A DNA stretch of 64,000 nt from Limnomonas spitsbergensis (lineage: Eukaryota > Chlorophyta > Chlorophyceae > Chlamydomonadales): NCBI GenBank assembly GCA_037349105.1, contig JAYJMM010000081.1, positions 1,798,001 to 1,862,000 on the forward strand. The letters are read 5' to 3'. Below the pieces are notes generated by a model. It was not told where the DNA came from. It saw only the letters and a list, made by a program, of their open reading frames with translations, and made no database searches. Shown here in pieces: positions 1 to 64,000 of this stretch. Both the position numbers and the translations under genes were made by a program. The number at the start of each line of letters is the position of its first letter. The first letter of the stretch is position 1.

Positions 1-312
1 GCTCAGAGTGGCAGGAGTTGTGCCAATGGTGCGCACCCTACACACCCTCAAAGATGCACTCTATAAACCCTACAAACCCTGTTTATTTTGGCAGCCTGCC
101 CGGGAGCCGCCAGGATGCATGCCTTGAGTTCTGCCGGATGATGCAGTCCCTGTTAGTGCTGTACAGCTGCTTAAACCGTAAACCCTGCTTTCCTCGCAGT
201 CTGCCTGGGCGGAGTGGCAGGAATTCTGCGAAAAGATGAAGCCGCTGTTGGTGCTGTACAGCTGCTTAACCCTAACCCTAACCCCTCAACTCAACGTCTC
301 TTTTCCTCGCAG
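1..312 (+). repeat. Decoy copies of the acceptor side of the exon at 313
   Basis: Bases 1-25, about 90-160 and 196-262 are imperfect copies of the exon start at 313 (SAWAEWQEFCQKMKPLLVL), each preceded by its own TCGCAG- or GGCAG-type acceptor and separated by spacers containing CCCTAA. The last upstream copy (199 onward) keeps the reading frame but differs at a few bases (C-E-K-M for C-Q-K-M) and then runs into CCCTAACCC. Confidence 0.8.
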
Positions 313-3199
313 TCTGCCTGGGCGGAGTGGCAGGAGTTCTGCCAGAAGATGAAGCCGCTGTTGGTGCTGGAGGGTGAGGTGGGCCGTGCCGACAGCTCGA
401 TGCAGCAGGAGGATGCCTCATCGTCGGCCAAGGATGGCGCGGGGGATAGCGGGTGGGCCACAGCACAGGCGCAGCCTGTGACCAAGGCCATGTCCAGGTA
501 AGCTGGTGTTGCAGTGGTTGTTGCTATTGCTGCAGCTGCTGTTGCTCTCGTTGCAGTGGTTGTTGTTGGTGTTGTTGCTGCTGCTGCTTTTGATGTAACC
601 ATTGCTGCTGCTCCTGCTGTTCTTGTTGCTCTGGTTCCAGCTTCTGTTGCTGTTGCTGCTGCTGCTGCTGCTGTTGCAGCTGTTGTAGCAGTCGGTCCTG
701 CTGCAGCTGCTGCTGATGTTGCAACTGTTGTTGCTGCTGCAGCTGCTGCTGATGTTGCAGCTGTTGTTGCTGCTATTGCTGCTGCTGCAACTACTGTTGC
801 CGTTGTTTTTGTTGCTGCTGCTGTTGTTGCAGCTGATGCTGTTGTTGCTGCTGCTGTTTTAGCGTAGCTAGTGGCCATGGCCCGGTCAGCTACTGTGCAT
901 GTTGCTGTTGCTGTTACAGCTGGACAGGCTGCTGTTGCTGCTTCTACATAGTAAACTGTTGTTAGTGTTGCTACAGCAGAGTAAAAGTCTTTGAAGGTAG
1001 GATCCTCCCACCTTCCACCACTCACCTCACACCTCTTCCGGCCCACCCCTCCCTCTTCTGGTCCACCCCTTCACTCTTCCGTCCCACCCCTCACTCTTCC
1101 GACCCACCCCTCACTCGCCAGGTGGCTGATCGCAGTCAGGAAGATAAGTGCGGCCAATGCACTGCTTAAGTCACTCGAGGCGAGGATGGAGCGTGCCAAC
1201 GCGGCGCTCCTGCGGACGTTCCAAGGCGACGGGTCTTCTGCCCTGTCAGAGCTGCGATCGTACCGAGTACCGCCCAAGATCACATTCCAAGTCCTGCAGG
1301 TAGGCAGTTTATCTTGCAGGGTTGTAAGTGTGACCTTGCAAGTCCATCAGATGGTCAGTCAAGTGTGGGCTTCCGGAAGCGTGGCCTGCCAGATCAGGAG
1401 TGGGCAGTGGCGGCGGCGCATGAGGCGTTAGGAGCCGCTGGGCAATATGGGGGAATCGAGTGCAGCTTGGCTGTTTTGCCATGATCGAATCACTCTGGGG
1501 TACCGGTACTAGGGGCTGGGATGTACAGCCTGGCTGCTTCTGTTTGCTGTCTTGTGTTCCTAGTTAAGGGTTTAGGGGCGGGGGAAAGGATGTAGAGCCT
1601 GGCTGTTTGTCGTCTTGTGCTTTTAGTTTAGGTTTTAGGGTTTAGGGGCAGGGATGTAGAGCATGGCTGCTTCTGTTTGCCGTCTTGTGCCCCCACCTCC
1701 AGATGTGGATTTTGGGTGTAAGTCCCATCCAGCGTCTTCTTCACACATCCCATCCCATGCTTCCCATCAGCTGCAAAATGTGTGGACCTGGGCATGAAAG
1801 GCCCAGGCTTTGGCTTTGTGGTTGAAAGGCATGCTTGTGTTGTTGTGGAATGCATGCATGCTGTATAAAAAATGATTGTGATAAAAATGCTCTTTATGGA
1901 ATCCTTGTCTGCTTCCTCGCTTATGAAGAGCATGCATGTTTCGTCTCAGGTGGCACTCCAGCTGTGCGGCTGCAGCGAAGACGACTGCCACAACTGGGGC
2001 CGCATGCGCACGCTCACGACGTACAAGGTCATCAAGAAGCTCATTGACGTTAAGCCAGCAAACTGCAGCAGCAAGCTGGTCAAGCTCTGCACAAAGGTGT
2101 GGAAAAGGCCTTGAAAAGGTTTTTTGGGGTAACGAACAAAGGTCGAGTATAAGCTTCTAATTTTTCCCGTGTTGCAGTAAGCTGGTCAAGCTCTGCACAA
2201 AGGTGCGTTGATGTTTCAGTGTTCAAAGGTGGGGAAAAGGCCTGGAAAAGGTTTTATTTTGGTTGGAAAAAGAGGTCGAACATAAGCTTCTACTTTTTAA
2301 CGTGTGGCAGCAAGCTGTTCAATAGGCTGGCTAAATGTTTTATTTTAGTGAGTGAAATACGTAAATATAAGCTTCCACTTATTCCCGTGTAGTAACAAGC
2401 TTGTCATGCTCCGCACAGAGGTGCTTCACAATTTCATGTTCATGAAAACTCCTGATTTTTTCTTTTCGATAAGCAGCAAGCTGCTGAAGCATTACATTTC
2501 GATATGCAAGCGTGAGGATCAGCCCAAACCCTGGACCCTCAACCTACTCAAACACAAAGGTGTTTCACGGTTTTCCAACAGGTTTGAAAGTGTTATTCAT
2601 TTAGGCATGAGAAATCTCTTTCTTGATCCAGGTTTGATCGATCAGTCAACTATTCAATTGACAGAGGTATATAATAACAGTTTTTCCTCACACCCATGCC
2701 CTGGCCTGCTCCCTCAGATCTACTTGCTTATTTAAACCTCTTCATGCCTGCTCCAACCTACTCATTAAATGTACCCCCCCCCCCTCATATCTGCTTCCAA
2801 GGATCAATATATTTCGTCATTCATTTTCACGCCTCCTCATACTTGCTTCCTAAGATCTGAATATTTCTTCATTCCTTTCCATGCCTCCTTTATACCTGCT
2901 TTATAAGATTTGTTTACTTCTTCATTCCTTTCCATGCCTCTTTCATGCCTGCCTCCTCAAATCTGCCTATTTTTGTTCACTACCCCAAACCTGGTTTCAT
3001 AAGAACTCCAATGACAAGGGGGGGGTCAGTGGAAATCTGTTACCACCCTCCCACATTCATGCATTCATACCTATGCACCCGTCTTCATACCTCTTCATAC
3101 CTGCTCCCTCAGATCTGCCGCTCCAATGACGAGGAGGAGGTCCGGCAGGAGTCCGTTGCCACCCTCACCCTATTCAAATGGATGGGCACTTTCGGGAAG
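313..3199 (+). CDS. Dynein heavy chain-like gene, internal exons only (partial)
   Basis: Four exons join in frame: 313-497, 1122-1299, 1950-2096 and 3113-3199. Each has an AG acceptor and a GT donor; the join at 497/1122 completes an Arg codon. The protein contains AWAEWQEFCQKM, then ELRSYRVPPKITFQVLQ, then a WGRMRTLTTYKVIKKL segment, and ends with VRQESVATLTLFKWMGTFGK. In dynein heavy chains the first stalk coiled coil ends in a similar [KR]SxxxPP...VxxAVxxLxG block, followed by a W...FL..L segment and then a VxxxSxAxxxLxxWxxxM block in the microtubule-binding domain. The order and spacing agree, which is why I favour dynein, but sequence similarity is loose. The exon between 2096 and 3113 that would complete the tip is uncertain (a CSSKLLKHYISICKRED stretch near 2473-2520 looks like a degenerate copy). 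No later dynein exon is visible before the next gene starts at 7227, so the gene is truncated, rearranged or misassembled. The start lies outside the window. Confidence 0.42.
505..870. repeat. GCT/GTT trinucleotide array in an intron
   Basis: Irregular (GCT/GTT)n microsatellite in the first intron of the dynein-like gene. It is stop-free in several frames on both strands (poly-Ala/Val on plus, poly-Gln on minus), which yields false open frames. Confidence 0.9.
2097..2430 (+). repeat. Tandem copies of the donor side of the exon ending at 2096
   Basis: The exon end AGCAAGCTGGTCAAGCTCTG with its AAAG|GTG donor recurs at about 2174-2204 and, more degenerate, near 2309-2335 and 2394-2424. The copies are separated by related spacers (GGTCGAGTATAAGCTTCTA and variants). 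Each unit is roughly 105-115 bp. Confidence 0.8.
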
Positions 3200-3417
3200 G
3201 TAGGCGCTTGACACTGTTTCTGTCAGGTTGTTTCAGCTACATATCAGCTACGATACAGCAACATCACCTGTTGCCACCCTCACCCTCCTCAAAGAGAGAA
3301 AGAAAGCTACTCCTCATCGACTAAAAAGGCTACACAAAAACTGAACTGTCTCCCCTTGATATTGCCTAATCTTGTCAGCATCCTACTGCTCTTCTGTTTC
3401 CTTCTCCAGAGTTCACT

Positions 3418-3477
3418 GTTGGGCGCCCATGCGGCCGAGCCTTTTGAGCAGGGCCTGGAGGTGTAACGTCATTGACC
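3418..3477 (+). mobile_element. LINE 3' terminal fragment
   Basis: About 60 bp matching the conserved 3' end of the LINE family in this window: a GGCGCCC/GCGGCCGAGCC block, TTTTGAGCAGGGC, then GGTGTAACGTCATTGAC. Only the 3' end is present, as expected from 5'-truncated insertion. Confidence 0.7.
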
Positions 3478-4094
3478 TCACTTCTGAATGTCACTCCTGA
3501 CCATGTGCCCTGTGCAGATCGGAGAGCAGCTGTCACCAACGTAATCATCTCCCGTCTTGTGGGGGCTGAGGGCTCGCGAGGGCCGGGACCATCATCCACG
3601 GGCCCCATGGACCCTGGATGGCACCTAGCGGACTGAACAGTACTGAAAGCTGCAATCCCCAAAGGGGTCAATCCCAAAGCTGCAAATCCCAGAGAGGCAA
3701 ATCCTTAAGGGGCTCGGGGTCCTTCAGGGTTTAGGCCCCTGAACATGCATATAATATTATAAAGCAGGTGCATTTGCTTTTACAGGCAGCGCCGTCACCT
3801 AGCTAGAGCTTTTACTGTCAGAGAACACCTGCCAACAACTTTTCATGCTATGCGTGATACTGAAGCTCTGCTCGTGGAAAATGTGTGTGGAATTCTGCGA
3901 GCAAGTGTCTTGCGTGCCGATGATGTGTTAGCCCGGACCGGTGACATCTTTGTTCCTCTGTACAATCTGTTTCGAATCCTGCTGCCTGGCTGGTCAATCC
4001 AATGTGCGATTAGGTGAGGCTGTTTCAATTAACAGCAGGCTTGCAGATGCACAGCCACGCTTCAGGAAGGCTACTTACATATTATGATCGGGTA

Positions 4095-4820
4095 AAATGG
4101 CGTTACACCTCTGGGCCATGCTTAAATGAACCTCGACCACGTCGGCAAACATTAAGTCAGCTAGGAAAGTCAAGGGAGAAGGAGCAAGAGGAATGGAAGG
4201 AAAGCAAGTTCACCTTCCAAAGAACAAGAGCACAAACAAAAAGGCCAGGTGAACCGTGCCCCCTGCTCCTAAGGAGCCTAGCCTTCAAAAAACGCAACTG
4301 CATGTTCCACAAAAGCCAGGGCCTCCCACTCCTGCCTGCGGGCTATCCTTCTCATGTCAATAAGGAGGAAAAAGGAAAAGAATTAAGGCAAGAGGAAAGA
4401 CAGGGAGGAGCATAATTGCATAAAGGACAGAGACCCCCCCCCCCTTCCCAGAAAACGGAAAGGCGGACTAAAGGCTCCCGCCCCTGAAAACAAGAGTCGA
4501 GCGAAAAGGGGAAGAGCCAGTACCCAAGGAGGAAAAACAAAGACAACAAACTAGCCCTCAACAAAGTCGGCCACGTCCGCAACAAAAGCCAGAGCCTCCC
4601 ACTCACGCCTACCCTGGTACAACTGCTGAAAATTCGTGGCGCCCTCAAGGTGGCCTGCCCAACCTCTCGCCCTCGGCCTCTCCTTCACACTAGGGCACTG
4701 AAAGCACACATGCAGCGCATCCTCCACATGCTGGCCGTGTCCTTCAGCCCAGCACTGTTGACAGCTGCAATGTGCATTGTTGTGGGGTAATCTTCGCAAC
4801 AGGCACAACAGGCATGTTAT
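4095..4820 (-). mobile_element. 5'-truncated LINE, C-terminal zinc motif and 3' UTR
   Basis: On the minus strand 4808-4551 reads CQQCWAEGHGQHVEDALHV followed by CFQC. This CxxC...H...CxxC arrangement is typical of the C-terminus of non-LTR retrotransposon reverse-transcriptase proteins. It is followed by WEALAFVADVADFVEG and a stop. A second WEALAFVEHAVAFFEG copy lies at about 4300-4360, and the 3' end (GGCCCAGAGGTGTAACGCC) is at about 4095-4115. The same 3' region recurs on the plus strand at 18492-18955. No reverse-transcriptase domain is left, so this is a dead insertion. Confidence 0.72.
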
Positions 4821-5404
4821 GATAGGTGTAGTGGTGTAACGTTAATAAAATGTTATGACAACTGCAAGGTGTGTGCTGTCCAATAGGCCAATGATCAGGA
4901 ACGATCTGGCTGGATACGTATTTCGCAGTCACACTTTTGTTAAACCGTATTTGTAAGAAGGGTTTCATCTGTCCAAGACATGGTTCCTCCAGCCCTGATA
5001 GAGATGACCTAACTCATAGGACAGGGAAGAGGTTAGGAGAAGAGCCCCCATACCACGAAGGCCAAGCACTAGCCACTGCAAATAAGTCAAGGTAAATATT
5101 CCGCTGCTCATAGCTGTCATACAAAAGGGGGCAGCCAAAGGCACCCGTAATTAAATAAATCACCGATCTGTCATGCCATGCGCAGATATGGGCTGGCGAC
5201 GAAAGGAAGCCCCAGACAAGCCTCGTTTTACGGGTGCATGCAAATTGATTTAAGGTAGCGACCCCACAATCCTATGTTGTCGCGGTGGAAAACTGTACTG
5301 GCTGAATCACTGCGCTTGTGATCCTGTCAAAGTGTGAACACTCTCAACCTAGAGGCCCAAGAACAGAAAATGAAACAGCCAGCACAGGAATAAGTCACGT
5401 TACG
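4821..5404. other. Intergenic stretch without a recognised gene
   Basis: I see no supportable coding region, RNA gene or array here. GGTGTAACGTTAATAAAATG at 4832-4851 may be another relic of the LINE 3' end. Confidence 0.5.
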
Positions 5405-5466
5405 TAAGTGATACATAAGTGATACATAAGTGATACATAAGTGATACATAAGTGATACATAAGTGA
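5404..5466. repeat. GTGATACATAA short tandem repeat
   Basis: Five or six head-to-tail copies of AAGTGATACAT lie directly at the 3' end of the minus-strand LINE fragment that follows. Slippage products or short repeats at the 3' terminus are common for LINEs. Confidence 0.85.
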
Positions 5467-5665
5467 CATTACACCTCTGGTCCCTGCTTAAAAAGGCTCA
5501 GCCGCCTAACTAGAGAGTTGGGAGGAAAGATGGAAACAAACACACGGGGGCAGGACAAAAAAATGAGGAAAAGTGGAAAATAAAGGTAAGGGACAAAACA
5601 AAAGGCTGGAAAATAAAGACAATGGAAGTTCCAACCTCTAAAAACGTCTACGCCTCATCGATATC
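5466..5665 (-). mobile_element. LINE 3' fragment
   Basis: Read on the minus strand, this matches the C-terminal and 3' UTR region of the LINE at 52683-52900: GTGGTAGATATCG, GGCGTAGACGTTTTTAGAGG, a pyrimidine-rich tract, then GGCTGAGCC and an AGGTGTAATGTCACT end. It contains no intact protein. Confidence 0.75.
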
Positions 5666-5822
5666 TACCACATGTGCGGTATATGTGCAATGCACTCATA
5701 CGTCATGACATCGTTGCTTAAGGGGGCCGTCCAGGATCATGATGAAATAAGATAACCGGTGAGTCGGTAACCTGGACATGACACTAGACCCTTGATAACT
5801 GTAACAAATGATTTGAGATGCA

Positions 5823-5915
5823 GGCCATGCTACCCTGTGTCACTGGGCTATGCTACCCTGGGCCATGCTACCCTGGGCCATGCTACCTTGGGCCGTGCTA
5901 CCCTGGGCCGTGTCA
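5823..5915. repeat. 15-bp tandem repeat GGGCCATGCTACCCT
   Basis: About six copies of a 15-bp unit with few substitutions, in sequence where no gene is recognised. Confidence 0.85.
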
Positions 5916-7226
5916 CTGTTAGCTGATGTCCGTAGAGCTACGTAAAAACATTGGCACCCAGAACTTGCTGTCAAAGATGACATGGCTTTCTTGTTGTCCC
6001 TCCCTCCCTGCGCAGCATCTGTGCAAGTGTGCATAGTGCTGGGCAGTATCGTTGCAGATGCAGACCTGACGAGAGGGACCTGACCAGAGGGACCCGACCC
6101 TCTTTCTAGAGAGGAGGGAGCCCCTACCCTTCTTCAGATGACACAGGGAAAGGTATAACAACATGTTATTGTTGCGCGCTTTAGCGGTACGGTACTTGAT
6201 GTACATCACGGCATGCGGCCGTTGGGGCCAGGTGCAGCAAGCCCTGCTGCTGGTGCCATCATCCAAAGGCCGCTCAAGGTTTAATCCCTACTGGCCCTGT
6301 CATGGCTACCCAGCAGCCCCCCATAGGTGGTCTGGAATGCATTCGAGTCAATGCTGGAGAGACACTCGGAGCGACATGGGATCATGGCCATATGCGAGCT
6401 GCAAGTTCAGACATGAAGGCACAGCTGCTTGAAGGTGAAAGGTACAATGAGGGCAATAACATGCATGCACAATCGCACATGCTTCCCTTTCCACTCGTAG
6501 ATGCATGGTGCATGGACGGATTGGACGCAGAGTGCATGGGTGCAGGGTTCATGACGGTTAACCTTTGGACCTTGCTCAACAGGCTCGGCCGCAGGGTCTT
6601 CCAACTTTCGGGTTGGGATAGAAGGAAACCTAGGTGGAAGTTGGGCAGGGTGCAGATGCTCATGCATGTATCGTCCACGTGCGGGTGATGCCATATCGAT
6701 TCGTTTAGCGATGTAGACGAGCAACGTACCTCCTCCACCCGTATTTGATTGTTTCTATCTCATGGTTGTCTTCAGCATTTTACGACCACGCCAAATCAAG
6801 CGTATCACTCTTGGTTCGGTGCTCCTCAAGTCTTGATTGGTCGATCGGGAGTAAAAATAAATCAGACGATGATTGGGAAACAAGAGGGATCGCCCCATGT
6901 TGTCACGCGGCACTGATTCACTGATCTCACGATAGCAAGGGGTCCCCTGCACGACAGCGAACATGGGAGCGCTGCTGGATCCAAATGGCACCGTATAGAT
7001 CTGGCTGTCATGTCATCCGGGCATCGACGACCAAGAGTACAATCACTTGCTTCACGTTTCCAGTTTAATTTCAAATCATCGACAATTATAGAATAAAAGA
7101 TAGCAACCCTCCGTCCAATTTGACCTCTACTCCGTTGCTGGCCATTTTGAACACACTTTCGAACTTACTAGAAGTAGGCCTCCTGACCCAACTTAAACCT
7201 GTCGGACTTGAGACGTTCGAAGCCCA
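5916..7226. other. Upstream region of the ADF gene, nothing recognised
   Basis: No gene with sensible composition or splice structure is visible. Short open frames on both strands around 6160-6740 have no recognisable motifs. The segment should hold the promoter of the ADF gene starting at 7227, but I cannot point to a convincing core element. Confidence 0.4.
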
Positions 7227-10200
7227 ATGTCACAAGACCTCGGCGTTCTGAAGACGGCGAAGCATGCGATGGATGAAGGCCTCATCGGGCAAAGTGATTT
7301 CGATGAGATAAAGAAGGCTTTCCTGAAGGCCCAGCAAATCAAGGCAGGGATGGACGCAGGTAAACATACACATCCACGCCGCTGACCGCATGCGCCACTT
7401 ATGGTCCCGACGGCTCTTGACCCACCCCCGGTCAAAAACGACCCCTTGACCTCCCCCGCCCCGACCCCTCACCTGCCCTGACCCCGTTTATCCCCTCGGA
7501 ACCCTCCGTGCGCAACCCTCTCACAGGATTTCTCCGAGAGCAGGATTATCTGCAGGCTCGAGATTCCTTCCTGGCGTCCCTAGACTTCCAAGTAGCCGCA
7601 CCTGTCACCGTCAGCTACGCCACACCCCATGCTGCCGCTGCAGCCCCAAATCGTGGCAAACCACAGCCCATGTCAGGCACTGCAGCGCCAGCACCCGCAG
7701 CCATAGCCAGCGTTTTCCGACAGCCGCAGCCGCAAGCGCCTCCACCACCGCCACCCGTCTCCTCCATGCCTCCACCGCCATCCCCCATGTCCAACGGCAA
7801 CAGCAGGTCCAGCGGAGGCGGCGCGCCTGCTGGCGGCCTGCCATGCCTGAATAACTTGCCCCGCATTGGGAAGGCAGGGATCGCAGAAGGCAAGGTGAGC
7901 ATCGACGGGGATGCCCTGTCTCAGGGCTGGGTGCTCCTGAGTGTGCTCTGTCGAAGGGCAAATTGACCCCTAGGCGCAGTTTGTCCAATCTCGGACCAGA
8001 TCCAATCACTCAACTGCACCCAACCGCATCAGGGTGAATCCCTTGTTTTATTTTATGGATTTAAATGAAAGGCATCTGAGCAGACTTGTTTCCTCCCTCA
8101 TGCCATCCAGTGCCCACTGGCCTAGGGTGTCGCGTGGCCCCTTGTCGGGGTTTGATATTATCTTTTGGTTCATGTCGCTGGTTTTCCCCGGTCGGCCCTG
8201 ATTGGCCCTTTCGTACAAGGCTGTGGATCATTGCGTTAACTTGTTCACAACAACTTGCCCCCTGTCTGTACTTGCTCTCATTGCCTACTGGTCCCTAAGC
8301 TCTGCTTTGATTTTCTATTAAAGGGTATGTGCATCTGCTGGCTGACGCATGGCATGCTCCCATGCATGACTGTAGTGCATGCGGAGTGGGGAGGGTTATC
8401 TGCTGGCCAGCTCGTGATTTGCCGCCATGAATAACTGCAGTAGTGCAGTGCATAGGGAGTGGGGAGGGTTAAAGCTGACCAGGTATTGATATGCTGCCAT
8501 ACATGACATTAGTGCATGGGGAGTGGGGAGGGTTATCTTCCAGTCAGCTCATGATATGCTGCCATCCATGACTGTAGTGCATGCGGAGTGGCGAGGGTAT
8601 ATGCTGGTCAGCTCGTGATATGCTGCCATCCATGACTGTAGTGCATGCAGAGTGGGGAGGGTTATCTGCTGACCAGGCATTGATATGCTGCCATACATGA
8701 CTTAAGTGCATGTGGAGTGTGGAGGGTTATCTTCCGGTCAGCTCATGATATGCTGCCATGCATGACTGCAGTGCATGGGGAGTGGCGAGGGTTATTTGCT
8801 GGCCAGCTCATGATATGCTGCCATGCATGACTTTAGTGCATGGGGAGTGGGAAGGGTTATCTGCTGGCCAGCTCATGATATGCTGCCATGCATGACTGCA
8901 GTACATGCGGAGTGGGGAGGGTTATCTGCTGGCCAGCTCGTGATATGCTGCCATGCATGACTGCAGTGCATGGGGAGTGGGAAGGGTTATCTGCTGGCCA
9001 GCTCATGATATGCTGCCATGCATGACTGCAGTGCATGGGGAGTGGGAAGGGTTATCTGCTGGCCAGCTCATGATATGCTGCCATGCATGACTGCAGTGCA
9101 TGGGGAGTGGGAAGGGTTATCTGCTGGCCAGCTCGTGATATGCTGCCATGCATGACTACAGTGCATGGGGAGTGGGAAGGGTTATCTGCTGGCCAGCTCA
9201 TGATATGCTGCCATGCATGACTGCAGTGCATGGGGATTGGGAAGGGTTATCTTCTGGTCAGCTCATGATATGCTGCCATGCATGACTGCAGTACATGCGG
9301 AGTGGGGAGGGTTATCTGCTGGCCAGCTTGTGATATGCTGCCATGCATGACTGCAGTGCATGGGGAGTGGGAAGGGTTATCTGCTGGCCAGCTCATGATA
9401 TGCTGCCATGCATGACTGCAGTGCATGGGGAGTGGGAAGGGTTATCTGCTGGCCAGCTCATGATATGCTGCCATGCATGACTGCAGTACATGCGGAGTGG
9501 GGAGGGTTATCTGCTGGCCAGCTCATGATATGCTGCCATGCATGACTGCAGTGCATGGGGAGTGAGAAGGGTTATCTGCTGGCCAGCTCATGGCATGTGT
9601 CCTTAGTTTGTGCTCTGCATGCCCTTTTCTCCACTCCATGCGAAGCCTCTTGTCGAGCTTGGCCAATGTGTGCTGCTGTAGTGCTCCATGTGATGTAGTG
9701 CTCCATGTGCTGTAGTGCTCCATGTGCTGTAGTGCTCCATGTCCTGTAGTGCTCCATGTGCGGTAGTGCTCCATGTGATGTAGTGCTCCATGTGATGTAG
9801 TGCTCCATGTGGTGTAGTGATCCATGTGCTGTAGTGCTCCATGTGCTGTAGTGCTCCATGTGCTGTAGTGTTCCATGTGCTGTAGTGTTCCATGTGCTGT
9901 AGTGTTCCATGTGCTGTAGTGCTCCATGTGGTGTAGTGCTCCATGTGCTGTATGCTCCATGTGGTGTAGTGCTCCATGTGGTGTAGTGCTCCATGTGCTG
10001 TAGTGTTCCATGTGCTGTAGTGCTCCATGTGCTGTAGTGCTCCATGTGCTGTAGTGCTCCATATGCTGTAGTGCTCCATGTGCTGTGTGTGTGCTGAGGT
10101 TGCGCTGTTACGCGCCATGAGCTTCCTTTGCAATGTGCGCATTATCAACACGTGCCTTACGCAGAAATGGATGTCCTTAGCCAGAAATCGGTACCATGGC

Positions 10201-13200
10201 TAATGTGTGCGTTTTTCATCCTCCATGCAGAAATCCATGTCAGGGATCACGGTAAATGACCAGTCCATCAATGTCTTTAATCATATGAAGACCAAGTCAA
10301 GCGTAAGTTTGAAAGGGCTTGCCAACCCTCAACACAATGGGGCAATGGTTGGGGTGAAGGGACTAACTGTCTTCAATCATATGAAGACCAGGTCAAGTGT
10401 AAGTTTGGAAACCTAATTCAAAAAAAGGCGACGATAAATGCGACTGTTGATGTGTGGAACATTCCACCGAAACAGACAAAGGGCAGGGTGGGAGTCTGAA
10501 AGGGCTTGCCATCAACTTAATGGGGCAACGTTTGGGGAGAAGGGACTAAATGGAAGCCATAGTGGATTGCAAGTTGATCTTTATGACAGCTTTGCCTGCG
10601 CATCTATCGTTCGCCCCTCCGAAAGGGATGCGCTCAGCCAGCAGCATGAGCAGAAGAAGCAGGGGAGTGGCATTGGGCTGAGGAGGTGCTGCCACGATCT
10701 TGTGGTCATTAAACAAGGGCTTGCCATTTTTTTTGTACACCGAAGACAGGTGTGAGAGATTAATGGGTACACGTGGCAGGTACACATTGCATGCTCATTG
10801 CTCAACAGCATCCCCACCAAATGGGGATGCTGTTGAGCAATGGAAGCGATGCCGGCTGATGTAAGGCGTCCTTGCGGCAAGGGTTAAGGGTCTGCTTAAC
10901 CCTTTACCCTAAACGATGTCGGCTGATGGTAGGCGTTATAACGGAAACGTTTCCTTCAAACCTGCAGCTTCAGCCGGAACCTGACTACCTCTATCACTCC
11001 TAGGGCGGTCTGGTGTTTCTTGTTTTTGACTCAGCTACATATCAGCTACACGCCGGCTGCTGGCCGGAGGCTCCATATGTGGACAGCCTTGCTGCTTTGG
11101 CCACCACTCATCGGCCGGTCCAGGTTTGGTCCTAATTGGGCCTTTCGCGGCCGCTGGGCGGCCTGCCGAGGTTGGACGTGTGGCCGGTAAAAGGAACACT
11201 GGGTTGGTCGGTCCATGGATGCTGTTGAGAATGGAACGTGATGATGCTGAATGGGTAACCTGATAACGCATCAGGCCAGCAGCTGTAGACGTGAACCCAC
11301 TGCCCGTCTCCACATAAGCCATGCACGTAGCCTAGAGCATGAAACATGACTATGCTTGGTTGATGATCTGAGTATCTGACCATTTGTCAGCCCCGCTGCT
11401 TCAGCCGTGAACCCACTGCCCGTCTCCACCTGGGCCATGGACATAAGTTTTAGCATGGAACTAGAACTGGAACATGACTGCTTGATAGATGATCGTTGGA
11501 CCTTTTCTCAGCCCTGCAGCTCCAGTGGGGATCTCACCACCACCTCCCAATGCATCCCACAGACCAACCAGACCCCCCATGACCTCACTGCCCCTCTCTC
11601 CACCTGCTCTGATCGAACTGCCCCTCACCTGCCCCCCTGTCCTCACTGCCCCTCTCCCTGTACATGCCCCGCCCCCCTCTCCTCCTGCCCTGATCTAAGA
11701 CCTCTCTGTCTACATGTCCTGCCCCCCTAAGACCTGACCTGATCACCTGACTGCCCCTTTCAAACCTGCCCTGCCCCCAGACCTGCCCTGACCTGCCTCC
11801 CCCCCTCTTCCTACATGCTCTGCCCCCCTCAGACCTGCCCTGACCCGACTGCCCCCTTTTCTCACATGCCCTGCCCCTCACCTACCCCTCATGACCTGAC
11901 TGCACCTTTCAAACCTGATTGCCCCTTTCAAACCTGACCTGCCCCCATGAACCTGCTCTTACATGCCTCCCACCTCTCATTGGCTCATTGCCCAACGCAG
12001 TTCAAGTGGATCACCTACAAAATCGATGATGCAGGGCATGAGGTGCGCTGAGGCTTTTCATTTAGGGTTCAGCATTGACCGTTTAGGGTTCAGCGAGATG
12101 ATGCAGGGCATGAGGTGCGCTGGGGCTTTCTATTTAGGGTTCAGCGATGACCGTTTAGGGTTAAGCAAAATGATGGTGCCATGGCTGGACGAGAGTCATG
12201 TTTTCATGAAGTGCGCCAGGTTTTGTATTATAGGGTCTGGCGTTCCCTGTCTAGGGCTTGGCGAAATGATGGTGGATCACCTGCTAGATCGATCATGCGG
12301 GTCATGAGGTGTGTCAGGGATTTGTGTTTAGGTTTGGCGTTAACCGTTTGGGGCTTAGGGAAAGGATGGTGTGTTGTGACTTATGTGTTCGTGAGGTGTG
12401 GTTTGTAATGTATGGTCGGGCGTTGACTGTTTAAGGCTTTGAGAAATGATGGCTGGTCATGACACGTGTCTACACGAGGGGTGCCTGGGTATTTGAGGGG
12501 GGGGTACATGGTTTAGGGCTAGGCAAAGTTCCAGATATCGGGGCTGCGCCCTTAGGGTTCAGCGGCGTGATCACATGAGATACCAGATGGAACAAACAGG
12601 GTGCAGGTGTTCAGGGTTTAGGTACGTTGAAACAACCAGGGTTTAGGTGTGCAGGGTTTAGGTGTGCTGAAACAAACAGGGTTAAGGTGTTTGGGGTTCA
12701 GGTGAGCTTCAGCAAATAGGGTTGAGGTGTGGTGAAGCAAATAGGGTGGAGATGCTAAGGGTCAGGTGCGCTAAAACAAATAGGGTTGAGGTGCATGTGC
12801 TGAGGCAAGAACTGGTTCATTGCCGCTAATGCATGAAGCTGCCTGTCCTAGGTTGTGCCATGAAGCTGCCTAAACCCTAAAAAGGAAACCCTGCCTGTTG
12901 CAAGTTGTGCCTTGAAGCTGCTTTAACCCTGAACCCTTAACCCTGTCTGTTGCAGGTGGTGCCGGAGGCGGTTGGAGACAACGATTCGAGCTACGGCAAC
13001 TTCTTGTCAACGTTGCCTGACGTGCAATGTCGATATGGAGGTAGGGAAGCCCTTCACCCGAGTCCTTTCAAATAATTGCAAAGTCGATGTCAGCATGGAG
13101 ATGGACAAGTCTAGAACCCGAATCCTTTCAACTTGGTCCAGAGTGCATTGTTGATGTGGAGGTGAGCAAGTCCTTGACCCGAATCCTTTCAATTTTGTCC

Positions 13201-16200
13201 CAATTGCCATGTTGATATGGTGTTACGCAACCTACAGGTGCCTTTTTCTTAACCCTAAACTCCAAGCCACAGGTGCTTTTTCCAGCACATGCCAGACAAC
13301 TTTCGATTTGCTGTGGTGTCCACAAAATTTATATTTGTGTCAACAACATAATTTATAATGATCCCCCCTCCCTCCGCAGTGTTTGACTATGCATACTTGA
13401 ATGCCGACACGGGGCAAACGATCAACAAGCTGGTCTTTGTGAGCTGGTGAGCCATGGCCAACCGGGTGGCCGCCTGGAACGCTTGCCACAGTTTGGGGTT
13501 TAGGGTTTGACCTCCTGGAACGCTTGCCACGGTTTGGGGTTTGACCTCGTGGAACGCTAGCCACGGTTTGGGGTTTGACCTCCTGGAACGCTTGCCACGG
13601 TTTGGGGTTTGACCTCCTGGAACGCTTGCCACGGTTTAGGGTTTGGCCTCCTGGAACGCTTGCCTCGGTTTGGGGTTTAGGGTTTGGCCTCCTGGAACGC
13701 TTGCCACGGTTTGGGGTTTAGGGTTTGGCCTTTTGGAATGCTTGCCACGGTTTGGGGTTTGACCTCCTGGAACGCTTGCCACGGTTTGGGGTTAAGGATT
13801 TGGTCTTTTTGAACGTGTGCCACGGTTTAGGGTTTGGCCTCCTGGAACGCTTGCCTCGGTTTGGGGTTTAGGGTTTGGCCTCCTGGAACGCTTGCCACGG
13901 TTTGGGGCTTAGGGTTTGGCCTCCTGGAACGCTTGCCACGGTTTCGGGTTTGGCCTTTTGGAACGCTTGCCTCGGTTTGGGGTTTAGGGTTTGGCCTCCT
14001 GGAACGCTTGCCACGGTTTGGGGTTAAGGGTTTGGCATTTTTGAACGTTTGCCACGGTTTAGGGTTTGGCCTCCTGGAACGCTTGCCTCGGTTTGGGGTT
14101 TAGGGTTTGGCCTCCTGGAACGCTTGCCACGGTTTGGGGTTAAGGGTTTGGCAGTTTGGAACGTGTGCCACGGTTTAGGGTTTGGCCTCCTGGAACGCTT
14201 GCCTCGGTTTGGGGTTTAGGGTTTGGCCTCCTGGAACGCTTGCCACGGTTTGGGGTTTAGGGTTTGGCCTTTTGGAATGCTTGCCACGGTTTAGGGTTTG
14301 GCCTCCTGGAACGCTTGCCACGGTTTAGGGTTTGGCCTCCTGGAACGCTTGCCTCGGTTTGGGGTTTAGGGTTTGGCCTCCTGGAACGCTTGCCACGGTT
14401 TGGGGTTTAGGGTTTGGCCTTTTGGAACGCTTGCCACGGTTTGGGGTTAAGGATTTGGTCTTTTTGAACGTGTGCCACGGTTTAGGGTTTGGCCTCCTGG
14501 AACGCTTGCCTCGGTTTGGGGTTTAGGGTTTGGCCTCCTGGAACGCTTGCCACGGTTTGGGGCTTAGGGTTTGGCCTCCTGGAACGCTTGCCACGGTTTC
14601 GGGTTTGGCCTTTTGGAACGCTTGCCACGGTTTAGGGTTTGGCCTCCTGGAACGCTTGCCACGGTTTGGGGTTAAGGGTTTGGCATTTTTGAACGTGTGC
14701 CACGGTTTAGGGTTTGGCCTCCTGGAACGCTTGCCTCGGTTTGGGGTTTAGGGTTTGGCCTCCTGGAACGCTTGCCACGGTTTGGGGCTTAGGGTTTGGC
14801 CTCCTGGAACGCTTGCCACGGTTTCGGGTTTGGCCTTTTGGAACGCTTGCCACGGTTTAGGGTTTGGCCTCCTGGAACGCTTGCCACGGTTTGGGGTTAA
14901 GGGTTTGGCATTTTTGAACGTGTGCCACGGTTTAGGGTTTGGCCTCCTGGAACGCTTGCCACGGTTTAGGGTTTTGGGTTTGGCCTCCTGGAACGCTTGC
15001 CACGGTTTGGGGCTTAGGGTTCGGCCTTTTGGAACGTGTGCCACGGTTTGACGGAGCATGAGGGTAGCTAGGCAGGCTGGTGGGGAGCGGACTTTTTTTA
15101 GTCGTGATTTTTTAGTCAGCACTGGGTACGACTTACCGGAACAATTATTGATCTTGAGGTCCAACGCAGTCGCTCAGTACCGAACGTATCCTGAAAACGA
15201 GCTGAAAACAGAGGAACAGGATTTTTTGTACCAGGAAGGTGGCTAGACCAACCATGGTGGGCAGATATACCGAGTGTGGGAATCTGTGGGCAGCAAAAGG
15301 TGGATAGGCCACAGGAAATAAAAGTGTGGAAATGATCTCAAGCCTTGTGTGTCAAAAAAGTGTGTCTGGCCAAAAGAGTGTTGTGTGAGTGTCCAGAATC
15401 GTTTGTGTCTGACATGATGCTTGCATGGTCCAAGCCTTGTGTGTCCAAAAGAGTGTGCGTCTGGCCAGAAGAATGTGTGTGACCAGGAGAGTTTGTGTCT
15501 GACATACTGCTTGCATGGTCTGCAGGGCCCCCGATACATCCAGCATCCGCACCAAGATGATGTACGCATCGACCAAGGAGTTCTTCAAGGTGAGCGCTCG
15601 CTTGCTTGAAAATATCAATAATCCGGCGAGGAGAATTGGTCTGAGATCAGTTTAAAGCTCTGGTGCGCCTGTTTAGCCCCAAATGACATATGCCCTGATG
15701 AGCTTGAGCCCCTGACATGCTCTGTTGCAGGGCTTCCTGGATGGTGTGGGTGCGGAGCTGCAGGCTAGATATACATTGTTATATTAAACACGCTTGTCCT
15801 GATGAGCTTGAGCCCCTGATATGCTCTGTTGCAGGGCTTCCTGGATGGTGTGGGTGCGGAGCTGCAGGCTAGATATACATTGTTATATTAGACACGCTTG
15901 TCCTGATGACTTTGAGCCCCTGATATGCTCTGTTGCAGGGCTTCCTGGATGGTGTGGGTGCGGAGCTGCAGGCTAGATATACATTGTTATATTAAACACG
16001 CTTGTCCTGATGACTTTGAGCCCCTGATATGCTCTGTTGCAGGGCTTCCTGGATGGTGTGGGTGCGGAGCTGCAGGCTAGATATATATTGTTATATTAAA
16101 CACGCTTGTCCTGATGACTTTGAGCCCCTGATATGCTCTGTTGCAGGGCTTCCTGGATGGTGTGGGTGCGGAGCTGCAGGCTAGATATACATTGTTATAT

Positions 16201-16771
16201 TAAACACGCTTGTCCTGATGAGCTTGAGCCCCTGATATGCTCTGTTGCAGGGCTTCCTGGATGGTGTGGGTGCGGAGCTGCAGGCTAGATATACATTGTT
16301 ATATTAAACACGCTTGTCCTGATGACTTTGAGCCCCTGACATGCTCTGCTGCAGGGCTTCCTGGATGGTGTGGGTGCGGAGCTGCAGGCTAGATATATAT
16401 TGTTATATTAAACACGCTTGTCCTGATGACTTTGAGCCCCTGATATGCTCTGCTGCAGGGCTTCCTGGATGGTGTGGGTGCGGAGCTGCAGGCTAGATAT
16501 ATATTGTTATATTAAACACGCTTGTCCTGATGACTTTGAGCCCCTGATATGCTCTGTTGCAGGGCTTCCTGGATAGTGTGGGTGCGGAGCTGCAGGCTAG
16601 ATATACATTGTTATATTAAACACGCTTGTCCTGATGACTTTGAGCCCCTGACATGCTCTGCTGCAGGGATTCCTGGATGGTGTGGGTGCGGAGCTGCAAG
16701 CGAGTGAGGCGCACGAGCTGGAGGAAAGCGAAATGAAGGACCGGGTGCACCAAGCTCTAACACGCAAGTAA
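7227..16771 (+). CDS. ADF/cofilin with SHOCT-like, proline-rich N-terminal extension
   Basis: Actin-depolymerising factor, expected to bind and sever actin filaments in the cytoplasm. Eight exons, all GT-AG and all in phase: 7227-7359, 7527-7894, 10231-10302, 12001-12042, 12956-13040, 13380-13446, 15526-15589 and 16667-16771 (TAA), giving 936 nt or 311 aa. The last 144 residues are a full ADF domain: MSGITVNDQSINVFNHM (typical cofilin N-terminus), FKWITYKIDD, SYGNFLSTLPDVQCRYGVFD, KLVFVSWAPDTSSIRTKMMY, ASTKEFFKGFLDGVGAELQA, ending ALTRK. The N-terminal 167 residues are extra. Residues 1-70 hold two related helical-hairpin segments (AMDEGLIGQSDFDEIKKAFL and MDAGFLREQDYLQARDSFL) resembling SHOCT/short oligomerisation motifs. 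A Pro/Ala/Gln-rich linker with PPPPPP and PPPPSP follows. The start at 7227 is the first ATG of the joined frame; Met169 would be a normal cofilin start, so a short form is possible. The core identification is very secure; a role for the extension is inference. Confidence 0.93.
8335..9598. repeat. 65-bp tandem array in ADF intron 2
   Basis: About 19 copies of a 65-bp unit containing TGCTGCCATGCATGACTGCA, GGGGAGTGGGAAGGGTTATC and GGCCAGCTCATGATA. The first copies are the most divergent; those after about 8940 are nearly identical, suggesting recent expansion at the 3' side. Confidence 0.93.
9675..10090. repeat. 17-bp tandem array TAGTGCTCCATGTGCTG in ADF intron 2
   Basis: About 24 copies of a 17-bp unit. 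The unit length is not a multiple of three and the minus strand contains no stop, so all three minus frames are open for about 150-180 codons (HMEHYSTWSTTAHGALQ-type peptide). It lies inside an intron of the plus-strand ADF gene and is not a gene. Confidence 0.93.
10303..10560 (+). repeat. Partial copy of ADF exon 3 end plus donor in intron 3
   Basis: The exon end encoding VFNHMKTKSS with its GTAAGTTTG donor (10273-10311) recurs at 10371-10408 as TCTTCAATCATATGAAGACC plus GGTCAAGTGTAAGTTTG. The flanking GAAAGGGCTTGCCA...GAAGGGACTAA block occurs at 10311-10368 and again at 10498-10548. Confidence 0.85.
10796..10842. other. Perfect 21-bp inverted repeat (hairpin)
   Basis: Arms 10796-10816 and 10822-10842 are perfectly complementary (CATTGCTCAACAGCATCCCC and so on), separated by the 5-nt loop CCAAA. 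It lies in ADF intron 3, so the pre-mRNA would contain a very stable hairpin. Confidence 0.9.
11030..11185 (+). repeat. SINE-like dispersed repeat copy
   Basis: Contains CAGCTACATATCAGCTAC, GTGGACAGCCTTGCTGCTTT, GGCC...CGGCCGGTCCAGGTTTGGTC and a GGCCTTTCGCGGCCG block. Related copies occur at 29845-30010, 35655-35790, 40540-40665, 48880-48975, 51235-51350, 55385-55510 and more weakly 57380-57480. No coding capacity; class not determined. Confidence 0.65.
11500..11960. repeat. Pyrimidine-rich degenerate repeat (CTGCCC/ACCTG) in ADF intron 3
   Basis: Irregular repeats of CCTGCCCTGACCTG, CATGACCTGACTGCC and CCCCTTTCAAACCTG precede the acceptor of exon 4 at 12001. The composition resembles an expanded polypyrimidine tract. 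Confidence 0.6.
12034..12480 (+). repeat. Tandem copies of ADF exon 4 end plus donor in intron 4
   Basis: The exon 4 end and donor GATGCAGGGCATGAG|GTGCG at 12028-12047 is repeated at 12099-12121 (GATGATGCAGGGCATGAGGT) and, decayed, near 12165-12215, 12268-12313 and 12385-12400. Each copy is followed by TTTAGGGTTCAGCG-type spacers. The decay gradient runs away from the true splice site. Confidence 0.85.
12590..12800. repeat. About 30-40 bp repeats with AACAAACAGGGTT in ADF intron 4
   Basis: Degenerate tandem units of GCTGAAACAAACAGGGTT and AGGTGTGCAGGGTTTAGG, part of the intron fill upstream of exon 5. Confidence 0.7.
13018..13225 (+). repeat. Tandem copies of ADF exon 5 end plus donor in intron 5
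   Basis: The exon 5 end (GTGCAATGTCGATATGGAG|GTAG at 13022-13043) recurs as GCAAAGTCGATGTCAGCATG-GAG near 13078-13104, as GTGCATTGTTGATGTGGAGG near 13142-13161, and as CATGTTGATATGGTG near 13208. Copies are separated by ACCCGAATCCTTTCAA spacers; the unit is about 65 bp. Confidence 0.85.
13455..15052. repeat. Tandem array with TTTAGGG motif in ADF intron 6
   Basis: About 1.6 kb of 33-50 bp variants built from GGCCTCCTGGAACGCTTGCC, ACGGTTTGGGG and TTTAGGGTTT. A subset reads TTGGTCTTTTTGAACGTGTG, resembling the exon 6 end and donor CTGGTCTTTGTGAGCTG|GTG. A higher-order order of variants recurs around 13790-14110, 14450-14760 and 14690-15000. Confidence 0.92.
15340..15525 (+). repeat. Decoy copies of the exon 7 acceptor region
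   Basis: GTGTCTGACATGATGCTTGC-ATGGTCCAAG (about 15405-15433) is a copy of the true branch/acceptor region GTGTCTGACATACTGCTTGC-ATGGTCTGCAG at 15495-15525. GTGTGTCCAAAAGAGTGTG units are repeated between them. Confidence 0.7.
15668..16666 (+). repeat. Nine decoy copies of the ADF last-exon start and acceptor
   Basis: A 104-105 bp unit is repeated nine times before the true exon 8. Each unit has GAGCCCCTGATATGCTCTG, a TTGCAG or CTGCAG acceptor, the first 36 bases of exon 8 (GFLDGVGAELQA), then AGATATACATTGTTATATTA and an in-frame stop. The copies are nearly identical; one has GGATAG for GGATGG. Only the tenth copy (16667) continues into the rest of the ADF domain. Use of any decoy would give a protein ending ARYTLLY instead of the final helix. 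Confidence 0.95.
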
Positions 16772-16789
16772 ATGCGGAAATGGTTGAGA

Positions 16790-17040
16790 GGGCGCATTGA
16801 GCCCTGACGTGCAAGTAATGCGGAAATGAGGGAGCAAGTGTGCCTGGGTACTGACGCGCATTTAACAAGTGGAAGGGAAGGGTAGGGGCTGATGATCTGG
16901 AGGAGAGTGAAATCAAGGAAGGGTGCCTCAAAAGCTCCCTCCTCAGAAATGAGGGAGCAAGTGTGCCTGGGTACTGACACGCATATTAGCTAAGAGCGAT
17001 TTCACTTCTGCGGAAATTATGTACCGCGTGCACCAAGCTC
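16790..17040 (+). repeat. Degenerate copies of the ADF last exon, downstream
   Basis: GATCTGGAGGAGAGTGAAATC at about 16894-16915 and CCGCGTGCACCAAGCTC near 17024-17040 are decayed copies of exon 8 (CTGGAGGAAAGCGAAATG; CCGGGTGCACCAAGCTC). AATGAGGGAGCAAGTGTGCC is repeated twice. Confidence 0.75.
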
Positions 17041-18340
17041 GGTTATTTTCTTGGACGCAGAAGCAATTGCTTCTGGTTGTCAATTTTTTTGCTTGAAATA
17101 CAAAGGCGTGAAGTCCGCTTGTCCTTTCTTTTCGCCATGACACACGAGGGGTGGCTTCTGGTTGTATTTTTTTGCTTTCTGCCTGTAGGACGGAGCAGCC
17201 AATGCACAGCCATGACAGAGGGGGGGGCCAATGCACTGCCATGACTGAAGGGGGGCAAATTGCCGATGCGCTGCACAAACAGGGGTTTGGGGGCCCATGA
17301 CCTGCCAATGCTGTCAGCCCATTCGCTGCAAGGACGGGCCGTGTCAATGGCGCTGTTGAGGTTCGGAGACGGGGAATTCCGTCCTCTGTCAGGACGGGGG
17401 TGGGGGGACATGCGCTCATGCAGTCCATGTGGAGCTCTGTTGTTTTCAACGTTACCGACCTGGCTCTCCATAGCTGGGAGAAAGAATGAAAGGCATGGGC
17501 ATGAATACGCAAGATGCTGGCAGCGCTCGTGTGGTTAGCTCCAACGTTACATGCATGAGTTGAGAGTTGAGACATGTGTTTTTTGTTTTTTAGGGCAAGG
17601 GGGCAGGTGGGCCAGGCCATGATCCTGGAAGCCTCAAGTGTTCTTTATTCGTTCTTTGATACCGGTAGTTTGCTTGCTATTTTTAATGGCCGGATGGAAT
17701 TGGTTTGCGGGCATGAGCACCATCTGTGCACATCCTGGGCTCCTGGCACCCTTAAACAGAAAAAGGCTGTGGGTGGTTGCGTCATTTGTGTAACAACGAC
17801 AGCAAGACTCTGCCTCGGATTCGGTGATTGTTTATTTAATCGGAGGTATCCGGGGCCCCGGGCATCAGACGACTATGAAAGCCCTGGGGACGGCAGTCGC
17901 ATCTGGTCAGATGAGGAGGGAATCTTGACAGGCCTACGGTAAGTTGGAAATTAGTACGGCAAGTGCCAAGACCTGTGGACCGGGTGGCAGTTTGTAACGG
18001 TGCACAACTCCGCTAGGCCCTGCTGAATGCTCGGCCACGTGGGGCTGGTTGGGAATGACTAAGCTAAATTCCAGCTACCATGCACAGCCAAGACCATGGT
18101 GCAGCCATACCACCCTCCTATGTGCGGGGGGCAGGAACATGGCGCCTGGCGATTTAGACTTTAGACAGGGGGATAGAGAGATCGTATGGCGGGTGGCAGT
18201 TAAAGCACTCAAAGTAACAGTGCTCGGGTGATTGGAGGCACCCCTCGCACTATGCTAGGGCGGCAAATACTGAAGTACCCCTACAATTGCGCAAGAAATT
18301 TAGCACGGAGCCTAAGAAGTAAAAACCGAGAGGGGAAGAA
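17041..18340. other. No gene recognised
   Basis: Several short open frames exist on both strands, the longest about 225 codons on minus (17620-16943). None has a recognisable motif or convincing splice structure. GGCCAATGCACTGCCATGAC-type units near 17190-17260 are a short direct repeat. Confidence 0.45.
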
Positions 18341-18344
18341 ACCC

Positions 18345-18500
18345 GCCGTCTGATCAGGACACAAGGCGGTGTCACATCAGAAGGCTTTCTTCCCTCTAGT
18401 GCCTTCTCCCTTGACTGTCCTAGCTGTCTTTTTGTTTGCCGATGTGGTCGAGCTTCGTTTCAGCATGACCCAGAGATGTAACGTCATTCACATCAGAAGG
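18345..18500 (+). mobile_element. LINE 3' terminal fragment
   Basis: Pyrimidine-rich tract with CCTTCTCCCTTGACTGTCCT, then TTTGCCGATGTGGTCGAGC, ending CAGAGATGTAACGTCATTCA. It matches the family 3' end and directly precedes a second copy. Confidence 0.7.
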
Positions 18501-18960
18501 CTATTTGTTGAGGGCTAGCTTGCTGTGTGTTTTTGCCTCCCTGGGGACTGGTCATTTTCATTTACGTCTCTCACTTGCTTTCAGAGGTGGGATCCTTCAG
18601 TCTGCCTTTCCGTTTTCTGGCGAGGTGTATTTCTTTGCCCTTTGTGCTCCTCTCTTTGCCTTAAGTTCCTTTCCTTTTTCCTCCCAACCAGGCAGACAGG
18701 ACGTCGGGAAGCCCGCAGGCAGGGGCGGGAGGCCTTGGTTCAGTGCAACTCGTAGTTGAGCTTCTTGAAGGCTAGTCTCTTCCGGGGCAGAGGATACGGT
18801 TTGACTGACCTTTGTGTTTTTTTTTCTTTTTGTTTGGTGAGTGAACTTGCTATCCTTTCTTTCCTCTTGTGCCTTCTCCCTTAACTTTCCTAGCAGACTT
18901 TTGTTTGCCGACGTGTCCAAGATTCATTTCAGCATGGCCTAGAGGTGTAACGTCATTTGT
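18492..18960 (+). mobile_element. 5'-truncated LINE 3' region
   Basis: Homologous, in opposite orientation, to 4095-4640: a shared TTGAGGGCTAG start, CTGCCTTTCCGTTTTCTGG, GGGAAGCCCGCAGGCAGG (the decayed REWEAL region), a CTTCTCCCTTAACTTTCCTA tract and the AGGTGTAACGTCATTTG end. Confidence 0.75.
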
Positions 18961-19439
18961 TTATCCGCGATGCCTCTTTAATGGAAAGCTAGCGCTTGGG
19001 TAGCGGCATAAAGCAAAGCAATTGCAGTCCTAGGTGGGAAGGCATAGATCATGACAAGACGAATACTGGTACCGTTGTAGGAAAGTGTGGGCAGTTTGTA
19101 CGGTGTCTGTACTCACAGGTGAAAAAACCGGAATTTGATTCATAGGTGTAGCCATGCGACCCTTAAATGATGAAGTAATAAGCCGCGTGTTATTCCGTGT
19201 GGGCCAATTGACATGAAACTGTGTGAAGGCAAAGGACGTCTACGGGTAGGGCTTGACCTTATCTTTGAATTCGCAGATGGATCCTTAATCTTACCCTAGC
19301 CGTTGAGGCTTTATATTTTGGGGGGAGCATCAGCTATTCAGATGTCATTTGCATCGGTGGCCTAGTTACTAGAGGAGCTCAGGTGCCGGATTAGTCTCTC
19401 TTCCCGGCGTCTCCTTTTGTTCCTTTATTTTGTGTTCCC

Positions 19440-19530
19440 TCTTCCGTTAGCTTCTTCTTCTCTCTCATCTCATCAGTTGGGCGCCCTCGCGGCCGAGCCT
19501 TCTTGTGCCTGGCCCAGAGGTGTTACGTCA
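19440..19530 (+). mobile_element. LINE 3' terminal fragment
   Basis: TTGGGCGCCCTCGCGGCCGA followed by GCC and CCCAGAGGTGTTACGTCATT, the family 3' end. Confidence 0.7.
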
Positions 19531-19589
19531 TTGATGATCGGTGGATTACATACAAACCAATCCGAGCACTGCTATAAACTAGGACAGCA

Positions 19590-19710
19590 AGCGAGGTGAC
19601 TCAGTGGACAGACACACGATCTGCAAGCAACAGAGACTGCACGTCAATCCAACAGACAGATCAAGACATGTACAGAGGTTGAGATATCGAACCCGCCACA
19701 CGATGTTCTT
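19590..19710 (+). repeat. Possible tRNA-derived SINE (weak)
   Basis: GGTGACTCAGTGG resembles a Pol III A box (as in tRNA D arms) and ATATCGAACCCGCC about 85 bases later resembles a B box. The spacing is too long for a plain tRNA and I cannot fold a convincing cloverleaf. Confidence 0.25.
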
Positions 19711-19899
19711 TCTCCCCCCGACTTTAGCGCCGGGTTCCATGTTCCTGCCCCTTCACATAGGAGGATGGCATGGCTGCACCATGGCCCATGCTGTGCATGG
19801 TAGCTGGAATTGAGCCTATTCATTCCCTACCAGCCCCACGTGGCCAAGCGTTCAGCGGGGCCCAGCGGATATGCATTGTTCTTAACATGTACAGCGATA

Positions 19900-20195
19900 G
19901 TCTTAAGGGTAATGACGTTACACCTTTGGGCCCTTCACTTTATTCCCCTCTTTTCCTTTTTTTCTGCCCCTATTTTCCTACACCTCCGACCCTGCTCAAA
20001 ATGGCTTGGTCGCGTGGGCGCCTAACAGTCCCGTTGCCGGAGAAAAGGAAAGTACCTCAAGGCGGATTTCGAGCGCTCTCTCCACATGCAGCTGAGCGGT
20101 CCTGGTGCAGCCTACCCTGATGGTCGCTAGCCGCAGTCACGGAGCCCAGTCTATGACGTTACACCTCTGGGCCCTGCTCAAACAGGCCCCGGAGC
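19900..20195 (-). mobile_element. Two LINE 3' terminal fragments
   Basis: ATGACGTTACACCTTTGGGC at about 19910 and ATGACGTTACACCTCTGGGC at about 20153 start two minus-strand LINE 3' ends. The second is only about 40-50 bp long. Confidence 0.65.
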
Positions 20196-20850
20196 CCAGT
20201 GATGGCCTAGATTAGTTTAGGGGTTAGGGTTTAGCCCGGCAGGCCTGTCAATGCGGTTTGGTGCAACCTTACAATACCGCTGCAAAACAGGAAAACTGTC
20301 ACAGTATATTACCGTAAACGTGACAGAACCGTTTAAGCCGCCGTTAGCGGCCACGGAGCCTCCGCAGCTTCTCTGCGGATTCTCCTGATTAGAACTATAA
20401 ACCCGCTTACGCATGGTGATTTGACAGAATCTACCGTACTCTGAATTGGGCCTGCCGGGTCCCTGTATCCCGGCAATTGCCTAAACTAGTTATTTCGTCC
20501 CTTTCTCAAGGACAGACCTCTATTTGTAACAAGCTCCGGCCGTCATCTGTGAATGAGACCTTTAGCGTTCCCATAAGTCAGTACCTAAACTCAAGTCAAG
20601 CCTATACAGCCTCCGCTGATATAGCAGGAGATAGGTCCCTCAGTTGAGGACCGAGACCGCCGCCGAAGAAGAAGTACGCAGTCTACGCCTCGGCCACCTC
20701 ACCGAGTGACGCGCAGTAAGTGCCCCTTTACAAAGCCCCGATGGATCGCGCCCAGACGGCCAGAAGGCCTGTGCTTCCTAGTCTGATTGCTAGTCAGATA
20801 ACAATCTGCTTCACGGCTTAACTCGCTGAGCACTCGCAGCCAGTGACTAC

Positions 20851-20881
20851 TCACTCAGCAGTAGTCACTGAGCCTGCCCGT
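20851..20881. other. Perfect short hairpin CAGTGACTAC/GTAGTCACTG
   Basis: Ten-base complementary arms at about 20851-20860 and 20870-20879 around a TCACTCAGCA-like loop, within the unclassified region. Confidence 0.7.
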
Positions 20882-22256
20882 AGGCGTCCTTCACTGTCGT
20901 GAGGAAAGAAGTCCGCCACGGACCCGAAGCGCACATCGCGTGTCCTTTAGAAAGGGACGAAGTAACTCTAGCCTGATCAGCCTGATTTGCCAATTCCTGC
21001 AAAAGGTGCTTGTGCTGTGAAATTGGCTTTTTGTTTGTCAGCAATCGGCCTTGGACAGTGCTTGAACAACACCTTGCTGAGGAAATCTCCAGAGAGAGAT
21101 TGCCAAGTTAAGCCCTGTTAATCATTGTGCGTGGCTGCTCAGTGTTGGGTCCAAGAGAGGCTTGAAGATTTGGCTGTGGATTTATACACCGAGCAAATGA
21201 ATTACCTGTGTGCTTGAGGATTGTGATTGAGGTGGATCCAACCCGCCAAGCATTGACAGAAGTAAACCCGAGGGATCAAGGTTCCGAGTTTAAAACCCAG
21301 TGGTCCAAGGCTTTGTGCAGGACCACGAAGCTGAGCGGACAACACGCAGGAGGCTACAACCACGCAAGGCGTGCGACTACAAGAGCTGCCCAACAAAAGG
21401 TGGGAGGTGCTGAAGGCGAGGGAAAATTCCGCCATACCTGGAATTGTTTAGCATGAAAAAGCAGGAAGGCGAGACCTGTCCTGCAATTTGCTGTACCTGT
21501 CGTCTGAACCTGACTTGCAGGCCCTCACGAGGCCGCAGTAGGAACAAGAGGCAGAAGCCTGACGTTAGCAGATCCTGTAGTGGGTGTTGCTAGCACAACT
21601 GCAAGACCGTGTGGTTCGTAGATTGCCTGTAGGAATGACAGAAGTACATCTACATCCTGATAGGCACCAGCACCCTGACGCCCAACGGAGGAGTGGGCGT
21701 GTGAGGGGGCTGGAGCCAGTTGCAGACCTGATGGAGGCTAGTGATGAACTAATTGCAGAAGCCCTGATGGTGGCGGAGAAGCTGGCAGGGCCAGTGGATC
21801 CGACAACAAGGGCCTGCAAAGTGCCAGAGCCTGACCGCTCCCTACCCAGAGGGGCAGGGATGCTGGCTGATGGCTCGGTGTGTGCGACATGTAAAGGCAT
21901 CGGTCGAGGGGGTCCAGTGCCCGCTAATTCCAGGACCAGCCTGGAATCTGAGCAGTGGCCGACTCAAGCGGGAACTCCATAGCTGATCTTGGATCAGGCA
22001 GCTGAAGTGTCCCAGAGCAGTGACACAAGGCGGGACTGTGGTCCTGACGCCGCCCCGCAGCAGAATCCGCCCAAGGTGGCAAGGGTTACGCAGCAGGTCA
22101 GAGAAGAGCTCTGCCATCCTGATCTCAAAACGCGGGGCGCGAAAGGCCAGCGCGGTAACACAGACCGCGTCCAGGAAGATCCTGGCAGCGAGGGCAAGGA
22201 GGAAGAGGAAGAGGACAGCGAGGAGGAGAGGGCTTAGGAGGCAAAACCTAGCAGAA

Positions 22257-22832
22257 AATCCTGGGAAACGGACAGGCTGCGCAACTAGGTGCAGGTCATG
22301 CAGAAAGATCTGAAGAGGAAGGAAGAGCAACTGTACCGCTAGGTGCCTCCTCGCTGGCCCCCCTAGCCATGTCGTCGTCCACTGGTCCTTTCTGACCAGG
22401 GTCCTTCTCCTCCGTTCCTTGTTGCTCACCCTGACTGGGGTGCTCGCTTTCCTCGTCCGTGTCATTCTCCCAGGGAGATGCCAGACAAAACATTTCCTGG
22501 ATACACGCTGCGAACTCTGGGTCTACAGGGACCGGGGGTGGGGCGCCCTCGGCGCTCCTCATCCCCTGGTTCAGCGGCTGCCCCGCCTGCTGATCTCCGA
22601 TGGCCTTGTACAGCTCTCGCAACTGATATGCGCGCAAGATGTACTGCTGCTGCACCTCGGTGAGCCGCTCATTGGCATCCTGTATGCTTGTCCACCTGGC
22701 CTGCTGCAGGTGCAAGTATTCCACCGAGGCAGCCGGCTGGCGGTACAGTTGCTCTTCCTTCCTCTTCAGATCTTTCTGCATGACCTGCACCTGGTTGCGC
22801 AGCCTGTCCGTTTCCCAGGATTTTGTTGTAGT
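22257..22832. repeat. 78-bp inverted repeat pair
   Basis: Plus 22257-22341 and the reverse complement of about 22737-22832 are near identical (ATCCTGGGAAACGGACAGGC, then GCAGAAAGATCTGAAGAGGA). Differences include CAACTAGG versus CAACCAGG, which puts a stop in the plus copy. Confidence 0.88.
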
Positions 22833-22868
22833 AAAGTAGTAGGGGCGGTACCCACGAGACAGGGACAC
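22296..22868 (-). CDS. Unrecognised coiled-coil-like open frame
   Basis: 190 codons, rich in Gln, Glu and Arg, with RLRNQVQVMQKDLKRKEEQL and YILRAYQLRELYKAIG segments that look helical/coiled-coil, then an acidic low-complexity half (DTDEESEHPSQGEQQ). I do not recognise the family. The KSWETDRLRNQVQVMQ region is duplicated in inverted orientation at 22257-22340, where the copy carries TAG stops. Probably part of a degraded mobile element. Confidence 0.3.
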   Translation of the reverse strand: MSLSRGYRPYYFTTTKSWETDRLRNQVQVMQKDLKRKEEQLYRQPAASVEYLHLQQARWTSIQDANERLTEVQQQYILRAYQLRELYKAIGDQQAGQPLNQGMRSAEGAPPPVPVDPEFAACIQEMFCLASPWENDTDEESEHPSQGEQQGTEEKDPGQKGPVDDDMARGASEEAPSGTVALPSSSDLSA

Positions 22869-23640
22869 CCAGACAGGCCCTAGACAGGAAGACTCTCCTA
22901 CTAGGACTGCGCCTTACAGTTATCATGTTAACAGCTCTTGTATGTAGTACAAGGAGCCTGAGTGTACGGCGCTGTACCGTATTTGTGAGTAGAGGACGCC
23001 TCTCTAAGGCGCCCTGACCGGAGTTCACGGTATTTACCATAGTATTGCAGTTACTGCTTTATGGTGCGACAAAACGGAACCAATATCGTAATTTCACGTT
23101 TTTTGATGTTTCTTTGCGGTCAAATATGCTCTGATGAGAGGGTTGCGCCTCAGGACTAACGAAACGGAAACGCCCGCTTAAAATCCAAGGCCAATACAAT
23201 TGATAAGGATGGGAGACTATCGCCTGAGACACCTTGTTTGCTTGTACTGGTCAATTGACAATTGGCCTAGGGACGGAATGGGCCCAAGGATGGGACATCC
23301 ACCCCTCAACATTCCTTGTTTGAAAATGATAGTAAATCTCTGAACCATGTATGGGCCAACTAGAATGACAAAGACCCCATGCCCATCTCAGCCAGTGAAA
23401 GTAGTGACGCGACGAAATATGACGTGCGGTTTTAAGCAGGCTGCACCGATTCGGCACATTCACGGCACCGCCTGATCACCCAAAACAGAGAAACTAGCGC
23501 AAGCGCTACGACAATCACAAGCACGATAACAAGTATCGCATTCAGTTATATGTAACTGATTGAGAGTAACTAGTTTGCCGCAAGGACCTATGATATGAAA
23601 TAGTAAGCATTTGCAAACGGTGGATTCCTGCTCTTTTTGT

Positions 23641-24160
23641 CCAGAGAAGGATCACGATTGCTCCGATCAGAGCAGAGCAGCTTGGAGGATAAAGCGTGCG
23701 GCGTGCATGTGTGTGTTTGAACGAGAAACTGGCAGTTTAAAGTCTGATTCCTGCCCAAAGGGCGAAGGTAAGCGCATTGCCTAGATATGAGATGAAAAGA
23801 GGGCAGTCAACAAATAGAATGCAAACAAGTGAATTCCAGGTGAGCAATGATCCGTGCTGTATTTCATTGATTGTTTAAAAGACACATGACAACAATGGCA
23901 ACACTCCTAAAGCTGAAGGATATCCTCTCCTCCTCCTCCTCCTCTTCCTCCGGCTTCCCCCCCCCCCCCCCCCCTTTTGCGCAAGATTTCACGAAGCTGA
24001 AGCAAGCCAGCGACGGACAGGGCTCCATCGCGCCTCACCATGCCATCGAGTTGAGATTCACTGACTCCGCACTGCACGACGGTGGTAGGTTACTAATAGC
24101 TGCAGCAACTCAACACTCCGCCAACGAAGGCTACAGAACGCAGCAGCAGCAAGCCAGCGA
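23641..24160. other. Intergenic, nothing recognised
   Basis: Includes a (CCT)n run at about 23928-23950 and a C18 homopolymer at about 23957-23974. No supportable gene. Confidence 0.5.
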
Positions 24161-24960
24161 GTGTGTCCACAATATGCTGCGGCAAGCCTTCATGTGGACA
24201 AACTCGTTGTTCATGTCTGCCGGCCCGCTGGCGCTCAGGCCGCGAAGCTCCACCAAGACCTAGGTGAACGGCGTACGCAGCAACAGCAGGCCAAGCACGA
24301 TCAAGGCTACTTGGCACTGCAGCAGCAAGCCGATGACATTTTTGGCTGAATGACTTGGAAGCAAGCCATGTAGCCAAAGGGCAGGCTGCATCATGCTGCG
24401 GCATGCCTTCATGTGGACAAACTCGCTGTGCATGTCCGCCAGCCCACTGTCATCTTGACTTTGAAGCCGGCCATGTAGCCAAAGGGCAGGCTGCATGACC
24501 TGGCTGACTTAGAACTTGGCTGACTTAGAACCTGGCAGACTTGGAAGCAGGTCATGTAGCCAAAGGGCAGGCTACATGACGCGGCTGTAGACCATGGAAC
24601 CAACGAGAAGGTGACATGACGTGACAGCAGACCAAGTAGCCAAGCAGCCAACGACGAGACGCAGCAGCAGATCGTGAAGCCAATGACACAGCGACATAAT
24701 GCAGCAGCAGGTCTTGTAACCAACGAGGAGATGACATGACGTAGCTGTAGAACATGAAGCCAGCGAGCAGGCAACATGACGCGGCAACAGACCGTGCAGC
24801 CTACATCATACTGCTGCAGATCATCAAAAGTGGTCCGACAAGTGGTCTGACAAGAGGTCTGATGGTCATGCGGTCCAGGCCCCCCCTTCAAGCTTGGTCT
24901 CTAGTGGCAAAGCTTGACCAGGATCTGTGTGGACGGAGGCAAAAGGCTGCATGATGCAGC
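24160..24960 (-). repeat. Degenerate copies of the kinase last exon
   Basis: On minus, 24290-24205 (plus: CTCAGGCCGCGAAGCTCCAC, then AGGTGAACGGCGTACGC) is a decayed copy of the kinase terminal exon part encoding FTQILVQLRALSEGGLLDN (25393-25470). Further decayed copies lie near 24425-24470 and 24885-24945. Between them, GCAGCAGACC..AAGCCA..GACATGACG units of about 60 bp repeat. Confidence 0.7.
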
Positions 24961-25385
24961 ATCAGGCCCACGGCAAGAAGGCTGCGTCACGGCATGATGC
25001 TGCAGCAGGCCCACGCGTTGGGCTTAACTGCATGATGCAACAGCAGGCCCACGCCAAGAGGGCTGCTCCACTGCATGACGCTGCATCAGGCCCACGGCAA
25101 GAAGGCTGCGTTACTGTATGACGCTGCAGCAGGCCCACGCGTTGGGCTTAACTGCATGATGCACCAGCAGGCCCACGGCAAGAGGGCTGCTGCACTACAT
25201 GACGCTGCAGCAGGCCCACGCGTTGGGCTTAACTGCATGATGCACCACCAGGCCCACGGCAAGAGGGCTGCTGCACTACATGACGCTGCAGCAGGCCCAC
25301 GCGTTGGGCTTAACTGCATGATGCACCAGCAGGCCCACGGCAAGAGGGCTGCTCCACTACATGACGCTACAGCAGGCCATGGCAC
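24950..25385. repeat. Tandem array abutting the kinase stop codon
   Basis: Units of about 60 bp (GGCCCACGGCAAGAGGGCTG, CATGACGCTGCAGCAGGCCC, ACGCGTTGGGCTTAACTGC). Each contains a copy of the last exon end, plus-strand CATGACGCTACAGCAGGCC at 25360-25378, which encodes the C-terminal ACCSVM and stop on minus. Confidence 0.88.
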
Positions 25386-28300
25386 TAGGCTTCACAGACA
25401 TGTTGTCCAAGAGCCCCCCTTCGCTCAAGGCGCGGAGCTGCACAAGGATCTGCGTGAACGGCGGTCGCTTGGCCGGCTCCTGGTCCCAGCACGCCTCGAT
25501 CAGGGTCCTCAAGGGCTCTGGCCAGCCCTCCGGGATTCGATCTCGCACGCCCTGTCCAGCCAGGCAGTACATTGTTTAGGGTTAAGGGTGTTTAAGGTTC
25601 AGGGTGCGGTTCAGTCAGCCCCAGGCAGTACATTGTTTAGGGTTAAGGGGGTTTAAGGTTCAGGGTGCGGTTCAGTCAGCCCCAGGCAGTACATTGTTTA
25701 GGGTTAAGGGGGTTTGAGGTTCAGGGTGCGGTTCAGTCAGCCCCAGGCAGTACATTGTTTAGGGTTAAGGGGTTTAAGGTTCAGGGTGCGGTTCAGTCTG
25801 CCCCAGGCAGTACATTGTTTAGGGTTAATGGGGTTTAAGGTTCAGGGTGCGGTTCAGCCAGCCCCAGGCAGTACATTGTTTAGGGTTAATGGGGTTTAAG
25901 GTTCAGGGTGCGGTTCAGTCAGCCCCAGGCAGTACATTGTTTAGGGTTAAGGGGGTTTGAGGTTCAGGGTGCGGTTCAGTCAGCCCCAGGCAGTACATTG
26001 TTTAGGGTTAAGGGGTTTAAGGTTCAGGATGGTCAGTCTGCCCCAGGCAGTACATTGTTTAGGGTTAATGGGGTTTAAGGTTCAGGGTGCGGTTCAGCCA
26101 GCCCCAGGCAGTACATTGTTTAGGGTTAAGGGGGTTTAAGGTTCAGGGTGCGGTTCAGTCAGCCCCAAGCAGTACATTGTTTAGGGTTAAGGGTGTTTAA
26201 GGTTCAGGGTGTGGTTCAGTCAGCCCCAGGCAGTACATTGTTTAGGGTTAAGGGGGTTTAAGGTTCAGGGTGCGGTTCAGTCAGCCCCAGGCGGTATATT
26301 GTTTAGGGTTAAGGGGGTTTAAGGTTCAGGGTGCGGTTCAGTCAGCCAGTGCAAGTGTAGTACGCACATGGGTCCTTTGGATGCAGGACTCACGTAGTTC
26401 ACACCCCTGTCCTTTTTGAAGCAGTACACGTGCAGTACACACCTGTGTCCTTTTCGAAGCAGTACATGTGTACTGCACACCTGTGTCCTTTTAATTGCGA
26501 AGCAGTACATGTGCAGTGCACACCTGTGTCCTTTTCGTTTTCGTAGCAGTACATGTGTAGTACACACCTGTGCCCTTTGGAAGCAGTACAAGTGTAGTGC
26601 GTCCACTCCGCCCGTCATGAACTCGCCCCTCAAAGATAGCAGCCGTCCGTTGAACAGCTCATACATAATCACTGCAAAGCTGAACACATCCTACACATGT
26701 ACAGAATCCAGGTTCAAGGTTTTAGGATTTAAGGGTTTAAACAATTTAGGGTGTAAGGGTACATAATCCAGGTTCAGGGTTTAAGTGTTTAAGATAAAAT
26801 AATCCAGGGTATAACATTTTCAGGGTACAGCACCCAGGTGCATGGTTTAAAGTTTCAAGGAATTTTTTATTGAATGACTGAAAAGCAGAAAATACGGTAT
26901 CCTCCACAGAGTTGGGGATTCTGGTTCAGGGTATAAGGTAAAGGATTTCTTTTGGCTTACCGCAAAGATGCACATATTATACACAGCCCCAACCCATCAG
27001 CCCACCATCACTCTTCATCAGCCCACCACCACTCTTCATCAGCCCACCATCACTCCTTATCAGCCACACATAACTCCTTATCAGCACACCACCACACCCC
27101 ATCAGCCCACACCACCCCCCATCAGCCCACCACCACTCCCCACCAGCCCACCACTACTCCCCATCAGCCCACCACTACTCCTCACCAGCCCGCCATCACT
27201 CCCCACCAGCCCACCACCACTCACCATCAGCCCACCACCACACGGTCCACACCCCACCACCACTCCCCACCACCACATCCCACCACCAATCCACCACCAC
27301 TCCACATCAGCCCACCATCACTCCCCACTAGCCCACCATCACTCCCTACCAGCCCACCATCTCTCCCCACTAGCCCACCATCACTCCCTACCAGCCCACC
27401 ACCACTCCCCACCAGCCCACCACCACTCACCACCAGCCCACCACCACTCCCCACCAGCCCACCACCACTCACCACCAGCCCACCATCACTTCCCACCAGC
27501 CCACCACCACTCCTCACCAGCCCACCACCACTCACCACCTTCTCGTTGTACACATGGCCGCTGAACATCTCTGGCGCCATGTACATCAGGCTGCCCACCT
27601 GCACACTTACGATAGAAACGCAATTCAGCTACACCTCAGCTATATCAGCAACACCTCCGCTACATCAGGGCCTACGGCTGAGGGGGCCCAGGGCAGCAGC
27701 ATGCCATTATGTACATCAAGCTGCCATCCTACACACACGGATGTCAAGAAAAAAATGTGTGAATTCAGGTACACGCTGGGCACATGTCAGCTACGCTCTA
27801 GCTGATGTTCAGCTACACTTCAGCATCTGTATCTCTGATGCCATGTGACATGAGACCCCCAATTTGTGCACGTGGTTGTCCTCAGCTTAGCTTCTTTTAA
27901 TCCAGCTATATGTCAGTTACATGTCAGCTTCATGTCAGCTACATGTCAGCTACATCTTGTGCTATGAGCACGGAGCTCTCAACCTGTCCACATTGACGGT
28001 TCCATATGGAACCCTCGATTACTGTAGATTAGCTCTTCCCTCCTGCCAAGTCACACCATCCCTACATTGGCGCATATGACAAAGGCAGTCCACTACGCAC
28101 CGAACTAATCACCGGCAGCCCTCCCCACCTGCCCTTACCAACGCCCGTTCCCACCTGCATTTGCACATCTGACTCCGGCGGTCCGCTGCGCACTGAACTA
28201 AACACCGGCAGCTCTACCTACCTGCCCTTTCCCACGCCCTCTCCCAGTAGCGGCGCGGATGTGGCTTCGGCCCAGGCTGCGCTGTTTCCATAACTCTCAC

Positions 28301-31300
28301 GCCCCCCACAGGGCGTAGCCTTCTTTCTTTCTTCCCAAAGCCCTCTCCCACCTGCCTCGTCGCATCCGCAAAGTTCCATTCCTTGGCCGCCTTTGCCGCT
28401 TGCGACACGGCGTCTCCGATGCTCTGCCCGATCTGTCCGCCCTCCCTACCCCGCCCCGCCATCGAGCTGAACGGTTGGAATTCAGTCCGCTGCTGCTCAA
28501 CCGGGACACTTGCATAGTCCAGGCCGGGAATCGCGGGCGTCGCCTGGAAGCCGATAAAGCCGCCGGAGGCGGCGGGCCACGCATGCGACTCCGGCAAGCA
28601 TGCCGCAGCGGCGTCTACTGAGAACTTCGGCAGCATGCTGTTGCTGTTTCCCTGAAGCTCCTCGAGGATAGAGTGGATACCCAGCTGCTGATGCTGCTGG
28701 GCGGCGGCGGCGGCGGCGGCGGCAGCGCTGCCGCCGCCGCTCTCCTCTTCTTCTCCTTGTGCGTCGATGTCTGCCTCCATCTGCTCTGCCGCGGTGATCG
28801 CGGCGTGGTCGAGCGCGAGGATCGCGAGGGTCTTGCCGACAGGGTGCTTCAGGCCGCTCTCCGCGTTCATGAGGCTCAGCATCAGGTCGGGGCTCGGGCG
28901 GCTCAAGGATCCTAGCTTATTCGTGGAAGAGACCCGTGTTCCAGAGGGCATCGAGAGCTGTGGGGTCGCCTCAGACGACATGCCCCCGGACGTGCTTTCT
29001 CCGGGGGACTTAGGCGGCTCAGCGGCGGCGGCTGGCGCCGCCGCATATCCGGCGGCTGTCAGGGCCGCCAGCGCGCTGTTGTGACCGCGGCGGCTGCCCT
29101 GGTCCGAAGACGACTGCCCGTGCGAGGACTCCGCCCGCTGCTCTGCCCTGGCTTCCATATCAGCCAGGCTCCGCCGGGAGCTCCTAGGGGCCGTCGCCGC
29201 CGCCGTCGCACCCGCCGTCGCCGCTAGCGCCGCAGCCACCCCACCGGCTTTATGTACAGAGCTCTCGTCTGTCCCGGAGGAGTTCATCCGGTGCATCGAC
29301 CCGCCGGGCTGCCCGACACCGTTGCTGGCGTTGTTGTTGGCGTTGCTGCCAGGCTGTGCCTTGCTGCCCCTGCTGCTGCCCATTGCTTGGACCAGGCTGG
29401 TGGGGAGCATCTGACCTCTGCTGCTGGTGTTGACTGTGGCGGCGGCTTTGACGCCCCTGCTGCTGAGAGGCAGTGGTGCTTTGAAGCCATTACCACTGCT
29501 GAACATTGTTCCGCCATAGTACGACCTGATAAGGGGATGTGTGTGGGAGGGGGCATGGAAAAAGGTTAAGCAACTTTCGTCCACATCTCAACTGCTGAGA
29601 GGCAGTGGTGCTTTGAAGCCATTACCACTGCTGAACATTGTTCCGCCATTGTACGACCTGATCAGGGGGATGTGTGTGTGGGAGGGGGGGGCAAGGAAAA
29701 AGGTAAAGCAACGTCGTCCAAATCTCAACGGCTGAGGATCAGTGACGCTTTCAAGCCATTACCACTGCTGAACATTGCACCCCTGTACTAGGACCTTTTA
29801 AGGGGGGGGGCAGTGGGGGGGTAAAGCACAGCGTTTATTTTAGTGGGTACCGGATGACCAGACCACCTTTGCTGGGCCGCCCCGAGGCAACCTCTGGGGC
29901 GATTCTCACCAAACCTGGAGCGGCCTCCGGCCGGTGGCCCAAGCAGCAGGGCTGGCCGCACCAGGGGCTTGTGGCCGGGGGGCACAGTGTAGCTGAACTG
30001 TAGCTGTTAGTAGTATACCACTCACTACAATAAACACTGGTTAAGCACCCGGCAACCTGAACCTCTGCATAATCTTCTGATGCTCCTTGCTGCTCTGGAG
30101 CACCCCTTGGGCCTTGGCCAGTGGCTTTCACTGCGCTAAAAACCATTCGTTTGTCCGCTCTCATGACTTGTAGGTCGTCTGCAATTACTCTGCCAGCATA
30201 TCGTATTTTTCTACGAGACCGCAGCCCTGTCTATACTGGTTGCACTTATTTGAGGGCTGGGCCCAAAGAACGGAAAGTGTGAACTGCATGAGCGCTGGCA
30301 TCCCTGACCTAGTTTTCACCCAACTATTACATACCGTAACAGGCAGTGATGATACTGCAGTCTCTCACCTACCCCATCTCTTACTCCCCACAAGCCCCTC
30401 TCATTCCCTCATAACTCACTTGCCGCCATACAGGCCCCTCACATGCCCCCTGCACTCACTTGCCATCATACATGCCCCAGGCACTCACTTGCCACCACAA
30501 AGGAGCGATTCTTGATAGAGCATCCCACGCCGCCGTTTGACCCAGAGGTGGCCGCCAAACAGACCCACTCAGGAAATACCCCCGGCACTCACATACCACC
30601 ATACATGCCCCTCCCGAGCTCCGTGCACTCCCTTGCCACCATGCATGCCCCAGACACTCCCTTGCCATCATACACGTCCCAGACACTCAATTACCACCAT
30701 ACATGCCCCTCACATGCCCCCAGGCACTCACTTGCCACCATACATGGAGCCATCTTTAACAGAGCCCCCCAAGCCGCCGTTCGGCCCGGCGCCGCGTTGA
30801 GCTCTCTTGTGAAGACCAAAGTCCGCAAGCTTTGCAATCCTGAGAGTGCAAGGAGTTACAATCCTGAGAGTGCAATGAGTTACAATCCTATGAGTGCAAT
30901 GAGTTGCAATCATATGGGTGAAAGGGGTTACAATCCTATGAGTGCAAGGAGTTGCAATCATATGAGTGCAAGGGGTTACAATCCTGTGGTGCTGGTGCTG
31001 GTGCTGCTACTTCCACTCTCCTCACCCCTGCTCAGCTGGTATCCTTACTTCCGCTGCACCTGCTGCTGCTACTCTCGTTCCTGCTCTGCTGCTGCTGCCA
31101 CTCTCTTGTCCCTGTTCAGCTGCTTCTGTTACTCTCTTGTCCTGCTCTGCTGCTGCTGATACCACTACTTCTCTCCCAACCCTTGCACCCCTACCGTCCT
31201 TACTTCTGCTTGCAAGGCCCCGCACTGAGCATGCAGTTCCCCAGCTTCAGGTCTCTGTGCTTCTACTCCCACTCTCCTCACCCCTGCTCAGCTGGTATCC

Positions 31301-34300
31301 TTACTTCTTCTGCTGCTGCTGCTACAACTTATCCTTGCACCCTTACTGTCCTTACTTCTGCTTGCAGGGCCCCGCACTGAGCATGCAGTTCCCCAGCTTG
31401 AAGTCTCTGTGCTTCTACTCCCACTCTCCTCACCCCTGCTCAGCTGGTATCCTTACTTCTTCTGCTGCTGCTGCTACAACCTATCCTTGCAACCCTACTG
31501 TCCTTACTTCTGCTTGCAAGGTCCTGCACTGAGGAGGCAGTTCTCCAGCTTCAGGTCTCTATGGAGGATCATTGGCTTGCACACGCTATGGAGGTAGGAC
31601 ATCGCTGACGCTATTTGGCCGCACCACCGCAGTGCATCCAGCGGCGTGTAATAGGACATGCTGCAAGTGGCAGAATGTGGGGGGTCATCAAATCAGGGGC
31701 TTCTCAATGCAATAGATGTGGAGGTAGGATTTGGCTGCACGGCCGGAGGGCGTCGCTTAGCATGTAATAAGACGCGTTGTAATCATCAGGTCTTCCTTTC
31801 AAAGGATGGGGTGAATGCATGTCAGGATTACCGACAATGTGATATAACACATTGCATGCGTTGCTGTTACAAAGTCGATATGGTAACGGTGCATATGTGG
31901 CTTCGGCCCCGAGCTGCCCTGTTCCCTTAACCCGCACGCCCCTAGGGGGGCGTAGTTTTCTTTCTTTCTTTCTTACAAAGTCGATGCATCCACCCACGGC
32001 CTCATGCATCCACCCACGGCTTCATGCATCCACCCACGGCCTCATGCATCCACCCACGGCCCCATGCATCAACCCACGGCTTCATGCATCCACCCACGGC
32101 CCCATGCATCCACCCACGGCCTCATGCATCCACCCACGGCCTCATGCATCCACCCACGGCCCCATGCATCCACCCACGGCCTCATGCATCCACCCACGGC
32201 CCCATGCATCAACCCACGGCCTCATGCATCCACCCACGGCCCCATGCATCCACCCACGGCCTCATGCATCCACCCACGGCCTCATGCATCCACCCACGGC
32301 CTCATGCATCCACCCACAGCCCCATGCATCCACCCACGGCCTCATGCATCCACCCACGGCCCCATGCATCCACCCACGGCCCCATGCATCCACCCACGGC
32401 CTCATGCATCCACCCACGGCCCCATGCATCCACCCACGGCCTCATGCATCCACCCACGGCCCCATGCATCCACCCACGGCCTCATGCATCCACCCACGGC
32501 CTCATGCATCCACCCACGGCCTCATGCATCCACCCACAGCCCCATGCATCCACCCACGGCCCCATGCATCCACCCACGGCCTCATGCATCCACCCACGGC
32601 CCCATGCATCAACCCACGGCCCCATGCATCCACCCACGGCCTCATGCATCCACCCACGGCCTCATGCATCCACCCACGGCCCCATGCATCCACCCACGGC
32701 CCCATGCATCCACCCACGGCCTCATGCATCCACCCACGGCCTCATGCATCCACCCACGGCCTCATGCATCCACCCACGGCCTCATGCATCCACCCACGGC
32801 CTCATGCATCCACCCACGGCCTCATGCATCCACCCACGGCCTCATGCATCCACCCACAGCCCCATGCATCCACCCACGGCCTCATGCATCCACCCACGGC
32901 CCCATGCATCCACCCACGGCCCCATGCATCCACCCACGGCCTCATGCATCCACCCACGGCCTCATGCATACACCCACGGCCTCATGCATCCACCCACGGC
33001 CTCATGCATCCACCCACGGCCTCATGCATCCACCCACGGCCCCATGCATCCACCCACGGCCTCATGCATCCACCCACGGCCCCATGCATCCACCCACGGC
33101 CTCATGCATCCACCCACGGCCCCATGCATCCACCCACGGCCTCATGCATCCACCCACGGCCTCATGCATCCACCCACAGCCCCATGCATCCACCCACGGC
33201 CTCATGCATCCACCCACGGCCCCATGCATCCACCCACGGCCCCATGCATCCACCCACGGCCTCATGCATCCACCCACGGCCTCATGCATACACCCACGGC
33301 CTCATGCATCCACCCACGGCCTCATGCATCCACCCACGGCCTCATGCATCCACCCACGGCCCCATGCATCCACCCACGGCCTCATGCATCCACCCACGGC
33401 CCCATGCATCCACCCACGGCCCCATGCATCCACCCACGGCCCCATGCATCCACCCACGGCCTCATGCATCCACCCACGGCCCCATGCATCCACCCACGGC
33501 CTCATGCATCCACCCACGGCCTCATGCATCCACCCACGGCCCCATGCATCCACCCACGGCCTCATGCATCCACCCACGGCCTCATGCATCCACCCACGGC
33601 CTCATGCATCCACCCACGGCCTCATGCATCCACCCACAGCCCCATGCATCCACCCACGGCCTCATGCATCCACCCACGGCCCCATGCATCCACCCACGGC
33701 CCCATGCATCCACCCACGGCCTCATGCATCCACCCACGGCCTCATGCATCCACCCACGGCCTCATGCATCCACCCACGGCCTCATGCATCCACCCACGGC
33801 CTCATGCATCCACCCACGGCCCCATGCATCCACCCACGGCCTCATGCATCCACCCACGGCCCCATGCATCCACCCACGGCCTCATGCATCCACCCACGGC
33901 CCCATGCATCCACCCACGGCCTCATGCATCCACCCACGGCCCCATGCATCCACCCACGGCCTCATGCATCCACCCACGGCCTCATGCATCCACCCACGGC
34001 CCCATGCATCCACCCACGGCCTCATGCATCCACCCACGGCCCCATGCATCCACCCACGGCCTCATGCATCCACCCACGGCCCCATGCATCCACCCACGGC
34101 CTCATGCATCCACCCACGGCCTCATGCATCCACCCACGGCCTCATGCATCCACCCACGGCCTCATGCATCCACCCACGGCCTCATGCATCCACCCACGGC
34201 CTCATGCATCCACCCACGGGCTCATGCATCAGGAATTTATTTCAAAGGTTTGGTGCTTGGGATTAAGGGTTAAGGGTAAAAGGTGTGGTGCTTGGGATTT

Positions 34301-37300
34301 AGGGTTTGGGGTTAAGGGTTTGGTGCTTGAGAGTTAGGATTTAGGGTTCGGGGTTTGGTGCTTTGGATCTAGGATTTAGGGTTAAGGGTTTGGTGCTTGG
34401 GATTGCCAATAATTTAGGGGCCCTTAAGCCCCAATCCTCCAACCCTTACCCCCAACCCCCCTCTCACCTGTTCATCCCTAAATCCCAACCCCTGACCCCC
34501 TCTCACCTGCTGATTCCTAAACCCTCATCCTAATCCCTCCACCTCGTCACCTGCTGGTCACCTGCTGGTCATCTGCCTGATCACTGCGTCATTGAGCGTG
34601 CCCCCCTCCATCACTTCGAGGACCAGGTACATGGACATGCGCACAGAGTCCAAGCTGCTCAAGTCCGCAGCGCCCATGCCCACCACATGAATGATATTCC
34701 TGTTTGGGCGTTTGGGCGTTAGTATTTAGGGTCGAGGGTGGAACATGCATGTGGCTGGTCAGATTCATACTTCCCATGCCCACCACATGAATGATGATAT
34801 GCCTGTCCAGGCATTAGGGATCAGGGCTGAGGGATCAATCAAAATGCTCATGGTGAGTTCAGGCTGGTCAGCAACAAGGAATTAGGGCTTAGGGGTCAGC
34901 GGCGCCCATGCCCACAACCACGCTGGCGATGGTCCAGCACCGGGTCAAGGGTCTAGGGTTCAGGGTTTAAGGATAAACTCCTAAACCCTTAACCCTAAAC
35001 ACTGACGATGGTCCAGCTCCGAGATCAGGGTATAGGGTTCAGGGTTTAGGGATAAACCCCTAAACCCTTAACCCTAAACGCTGGCGATAGTCCCTCACCG
35101 GGTTAAGGGTCTAGGGTTCAGGGTTATGGGATAAACCCCCTGAACCCTTAACCCTAAACGCTGGCCATGGTCCAGCACCGGGTTAAGCGTCTAGGGTAAA
35201 GGGTTATGGGACAAACACCTAAACCCTGAACTAAAAACGCTGGCGATGGCCCAGCACTGGGGTAAGGGTAAATGGTTTAGGGTTAAGGGATGAGAACCCC
35301 TAAACCCTTAACCCTAAACGCTGGCGATAGTCCTGCACCGGGTTGGGGGTCTAGGGTCAAGGGTTATGGGATAAACCCCTTAACCTAAACGCTGGCGATG
35401 GTCCAGCACCGGGTTAGGTGTATAGGGTTTAGGGTTATGGGATTACCCCTGAACCCTCAACCCTAAACGCTGGCAATGGTCCAGCACCGGGTTAAGTGTA
35501 TAGGGTTTAGGGTTATGGGATTAACCCCTGAACCCTCAACCCTAAACGCTGGCAATGGTCCAGCACCGGGTAGCATGGTTGATGGATTAGGTGTGGGGTG
35601 CAGTTGGACCTGAACCCTGTCTATGACATGAATGATATTTCTGGTTGGTGGTGTTTCATTTTCAGGGGGGAAGTCAGTTACCTATCAGCTACAACCCCGC
35701 TTTCCGCTAGAGGTCCCAGGTGTGGACAGCCATGCTGCTGGGGCCGCCAGCCATAGGCCAGTCCAGATTTGCCCCCCCCCTCCAGAAGCAACACCCCACC
35801 TTACCCATCCTTGCCACACGACGCAGTCCCCACGTAAGCAAGCAAGTCAATACGCACCCTGGGCCCAACACGAAATCTCGCGGGTTTCGGAGCTTGAACA
35901 AGAGGTCCCGGCCATTTCAAACAAATCTAGGGCATGGGCGCAGATGTTGCACACACAGATGTTGCGCACCCCACCCAACATGAGGTAACGGCCCTTACAA
36001 ACATATCTCGTGTGTGGGCGCAGATGTTGCACACACAGATGTTGCACACACAGATGTTGCACACACAGATGTTCCACACCCCACCCCACACAGATGTTGC
36101 ACACACAGATGTTGCACACACAGATGTTCCACACCCCACCCCACGAGATCTCCCGGGTTCCAGAGCTTTAACACGAGGTTTTCAAACATCTATAGTGCGT
36201 GGGCACAGGTGTTGCAAGCACACTGGTTGCACAAACAGATGCTGCACGCACAGATGTTGCACACCCCACCCCATGAGATCTCACGGGTTCTGCAGCTTGC
36301 ACATCAGCTCGCCCTCCAGCAGCAGCTCCTTGAGGTCGCCGGTGTCCCGCAGCACGCCCGGCCTCAACTGCTTCACCGCCACCGTGATGGGACCGCCCCC
36401 GCCACCAGACCCCACCATGGCACCACTGCAGGATCCAACGTCCCTGGGTCTCAACCTGGCAGTGTCCACAGGGCGGAGGAAGGTAGAAAACAGGCTTTAA
36501 AGGGGAAACAGCGCAATTTGGTGTCCAGTTTTTCACTGAATGAATGAAGGCATAAAGAGGGCAGCGGAATCGAAAACAGCATATAGGAAGCTATCATGGT
36601 AGGTACCAAAGGGTAGAAGCGTCATCGTATTCCAAGGTTCAATACATCTTCGCATCTTAGACAGTGCTGTGCCACTAGCGGTCCTTGCGGTGGCTGAATG
36701 ACGTAGGTGGCTTTCAGTCACAGTAGTTCAAGGCAAATCCAGCTACTCTTAGCGGCAAAATATCGTAATTCACATGATTTCTGAATTATGGCGCAATTGC
36801 ACAGCCCTGATTTTAAACCTGCCTCCCCTCACAGCCCCCCAATCTCCCCATGCTCCCCCCCTCACCGCCTTCCCCAATCTCCCCATGCTCCCCCCCTCAC
36901 CGCCTTCCCCTATCTCCCCATGCTCCCCCCCTCACAGCCCCCCAATCTCCCCATGCTCCCCCCCTCACCGCCTCGCCCCATCTCCCTATGCTCCCCCCCT
37001 CACAGCCCCCCAATCTCCCCATGCTCCCCCCCTCACCGCCTCCCCCCAATCTCCCCATGCTCCCCCCCTCACCGCCTTCCCCTATCTCCCCATGCTCCCC
37101 CCCTCACAGCCCCCCAATCTCCCCATGCTCCCCCCCTCACCGCCTTCCCCCATCTCCCCATGCTCCCCCCCTCACCGCCTTCCCCCATCTCCCCATGCTC
37201 CCCCCCTCACCGCCTTCCCCCATCTCCCCATGCTCCCCCCCTCACCGCCGCCCCCAATCTCCCCATGCTCCCCCCCTCCCCGCCGCCCCCCAACTCCCCA

Positions 37301-40300
37301 TGCTCCCCCCCTCCCCGCCTCCCCCCAACTCCCCATGCTCCCCCCCTCCCCGCCGCCCCCCAACTCCCATGCTCCCCCCCTCACCGCCTCCCCCCAACTC
37401 CCCATGCTCCCCCCCTCACCGCTCCCCCCAACTCCCCATGCTCCCCCCCTCACCGCCTTCCCCAATCTCCCCATGCTCCCCCCCTCACCGCTCCCCCCAA
37501 CTCCCCATGCTCCCCCCCTCCCCGCCGCCCCCCAACTCCCCATGCTCCCCCCCTCACCGCCTCCCCCCAACTCCCCATGCTCCCCCCCTCACCGCTCCCC
37601 CCAACTCCCCATGCTCCCCCCCTCACCGCCTCCCCCCAACTCCCCATGCTCCCTCCCTCATCGCCTCCCCCAATCTCCCCATGCTCCCCCCCTCACCGCC
37701 TTCCCCTATCTCCCCATGCTCCCCCCCTCACCGCCTCCCCCCATCTCCCAATGCTCCCCCCGTCATCGCCTCCCCCAATCTCCCCATGCTCCCCCCCTCA
37801 CCGCCGCCCCCAATCTCCCCATGCTCCCCCCCTCACCGCCTCCCCCCAACTCCCCATGCTCCCCCCCTCACCGCCTTCCCCCATCTCCCCATGCTCCCCC
37901 CCTCACCGCCTCCCCCCAACTCCCCATGCTCCCCCCCTCACCGCCTCCCCCCAACTCCCCATGCTCCCCCCCTCACCGCCGCCCCCAATCTCCCCATGCT
38001 CCCCCCCTCACCGCCTTCCCCCATCTCCCCATGCTCCCCCCCTCACCGCCGCCCCCAATCTCCCCATGCTCCCCCCCTCACCGCCTCCCCCCAACTCCCC
38101 ATGCTCCCCCCCTCATTGCCTTCCCCCATCTCCCCATGCTCCCCCCCTCACCGCCTCCCCCCAACTCCCCATGCTCCCCCCCTCACCGCCTCCCCCCAAC
38201 TCCCCATGCTCCCCCCCTCACCGCTCCCCCCATCTCCCCATGATCCCCCCTCATCGCCTCCCTCAAACTCCCCATGCTCCCCCCCTTAACGCCTCCCCCC
38301 ATCTCCACATGCCCCCCCCCCTCACCGCCTCCCCCCACGCTCCCCCCCTCACCACCTCCTCTCATTTCCCCATGCTCCCCCCCTCATTGCCTCGTACCAT
38401 CTCCCCATGCTCCCCCCACCCACTTACAGCCCCCCCTTCTCCCCATGACCCCCCCTCACAGCCCCCCCTTCTCCCCATGCCCCGCCCTCACAGCCCCCCT
38501 TCTCCCCATGCCCTCCCCCACAGCCCCCCTTTCTCCCCATACCCCCCCTCACAGCCCCCCCTTCTCCCCAGGCCCCCCCCTCACAGCCCCACCTTCTCCC
38601 ATGCCCCCCCTTCCCCCCTCACAGCCCCCCCTTCTCCCCATGCCCCCCCTCACAGCCCCCCTTCTCCCATGCCCCCCCTTCCCCCCATGCTCCTCCCCAC
38701 ACACCCCCCCTCCCCTTCTCCCCACAGACCCCCCCATTCTCCCCATGCATCACGCACATGGCTTTATGCACTAGCGCGAAAGCGCCTTCGCCCATCTTCC
38801 CAAGATCGTCTAGCCTGTTGGGGTGGACGAACAGGTCCTCCAGAATCTCCTGAAGAAAGCAGGGAGGGGGCAGGTGGGGGCAGGGAGGGGGCAAGATTCA
38901 GGGCTTAGAGTGTAGGCAGTAGTGCGGGAATAGGGAGGGTTGAAGGTGCAGGGTTAACCAACCACCACCAACCAACTAGGCAGGAGGGAGCGAGGTTTAG
39001 GGCTTGGCGAGGAGGCAGTAGTGAGGGATAGGGGAGGGCTGAAGGTAGGTGCAGGCTTGCATCCACCCATCATCCACTTACAGCCACTGACCATTCACCA
39101 CTCACCCACCAGTCCATCACCAATTGCCAAATCACTCACCCACCACCAACAGCCGTACCAATCACCCACCAGTCCACCACCAATTGCCAAACCACTCACC
39201 CACCACCAACAGCCGTACCAATCACCCACCAGTCCACCACCAATTGTCGTACCACTCACCCACCACCAACAGCCGTACCAATCACCCACCAGTCCACCAC
39301 CAATTGCCGTACCACTCACCCACCACCAACAGCCGTACCAATCACCCACCAGGCCACCACAAATTGCCGTACCACTCACCCACCACCAACAGCCGTACCA
39401 ATCACCCACCAGTCCACCACCAATTACCGTACCACTCACCCACCACCAACAGCCGTACCAATCACCCACCAGTCCACCACCAATTGCCGTACCACTCACC
39501 CACCACCAACAGCCGTACCAATCACCCACCAGTCCACCACCAATTGCCGTACCACTCACCCACCACCAACAGCCGTACCACTCACCCACCAGTCCACGAC
39601 CAATTGCCGTACCACTCACCCACCACCAACAGCCGTACCAATCACCCACCAGTCCACCACAAATTGCCGAATCACTCACCCACCACCAACAGCAGTACCA
39701 CTCACTTACCAGGCCACCACCAACTGTCAAACCACTCACCCACCCACCACCTACCTTGAGAATGGTCTCTGGCTGTAGCCTCCTCAGACTTGCATCCAAG
39801 GCAGCAGACTCGTCCTTTGCCTTGTCAGCATCCACGGGGAACGTACCGCCTGGTTCAAGTAAAGGGGCATGAGCTGTCATTATAACGTCACCATCGCCTC
39901 TATCCCCATGTCTGCATAAAGGATGCATCATCCCGCACGGTATTGCCAAGCCCTGTCAGGGCACAGCTTGGGTTATGCCGAGCCCTGTCAGGGCACAGCT
40001 TGGGTTCTGCCTTGGAATCTTTCCCTAGCTCCTACGTTCACGGCCTCATTTTTTGAACAAGTTTTCGGTATGTAATTACTGGTCTCCTTCCCGCCCAATC
40101 TTGCTCCCGAACCAGACCTGGGTGCCTGGCTGTAGGGGCCCAGACCTGGCGTCTGCCCTTGAAGGACCAAGCATCCAGACCTGGTGTCTGCCCTTGAAGG
40201 ACCAGGCCTGGGTGCCTGCCATTGAAAGACCAGACCTAGCATCTGCCCTTGAAGGACCAAGCATCCAGACCTGGTGTCAGGACCATGGTAGCACAATCCG

Positions 40301-43300
40301 GCTGAATCTGTGCCGTATCGTGGCACTTTGGTAGGACAATCCGGCTTTACCTGCGCTGTATTGCGCCGTATCATGCCGTATCGTGCTACCACGGTGTGGA
40401 CTGGGGGGGAACATGCCCAGGGGAAGCAATTTGTGCGTGCTGCAACAGCTACATCTAACAGATCAAGAGGCTTTCCTGTCAGCCCTAAGTGGGGAGGACA
40501 GACCACACATGGCAGAGGCCGCTGAATGCCAATATCACAATGCCGAAGGGGACCCGAACCTTGACCAACCTGTAGCTGGTGGATCAAGCAACAGGGCCTG
40601 CTCCACCTGCCCCCTCTGGCTATGGGAAATTTATAAATTATGTACCTGAATTGTAGCTATATCAACCTAGAATAAGCAGGGAGGGGGCGCGTCTGGTGTA
40701 TGTGCATGCAGCCATGCACTGCCGGCTCATTAGAGATGTCAGCAACGTGTTGTCGCAACTATACTTTGGACTGAAAACAGGATTGGTTATGCTGCGGATT
40801 GGTTACGCTGCGGCATACCTTGCTTAAATGCCACCATGCAGTCAGCGGCATCAATAATATGATGCTCCCCATGTAGTCTGTTCAACTTGCATGCTGATTC
40901 CCATGCATTCCCCATGCAGTATACTTAGTTTGCATGCTGATCCCCATGCATTCCCCATGCAGTATACTTAGTTTGCATGCGGATCCCCATGCATTCCCCA
41001 TGCAGTCTACTTAGTTTGCATGCTGATCCCCATGCATTCCCCATGCAGTATACTTAGTTTGCATGCTGATCCCCATGCATTCCCCATGCAGTCTACTTAG
41101 TTTGCATGCTGATCCCCATGCATTCCCCATGCAGTATACTTAGTTTGCATGCTGATCCCCATGCATTCCCCATGCAGTCTACTTAGTTTGCATGCTGATC
41201 CCCATGCATTCCCCATGCAGTATACTTAGTTTGCATGCTGATCCCCATGCATTCCCCATGCAGTCTACTTGATTTGCATGCTGATCCCCATGCATTCCCC
41301 ATGCAGTATACTTAGTTTGCATGCTGATCCCCATGCATTCCCCATGCAGTCTACTTAGTTTGCATGCTGATCCCCATGCATTCCCCGTGCAGTATACTTA
41401 GTTTGCATGCAGTCTACTTAGTTTGCATGCTGATCCCCATGCATTCCCCGTGCAGTATACTTAGTTTGCATGCAGTCTACTTAGTTTGCGTGCTGATCCC
41501 CATGCATTATATTTAGTTTGCGTGCTCATCCCCATACAGTCTGCTCAATTTGCATGGTGATCCCCTTGCATTCCCCATGCAGTCTACTTAGTTTGCATGC
41601 TGATCCCCATGCATTCCCCATGCAGTCTACTTAGTATGCGTGCTCATCCACATGCAGCCTGCTCAATTTGCATGCTGCTCCCCATGCATTCTACTTAATG
41701 TGCATGCTCATCCCCATGCATTCTACTTCATTTGCATGCTGAACCCCATGCATTCTACTTCACTTGCATGCTGATCCCCATGCATTCTAATTCACTTGCA
41801 TGCTGATCCCCATGCATTCTACTTGATTTGCATGCTGATCCCCATGCATTCTACTTGATTTGCATGCTGATCCCCATGCATTCTACTTAATTAGCATGCT
41901 GATCCCCATGCATTCTACTTCACTTGCATGCTGATCCCCATGCATTCTACTTAATTTGCATGCTGCTCCCCATGCAGTCAGCGGCATGAATAACATGCTG
42001 CCACCCATGTAGTGTGCTCAACTTGCATGCTGATCCCTATGCAGTGTGTTCAACTTGAATTCTGATCCCCATGCATTCTACTTCACTTGCATGCTGATCC
42101 CCATGCATTCTACTTCACTTGCATGCTGATCCCCATGCATTCTACTTCATTTGCATGCTGAACCCCATGCATTCTACTTCACTTGCATGCTGATCCCCAT
42201 GCATTCTACTTCACTTGCATGCTGAACCCCATGCATTCTACTTCACTTGCATGCTGATCCCCATGCAGTCAGTGGCATGAATAACATGCTGCCACCCATG
42301 TAGTGTGCTCAATTTGCATGCTGATCCCTATGCATTATACTTAATTTGCATGCTGATCCCCATGCAGTCAGTGGCATGAATAACATGCTGCCACCCATGT
42401 AGTGTGCTCAACTTGCATGCTGATCCCTATGCAGTGTGTTCAACTTGAATTCTGATCCCCATGCATTCTACTTCATTTGCATGCTGATCCCCATGCATTC
42501 TACTTAATGTGCATGCTGATCCCTAAACATTCTACTTAATGTGCATGCTGATCCCCATGCATTCTACTTAATGTGCATGCTGATCCCCATGCATTCTACT
42601 TAATGTGCATGCTGATCCCCATGCATTCTACTTAATGTGCATGCTGATCCCTAAACATTCTACTTAATTTGCATGCTGATCCCCAAACAGTCAGTGGCAT
42701 GAATAACATGCTGCTCCCCATGTAGTGTGCTCAACTTGCATGCTGAACCCCATGCATTCTACTTCATTTGCATGCTGATCCCCACACATTCTACTTCATT
42801 TGCATGCTGATCCCCAAACAGTCAGTGGCATGAATAACATGCTGCTCCCCATGTAGTGTGCTCAACTTGCATGCTGATCCCCATGCATTCTACTTCACTT
42901 GCATGCTGATCCCCATGCATTCTACTTCATTTGCATGCTGATCCCCATGCATTCTACTTAATGTGCATGCTGATCCCCATGCATTCTACTTAATGTGCAT
43001 GCTGATCCCCATGCATTCTACTTAATGTGCATGCTGATCCCCATGCATTCTACTTAATTTGCATGCTGATCCCCATGCATTCTACCTCATTTTCTACCTG
43101 CCCTGCCATGCAACCCTACATTTGCCCTACCCATGCATTCTACCTCATTTTCTACCTGCATTCTACCTCATTAATGTGCATGCTGATCCCCATGCAGTCT
43201 GCTCAATTTGCAGGCTGATCTCCATGCAGTCCCCATGCAATCTGCTTTACTTGAGTGCAGACCTCCATGCAGACAGATGCATGACTGGCATGCTGATCCC

Positions 43301-43451
43301 CATGCGACCCCGATGCAGACAGCTTGTCTTGCATGCGGACCCCCATGCAAATAGCGGAATGTGCATGCAGACCCCCACCTGCAGCTGTGCCCAGCACCAC
43401 CTTGGCCGTTTCCAGGAACTGGTCGAGCGTTCTGGGAGCTTCGTCAGGTGC
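25357..43451 (-). CDS. TKL-like protein kinase with long activation-segment insertion
   Basis: Eleven minus-strand GT-AG exons join in frame: 43451-43379, 39849-39755, 38849-38758, 36425-36285, 34699-34562, 31660-31508, 30839-30744, 29525-28352, 27598-27536, 26690-26568, 25551-25357 (2,343 nt, 780 aa plus stop). No initiator Met was found; more 5' exons are likely. Kinase motifs in order: Gly loop LGKMGEGAFALVHKA, VAVKQL (ATP lysine), ELLLEGELMCKLQNPNIIHV (C-helix Glu), YLVLEVMEGGTL, catalytic loop ILHRDLKLENCLL, magnesium loop LADFGLHK, VGSLMYMAPEMF, DVFSFAVIMYELFNGR, PEGWPEPLRTLIEACWDQEP, AKRPPF. HRDLK plus the CWDQEPAKRPPF end indicate a Ser/Thr kinase of the tyrosine-kinase-like group. 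Between DFG and MAPE lie about 415 extra residues, most in exon 29525-28352. All catalytic residues are present, so an active cytosolic signalling kinase is expected; its pathway is unknown. Confidence 0.92.
25555..26350. repeat. 60-bp TTTAGGG-containing array in kinase last intron
   Basis: About 13 copies of a 60-61 bp unit: GGCAGTACATTGTTTAGGGT, TAAGGGGGTTTAAGGTTCAG, GGTGCGGTTCAGTCAGCCCC. On the transcribed strand each unit resembles the acceptor region before the last kinase exon (TGTACTGCCTGG..). Confidence 0.93.
26350..26612 (-). repeat. Copies of kinase exon 10 end plus donor
   Basis: The exon end and donor (minus TACTGCTTCCAAAGGGCACAG|GTGTG at 26590-26563) is repeated at least four times downstream as TACTGCTTCGAAAAGGACAC-AG|GTGTG and variants, about 38-48 bp apart. 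Confidence 0.88.
26990..27535. repeat. 21-bp minisatellite AGCCCACCACCACTCCCCACC in kinase intron
   Basis: About 25 units beginning at the donor of exon 27598-27536. The minus sequence of the donor, GTG|GTGAGTGGTGGTGGGCTG, is itself the repeat unit. It is stop-free on plus, which gives a spurious Pro/His/Thr-rich open frame of about 300 codons. Confidence 0.92.
28245..28345 (-). repeat. Dispersed repeat with ACGCCCC..GGGGCGT hairpin
   Basis: GATGTGGCTTCGGCCCAGGC, then TGTTTCC...TCACGCCCCCCACAGGGCGT and TTCTTTCTTTC. Related copies lie at 31895-31980 (same orientation) and 55855-55940 (opposite). It lies immediately beyond the donor of kinase exon 8. Confidence 0.75.
28352..29525 (-). other. 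Kinase exon 8: 391-codon insertion in the activation segment
   Basis: This exon sits between the DFG exon (30839-30744) and the MAPE exon (27598-27536), with matching splice phases on both sides (AT|G and phase 0). It encodes Ser/Gly/Ala/Asn-rich low-complexity sequence starting SYYGGTMFSSGNGFKAPLPL, including an 11-residue Ala run (GGGSAAAAAAAAAQQHQQ), a possible helix (ADIDAQGEEEE) and ending EWNFADATRQ. It has many Ser/Thr sites and no recognised domain. Confidence 0.85.
29575..29790 (-). repeat. Two decoy copies of kinase exon 8 start
   Basis: The exon start encoding SYYGGTMFSSGNGFKAPLPL with its acceptor (29455-29535) recurs at about 29592-29668 and 29729-29790. The nearer copy is almost identical and the farther one is more decayed; copies are about 135 bp apart. 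Confidence 0.88.
29845..30010 (-). repeat. SINE-like dispersed repeat copy
   Basis: Inverted relative to the copy at 11030: GGCCTCCGGCCGGTGGCCCA, AGCAGCAGGGCTGGCCGCA, then TGTAGCTGAACTGTAGCTG. Confidence 0.68.
30360..30740 (-). repeat. Degenerate copies of kinase DFG-exon end plus donor
   Basis: ACTCACTTGCCACCATACAT units (minus: ATGTATGGTGGCAAGTGAG, the exon 7 donor region) repeat about every 40 bp. Near 30500-30565 a longer decayed copy includes the exon part (minus GGCGGC...GTGGGATGCTC, from the GPNGGLGGSVKDGS coding sequence). Confidence 0.78.
30838..30990 (-). repeat. Tandem copies of the DFG-exon acceptor
   Basis: Minus TTGCACTCATAGGATTGTAA-type units of 24 bp, six or so, lead directly to the true acceptor GCACTCTCAG|GATTGCAAAG at 30850-30830. 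Confidence 0.88.
31005..31507 (-). repeat. Two copies of the HRD catalytic-loop exon end plus donor
   Basis: The exon end encoding HRDLKLENCLLSAGPCKQ and its GTAAGG donor (31562-31502) is repeated at about 31412-31345 (HRDFKLGNCMLS) and 31260-31195 (HRDLKLGNCMLS). Spacers contain AGCAGCAGCAG and CTGAGCAGGGGTGAGGAGAG. The unit is about 150 bp and the copies are 90% or more alike. Confidence 0.9.
31895..31982 (-). repeat. Dispersed repeat with CGCCCC..GGGGCG hairpin
   Basis: Second copy of the element at 28245: ATGTGGCTTCGGCCCCGAGC, TGTTCCC, CACGCCCCTAGGGGGGCGTA, (TTTC)n. It borders the 20-bp array. Confidence 0.75.
31983..34225. repeat. 2.2 kb array of a 20-bp unit, about 112 copies
   Basis: Unit CATGCATCCACCCACGGCC[TC] with almost no length variation; variation is mainly C/T at one position plus rare CACAGC and GCATAC variants. 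The rare variants recur at a 320-bp spacing (32851/33171 and 32961/33281), so blocks of 16 units were duplicated. It lies in the intron between kinase exons 34699-34562 and 31660-31508. All three plus frames are open because 20 is not a multiple of three and the unit has no stop. Confidence 0.97.
34250..34420. repeat. TTTAGGG-like degenerate repeat
   Basis: GGTTTGGTGCTTGGGATTTA with GGGTTAAGGG motifs in six or so irregular copies at the edge of the 20-bp array. Confidence 0.8.
34900..35585. repeat. About 85-bp array with internal dyad of CCCTAA/TTAGGG
   Basis: Eight or so units of CTGGCGATGGTCCAGCACCG, GGTTAAGGGTCTAGGGTTCA, then AACCCCTAAACCCTTAACCC. Each unit carries TTAGGG-type and CCCTAA-type motifs facing each other, so it can fold back. 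Confidence 0.9.
35655..35790 (+). repeat. SINE-like dispersed repeat copy
   Basis: GTCAGTTACCTATCAGCTAC, GTGTGGACAGCCATGCTGCT, GGGGCCGCCAGCCATAGGCC; same orientation as the copy at 11030. Confidence 0.65.
35855..36284 (-). repeat. Copies of kinase exon 4 end plus donor, with 20-bp ladder
   Basis: The exon end and donor AAGCTGCAGAACCC|GTGAG (36298-36280) recurs on minus at about 36168-36140 (AAAGCTCTGGAACCCGGGAG) and 35906-35872 (CAAGCTCCGAAACCCGCGAG). They are separated by GTGTGCAACATCTGTGTGTG units of about 18-20 bp. Confidence 0.88.
36815..38757. repeat. 1.9 kb C-rich array, about 35-bp unit
   Basis: Unit CTCCCCATGCTCCCCCCCTC plus ACCGCCTCCCCCCAA, about 45 copies, then a CTCACAGCCCCCCTTCTCCC variant from 38400 on. 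It fills the kinase intron between exons 38849-38758 and 36425-36285; the sense strand is G-rich. Unit-like sequence starts right at the donor (minus CATGGGGAGAATGGGG). The long Pro-rich plus frames here are artefacts. Confidence 0.95.
39065..39754. repeat. 60-bp array in kinase intron
   Basis: About 11 copies of a 60-bp unit (ACTCACCCACCACCAACAGC, CGTACCAATCACCCACCAGT, CCACCACCAATTGCC). It starts at the donor of exon 39849-39755, whose GTAGGTGGTGGGTGGGTGAG is repeat-like. Stop-free on both strands for about 280 codons. Confidence 0.95.
40100..40283. repeat. Short repeat of AGACCTGG..TGCCCTTGAAGGACCA
   Basis: Four or five units of 25-40 bp containing CTGCCCTTGAAGGACCA. Confidence 0.8.
40284..40395. 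mobile_element. MITE-like element with GGTAGCAC termini
   Basis: About 110 bp with inverted ends CCATGGTAGCAC and GTGCTACCACGG and internal CAATCCGGC, CCGTATCATGCCGTATCG. A second copy with GGTAGCAC..GTGCTACC ends lies at 57639-57762. No coding capacity. Confidence 0.68.
40540..40665 (-). repeat. SINE-like dispersed repeat copy (degenerate)
   Basis: ACCTGTAGCTGGTGGATCAA, GCAACAGGGCCTGCTCCAC and GAATTGTAGCTATAT are weak matches to the family at 11030 and 51235. Confidence 0.5.
40845..43240. repeat. 2.4 kb tandem array GCATGCTGATCCCCATGCAT
   Basis: Sub-units of about 22 and 44 bp: TTTGCATGCTGATCCCCATG, CATTCCCCATGCAGTATACT and TAGT. The 5' part (40900-41480) is a regular alternation of CAGTATACT and CAGTCTACT; the 3' part uses CATTCTACTTCA / AATGTGC forms with repeated GTCAGTGGCATGAATAACAT blocks. 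It fills the kinase intron downstream of exon 43451-43379. Confidence 0.95.
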
Positions 43452-43454
43452 CTG

Positions 43455-44175
43455 TGGGTTATGGCAGCATGCTCTTGGTGGGGTGACGGAAACATAATAT
43501 AGGCAGACTGGTCGACATGGTCGGCATATAGGCCTTGTCACCCTTAGCGCCACCAGGCGAGCAGGAATGAGACATGCATTACTCAGCCACCGCCACATAA
43601 GGAGGAGAGAATCGAGACTTGGTAAGCATCGATGCGTTGACGCTGTCACGACAAAGACAAGTATGATTTCGGCCAAAACCAAACGTCACAGGTGGACATA
43701 AACACGGTCGCATCGGCGTGATTGCAGCACCAAAGAAGCAAAAAGGTGTTCATGGGGGTACGATGCTGTCCAGCTGCGTCCTTGCAGCACAAGCGTGTCC
43801 AAAAGCCAGGGGAAAATCCGCAAGGTGCTTGTCAGAGGTGCACGAAAACGCACGCATGCGAGCTGAGGGGCTTATCCCTGACCCATCCGTCCACTGACAA
43901 CGCACCAAGATATCGATCAGCATGGCAGGCGTCGGCTTGATCGCCCTCGCTGTTCCTGCCATTCCTATGCCCAGCTGCTTATGAAAAGGGGTGCCTTCTT
44001 CCGCGGAAAAAGACTTTGATAACGAAGAGGAAGGAGAACGCCAATGCGGCGTGGATACCCCGGGGTCGGCCTGAGGTCTCGGTAGTCACACTTGGGAGTG
44101 CCCCTTGAGTACTAAAATCCCGGACTAAAATCCCGGACTAAAATCCCGGATGCCGCGTGTCGTCAGGGTGCCTCC
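43455..44175. other. Stretch upstream of the first kinase exon found
   Basis: No convincing further kinase exon could be placed. CGGACTAAAATCC is repeated near 44117-44148. The kinase N-terminus may lie here or beyond the inverted duplication. Confidence 0.4.
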
Positions 44176-44179
44176 AAGT

Positions 44180-45830
44180 TGAGAAAAGTATGTTTCACCT
44201 TGCGCGCCCCGTTCACGCACATCGCGTCAGTCGCTCCCCAAAATGCAGAAGGTAAGGGTGTAATCATGCCCTGCACTGCCCTGCCTGCAGCCCTGCCCTG
44301 CCTGCCATGCAACCTTGTCATGCATGCAGCCCTGTTCTGCCATGCAGCCTTGCCCTGTGCTGCAGCCCTGCATGCAGCCCTGCCCTACCCTACAGCCCTG
44401 CCATGCAGCCCTGCCCTGCATGCAACATTGTCCTGCCCTACAGCCTTGTCCTACCCTGCTGCCCTGTCCTTCCATGCATCCCTGTCCTGTCCTGCCCTGC
44501 CCTGCCCTGCAACCCTGCCATGCAGCCCAGTCCAGCCCTGCCTGCAGCTAGCCCTGCCCTGCCCTACAAACCTGCCTTGCCCTGCCCTAACTGCAGCCCT
44601 GCCATGCAACCCTACCCTGCAGCCCCGCCGTCATACCAACTACTCGCATGGCAATGTTTTTGCAGGGAGGTGAAGGAACGCATGACCATGATTCACAACA
44701 ACTGGGAACGCCCAAGGCTGTGAGCGTGGTGTGTAGCTTTTAAAAATAGCCAGGCCATGCATATGCCTACACTGACCGTGTTTCATATTGCGCTGTTTCC
44801 TTAGCCGGCCTCCTGCCCCTGCCCCCTCGTCCCCCTCATGCTCTTGCCCCTGTCCCCTCGTCCCACTCCTGCCCCAGCCCCCTCGTCCCCCTCATCCTCC
44901 TGCCCCTGCCCCCTCATCCCCCTCCTGCCCCTGCCCCATCCTCCTTTCCTGCTCCTGTCCCTGGCCCCTCGTCCCCTCCTCCTCTTGCCCCCTCATCCCC
45001 CTCATGCTCCTTTCCCTGCCCCCTTGTCCCCTCCTGCTCTTTCCCCCTCGTTCCCCTCGTTCCCCCTCCTGCTCCTGTCCCTGACCCCTCTTCCCCCTCC
45101 TGCTCCTGTCCATGCCCACTTGTCCCCTCCTGCCCCTGCCCCCTCTTCGCCCCCCTGCTCCTGTCCCTGCCCCCTCATCCCCTCCTGCTCCTGTCCCTGT
45201 CTCCTCGCCCCCCTCCTGCCTATGTCCCTGTCCCCTTGTCCCATCCTGCTCCTGCCCCTCTCCCCTAACCCCCCTCCTGCCCCTGCCCCATCCACCTTTC
45301 CTACTCCTTTCCCTGCCTCCTCGTCCCCTCCTGCTCCTACCCCCTCGTCCCCCTCTTCCCCTCCTGCTCCTGTCCCTGCCCCTTGTCCCCCTCCTGCTCC
45401 TGTCCCTGCCCCTCGTCCCCTCCTGCCCTTGCCCCCTCTTTGCCCTCCTGCTCCTGTCCCTGCCCCCTCATCCCCTCCTGCTCGTCCCTGTCCCCTCGTC
45501 CCCCTCCTGCCTATGTCCCTGCCCCCTCGTCCCCTCATGCTCCTGCCCCTGCCCCCTCATCCCCCTCCTGCCCCTGCCCCATCCACCTTTCCTACTCCTT
45601 TCCCTACCTCATCGTCCCCTCCTGCTCCTGCCCCCTCGTCCCCCTCTTCCCCCTCCTGCTCATGCCCCTGCCCGTCGTCCCCCTCGTGCTCTTGTCCCTG
45701 CCCCCTCGTCCCCTCCTGCCCTTGCCCCCTCCCCCCCTCATGCTCCCTCGTCCCCCTCATGCTCCCTCTTCCCCTCCTCTTCCTTTCCCCTCTTCCCCTC
45801 CTGCTCATGTGCCTGCCCCCTAGTCCCCCT
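44180..45830. repeat. Left arm of large inverted duplication; C-rich arrays
   Basis: In order: a unique block (TTTCACCTTGCGCGCCCCGT), a TGCAGCCCTGCC array (44260-44630), a second unique block (CCTACACTGACCGTGTTTCA, 44765-44800), and a CTCCTGCTCCTGTCCCTGCC / CCCCCTCGTCCCC array to about 45830. All four recur in reverse complement at 49470-50240. The exon-like segment 44640-44745 is absent from the other arm. Confidence 0.9.
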
Positions 45831-48800
45831 TTGATTGTCTTGTCCTTTTTTTTATTTCTGGTATGTGAGAGGGGAGGCTCATATACTCCTGTCTCTTTCC
45901 TTCTCTTTTGAGTTACCTTACACACTTTCATTTGCCGACGAGTTTTGTGAGCAAGGCCGGGGTGTAAGCACTTATTTCATGCTAAGAACTTCAACATGTC
46001 TTGAAATTGAATAGGGGTTGCTGCCCTTTGGCTGCCATACTCCATTTCCTGTAGGCTAGTGGATTTTGGTACTGAAGGGAATCTATGAACTGTATGTCTA
46101 TATGTGATGTCAGGATTATGTCAGGCAAATCGTTCACAATTTAAGGGGCCCGGTAAAAAACAAACGTTCATATTATTTAGAACCCTTAGTCCTAACAAAG
46201 AGTCCGTGAGCAAATGCTTTACAGGTTACGGTTTTATTGGCCACCGAAGATCCCATCCCGAGGAATGAGGAGGCACCCGTAATTTTTCTTCCGATAGTGG
46301 AAAGAAGGTGTCCTACACAGACCTTGATTGGGAAATGGTGATAAGAGGACATGTGTGGAGGAAGGACCCACAAAAAAAGCGACAAAAATACAGTAGTGAC
46401 AAGACGGCGGTAAGCAAAACTGCAAAATAATGTACATTAAAGCTTCAGAAATTGAAACACTTCTAATGGCAGTCAGTTTAGGAAGGAAAGCAGCTCTACT
46501 CGAAAAACTAGAAGTGGTTGTCGTGCTGACAGGCTCTGTCAGGTCACCTGTACGAAAACAGCAAAAAAACGTGAGGATCTTTGCCACCTTTCCCGGGTTT
46601 TTCTTGGTGTCTTTACTTTTCTTGAACCCTTCGCTCTTTTTCAGGTTTATTTTATTTCGGGTGCGAACAACCATCGGCGTGTCAGTGCGAAAACGCACGG
46701 TATGCAACAACTTTTTCTGCCACCGGCAGGTATCGAACTCGCGACCTCCGCTTGATCAGTAACGTCGGTGCTTGGCTGTAAGCGACTGACACCAGTACGG
46801 CATTAGTCACGGACGATTACGTTGGGTGGGTGGCGGGCGACAGGTGTCATCGCCGCGCGGCCCAAAAGCTTTCGAATTCATGTCGCCTACAGCCGACGTT
46901 GGGTGCAATAGAATCGCATTGCTAATGCGCTTCTTTTGATCGAGGCTTCGCTTGCGGCAGAACACTACGTCGCAACCCACCCCTGGCCTGTGCCTGCGGA
47001 GCGTCGTGAGCCGTTGCTTCGGCATAGTAGGTTTGGTGACCGTCTTTGTTGTTGTTTTTTTGTTTTTTTAGTCACTTTTTTTTTCTAGGCACACTTTTTT
47101 TACAGTCTCCCATGAAGGAGATCCCTAAAAAAAAACTGCATCATCCGGTCAAGGCGTTCGCATCCTGGGATTGGACAAGGAATATAAGTATATAACAGAC
47201 AGGCAACACTACCACGTGCCGGCTACTCAGACTTATGCCGCTTCGCTGGGTGAGCAGGACTTTGAAATGCATTGAATACACCGGTATTAGAAGGGTCGAA
47301 AGCCTGAAGATGGGGTTGTTGCTGCCAGGTTCGCCACACGTGTGCTGATCCAGAATCTTGTTGCGGCGGTTGGTTCAAGCTGAATGGCAGCGGCGCTGCC
47401 CCCCCAAGGTGCAACAGTTGTTGCTGTTGCTGCAGCTGTTGCAGCGTTGCGCCAGAGGCGGATACGCTGGCCTCACGGACTGTTGTTACTGCGGCTGTTG
47501 GTGCGAGCTGAAAGGCGGCAGCGCTGCCCCCCTGAGGTGCAGCAGTTGATGTTATTGCTGCAGTTGCTGCAGCGTTGCGCTAGTGGCGGACGCCGCTTGC
47601 CTCACAGACTGTTGTTGTTGCGGCTGTTGTTGCGAGCTGAAAGGCGGCAGCGCTGCCCCCCGAGGTGCAGCAGTTACTGCTGTTGCTGCAGTTGTTGCAG
47701 CGTTGCGCCATATGCGTGCAGGAGCCAAATGGGATGGGCTGCCTGCGGCGTAGCGGGCATGCTTGTCGCTGTCGCAGCAACGCTGTCTTGAGTGTGTCGA
47801 CCACACTGAGCTGTTGCTGTGACAGCGCCTCCCTGGGTATGTTTTGTGGCCTTGGGCCAGGAGGGTAGAGGGGTAGGAGGCAGGTGTGCAAGAGGCCAGG
47901 AGGCCAGGGGCGGGCGTGGGCGACTCTGGAGTCTGGACCATGCTTGCGTCAAGATGTGCCCAAATGACAGGTGGCCGGATGTGACACACTTGGCCCCCCC
48001 CAAACATCACCCCTGCCTTTCACCCCCCGTCAGTAACTCCGTTTCGAGCTGTTCAAGTCAAGTTGGCATCCTCCCCTCTCCCCATTAGCGCAAATTCCCA
48101 AAAATACTTTCTCACCGTGACTGGTCCTGAAACATGATGGCGAGCTGAGCAGCATCCCTGGCCTGAGCCTACCGATGTACGTGTCACTTCCAACTGGCCT
48201 GCCAGGTTGGCTTATCCAGGCATGCCTGTCGGCAGAGGTGTCACCCTCGCCTTGCCCAGTGGTTCTGGAGCACAAGGGGGTGGAGGTGATGTTTGGCATC
48301 AAAGGGGCAGCCACACAATACAGCTGTGCATGTTTTCCTCCTATATGCATGGCAGGGGGGTAGCGCACATCTGGATAAATAGAAAGCAGGTAGTCAGCAA
48401 GTCCTTGGCAAAAATGTTGGAATTCATTCTAGGGTTGAGGCCTTTGAGCTAGGATCATCACCCTGAAGGCCACTCATGAGACATGTCAAGCATACATTCC
48501 ACACCTGTTGGTTGATATCCCTCTGAGGACACCATTTCGGGTGCTTGCATGGCCATCAAGGTCGGGATGAAGGGTATGCAGGAGGGGCAGGGTGGCGGGT
48601 GCCCAATTCTCAGAAGTGTCCAGCGCGTTCATCATGGACTGCTCAAACAGCACATTGTTGACAACGGCGTGGGCTGTGATGACTGTCAGCTTGGAGCTGC
48701 TGGCGCCACTGTCAGCAACGAGGGGACCACCCTCGCTGTCCACCTCTCGCTGGTAGTCCGCCTCGTTCACATCGTTGATGTCAGCACCTGCCAGTAGCAT

Positions 48801-51677
48801 TTCTAAACACACGGAAAGGTTGAAAGTCAGGCATGTTGTGGGGATGCTTCACACCTATTTTGGTGTACTTTTATTTCCATCCTTGTTTTGCCCCAAGGCA
48901 TCCCTTCTCCACCCTTAGGCTGCTTAGCCATAGGCCGGTCAATGTTTATTCCCCATCGGCCTTGTAAAATAGCACTGGCACCAGAGAGAGGGAAGACACG
49001 GCTCCCAACTGCTGGTACGGCACAGGGTTTATGTGTTTTCGTCAACTTGTCGAGCTCAGCAACTCTAGCATGTGACACGAAAGCTGGAAAAGTGTGGCAG
49101 TTGGGTGCCGTGTCTTCCCTCCCTCTGACTGGCACCTACCTCATCAACAATGATGATCTCAGGCTTGGGTGGAGAGCTGGCCCCACTCGCGTTCCTAGCT
49201 GCGCTGGCTGAAGCCCTCTTGGCGCGATCCGCCACCACATGTTGGCTAACTTCAGCCTTCTCCTTTTTCACAACCTGCGGTATAAAGTGGGAGCCAGTAT
49301 GCAACAGGTGGGTGCCTAGGCAGTTGCATGCGCCAGGTGCAGTTGCATGGGGGGGCTGAGTGCATAGAGGGTTGCATGGGCAACCACGCATGTGCTAGCT
49401 ATGAGAGTTCACACACCCCAAGCGACGCTGATGCTAGCTGGGCTAATTGTGCACCTAATGGCTAATGGGGGGTCAGGAACAGGAGCAGGAGGGGGACGAG
49501 GGCGCAGGGGCAGGAGGGGAAGAGGGGGCAGGGACAGGAGCAGGAGGGGACAAGGGGGCAGGGGTAGGAGGGGGCAAGGGGGCAGGGGAAGGAGCAGGAG
49601 GGGGACGAGGGCGGAGGGGCAGGAAGGGAAGAGGGGGCAGGGACAGGAGCAGGAGGGGACGAGGGGGAAGGGACAGGAGCAGGAGGGGGATGAGGGGGCA
49701 GGGACAGGAGCAGGAGGGTGACGAGGGGGCAGGGGCAGCAGGGGACGAGGGGGCAGGGAAAGGAACAGGAGGGGGACGAGGGGGCAAGAGCAGGAGGGGG
49801 CGAGGGGACAGGGACAGGAGCATGAAAGGAGGATGGGACAGGGGCAGGAGGGGGATGAGGGGACAGGGGCACTCAGGAGCAGGAGTGGGACGAGGGGGCA
49901 GGGGCAAGAGCAAGAGGGGGACCAGGGGGCAGGGGCAGGAGGACGACTTATGAAACAGTGCAATATGAAACATGGTCAGTGTAGGCACATGCACGACGTG
50001 GTTACATTTTGAAGGTTCTCACTATGGCCTGGCTATATATTGGCTACCAGGGCTGCATGGCAGGGCTGCAGGGCAGGACAGGGCTGCATGCAGGACAGGG
50101 CTGCAGGACAGAGCTGCAGGGCAGGGCAGGGCTACGTGCAGGGCAGGATTACATCGTTACCTTCTGCATTTTGCGGGAGCAACTGACGCGATGTGCGTGA
50201 ACGGGGCGCGCGAGGTGAAACTTATTTTTTTGAAACTTTGAGGCACCCAAATGGCACCCTGACGTCACGCGACACGCGCGCCGATAATAAATGGCTGAAA
50301 CGCTGGCGGGCGGCAGATCTGTAGCAAGCCCATTTTCAAGTGAGACTCTCAAGTGAGACTTACTTGACGTGACTCTCAAGACTTACTTGACGAGACTCTC
50401 AAGTGAGACTTACTTGACGTGACGCTTGTGCGCGACACTTTTGTCAAGTGTCCGGATCCGTCACGCAACACCGTATTGCATCAATACCGTATTGCTTTTT
50501 GCAAACTGTTGTGATACACAAGTAATGGAGCTATCGTGGCACGCCATACATGCTCCTTATGGTCTGGTGCAAAATCTTGTATCGTTTGAGTAGTAGAGCT
50601 GTTTGCAAACTGTTGTGATACACAAGTGATGGAGCTATCGTGGCATGCCTGGTGCAAAATCTTGTATCGTTTGAGTGAGAAATGTACATTTATTATGAAG
50701 GTGGCTGTCTCTTTTCAAGATTTATTTTTAGATAACCCCTCCTGGATTTATTAGTGGATTTTGAGGGCTGCTGCCTCATTGCACGGGATCGGCTTGGAAG
50801 ATTGCTTTCTTCAGTAGATGCCACTCGTCTGGAGGGCGCTTATCAGGTGACAAACAAATACAGATGCATACCACGTGAGGTGTGGGGATGCTTTGTGGAT
50901 TTGGGCTTGCTGGCTCATGCATGCAGCCCATGAAAATGTATGCAACCATGCAACCCATAAATCCACACAGCCCGAAGATCCATGCAGCCCAATGATCCAT
51001 GCAGCCATCCATCTATGCAGCCCAGGGATTCATGCTGCCATGCAGCCCAGGGATCCATGCAGGCATGCAGCCATGCGACACAGAATTCATGCGGGCCTTT
51101 GCCATGCAACCATGTATTCAATGGGACTTGTCCATCTCAAGCGAAGGTGCATTCGGCATAGGTCATGCACTTCTTGAACTCTGCGTGCATGCGTGCGCGT
51201 CCCTGTTCATTTGTTAGTGCCCATAACACCAGGCGGCCACCACATCGCCGATGGGGACCACACTTTGACTGGCCTACGGCCGGTGGCCCAAGCAGCAAGG
51301 CTTATGCTCCAAACTGAGCAGGCATATGGCTTTGCTGTAGCTGAATAGTAGCAGAAGCACCCACAGATCAACAATGTGGTGCGCAGTCATAGGCTTTTAA
51401 TTTAAGAGGGCATGAGGTTGACCGACACCTGGCATACCCTAGCTGTCATTTTAAAACCTGTAGCGGGTCGAACATCCGGCGCTAGAAGCGTCCATGCACC
51501 ATGGATGCTGTATGTATCTTAGCCTCCCGTTCTGTTGTGTATTTACTCATAGGACCAGCATAAACATGCGTTGCGCCGCTCAGGCAAATCGCAGTTTATG
51601 ATGGGCACAACTCATGGCCGGAAGGTCAAGTTCATGGCCCAGGCCAAGCGCATGCGAGCGGTGTGCGTGCATCGTTA
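44190..51677 (+). CDS. Possible small spliced gene, weakly bS21m-like
   Basis: Candidate exons: 44190-44247 (MFHLARPVHAHRVSRSPKCR, donor GTAAGG), 44665-44718 (EVKERMTMIHNNWERPRL, acceptor TTTTTGCAG) and 51552-51677 (ends MAQAKRMRAVCVHR, TAA). The first two join in frame. The last reads KHALRRSGKSQF...HGRKVKFM and is preceded by an acceptor-like CTCATAG, but its phase does not match the donor at 44718, so an exon may be missing. EVK.R...WE+P followed by ARKINFLM-like GRKVKFM recalls mitochondrial ribosomal protein bS21, a small basic protein. This is only a resemblance; each exon could be chance. Confidence 0.2.
45835..45970 (+). mobile_element. Decayed LINE 3' end
   Basis: A pyrimidine-rich tract then TTTCATTTGCCGACGAGTTT and GAGCAAGGCCGGGGTGTAAG, a weak match to the family 3' end. 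Confidence 0.45.
45971..47220. other. No gene recognised
   Basis: Short frames only. On minus, 46800-46720 contains GAGGTCGCGAGTTCGATACC, which resembles a Pol III B box and may mark a tRNA-derived SINE; I cannot fold a tRNA here. Confidence 0.4.
47226..49274 (-). CDS. Unrecognised spliced gene, Gln-rich C-terminus (tentative)
   Basis: Pieces on minus look like exons. 49274-49140 (acceptor ACCGCAG, donor GAG|GTAGGT) gives exactly 45 codons, ending SSPPKPEIIIVDE, with an IIIVDE core like a SUMO-interacting motif. A frame at about 48800-48600 holds MLLAGADINDVNEADYQREV and AHAVVNNVLFEQSMMNALDT. About 48368-48170 includes PNITSTPLCSRTTGQGEGDT. A terminal frame ending at 47226 is Gln-rich (LQQLQQQQQLLHLGG) and ends AFQSPAHPAKRHKSE, basic like a nuclear localisation signal. 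Phases between the first two pieces do not match as drawn, so the exon set is incomplete. No family is recognised; a nuclear protein is only a guess. Confidence 0.3.
47385..47720 (-). repeat. Three about 130-bp copies of the Gln-rich exon start
   Basis: Plus GGTGCAGCAGTTACTGCTGT, TGCTGCAGTTGTTGCAGCGT, TGCGCCA..GGAC..CCTCACAGACTGTTGTTG and CGAGCTGAAAGGCGGCAGCG recur three times. The unit includes the start of the terminal exon of the minus-strand gene, the same junction-duplication pattern as elsewhere. Confidence 0.85.
48880..48975 (+). repeat. SINE-like dispersed repeat copy
   Basis: TAGGCTGCTTAGCCATAGGC, CGGTCAATGTTTATTCCCCA and TCGGCCTTGT match the family core at 11080-11150. Confidence 0.55.
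49465..50240. repeat. Right arm of large inverted duplication
   Basis: Reverse complement of the left arm: GGACAGGAGCAGGAGGGGAC-type array (49480-49945), TGAAACATGGTCAGTGTAGG (49965-49985), a GGCTGCAGGGCAGG array (50050-50150), and TTCTGCATTTTGCGGGAGCA to GGGGCGCGCGAGGTGAAAC (50163-50221). Confidence 0.9.
50335..50685. repeat. Direct repeats CTCAAGTGAGACTTACTTGA and a 90-bp duplication
   Basis: Three copies of TCAAGTGAGACTTACTTGAC-like units at 50336-50425. A duplicated block GTTGTGATACACAAGTAATG, then GTGCAAAATCTTGTATCGTT, lies at 50509-50591 and 50611-50672 (the second lacks about 20 bp). Confidence 0.88.
50685..51234. other. ATGCAGCCCA short repeats, no gene recognised
   Basis: Irregular CATGCAGCCCAGGGATCCAT units from about 50930 to 51075. 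The rest shows nothing recognisable. Confidence 0.6.
51235..51350 (-). repeat. SINE-like dispersed repeat copy
   Basis: TGGCCTACGGCCGGTGGCCC, AAGCAGCAAGGCTTATG and TTGCTGTAGCTGAATAGTAG; same orientation as the copy at 29845. Confidence 0.65.
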
Positions 51678-51704
51678 AGCACTCTTTCGTTCAGAAAATA
51701 AAAA

Positions 51705-52682
51705 TCAGGCCTTGACAGGTGGGTGCCATCCCGCCCCTGCAAGCTCGCTGTGCAGCCCATAGAATAAATGCAATGCAATGAAATGCAATTTAAGTCGTGT
51801 CAAGTAAATAATATTAGGCTTACTCAAATTGTACCAGAAAGTCTCCTGCACATCACGCTTAATTTGGAACCACTTAGAGAACGTAAACAATTTGAACCCC
51901 GAGCGTTCTGAGTCAGGAGTAGCACGTACTGACAGGGCCGTACGTGGCATGTCCCTGGAAATTTTGGAAAGCCACTGGTCCCTAGCTGAATTCACAATGA
52001 CCTCAATATCCAAAGAGGTATTGGCTGATGCAGTCAATAAATCAATACCCAGAGTCATCAATATCGTAGACAGAAAACCAGCCCAACAAAGTGAAGTGCC
52101 GGCCTTCGCCAAATCACAACTTTCCTGCATAGCCATTTTCACAAGGTCATTGTCAGGCCTCAGATTAATTCTATTCCAAAAACACAGGGTCTGCTGAAAA
52201 AGACTTAAGATAAGGGGTTCACGGTGCAGTTCACTCATGAGAACATACTCGGCCACAGACTTGCGAAGACCCAGACACTGCCTAAGGAAACCCTTGTGAA
52301 TTACCTCCAAATCTCTAGAGAAACCAGTATCTGTCAAGCCGACTCCTTTCGCAAAGAGACCTGGTCCCCAAATTTCACACCCATAAAACAGAATAGGCTT
52401 CACTAAAGAGTCAAAAAGATAACATTTGATGTGAACATTGTGTATGTCAAGCTCATGACATCTCCGGACCATGGCATACAAAGCTGCCCTCCCTTTGTTG
52501 ACACAACGTCTACCTGCTCCCTTCATACCCTCTGCCTCATCAAATAACATACCCAAGAGGCGTGTTATGTAGCCATAAGTAACTAGGTGTGTGCCATTAA
52601 CTTGGACCAGAGTGTCGTGTATGTGGCTGACTGGATGGAGTTGCCATCCATACTGGCAGTACCGCTGCATGGTGATGTAGTC
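51705..52682 (-). mobile_element. LINE B: non-LTR retrotransposon RT C-terminal part
   Basis: An open minus frame of about 325 codons from 52682 to the stop at 51705. It reads YCQYGWQLHPVSHIHDTLVQ, LLGMLFDEAEGMKGAGRRCV, CYLFDSLVKPILFYGCEIWG, then a long C-terminal region ending AGAGWHPPVKA. FKYLGxxF-like and YGxEIWG segments are standard for the RT thumb and following region of non-LTR retrotransposons. The RT catalytic core is missing because another LINE ends at 52683. The intact frame suggests a fairly recent insertion. As a 5'-truncated copy it cannot move by itself. Confidence 0.8.
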
Positions 52683-54300
52683 AATGACGTTGCACCTCTG
52701 AGCCCGGCTCAAAAAAGGCTCGGCCGCAAGTACGCCTAACTTAAGGGTTGGGAGGACAGAACGAAACAAACACCAGGGGTCAGGAAAAGAAGGAGGAATA
52801 AGGGAAATAAAGTGAAGGGACAGACAAAAGGCTGGAAAAGAAAGACGAGGGAAGTGCCAGCCTCTGAAAAACGTCTACGCCTCAACGTCTCAACGATATC
52901 TACCACGTCTTCCACAAAAGCCAAGGCATCCCACCCAAGCCTGCCCCAATACAACAAAAAAGTCTCTTGCACCGTTCGGAGGTCCTGCCCATGCCCGCTC
53001 CCTAAGTTGATCCAACACGCTAGGGCAATGAAAGCATGCATGCAACGCATCCTCCACAAGCTCGCCGTCGCCCCAACATCGCTGACAGCACCGTCTGTCA
53101 CGCTGCTGACTGCTGCGCCGTTCTAGAGTGTCACTTGTGCTGACGGCGCCAAGCCGCAGTCGGCTTATGTTCGTACGCACGCAAGCACACTCCCTTCGGC
53201 TGGTGCGGCCCCTGGCCTGCGCCAAATTTCACCTACGCCTACGCCCCTCACCACTCCCACCTCCACCTATGGCAGCCCTAGACTGAAACCAGGTGCAGTA
53301 GGCCGCCGTAGACCTGTGTTCAGTGGCAGGATCTCTAGGGACCCCTCTGCCAGCAGCATGCATCCAGCTGTGCCTGCTCGTATGCTGCATCAACTAGCGC
53401 TAGCACCTCTGGGATAGGTAGCGGCTGCAGGTCAGTCGCTGTCTGGTGCAGTTTGGGGATGGCTGATCCCAGATCCAGCTCCTCCAAAGCACCTAGCAAT
53501 TCCCTGGACCATTTGCGCCCCCGGTGCCCTGTCTGACAGCGACCTCCATGTCGGCCGCCATGGCTGCGGCAATGAGTGGGCTGTCTTGCTGTGCTGTCGG
53601 TGCGACTGCGGCGTTGTATAAGCGAAGTACATCCTGCCACCAACTACGCTGTAACAGCTGTATCTGCAGCTCCCTAATGAACCCTCAGCTGGCAGCGGAC
53701 GGAGGTAGCCCTGCAACATGGCGCAGATGCTGGAGGAAGCTAGACTTCATCTTGCTCTTGAGGCTATGCCGCGGCCTGAGGTGATCGGTGGCCCACACCA
53801 CATCACCGTAGTTGGCCGCAGGCGCTGCATAGACAGACGCCAACCGGATGCGTATAGGCTGATGATGCCTGAGGCGCACCTTGGCGGCCATGCAGCGGAC
53901 ACGCTGCAACGCGGCAGCCAAAGGCCCCTCTCTTCATTGCATGGCATTTCTCATGCTGCCGCTCTGGTGCTGGATGATGCCCAAGAACTTGAATTCTTGG
54001 ACATGCTTCAGCGCTATCCTATGGGGGCCGTACACGCAAGTATGGACTGGTTGCCGGCGCTGCGCAGCTAAGCGGCTCCCAAATTCCAATATCTTTGTCT
54101 TGCTGATGTTGACCTGGTGTTGTTTGCAAGACGCATATTCATGCAGGGCATCCAGCATGTGCTGCAGCCCTGCCGGGCTGCTGGCTAGCAGGGAGAGATC
54201 ATCAGCATGTAAGAGGCACAAGAGTCCTCGCCCCGCCCCCAGTACAACTGATGCCCTCTGCTGCCACGACACCTCCTCATGCAAGCAAGGCATGCCATTG
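52683..54300 (-). mobile_element. LINE A: 5'-truncated, frameshifted LINE
   Basis: Minus order: RT palm with HADDLSLLASSPAG (the [FYH]ADD catalytic motif) and KTKILEF (54293-53934), SVYAAPAANYGDVVWATD (53921-53685), ELLGALEELDLGSAIPKLHQ (53500-53335), a zinc-like CCQRCW...ALHACFHC (53150-53040), LAFVEDVVDIVE (52935-52900), a pyrimidine-rich 3' UTR and the GCAACGTCATTGAC end at 52683. The pieces lie in different frames, so the element is dead. It ends inside LINE B. Confidence 0.82.
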
Positions 54301-54315
54301 GGGCAAGGTGTTTAG

Positions 54316-55130
54316 GCATGCCATTTATTTTAATAACCCATCAACCGCATTTGGCTTGACGAATGCACCAGTGCAGCTGTCGTCTTCATCTCACGTCTAC
54401 AATTCAAAACCGAATTTTTATTTACAAAACAGTATAACGCCTCCCCATCCCCACTCCTTGCCCTCCCCGAGCTCAAACAAAAACATGTTGAAGACTAAAA
54501 TATATGGAAAGAACTCAGACGCACTTAAGTTGGGATGTTGGGGTGCGTAAGGTTTGTGTTTGCCCCCCATACACGCCTGGTAGTGACGTACAATGATTGG
54601 ATGCTTGACGAACAGTGAAGGGGGATATCATCGGACAGTGAAGTTGGAAACCATCAAGAAACCATGCCCAGCTGATGTTGTTTGATCTTTTGAGTTCATC
54701 TGTACGCATCCCATACGCTTCGGCTCATAACGTGGACTTATAATCGCAATCAGATATTTCTGAAAATTGAAACCTCAGAAAAAACAAAACATGTATGTTC
54801 ACAATTGACTGACAATTGCAGAGGTGAAGCTTTATTCAGTCCGTGGCTCGATCCACCGGCTCAACTACAAAACAGCAAGACACCTGTCACAGCGTGCAGA
54901 TACCGGCATACACACCACATGGGGACATGTCCCATGCATCACATGTGATGCTCTGTTGGACTGTAAGCAACTCCTCACAAACTTCACCACAAAAAGCTCC
55001 GCTTGCAACTCTCTTGACACGGTACCTGCAGGAGCCTGCAACCCGGCAAGAAAAGCTGAAATGTGCACCAAAGTATCGGCTGCGTCCATTGTTGTTACAC
55101 TACCGTATCCATGCATCAACGGCATCCTCT
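54316..55130. other. Intergenic, nothing recognised
   Basis: No convincing exon or repeat. It lies downstream of the oxidoreductase stop at 55131 and should contain its 3' UTR and polyadenylation site. Confidence 0.45.
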
Positions 55131-58100
55131 TCAAAGCTTACCCCCCGCAATGGCCTGCACCTTGACCTTGGCCCCCCCCTGAGCCCCAGAGGTCAGCAGC
55201 GCTTGCACGAGGGCCAGGTCCCTGGCGCCCTCCTCAGGGCTGGCTCGGATCTCCTCAACACTGCCCAGAACCGACGACAGGCCGCCCTGCCGGTGGGTCG
55301 AAACCTGCGGGCAACAGTCTTAACTTCAGGGCGCTCAAACGACAACATCGATCTCATGTGTGCGCCATCCTGAGTTTCTTTTTCCAGCTAGAAGGCCACC
55401 TTTGCCGGGCCGCCCCCCGGCCGCCCAGGGTCCGATTGGGACCAAGCCTGAGCGGGCTGGCGGCCCAAACAGCATGGCTGGCCACATGGGGATGCAGCTG
55501 ATTAGTACCCAAAGCACAGGATATTCACAGTAGATGACACTCATGACAGCCTTAAATGATGAAATCCCAGCTTGACTCACCAGCTTCAAGAAGGAAGCGA
55601 ACTCGACCGCGGTCCCCGTGAAAGGGTATTCCTTGACGTGGTGTGCAGCCTCGTCGTGGCTCTTCCATGTGAGCGTGTAGCTGCCGCGGCTGCCGGTCCA
55701 ACCGCCTCGAGTCACCTCGAGGGTCCCGTTTGTGCCTGTCGCCTTCAGGGACACGTCCAGCTGGGTAGCAGGCAGCGGTTGAGTGGGAGAGGGAGGGGTA
55801 CACTTTTAGGTGTGAAAGAAAAGAAAGAAATGAGTGGGGGAGGGAGGGGTATACTTTTAGGTGTGAAAGAAAGAAAACTACGCTCCGCAGGGGCGCAAGG
55901 TTTTGGGAAACAGTGCGGCATGGGCTGAGGCCGCGTCCCCGCCGATACCATTTCCAGCTGTGAACATGGATTGGAACCATGAGCTTTGAAACTCAGCAGG
56001 CGCTCATGCGAGCGGCCGCCAGGCGCCAGGTTGATGGGCAGCGACACAATCAGTAATTTGTGAGCACGCCAGGGTTACAGAGATCAACACGGGAGTCTCA
56101 CTGAGACTAAAGGGTGCAGGCTTTTAATCCGTGTAACCTGTTTTAATCCGTTTTAATCCGTTTTAATCCTGATGTTAAACTGTTCAACCAAACGAACACC
56201 ATAAGGTTTAAGGGCGAACCTAGAGCCCTGGAACCCGGCCAGCACTCACGTTTGATGCCGCCAGGGTGATGGATACCGTCGCGGGGACCTTGCTCAGCTC
56301 AAAGCCCACGACGCCCACGACCGAGTCGGGGTCTGACAGGTCCGGCTTCACGTGCGTTGTGCGCGCAGACACTTCACAGGCCTCGCCTAGGCCGCAAGCG
56401 CCGGCCAGCATCCGCAGCGCGGCCACAAAGTGCACGCTGGCTTCCATCATCATGCCACCAGGGCAATCCTCGGGACTGCGGCGCCAAGCGGTTCCGTAGT
56501 ACCTGCAACATGCAGCAGTTACAACAGCAGTTACAACAGCAGTTACAACAGCAGTTACAACAGCAGGTACAACAGCAATTACAACAGGTGCAAACTGTGT
56601 CACAAGCCTCCATCATCATGCCACCGGGGCAGTCCTGGGGGCTGCGGCGCCAAGCGGTGCCGTAATACCTGCCACGTGCAGCAATAACAACAACAGTAAG
56701 GACAAGGTGCACGCTGGCCTCTGAAGAGGAAATGCAGCCTCAGGCGTCACATGCAGTGATATAGTATCTGTCGCAGCGGGAGGACATGTCAAAGAAAGGA
56801 GAAAGGCAGTGTCGTAGTCATGCAAAGCAGCAGTGGGGCAGGATACAAATCAAGTAGAAAATGTGGCCTCTGGCGGCAGGCAGTGCAGCAGAACCTGCAA
56901 CATGCAGCAGTGGGGTGCGCCAAGCAAACAAGTACCGGGAAGGAGATATTCTTGTTGTTCAGGAGATGGTATGCTACTATGCTCGTAATCCAGACGATGG
57001 CAATCGCTCCTCCCTCTCATTCACTTGCTGCTTCAAGTGGACAGCCCTGCGCAAGCCCCCCTCACTCTCCCAGACGATGATATTCGCTCCGCCCTCTCAC
57101 TCACTTGTTGTTCTTATCCATGGCCAGGTTAGCAACGAGATCCAGCTTCACGACGTCGCCCAGCAGCGAGGGGGCGAGGCGGCAGGCCTCTTGGAACACA
57201 TCCTCGTAACGGTAGTTCTCTGCCAACCTGTGCAACAGCAAGAACGGTAATGATAACTGTTGTGATTTAGGGAGACATCTTCGCAACGGTAGTTCTCTGC
57301 CAGCTTGTGTAACGACAAGAGCGGTAATGATAACTGTGGGACCTTGGAAGACATCACAGCAGACCGCATACGACAGTCTACCTGGCGCCTTGGCGGCCAC
57401 CAATGGCCGATGGGGACCAAACCTACCGCTGGTAGCATAAGTATCAGGGCATGCTGCACCAGGCCCCCACGGCCTTAGGAGACGTTATGAAGCTTAAATG
57501 TGCCTGAAGTTTCAAAAACCTGCCTACTGGACGTCTGCTGCAGCAGGAAGCTCATCAAGACCCCAGAGGTGTGCATCATGCTCGGGACAAGGGGACGGAG
57601 AGGATAGGGATGGGATGGGGGACAGGGATGGGGAGGATGGTAGCACAGTCCCGCTACACCTGTGCTGCATCGTGCCGTATCATGATGTATCGTGCTACCT
57701 TGGTAGTACAATCCGGCGTTACCTGTGCCGTAGCGTGCCGTATCATGCCGTATCGTGCTACCATGATGAGGAGGATGGGGACCCATCATAAATAAATCAT
57801 ACATGCTTGCCAGCCAATGCTGCCACTGGTTCAATAGGACTCACATCCACAACGGCGGCGCAGGGCCAGAGGACGCCGCCCTCTGCTGCATGGCCCTGTA
57901 CTCCTTGATGGAGGCGACTGCCAGGTCACAGGTGCCAGCAACAGGCTTCTCTTCGATCACATGCTTCCCGGCTGTCAGGGCTTCGTTGACAACCTGCAAC
58001 CAGGGTTTAGGGTTAAGGGTAGACAACTTGCGGCCAGGGTTTAGGGTTAAGGGTAGACAACTTGCGGCCAGGGTTTAGGGTTAAGGGTAGACAACTTGCG

Positions 58101-59187
58101 GCCAGGGTTTAGGGTTTAGGGTTTATAACCTGCAACCAGGGTTTAAGGTTTACGGTAGACAACTTGCAGCCAGGGTTTAGGGTTCAGGGTTGACAACCTG
58201 CATCTAGGGTTTCATACTCGATGGTACCCTGCGTGGGAATTCCCGTGTGGGAGTGCAGTAGTGGGTTATCCCAGTGGGTGGTGACAATCCCCAATGGGTA
58301 ACCCCACGGCGGGTATGCCCATTGACTGCACCCCACGCACAGTTTCCCCGACGTTAGGGTAGACAACTTGCAGCCAGGGTCAAGGTTTTAGGGTTGACAA
58401 CTTGCAACCAGGGCAGTGGGGGAGCCAATCACTAGCGATCAGGCCCCCACGAGTTGCATGCACACTGTATACTATACATCATTTGTAAAGCCCTGCCGGT
58501 CAAGCCATGTGGTGCGGGCCTTCATGCCATGGACCACAACTGAACAAGCGAGCGATGAGCTCTTTAGCCCGAGGGACATCAGTTTATGCCGCGTGGCATA
58601 TTGCGTCCATGGCACGGAGAGTAAATGAACGATTATGCGCAAGCCCCTGGAAACGTCAGTTCATGCCACATGCCATGTGGCGTGCATGCCATGCATAAAA
58701 ATAAACGAAAAGCCTCGGCACATGCCGGTCAAATCAAACGGCACCTGCAAAGCGGCCTGAGGAGGGAGCACGACGATCACGAGTTCCACCTCGGGGTCGT
58801 GCAAGATGGTTGACAGGCCTTGTTCTCCATGCAGGACAGTCGCATTGCTCGGAAACCTGAGACGCAAACGATCAAACGGGTCGATATGATGAACATGGTC
58901 GATGGTAGCCTCCCGAATATGCGCCTTTAACATAAAAACATCCCAGCTGCTGACACCGATGCCAGTAATGTGATTTCAAATAAAAGGTGAACAGCCGAGA
59001 TCTGAGGAACCCAAACTTGCAACGATTATGGTTGCACCTACTTCTGGGCAAAGTCTTCTGCCGAATTCTGGCTTCTCGACCAGACGTTGTGCAAGGTCAC
59101 GGAGGTTGAGTTTTCTGTGATGAGCCGAGAATATACATCCTTCGAGAAGATACCCGTGCCAATCAGTGCTGCTTTAATAGTAGCCAT
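55131..59187 (-). CDS. Gfo/Idh/MocA family NAD(P)-dependent oxidoreductase
   Basis: Seven GT-AG exons on minus, all in phase: 59187-59042, 58856-58745, 57993-57845, 57227-57105, 56502-56250, 55760-55581, 55304-55131 (1,137 nt, 378 aa), close to the family's usual length. The start MATIKAALIGTGIFSKDVYS carries the Rossmann nucleotide-binding loop. VELVIVVLPPQ ends the third Rossmann strand region. EALTAGKHVIEEKPVA holds the family EKP motif with its conserved lysine. LAENYRYEDVFQEACRL starts the substrate domain. YYGTAWRRSPEDCPGGMMME, then ASVHFVAALRMLAG, matches the GGxxxDxGxH block, here with Glu for Asp and the His retained. Exact substrate (a sugar, inositol or related polyol) cannot be told. 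Residue 378 is followed by TGA; GGTAAGC just before it could be read as a donor, so a further exon is not excluded. Confidence 0.9.
55385..55510 (-). repeat. SINE-like dispersed repeat copy
   Basis: GGGCCGCCCCCCGGCCGCCC, CGATTGGGACCAAGCCTGAG, GGCTGGCGGCCCAAACAGCA. It sits in the last intron of the oxidoreductase. Confidence 0.65.
55785..55940 (+). repeat. Dispersed GGGGCG element plus a duplicated AGGGGTATACTTTTAGGTG block
   Basis: GAAAGAAAGAAAACTACGC, TCCGCAGGGGCGCAAGG, GGGAAACAGTGCGGC is the third copy of the element at 28245 and 31895, in opposite orientation. Directly before it, GGGAGGGGTA[CT]ACTTTTAGG-TGTGAAAG occurs twice. Confidence 0.7.
56455..56920 (-). repeat. Copies of oxidoreductase exon 5 start plus CAGCAGTTACAA array
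   Basis: The exon start (minus GTACTACGGAACCGCTTGGC) with the Pro-Gly-Gly coding block (56451-56512) is duplicated at 56609-56680 (plus CCATCATCATGCCACCGGGG, GCGGCGCCAAGCGGTGCC), and a decayed piece lies near 56866-56905. A 15-bp (CAGCAGTTACAACAG)n microsatellite fills 56510-56590. Confidence 0.87.
57205..57345 (-). repeat. Copy of oxidoreductase exon 4 start plus acceptor
   Basis: Plus CGTAACGGTAGTTCTCTGCC-AACCTGTGCAACAGCAAGA at 57205-57243 recurs at 57284-57322 as CGCAACGGTAGTTCTCTGCC-AGCTTGTGTAACGACAAGA. The following GGTAATGATAACTGT also repeats. Confidence 0.88.
57385..57480 (+). repeat. Weak SINE-like copy
   Basis: GGCGGCCACCAATGGCCGAT, GGGGACCAAACCTACCG; a partial match to the family. 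Confidence 0.4.
57639..57762. mobile_element. MITE-like element with GGTAGCAC termini
   Basis: Ends GGTAGCACAG and CGTGCTACC; internal GTGCCGTATCATGATGTATC, GTAGTACAATCCGGCGTTAC. Related to 40284-40395; each copy looks like two tandem half-elements. Confidence 0.68.
57990..58430 (-). repeat. About 37-bp TTTAGGG-containing copies of an acceptor region
   Basis: GACAACTTGCGGCCAGGGTT and TAGGGTTAAGGGTA repeat six or more times upstream of exon 3. The true acceptor is plus TTGACAACCTGCAACCAGGG at 57986-58005, so the unit carries the acceptor and the first exon bases. Confidence 0.87.
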
Positions 59188-59219
59188 TTCTCAAGCGCTC
59201 AGTTTGTTTGTAATAGGAG

Positions 59220-59845
59220 AATTCAGAATGACCGAGTGAGGCACTTCGTACAGGTTCAGGAGCACAGCCCGGAAAGCGAGATGACTAATTTCACGCTCGT
59301 AAAAGGGGTAATAGCATGCGGTGGCAGTAGTCACCGACATTACTCACGACATTACGACCTTATCCGCATGACACAAGTGGTGCGTAATGAATAACCATTA
59401 GTCAGCACCAGGCCAGGGGGTCGGCACGCACGGGCACTTGCTGCGTGGAGATTCATCGCCTTTGCCAGCTCCCCACCAAGGTAGCACAACATGGTTTTCA
59501 GGGCCATCATATATTCATATGCTGTCATATGATTCATATCAGCAATATGATGTGATATGGTATCAGCTTGTCCATGCATGGGCATGTGTAAGGTGGATTT
59601 TTTTGGCTTGGGACTAGGGCGGTATTGCCATGCAAGCCGTTTTGTGTCAAAACATGCTCTGTTGCTGCATGCGTATGCGACGCGTAAAGCATTTAGCATG
59701 GAAGATGTGGATGCATGGACACCCATGGACCAGGGGGGGCAGTGGGGGCCGGTGCTGGCATGCTACATGCAGCCATCTTAGTACATATGTATTCCAGTAT
59801 GTGCATGGGTCAAAGACCATGTACCTGTCGAATTCGTGGGCTTGT
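59220..59845. other. Region upstream of the oxidoreductase start, nothing recognised
   Basis: Should contain the oxidoreductase promoter (minus orientation). I see no clear core motif and no supportable gene. Confidence 0.4.
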
Positions 59846-60015
59846 CTTTGTGGCCCAGAGGTGTAACGTCATTGACATTGTGAACCCAAGCCATTCTCCT
59901 TTTCTCCATGTTGAGGGCATGTTCATGATGTTACACCTCTGGGCCCTGCTTAAATTAAGCTCAGTCACGTTGGCAAGCATTAAGTCAGCTAGGAAAGTCA
60001 AGGGTGAGGCAGAAA
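59846..60015. mobile_element. Two opposed LINE 3' ends
   Basis: Plus CCCAGAGGTGTAACGTCATT at 59851-59870, then about 60 bp later minus-oriented ATGTTACACCTCTGGGCCC at 59928-59946 followed by GTTGGCAAGCATTAAGTCAG and CTAGGAAAGTCAAGGG (59970-60006). Confidence 0.7.
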
Positions 60016-60328
60016 AGGAAGGAAAGGACATTAATTCAGGCTCCAGACAACAACACAAAAGCTTGTGAACCCTTGACCTCCTCCTGTTCTCCATTTGGAG
60101 ACACGTGAACACTAGCCCTCTTCCAGCTCTCCACGTGGAGGCACTTGACAAGCCACGGCGCACAGATTTCAGACCATGATATTCTTCAGTCCATCGGGAG
60201 CCAAGATGGTGATAGATAGGACTTACAGATGCAAAATAGGACTAACAGATGCAAACTAATCCATGCCAAATGAGCAGCAGCTGCGCAGAACCCCATCACA
60301 CAAAAAAATGGATCACTGGATCATTACA

Positions 60329-63300
60329 TCATCTGCAGAATCCCATCCAGCAGTTTCCCCACAGCTCCACAAACTGGAACAACAGCTCGATGGCATCCGT
60401 CTTCATGGTGAAGCTCGCCATGCGCGTGTCCGTCTTGACCACCATCTCCACCAGGATGAGCGCGCCGGTGCCCGCGACCTGGCCATACATGTAGTACCTA
60501 TGTAGCAGGTGGCAGAGGTGCAACGTCATTGACCTATGTAACAGGGGTCTGGGTTCGGGACAGATCGAAACAAAGATCTACACAAAGATCTACACAAAGA
60601 TCCATTCTTTAACTAGGCACCCACGCGGTCGAGCCTTTTTGAGCAGGGCCCAGAGGTGTTACGTTCTTAACAAAGATCCACATAAGATTTGAACCAAGTT
60701 CCACCATTGGGACCCCTCTCTCTCTCACTTGAGCTGTGGCGGCTGCCCCCCACTGGCCATGGTCAGGATATACGCCTGAGCCATGTGGTCAGCAAAGTCC
60801 TTGTGTGCGTTGGCCGTAAGCGCCGCCAGCGTGGCCTCGGTCAGGCGCTCTTCGTACTGGTGTGCTGGCGGCAAGGAGCGCCACTGCTCCTGGAACTGGG
60901 CAGAGGCGACACGTGCCTGCACATAGGGACGTGGGCAGGGGGGGGAGAGGCAGAGGGTTTGAGCGAAGTGCGAGGCATAGTCTATGAGCCTGCATATAGA
61001 TGGCAAGTAGGGCTGGTCCATACCGTATATTCTGCCGATATATACACGTAAATATACGTGTATAAGCAGATAGACCATGTACGTACCGTACACGTATATG
61101 GGGACCTGAAAATCTTCAAAAGCCTTGAAACCTAGGGCGTTTAATGCCTTGACCTCCACCTATCACTTCATCAATTACAAAAGTGAATAAATTCATGTCG
61201 ACCTCAAATTCAGCTCAAATACCGTACTGCTACTTTCAATTGGGCGATCGATGCCGTTGGGGGTCCGTTTTGAGGCCTTTTAAAATATTCTGGGGGTTCG
61301 CTTTGGGGGTTCGCTAAAGCTTTCAATATATTCCGGTGATATGACTTTGGGGGTTGATTTTTTCCAGAATGAACAGCAATCAGGGGTATGGGCGTATCCT
61401 TTAGAGCTCATCTCATCTAGGAATTCAAAACACAACAATTCGATGCCCTCCATAGTGAAAAACCGTTTTAAGACGGAGTCGTCGAAGAGGGTTGGCGGTG
61501 AGGCACTGCAACGCCACACTCGGGTTGTAAATGTGTGGTGAACAGGTGATTCGAATTTGGGGTTCGCACGGACCCCTAATATCGATGGTGCTACTATTGG
61601 GGGTTGCTACCCCCAAAGTCGAACGCCCAATTGAAAGCAGCAGTACAGTACAACAACATATCAAGTATCAGGTTCGCGGCCAGCCGTCTGTGGTGATGGC
61701 ATAGCACTGTGCAGTCTTGAGGTCTGCTCGCACAGTGGCCAGCACTGATGCATGCCCTTTGTCCAGCAGCAAGCGGGTATGTGACTTTTCAGAGGGCAGG
61801 TGCAGGTGTGGACGGGGTCGCTTGGACCCCATGCGACCCCCCTTGCCATGTTACAGGATTTCAAAGAAAGAGTCAAAACTCTATCGCTGGCCAGGTCCGT
61901 GTTATTTAGGATGCGCATCGAATTGCGCGTGGAGAAGAACGGACGGACGGACGGACGGATACGTGGTGACTCTGGGGGCTTCGGCCCCAGCGACCTTCGG
62001 CCGCCCTGGGGGGCTCTGCCGAAAAGAGTAGAAACGGGAACGCAGATGCGGCGTGCATTACAGAGCAATTGCGCAAACCAAAGAGGGCACGCGCTTTCAA
62101 AATTTGCGTACATACGGTATGCCGTGTACCGGTAAACAATTATGCGTATATGGGACTCAAATATACACGTATATACGGCGTATACCGGTATACGTATATT
62201 TTATATACGCCACCCGTCAGCCCTAGTGGCAAGCTCAGCGGCAACCCCTTTTTAGTCGCTGCTTCTGCCGGACCAAACAAACGCCATTCGCTTCTCCCCC
62301 TCTCACCTTGGGGTTCAGACGCAGCTCGAGGGTCACCGCCTCGGCCTGCTGCTGCTGTTGCGGCTGTTGCTGCGGAGGCTGTTGGGCTCTGGACGCAGCC
62401 GAAGATCCACCTAGCAGATCCGATAGATCTAGGAGCCCGCCTCCAGGCGCCGCTGCCGCCGCTACCCCGTTCCCTGCAGTGCTGCCTGCCGGCGCCGAGC
62501 CCCAACCTTGGTGCTGCACCTGCGCGCCCCAACCCCCGCCTCCCCCGAATCCCCCGCCTGTAATCGCTGCCGGCGCCGCGCCTTCCCCGAGCAGGTCGCC
62601 CAGGTCCAACAGGCTGCCCCCAGCTCCTCCCCCACTGGACTGTCCCACGCCACGCCCCTGCTGCTGCTGAGCAGTGGCGCCGCTTGCGCCCGAGAGGTCC
62701 AGGTCTGAGAGGAGGTCCGCCTCAATTTTTTCGCCGTCGCCCAGCAGGTTGGTGGACTGGTCCACATCACCAAGCAGGTCAGGCACCTCGATGGGCGCTG
62801 CGGGGGGGCGATGGGGATGAGTGAGAGAAAGGGGGGTAGGAGGCGGAGGATGGGGAGTTGGGGGACGGGTAGGGGATCAGCGGGATGCCATGAGGGTACA
62901 TGAGATAATCTGTCATTAGGCGAGTGAGGCCCTGCATGGTCGAGATGCATGATCTTTTTTATTTTATGGCTGATGGCATGGGGGCGCGCAACATAGCTAT
63001 AACGGATATGTTAAGCGGGGAGAGCGGGAGGCAGGGACGGAGGGGCGGGGAGAGCGGGAGGCAGGGACGGAGGGGCGGGGAGAGCGGGAGGCAGGGACGG
63101 AGGGGCGGGGAGAGCGAGAGGCAGGGGCAGAGGGGCGGGGAGAGCTCGCGGGATAAGTGAGATGGGCGGGGGCGGGGAAAGAGCGAGATGTCAAGGATAG
63201 GAGGGAGGGTGGAGGAGCACGTGGGAAAGTAGGAAGGGCGGGCCGAGTGCTTCCAGCCCTCAGTCCTCACCCGCTAGGGTTCGAGCACCATTTTCTCCTC

Positions 63301-63875
63301 AGCAACGTGGCAGAGATAAAATGTTTCGTATCTTAGGCCGCAGGGTACAGGATGAAGTGCCCCTGTCACCACTCACCTTTTGATATAGGGTACAGGATAA
63401 AATGCCCCTGTCACCACTCACCCGCTACTATGACTGGCACCTCCTCCTCCTCAGCCACGTGGTAGGCCCGCTTCTCCACAAACGTGGACGAGGGGGCCTG
63501 GAACACCACACTGAGGCTGTTGAACTCCTGAAATTCACAAGGGGAAACAGCCAGGGGTTTATAGGTGCACCAAGTAGATCAGCTTGTCTTGTATGGTGTC
63601 CTTCACCGCATCCGTTATACCCTCACTGATGCTCTGGACCTCTTTAAAGCCCTTGAACCTGCCATGCCTTGCTGTATGCAGTTTCAGCCCCCCTGAACCT
63701 GTCTCACCCTGAAGATGGTGTCCTTCATGGCATCCATGACGCCTCCACTATATCCATGGACCTCCTAAACCCTCAACCCAGCTCACCCTGAAGATGGTGT
63801 CCTTTATGGCATCCGTCATGCCTTCGCTGAAGCTCTGCACCTCCAGCAGCGGCGGGTTGATGATGCGCTCGGCCT
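60329..63875 (-). CDS. Beta-adaptin-like protein (AP complex large subunit), C-terminal part
   Basis: Five minus exons join in frame: 63875-63787, 63527-63422, 62797-62307, 60916-60729, 60497-60329 (TGA). The gene continues past the window end. The first two exons give AERIINPPLLEVQ and FNSLSVVFQAPSSTFVEK, resembling the LLxx...LSSVYHKPPxxFV block before the beta-adaptin hinge. The 164-codon third exon is a hinge: PDLLGDVDQSTNLLGDGEKI, then LLDLGDLLGE and LLDLSDLLGG (clathrin-box-like), with Gly/Ser and Gln tracts. The last two exons resemble the beta appendage C-terminal subdomain: FQEQWRSLPPAHQYEERL, GALILVEMVVKTDTRMAS, FTMKTDAIELLFQFVEL. Beta-adaptins link clathrin to cargo on Golgi, endosome or plasma membranes. 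Which AP complex is uncertain; the appendage is divergent and its N-terminal subdomain is short or missing. Confidence 0.65.
60505..60670 (+). mobile_element. Two LINE 3' terminal fragments
   Basis: GCAGAGGTGCAACGTCATTG at 60509-60528, and CACGCGGTCGAGCCTTTTTG with AGCAGGGCCCAGAGGTGTTA at 60623-60662. Both lie in the last intron of the adaptin gene, one abutting the acceptor of the terminal exon. Confidence 0.7.
61003..62225. mobile_element. Outer element flanking the MITE, palindromic TATACG ends
   Basis: Left end AGTAGGGCTGGTCCATACCG with TATATACACG/CGTGTATA palindromes (61003-61100). The right end is the reverse: CGTATATTTTATATACGCC, then GTCAGCCCTAGTG (62190-62227). The two edges form an imperfect inverted repeat around about 1.2 kb in the adaptin intron, containing the smaller MITE and a (CGGA)n run at 61940-61962. 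Confidence 0.5.
61225..61645. mobile_element. 421-bp MITE with 22-bp terminal inverted repeats
   Basis: TIRs at 61225-61246 and 61624-61645 begin TACTGCT and end CAATTGGGCG, with one mismatch in 22. The inside contains GGGGGTTCGC / GGGGGTTGCT repeats and no transposase; a 79-codon minus frame has no known motif. It is flanked by GTA-like bases, so the target duplication may be TA or GTA. Confidence 0.85.
62995..63150. repeat. 30-bp array GGGGAGAGCGGGAGGCAGGGACGGAGGGGC-type
   Basis: Four to five copies of a 29-30 bp G-rich unit (GAGAGCGGGAGGCAGGGACG, GAGGGGCGGG) in the adaptin intron between exons 63527-63422 and 62797-62307. Confidence 0.92.
63325..63425 (-). repeat. Copies of adaptin exon 2 donor region
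   Basis: AGGGTACAGGATGAAGTGCC-CCTGTCACCACTCACC at about 63341-63377 recurs at 63387-63422, where CACTCAC is the real donor (minus GTGAGTG). Confidence 0.85.
63590..63790 (-). repeat. Copies of adaptin exon 1 end plus donor
   Basis: Plus CTCACCCTGAAGATGGTGTC-CTT[TC]ATGGCATCCGTCATGCC, which is the exon end and donor at 63781-63820, recurs at 63704-63745. A shorter copy (GGTGTCCTTCACCGCATCCG-TTATACC) lies at 63595-63622. Confidence 0.9.
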
Positions 63876-64000
63876 CTGCAACATTGTGCCGCAACAACCT
63901 GCAACAAATAGGACAGTGAAATCAACATAACGCCTAGCTGCCCTTAGAGCCGCAACATCCTGCATCACACAACTAGCTCAATCTTGCAACAGCTGTCTGG
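63876..64000 (-). repeat. Acceptor-region short repeats at window end
   Basis: GCAACATTGTGCC and GCAACAACCTGCAACA with CCGCAACATCCTGCAT and TTGCAACAGCT: TGCAAC-type copies of the acceptor at 63876-63885 inside the next adaptin intron. Confidence 0.6.

Follow-up and report, generated by a model that had tools for sequence, protein, structure and literature searches.

The window, by which we mean the whole 64,000-nucleotide stretch of Limnomonas spitsbergensis contig JAYJMM010000081.1 analysed here (positions 1,798,001 to 1,862,000), carries an ADF/cofilin gene, a protein kinase gene with long array-filled introns, a Gfo/Idh/MocA-like oxidoreductase gene and the 3' part of an adaptin gene, as well as a first gene with a donor at 2097 and an acceptor at 313. 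Copies of their own exon edges, complete with donor or acceptor, occur in introns of all of these genes, as listed below (window coordinates; offsets in bp).

91..256, + strand: exon-start copies with acceptor, source at 313, by local alignment (189-256, identity 0.96, score 62; 91-161, identity 0.68, score 26; 50 shuffles reached at most 13.5)
2174..2423, + strand: copies of the exon end with the donor at 2097 by local alignment (2174-2205, identity 0.97, score 30; 2388-2423, identity 0.81, score 22; 50 shuffles reached at most 15)
10237..16772, + strand: ADF/cofilin gene with six exons, ends placed by hand (10237-10302, 12001-12042, 12956-13040, 13380-13446, 15526-15589, 16667-16772)
10368..10410, + strand: copy in intron 1 of the cofilin exon-1 end with donor (43 nt, offset 96, identity 0.91, GT kept)
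12097..12126, + strand: copy of the cofilin exon-2 end with donor (offset 72, and 266 for another copy; identity 0.97 and 0.81; GT kept in both; TRF unit 72 bp)
13078..13215, + strand: copies of the cofilin exon-3 end with donor (offset 121, identity 0.75, GT kept; further copies by eye)
15694..16666, + strand: array of a 104-bp unit that spans the acceptor and runs 38 nt into cofilin exon 6 (9 copies, each retaining AG; TRF reports 9.7 copies with 97% match over 15694-16698, the true exon start included)
25552..38757, - strand: protein kinase gene, span of its modelled introns, from Pfam and the gene model
25560..26347, no strand assigned: intronic 61-bp array with a TTTAGGG-like motif, not junction-based (TRF 13 copies, 95% match)
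26350..26500, - strand: three copies of a kinase exon end with donor (offsets 81, 124 and 201; identity 0.77, 0.87 and 0.71; GT kept)
29592..29795, - strand: two copies of a kinase acceptor with exon start, true exon start 29525 (offsets 132 and 269; identity 0.97 and 0.81; AG kept)
31195..31412, - strand: two copies of a kinase exon end with donor, true donor 31507 (offsets 152 and 304; identity 0.87 and 0.90; GT kept)
35872..36168, - strand: copies of a kinase exon end with donor, true donor 36284 (offset 404, identity 0.73, GT changed to GC; nearer copies by eye only)
56251..58744, - strand: Gfo/Idh/MocA-like oxidoreductase gene, from Pfam and local alignment, with acceptor-side copies in three introns (57994-58744, offsets 136, 204 and 408; 57228-57844, offset 77; 56503-57104, offsets 166 and 392)
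62306..63898, - strand: adaptin gene, 3' part, from Pfam on the spliced protein, with donor copies in introns 63528-63786 (offsets 79 and 201) and 62798-63421 (offset 152)

The preliminary description held that exons remain intact and in phase in spite of the arrays, which agrees with the five genes that give a Pfam match on the spliced protein. The cofilin protein matches Cofilin_ADF at 114.1 bits and has its closest named relative in Gonium pectorale (61% identity); the kinase matches PK_Tyr_Ser-Thr at 126.6 bits and Pkinase at 114 bits; the oxidoreductase matches GFO_IDH_MocA_C3 at 27.0 bits, exactly at the curated cut-off; and the adaptin matches Adaptin_N at 184.6 bits over residues 12-366, the domain exons being in L004/L005 and the part in the window lying beyond the domain. 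The second piece of the gene on contig C4 gave no Pfam match, nor did single reading frames (one of 4-15003, three of 26001-29592), the latter null being likely a consequence of short exons.

Most gene models come from an HMM self-trained on the annotated sequence itself with window exons as seeds, one of which, cofilin exon 6, had entered the training out of frame; a low-GC block from contig C3 (L006, L007) was excluded from all training and counts. Of nine hand-made introns the HMM recovered six, missed three and contradicted none. Our set of 71 introns excludes introns longer than 3,500 bp and those beside weakly coding exons; the alignment test left out two of the 71 as too short and so covered 69 introns and 138 junctions. 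The 71 include at least two mis-modelled array units (69661-69752, 69819-69910), and two HMM-predicted extra adaptin exons (in L004) resemble acceptor-side array units; that a self-trained model read array units as exons is a warning for gene predictors. The 'homology-supported' set is our own definition, drawn from the five Pfam-matched genes: 26 introns, 23 at the window locus and three from a single contig-C4 gene. Some of its adaptin and Gfo/Idh introns lie outside the matched domain and were placed by reading the sequence.

Copies of exon edges in adjacent introns

Local alignment recovered an exon-edge copy inside the adjacent intron at all 15 places named in the preliminary description, two of them in the first gene, and its observation that the repeats include the exon edge plus donor or acceptor holds at each of them. 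The weakest of the 15 are 30850-30990 (24-bp unit, 8 exonic nt, score 18, equal to the threshold) and 35872-36168 (a single scoring copy, identity 0.73, score 18). Among modelled introns a copy with at least 8 exonic nt is present at 41 of 138 junctions and in 35 of 69 introns; the shuffled introns yielded 0 of 138 (under a rule slightly looser than that used for the homology-supported count), and one of 138 junction queries matched another intron. A junction-spanning copy is found in 22 of the 26 homology-supported introns, 10 of the 45 other HMM-predicted introns (many such predictions are doubtful) and 3 of 13 introns of two chaperonin genes elsewhere, on contigs C62 and C37, where one of 14 exon pairs was skipped for a profile gap and some of the chosen splice sites score weakly. 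The arrays had been described as running across all genes, which these counts make too wide, and given so strong a spread between loci the duplicating process may not be uniform.

In total, 43 donor and 49 acceptor copies have alignments that cross the splice site, and the median identity to their source is 0.85 (quartiles 0.75-0.92). They class as local tandem repeats (minisatellites), private to their locus and about half of them in direct head-to-tail order, in a window for which TRF returns 150 rows; of 42 junctions, 20 have their nearest copy contiguous with its source (spacer no longer than 5 nt) and 22 have it farther away. Exon and intron sides are joined in the copies as one piece, so the copies were made at the DNA level and not from spliced RNA. 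The 421-bp stretch 2000-2420, which contains copies, has itself as its sole match in the 260-Mb assembly (a search of this one stretch, with very common words skipped). Growth anchored at the exon was examined through the polarity of identity and dropped: the nearest copy is the more identical at 14 junctions and the farthest at 11 (p=0.69), so the earlier impression that copies nearest the true site are usually the best preserved finds no confirmation.

Junctions and random intronic points compared

Within the same 26 homology-supported introns, 26 of 52 junctions are copied and so are 714 of 1441 random intronic points (pseudo-junctions), a paired difference of 0.005 [-0.156, 0.158], an interval that permits 0.16 either way. 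Across all 71 introns the corresponding frequencies are 0.295 and 0.346 (difference -0.051 [-0.130, 0.037]), and for the 45 other predicted introns copying is rarer at junctions than at random points (0.143 vs 0.247; difference -0.104 [-0.197, -0.006]), as if some crossing copies had been lost, although wrong predictions may contribute to this deficit. Junction copies are therefore no commoner than copies of other intron pieces, the very result that the preliminary description had named as counting against junction-directed duplication, and the decoy edges are likely the product of a general process duplicating short stretches rather than of one aimed at splice sites. Slippage or template switching, proposed there as acting at exon edges, loses that aim; it may act as a general process.

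Copying frequency stays level through the junction and drops away over some 70 nt of exon: the fraction of windows copied is 0.35-0.37 on the donor junction, 0.38-0.41 over the initial 240 nt of the intron and 0.00-0.02 at 61-96 nt inside the exon. DNA outside modelled genes is copied at a similar rate (0.28; 247/818 in a separate count). Median offsets are 110 and 128 bp for junctions, 117 and 103 bp for random intronic points and 89 bp outside modelled genes (p=0.053), and the offset lies within 60-180 bp for 29 of 35 junctions and for 118 of 161 random intronic points. Copies reach at least 80 nt past the point in 3 of 32 junction cases vs 163 of 374 random points, both distributions being shaped by a first alignment step that spans only 60 nt. 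The raw count of within-exon copies (160 of 881 windows) seemed contrary to clipping at exons and was traced to three exons, one glutamine-rich, one a protein repeat and one a doubtful prediction, which hold 137 of them; elsewhere the count is 23 of 691.

We regard it as quite probable that the arrays reflect frequent, junction-blind local duplication of non-coding DNA, with boundary-crossing cases tolerated and clipped at exons by selection. In the DNA covered here non-coding pieces occur duplicated nearby, mostly 60-180 bp away, whether or not a gene boundary is touched, and decoy exon edges are likely those duplications that chanced to cross an exon boundary. Purifying selection would remove duplications within exons or reaching more than about 70 nt into them, leaving a sharp edge. 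The weakest step concerns the chemistry, which may be fill-in and end joining during repair of staggered breaks, further copies being gained afterwards through slippage or unequal exchange. Two-copy duplications numbered 23 in a strict ungapped search, set aside as too few and too indel-sensitive for breakpoints; a gapped search gave 47, ten of them usable for joints. At these ten adjacent duplications (identity at least 0.85) the joints are mixed, four with a short gap, two blunt and four sharing 4-12 bp. TTTAGGG/CCCTAAA is enriched in introns (108 vs 13.6 expected), which brought telomerase healing into consideration; the strands are balanced (53 and 55) and six contig ends examined lack such a repeat, so no mechanism was built on this enrichment.

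Splice signals, divergence and rival explanations

GT is kept in 33 of 43 donor copies and AG in 38 of 49 acceptor copies, and in motif score the best decoy does not fall significantly below the true site; judged from these motifs, splicing would indeed face many look-alike sites, as had been proposed. Splicing therefore likely relies on exon position, and the spliceosome probably picks the copy adjoining the exon body, as under exon definition, the decoys having retained usable motifs. A bolder version, which we put forward only tentatively and think rather less likely than its negation, is that at duplication-rich loci the motif is almost uninformative about the site used and exon position alone decides, half of the junctions facing equal-strength decoys about 120 bp off in their own intron, and that introns grow by junction duplication at next to no cost. 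Were decoys spliced at a low rate, they would continually supply new isoforms and introns.

Copies differ from their source at rates of 0.142, 0.110 and 0.261 at codon positions 1, 2 and 3 (95 of 99 copies, four being skipped because their frame was unsure), or 0.131, 0.111 and 0.232 with one copy per junction, the fairer figures since arrays give several copies. Adjacent intronic sites differ at 0.107, about the rate of positions 1 and 2 in the copies. The twofold excess at position 3 would follow from drift of the copies and from exon change restricted to silent sites: the copies diverge like neutral DNA and the true exon stays constrained.

These results bear on four other readings. A process at exon edges, whether slippage or template switching there or one coupled to splicing, might copy exon ends into introns; exon-edge copies do lie far above chance (41/138 vs 0/138 in shuffled introns), some arrays are wholly junction-based (15694-16698), and the small chaperonin set slightly favours junctions (paired means 0.18 vs 0.11, n=22; 4/26 junctions vs 73/649 random points, shuffled 0/130). 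We nonetheless consider such a process improbable, because the larger sets lack an excess over random intronic points, like duplication occurs outside modelled genes, and identity follows no steady gradient away from the exon. We are equally sceptical that selection maintains the copies as functional exon ends, alternative or mutually exclusive, for making several isoforms. Such ends would accord with the retained dinucleotides, with copy motif scores near the true ones and with an IsoSeq annotation of 29,987 transcripts from 11,428 genes (PMC11228838); yet coding constraint is not seen at positions 1 and 2 of the copies, dinucleotide retention (0.77 and 0.78) is about what the median identity of 0.85 predicts, and of 29 exons extended to a donor decoy, 24 would acquire a stop.

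A spread through introns of introner-like mobile elements bearing splice sites is highly unlikely: the intronic units are repeated and have splice-site-like ends, but the copies resemble the edges of their own intron only (one of 138 queries matched another intron), and the 421-bp stretch, the one searched across the assembly, has its single match there. Just as remote is an assembly artefact in which intronic stretches were multiplied through long-read errors. Assembling arrays is difficult, and a k-mer estimate of 233 Mb falls below the 260-Mb assembly (PMC11228838); against this, the copies differ from their source, the codon-position pattern is not expected from read errors, and the PacBio read L50 of 33 kb exceeds the array lengths (PMC11228838). 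The preliminary description had named absence of the arrays from long-read assemblies as evidence against itself, an outcome that did not occur, since this assembly was built mainly from PacBio long reads (PMC11228838). Junction-blind local duplication remains our preferred explanation.

Comparison with known systems

Boundary-crossing duplication has touched 22 of 26 introns in five genes, which suggests a route of intron lengthening by local duplication with the exon edge marked by selection, and provides natural pairs of true and decoy splice sites, alike in flanks and motif strength, as a direct test of exon definition that needs no designed constructs. Chlamydomonas reinhardtii and Volvox carteri are related green algae.

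In both of these species intronic tandem repeats are abundant and commoner near intron-exon junctions, according to a survey of them (PMC3887541). Abundant intronic tandem repeats near junctions are shared with L. spitsbergensis; the survey counts repeat motifs, whereas here we find exon-edge copies with splice sites and no near-junction excess. As outlined in PMC8355091, CST and Pol alpha-primase fill-in at staggered breaks followed by Ku-dependent joining gives small tandem duplications, sequence-independent like those in the alga and a plausible source of junction-blind copies; the overhangs given there are 43 and 50 bp, compared with offsets of mostly 60-180 bp in the alga.

The tandem-duplication model of intron gain likewise has duplication yield ready-made splice sites, but by duplicating exon-internal sequence and founding a new intron, whereas in the alga existing junctions are straddled. 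Closest is the potato RdRp gene, for which Ma, Lan and Niu 2016 (PMC4974935) describe a tandem duplication across an intron-exon boundary with splice signals inherited from the parental junction, as here. That case comprises one gene, one event and a new intron; in the alga about half of the junctions at some loci are involved, often with several copies, and the existing intron seemingly just becomes longer. What is in print for potato is one boundary-crossing duplication (PMC4974935); in L. spitsbergensis such duplication is pervasive at some loci.

Gene models and the copying of exon edges

Limnomonas spitsbergensis is an Arctic snow alga (Chlamydomonadales) whose assembly, reported as built in the main from PacBio reads, comprises 260,248,090 bp in 124 contigs at 54.15% GC, with a mean intron length of 788 bp in the merged annotation; the accessible text of the genome paper makes no mention of copied exon edges (PMC11228838). 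GC is 0.548 across 101 kb of contig C81, which holds the window at 1798001-1862000, and the closest named relative of the window cofilin is that of Gonium pectorale (61%). We modelled this 101 kb together with five 20-kb blocks from contigs C4, C7 and C9. The exons of the cofilin, adaptin and Gfo/Idh-like genes were placed manually; those of the remaining genes come from a small hidden Markov model trained on the sequence it annotates. The resulting set contains 71 introns, 26 of them with homology support from five genes; a sixth spliced piece had no domain match.

Domain matches of the spliced proteins
Adaptin: Adaptin_N, 184.6 bits
Sterol-sensing domain protein: sterol-sensing domain, 161.3 bits
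Kinase: protein kinase, 126.6 bits
Cofilin: Cofilin_ADF, 114.1 bits
Gfo/Idh-like protein: GFO_IDH_MocA_C3, 27.0 bits (at cut-off)

The pattern of copied exon edges is real and striking. At a score threshold above anything in shuffled introns (0/138), 41 of 138 junctions have their exon edge recopied at least once in their own intron, giving 99 copies (identity quartiles 0.75-0.92), and a copy was found at every place named in the preliminary description. The nearest copy lies a median of 124 bp away (middle half of cases 98-152 bp), either abutting its source (20/42) or separated by spacers or indels (22/42). The exonic part has a median length of 50 nt; since exon and intron sides both occur in the copies, copying takes place at the DNA level. 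In the adaptin gene (block L004, about 5538-5976, minus strand) three units lie about 158 bp apart, each containing an acceptor with 22 exon codons (66 nt), and in two of the three a donor-like GTGATG comes next; the gene finder calls them tandem in-frame exons.

Many array units contain TTTAGGG/CCCTAAA heptamers. Modelled introns hold 108 in 67.6 kb (13.6 expected, strands alike), and the 23.6 kb of exon on either side of them hold none (an exon shared by two introns enters this length twice). Examples of heptamer-bearing window introns, and one intergenic feature recognized by eye, are:

12025-12175, heptamer-bearing intron
13467-15050, heptamer-bearing intron
25560-26347, heptamer-bearing intron
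34920-35571, heptamer-bearing intron
57985-58212, heptamer-bearing intron
51705-54311, minus strand, putative LINE-type element with reverse-transcriptase-like frames

TTTAGGG was absent from the six contig ends examined: the starts of C4 and C81 are long GGCATC hexamer runs, and both ends of C9 carry a different satellite. A 20 kb stretch of C3 (300001-320000) has a GC of 0.363, versus 0.52-0.55 in other blocks, and its first 10 kb contains no ORF of at least 200 aa.

Junctions compared with random intronic points

The preliminary description had suggested a repeated process at exon edges (replication slippage, template switching or junction-directed duplication) acting across all genes. With copies sought only in the direction away from the exon, the copied fraction of windows across donor junctions was 0.35-0.37, versus 0.38-0.41 in the intron's first 240 nt; the corresponding acceptor-side values were 0.27-0.30 and 0.25-0.37. 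It was 0.55 and 0.56 (donor, acceptor side) more than 480 nt into the intron, 0.28 outside modelled genes, and 0.00-0.07 both 61-96 nt within exons and in shuffled introns. Spanning copies occurred at 35/116 real junctions versus 161/407 pseudo-junctions (arbitrary intronic positions given the same test), with similar offsets (p=0.053; <60 bp in 1/35 versus 17/161). In the 26 homology-supported introns the counts were 26/52 and 714/1441 (paired difference 0.005 [-0.156, 0.158]), and junctions were copied less than pseudo-junctions in the remaining 45 predictions (difference -0.104 [-0.197, -0.006]). Junction copies are thus no commoner than random intronic copies, the outcome that the preliminary description had itself named as its refutation, and therefore the splice junction is not a favoured duplication site, to within roughly 0.16.

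As an independent sample we picked a pair of chaperonin (Cpn60_TCP1) genes, located on C62 and C37, before viewing their sequence. Copying also occurs there, far more weakly and at a junction rate near the intron's own: spanning copies appear in 3/13 introns, so that "all genes" was too broad, and at 4/26 junctions, versus 73/649 pseudo-junctions (paired means 0.18 and 0.11, n=22) and 0/130 in shuffled controls.

Coding constraint and decoy splice sites

Exon edges and their copies differ by 0.142 at codon position 1, 0.110 at position 2 and 0.261 at position 3 (0.131, 0.111 and 0.232 with a single copy per junction) and by 0.107 on the intron side, matching the roughly twofold position-3 difference expected if copies drift and exons change at silent sites only. 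Beyond a junction, copied stretches continue for 45 nt in the median (at least 80 nt in 3/32), versus 60 nt beyond a random intronic point (at least 80 nt in 163/374). Within-exon copies are scarce (23/691 windows) when three repeat-rich or doubtful exons are excluded, and number 160/881 with them included. These data agree with a blind process trimmed by coding constraint.

GT is retained in 33/43 donor copies and AG in 38/49 acceptor copies, about the level expected from copy identity. By a coarse splice-site matrix, trained on the very set it scored, the best decoys do not differ significantly from true sites (donors 5.96 versus 6.05, acceptors 5.24 versus 5.90), and a decoy comes within 0.5 nats of the true site or better at 16/19 donor and 9/17 acceptor junctions. 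Using a donor decoy would introduce a stop codon in 24/29 cases. On the simplest reading of the sequence, splice choice may be made by position, favouring the copy closest to the exon body.

Likely origin and known parallels

The cause is probably less exotic than junction-directed duplication: dense local duplication blind to junctions, which shows at exon edges because selection sets its limit there. Breakpoints are few and mixed in type. Slippage is one known route to small tandem duplications; fill-in at staggered breaks followed by end joining is another (PMC8355091). The worth of the pattern lies in its natural decoy splice sites. A search limited to open-licence papers, as far as their text was accessible, found no study that describes copied splice junctions at the scale of a genome. 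Parallels are described: a tandem duplication crossing an intron-exon boundary in a potato gene (PMC4974935), tandem duplication as an established way in which introns are gained (PMC3443670), and intronic tandem repeats close to junctions in two green algae (PMC3887541).
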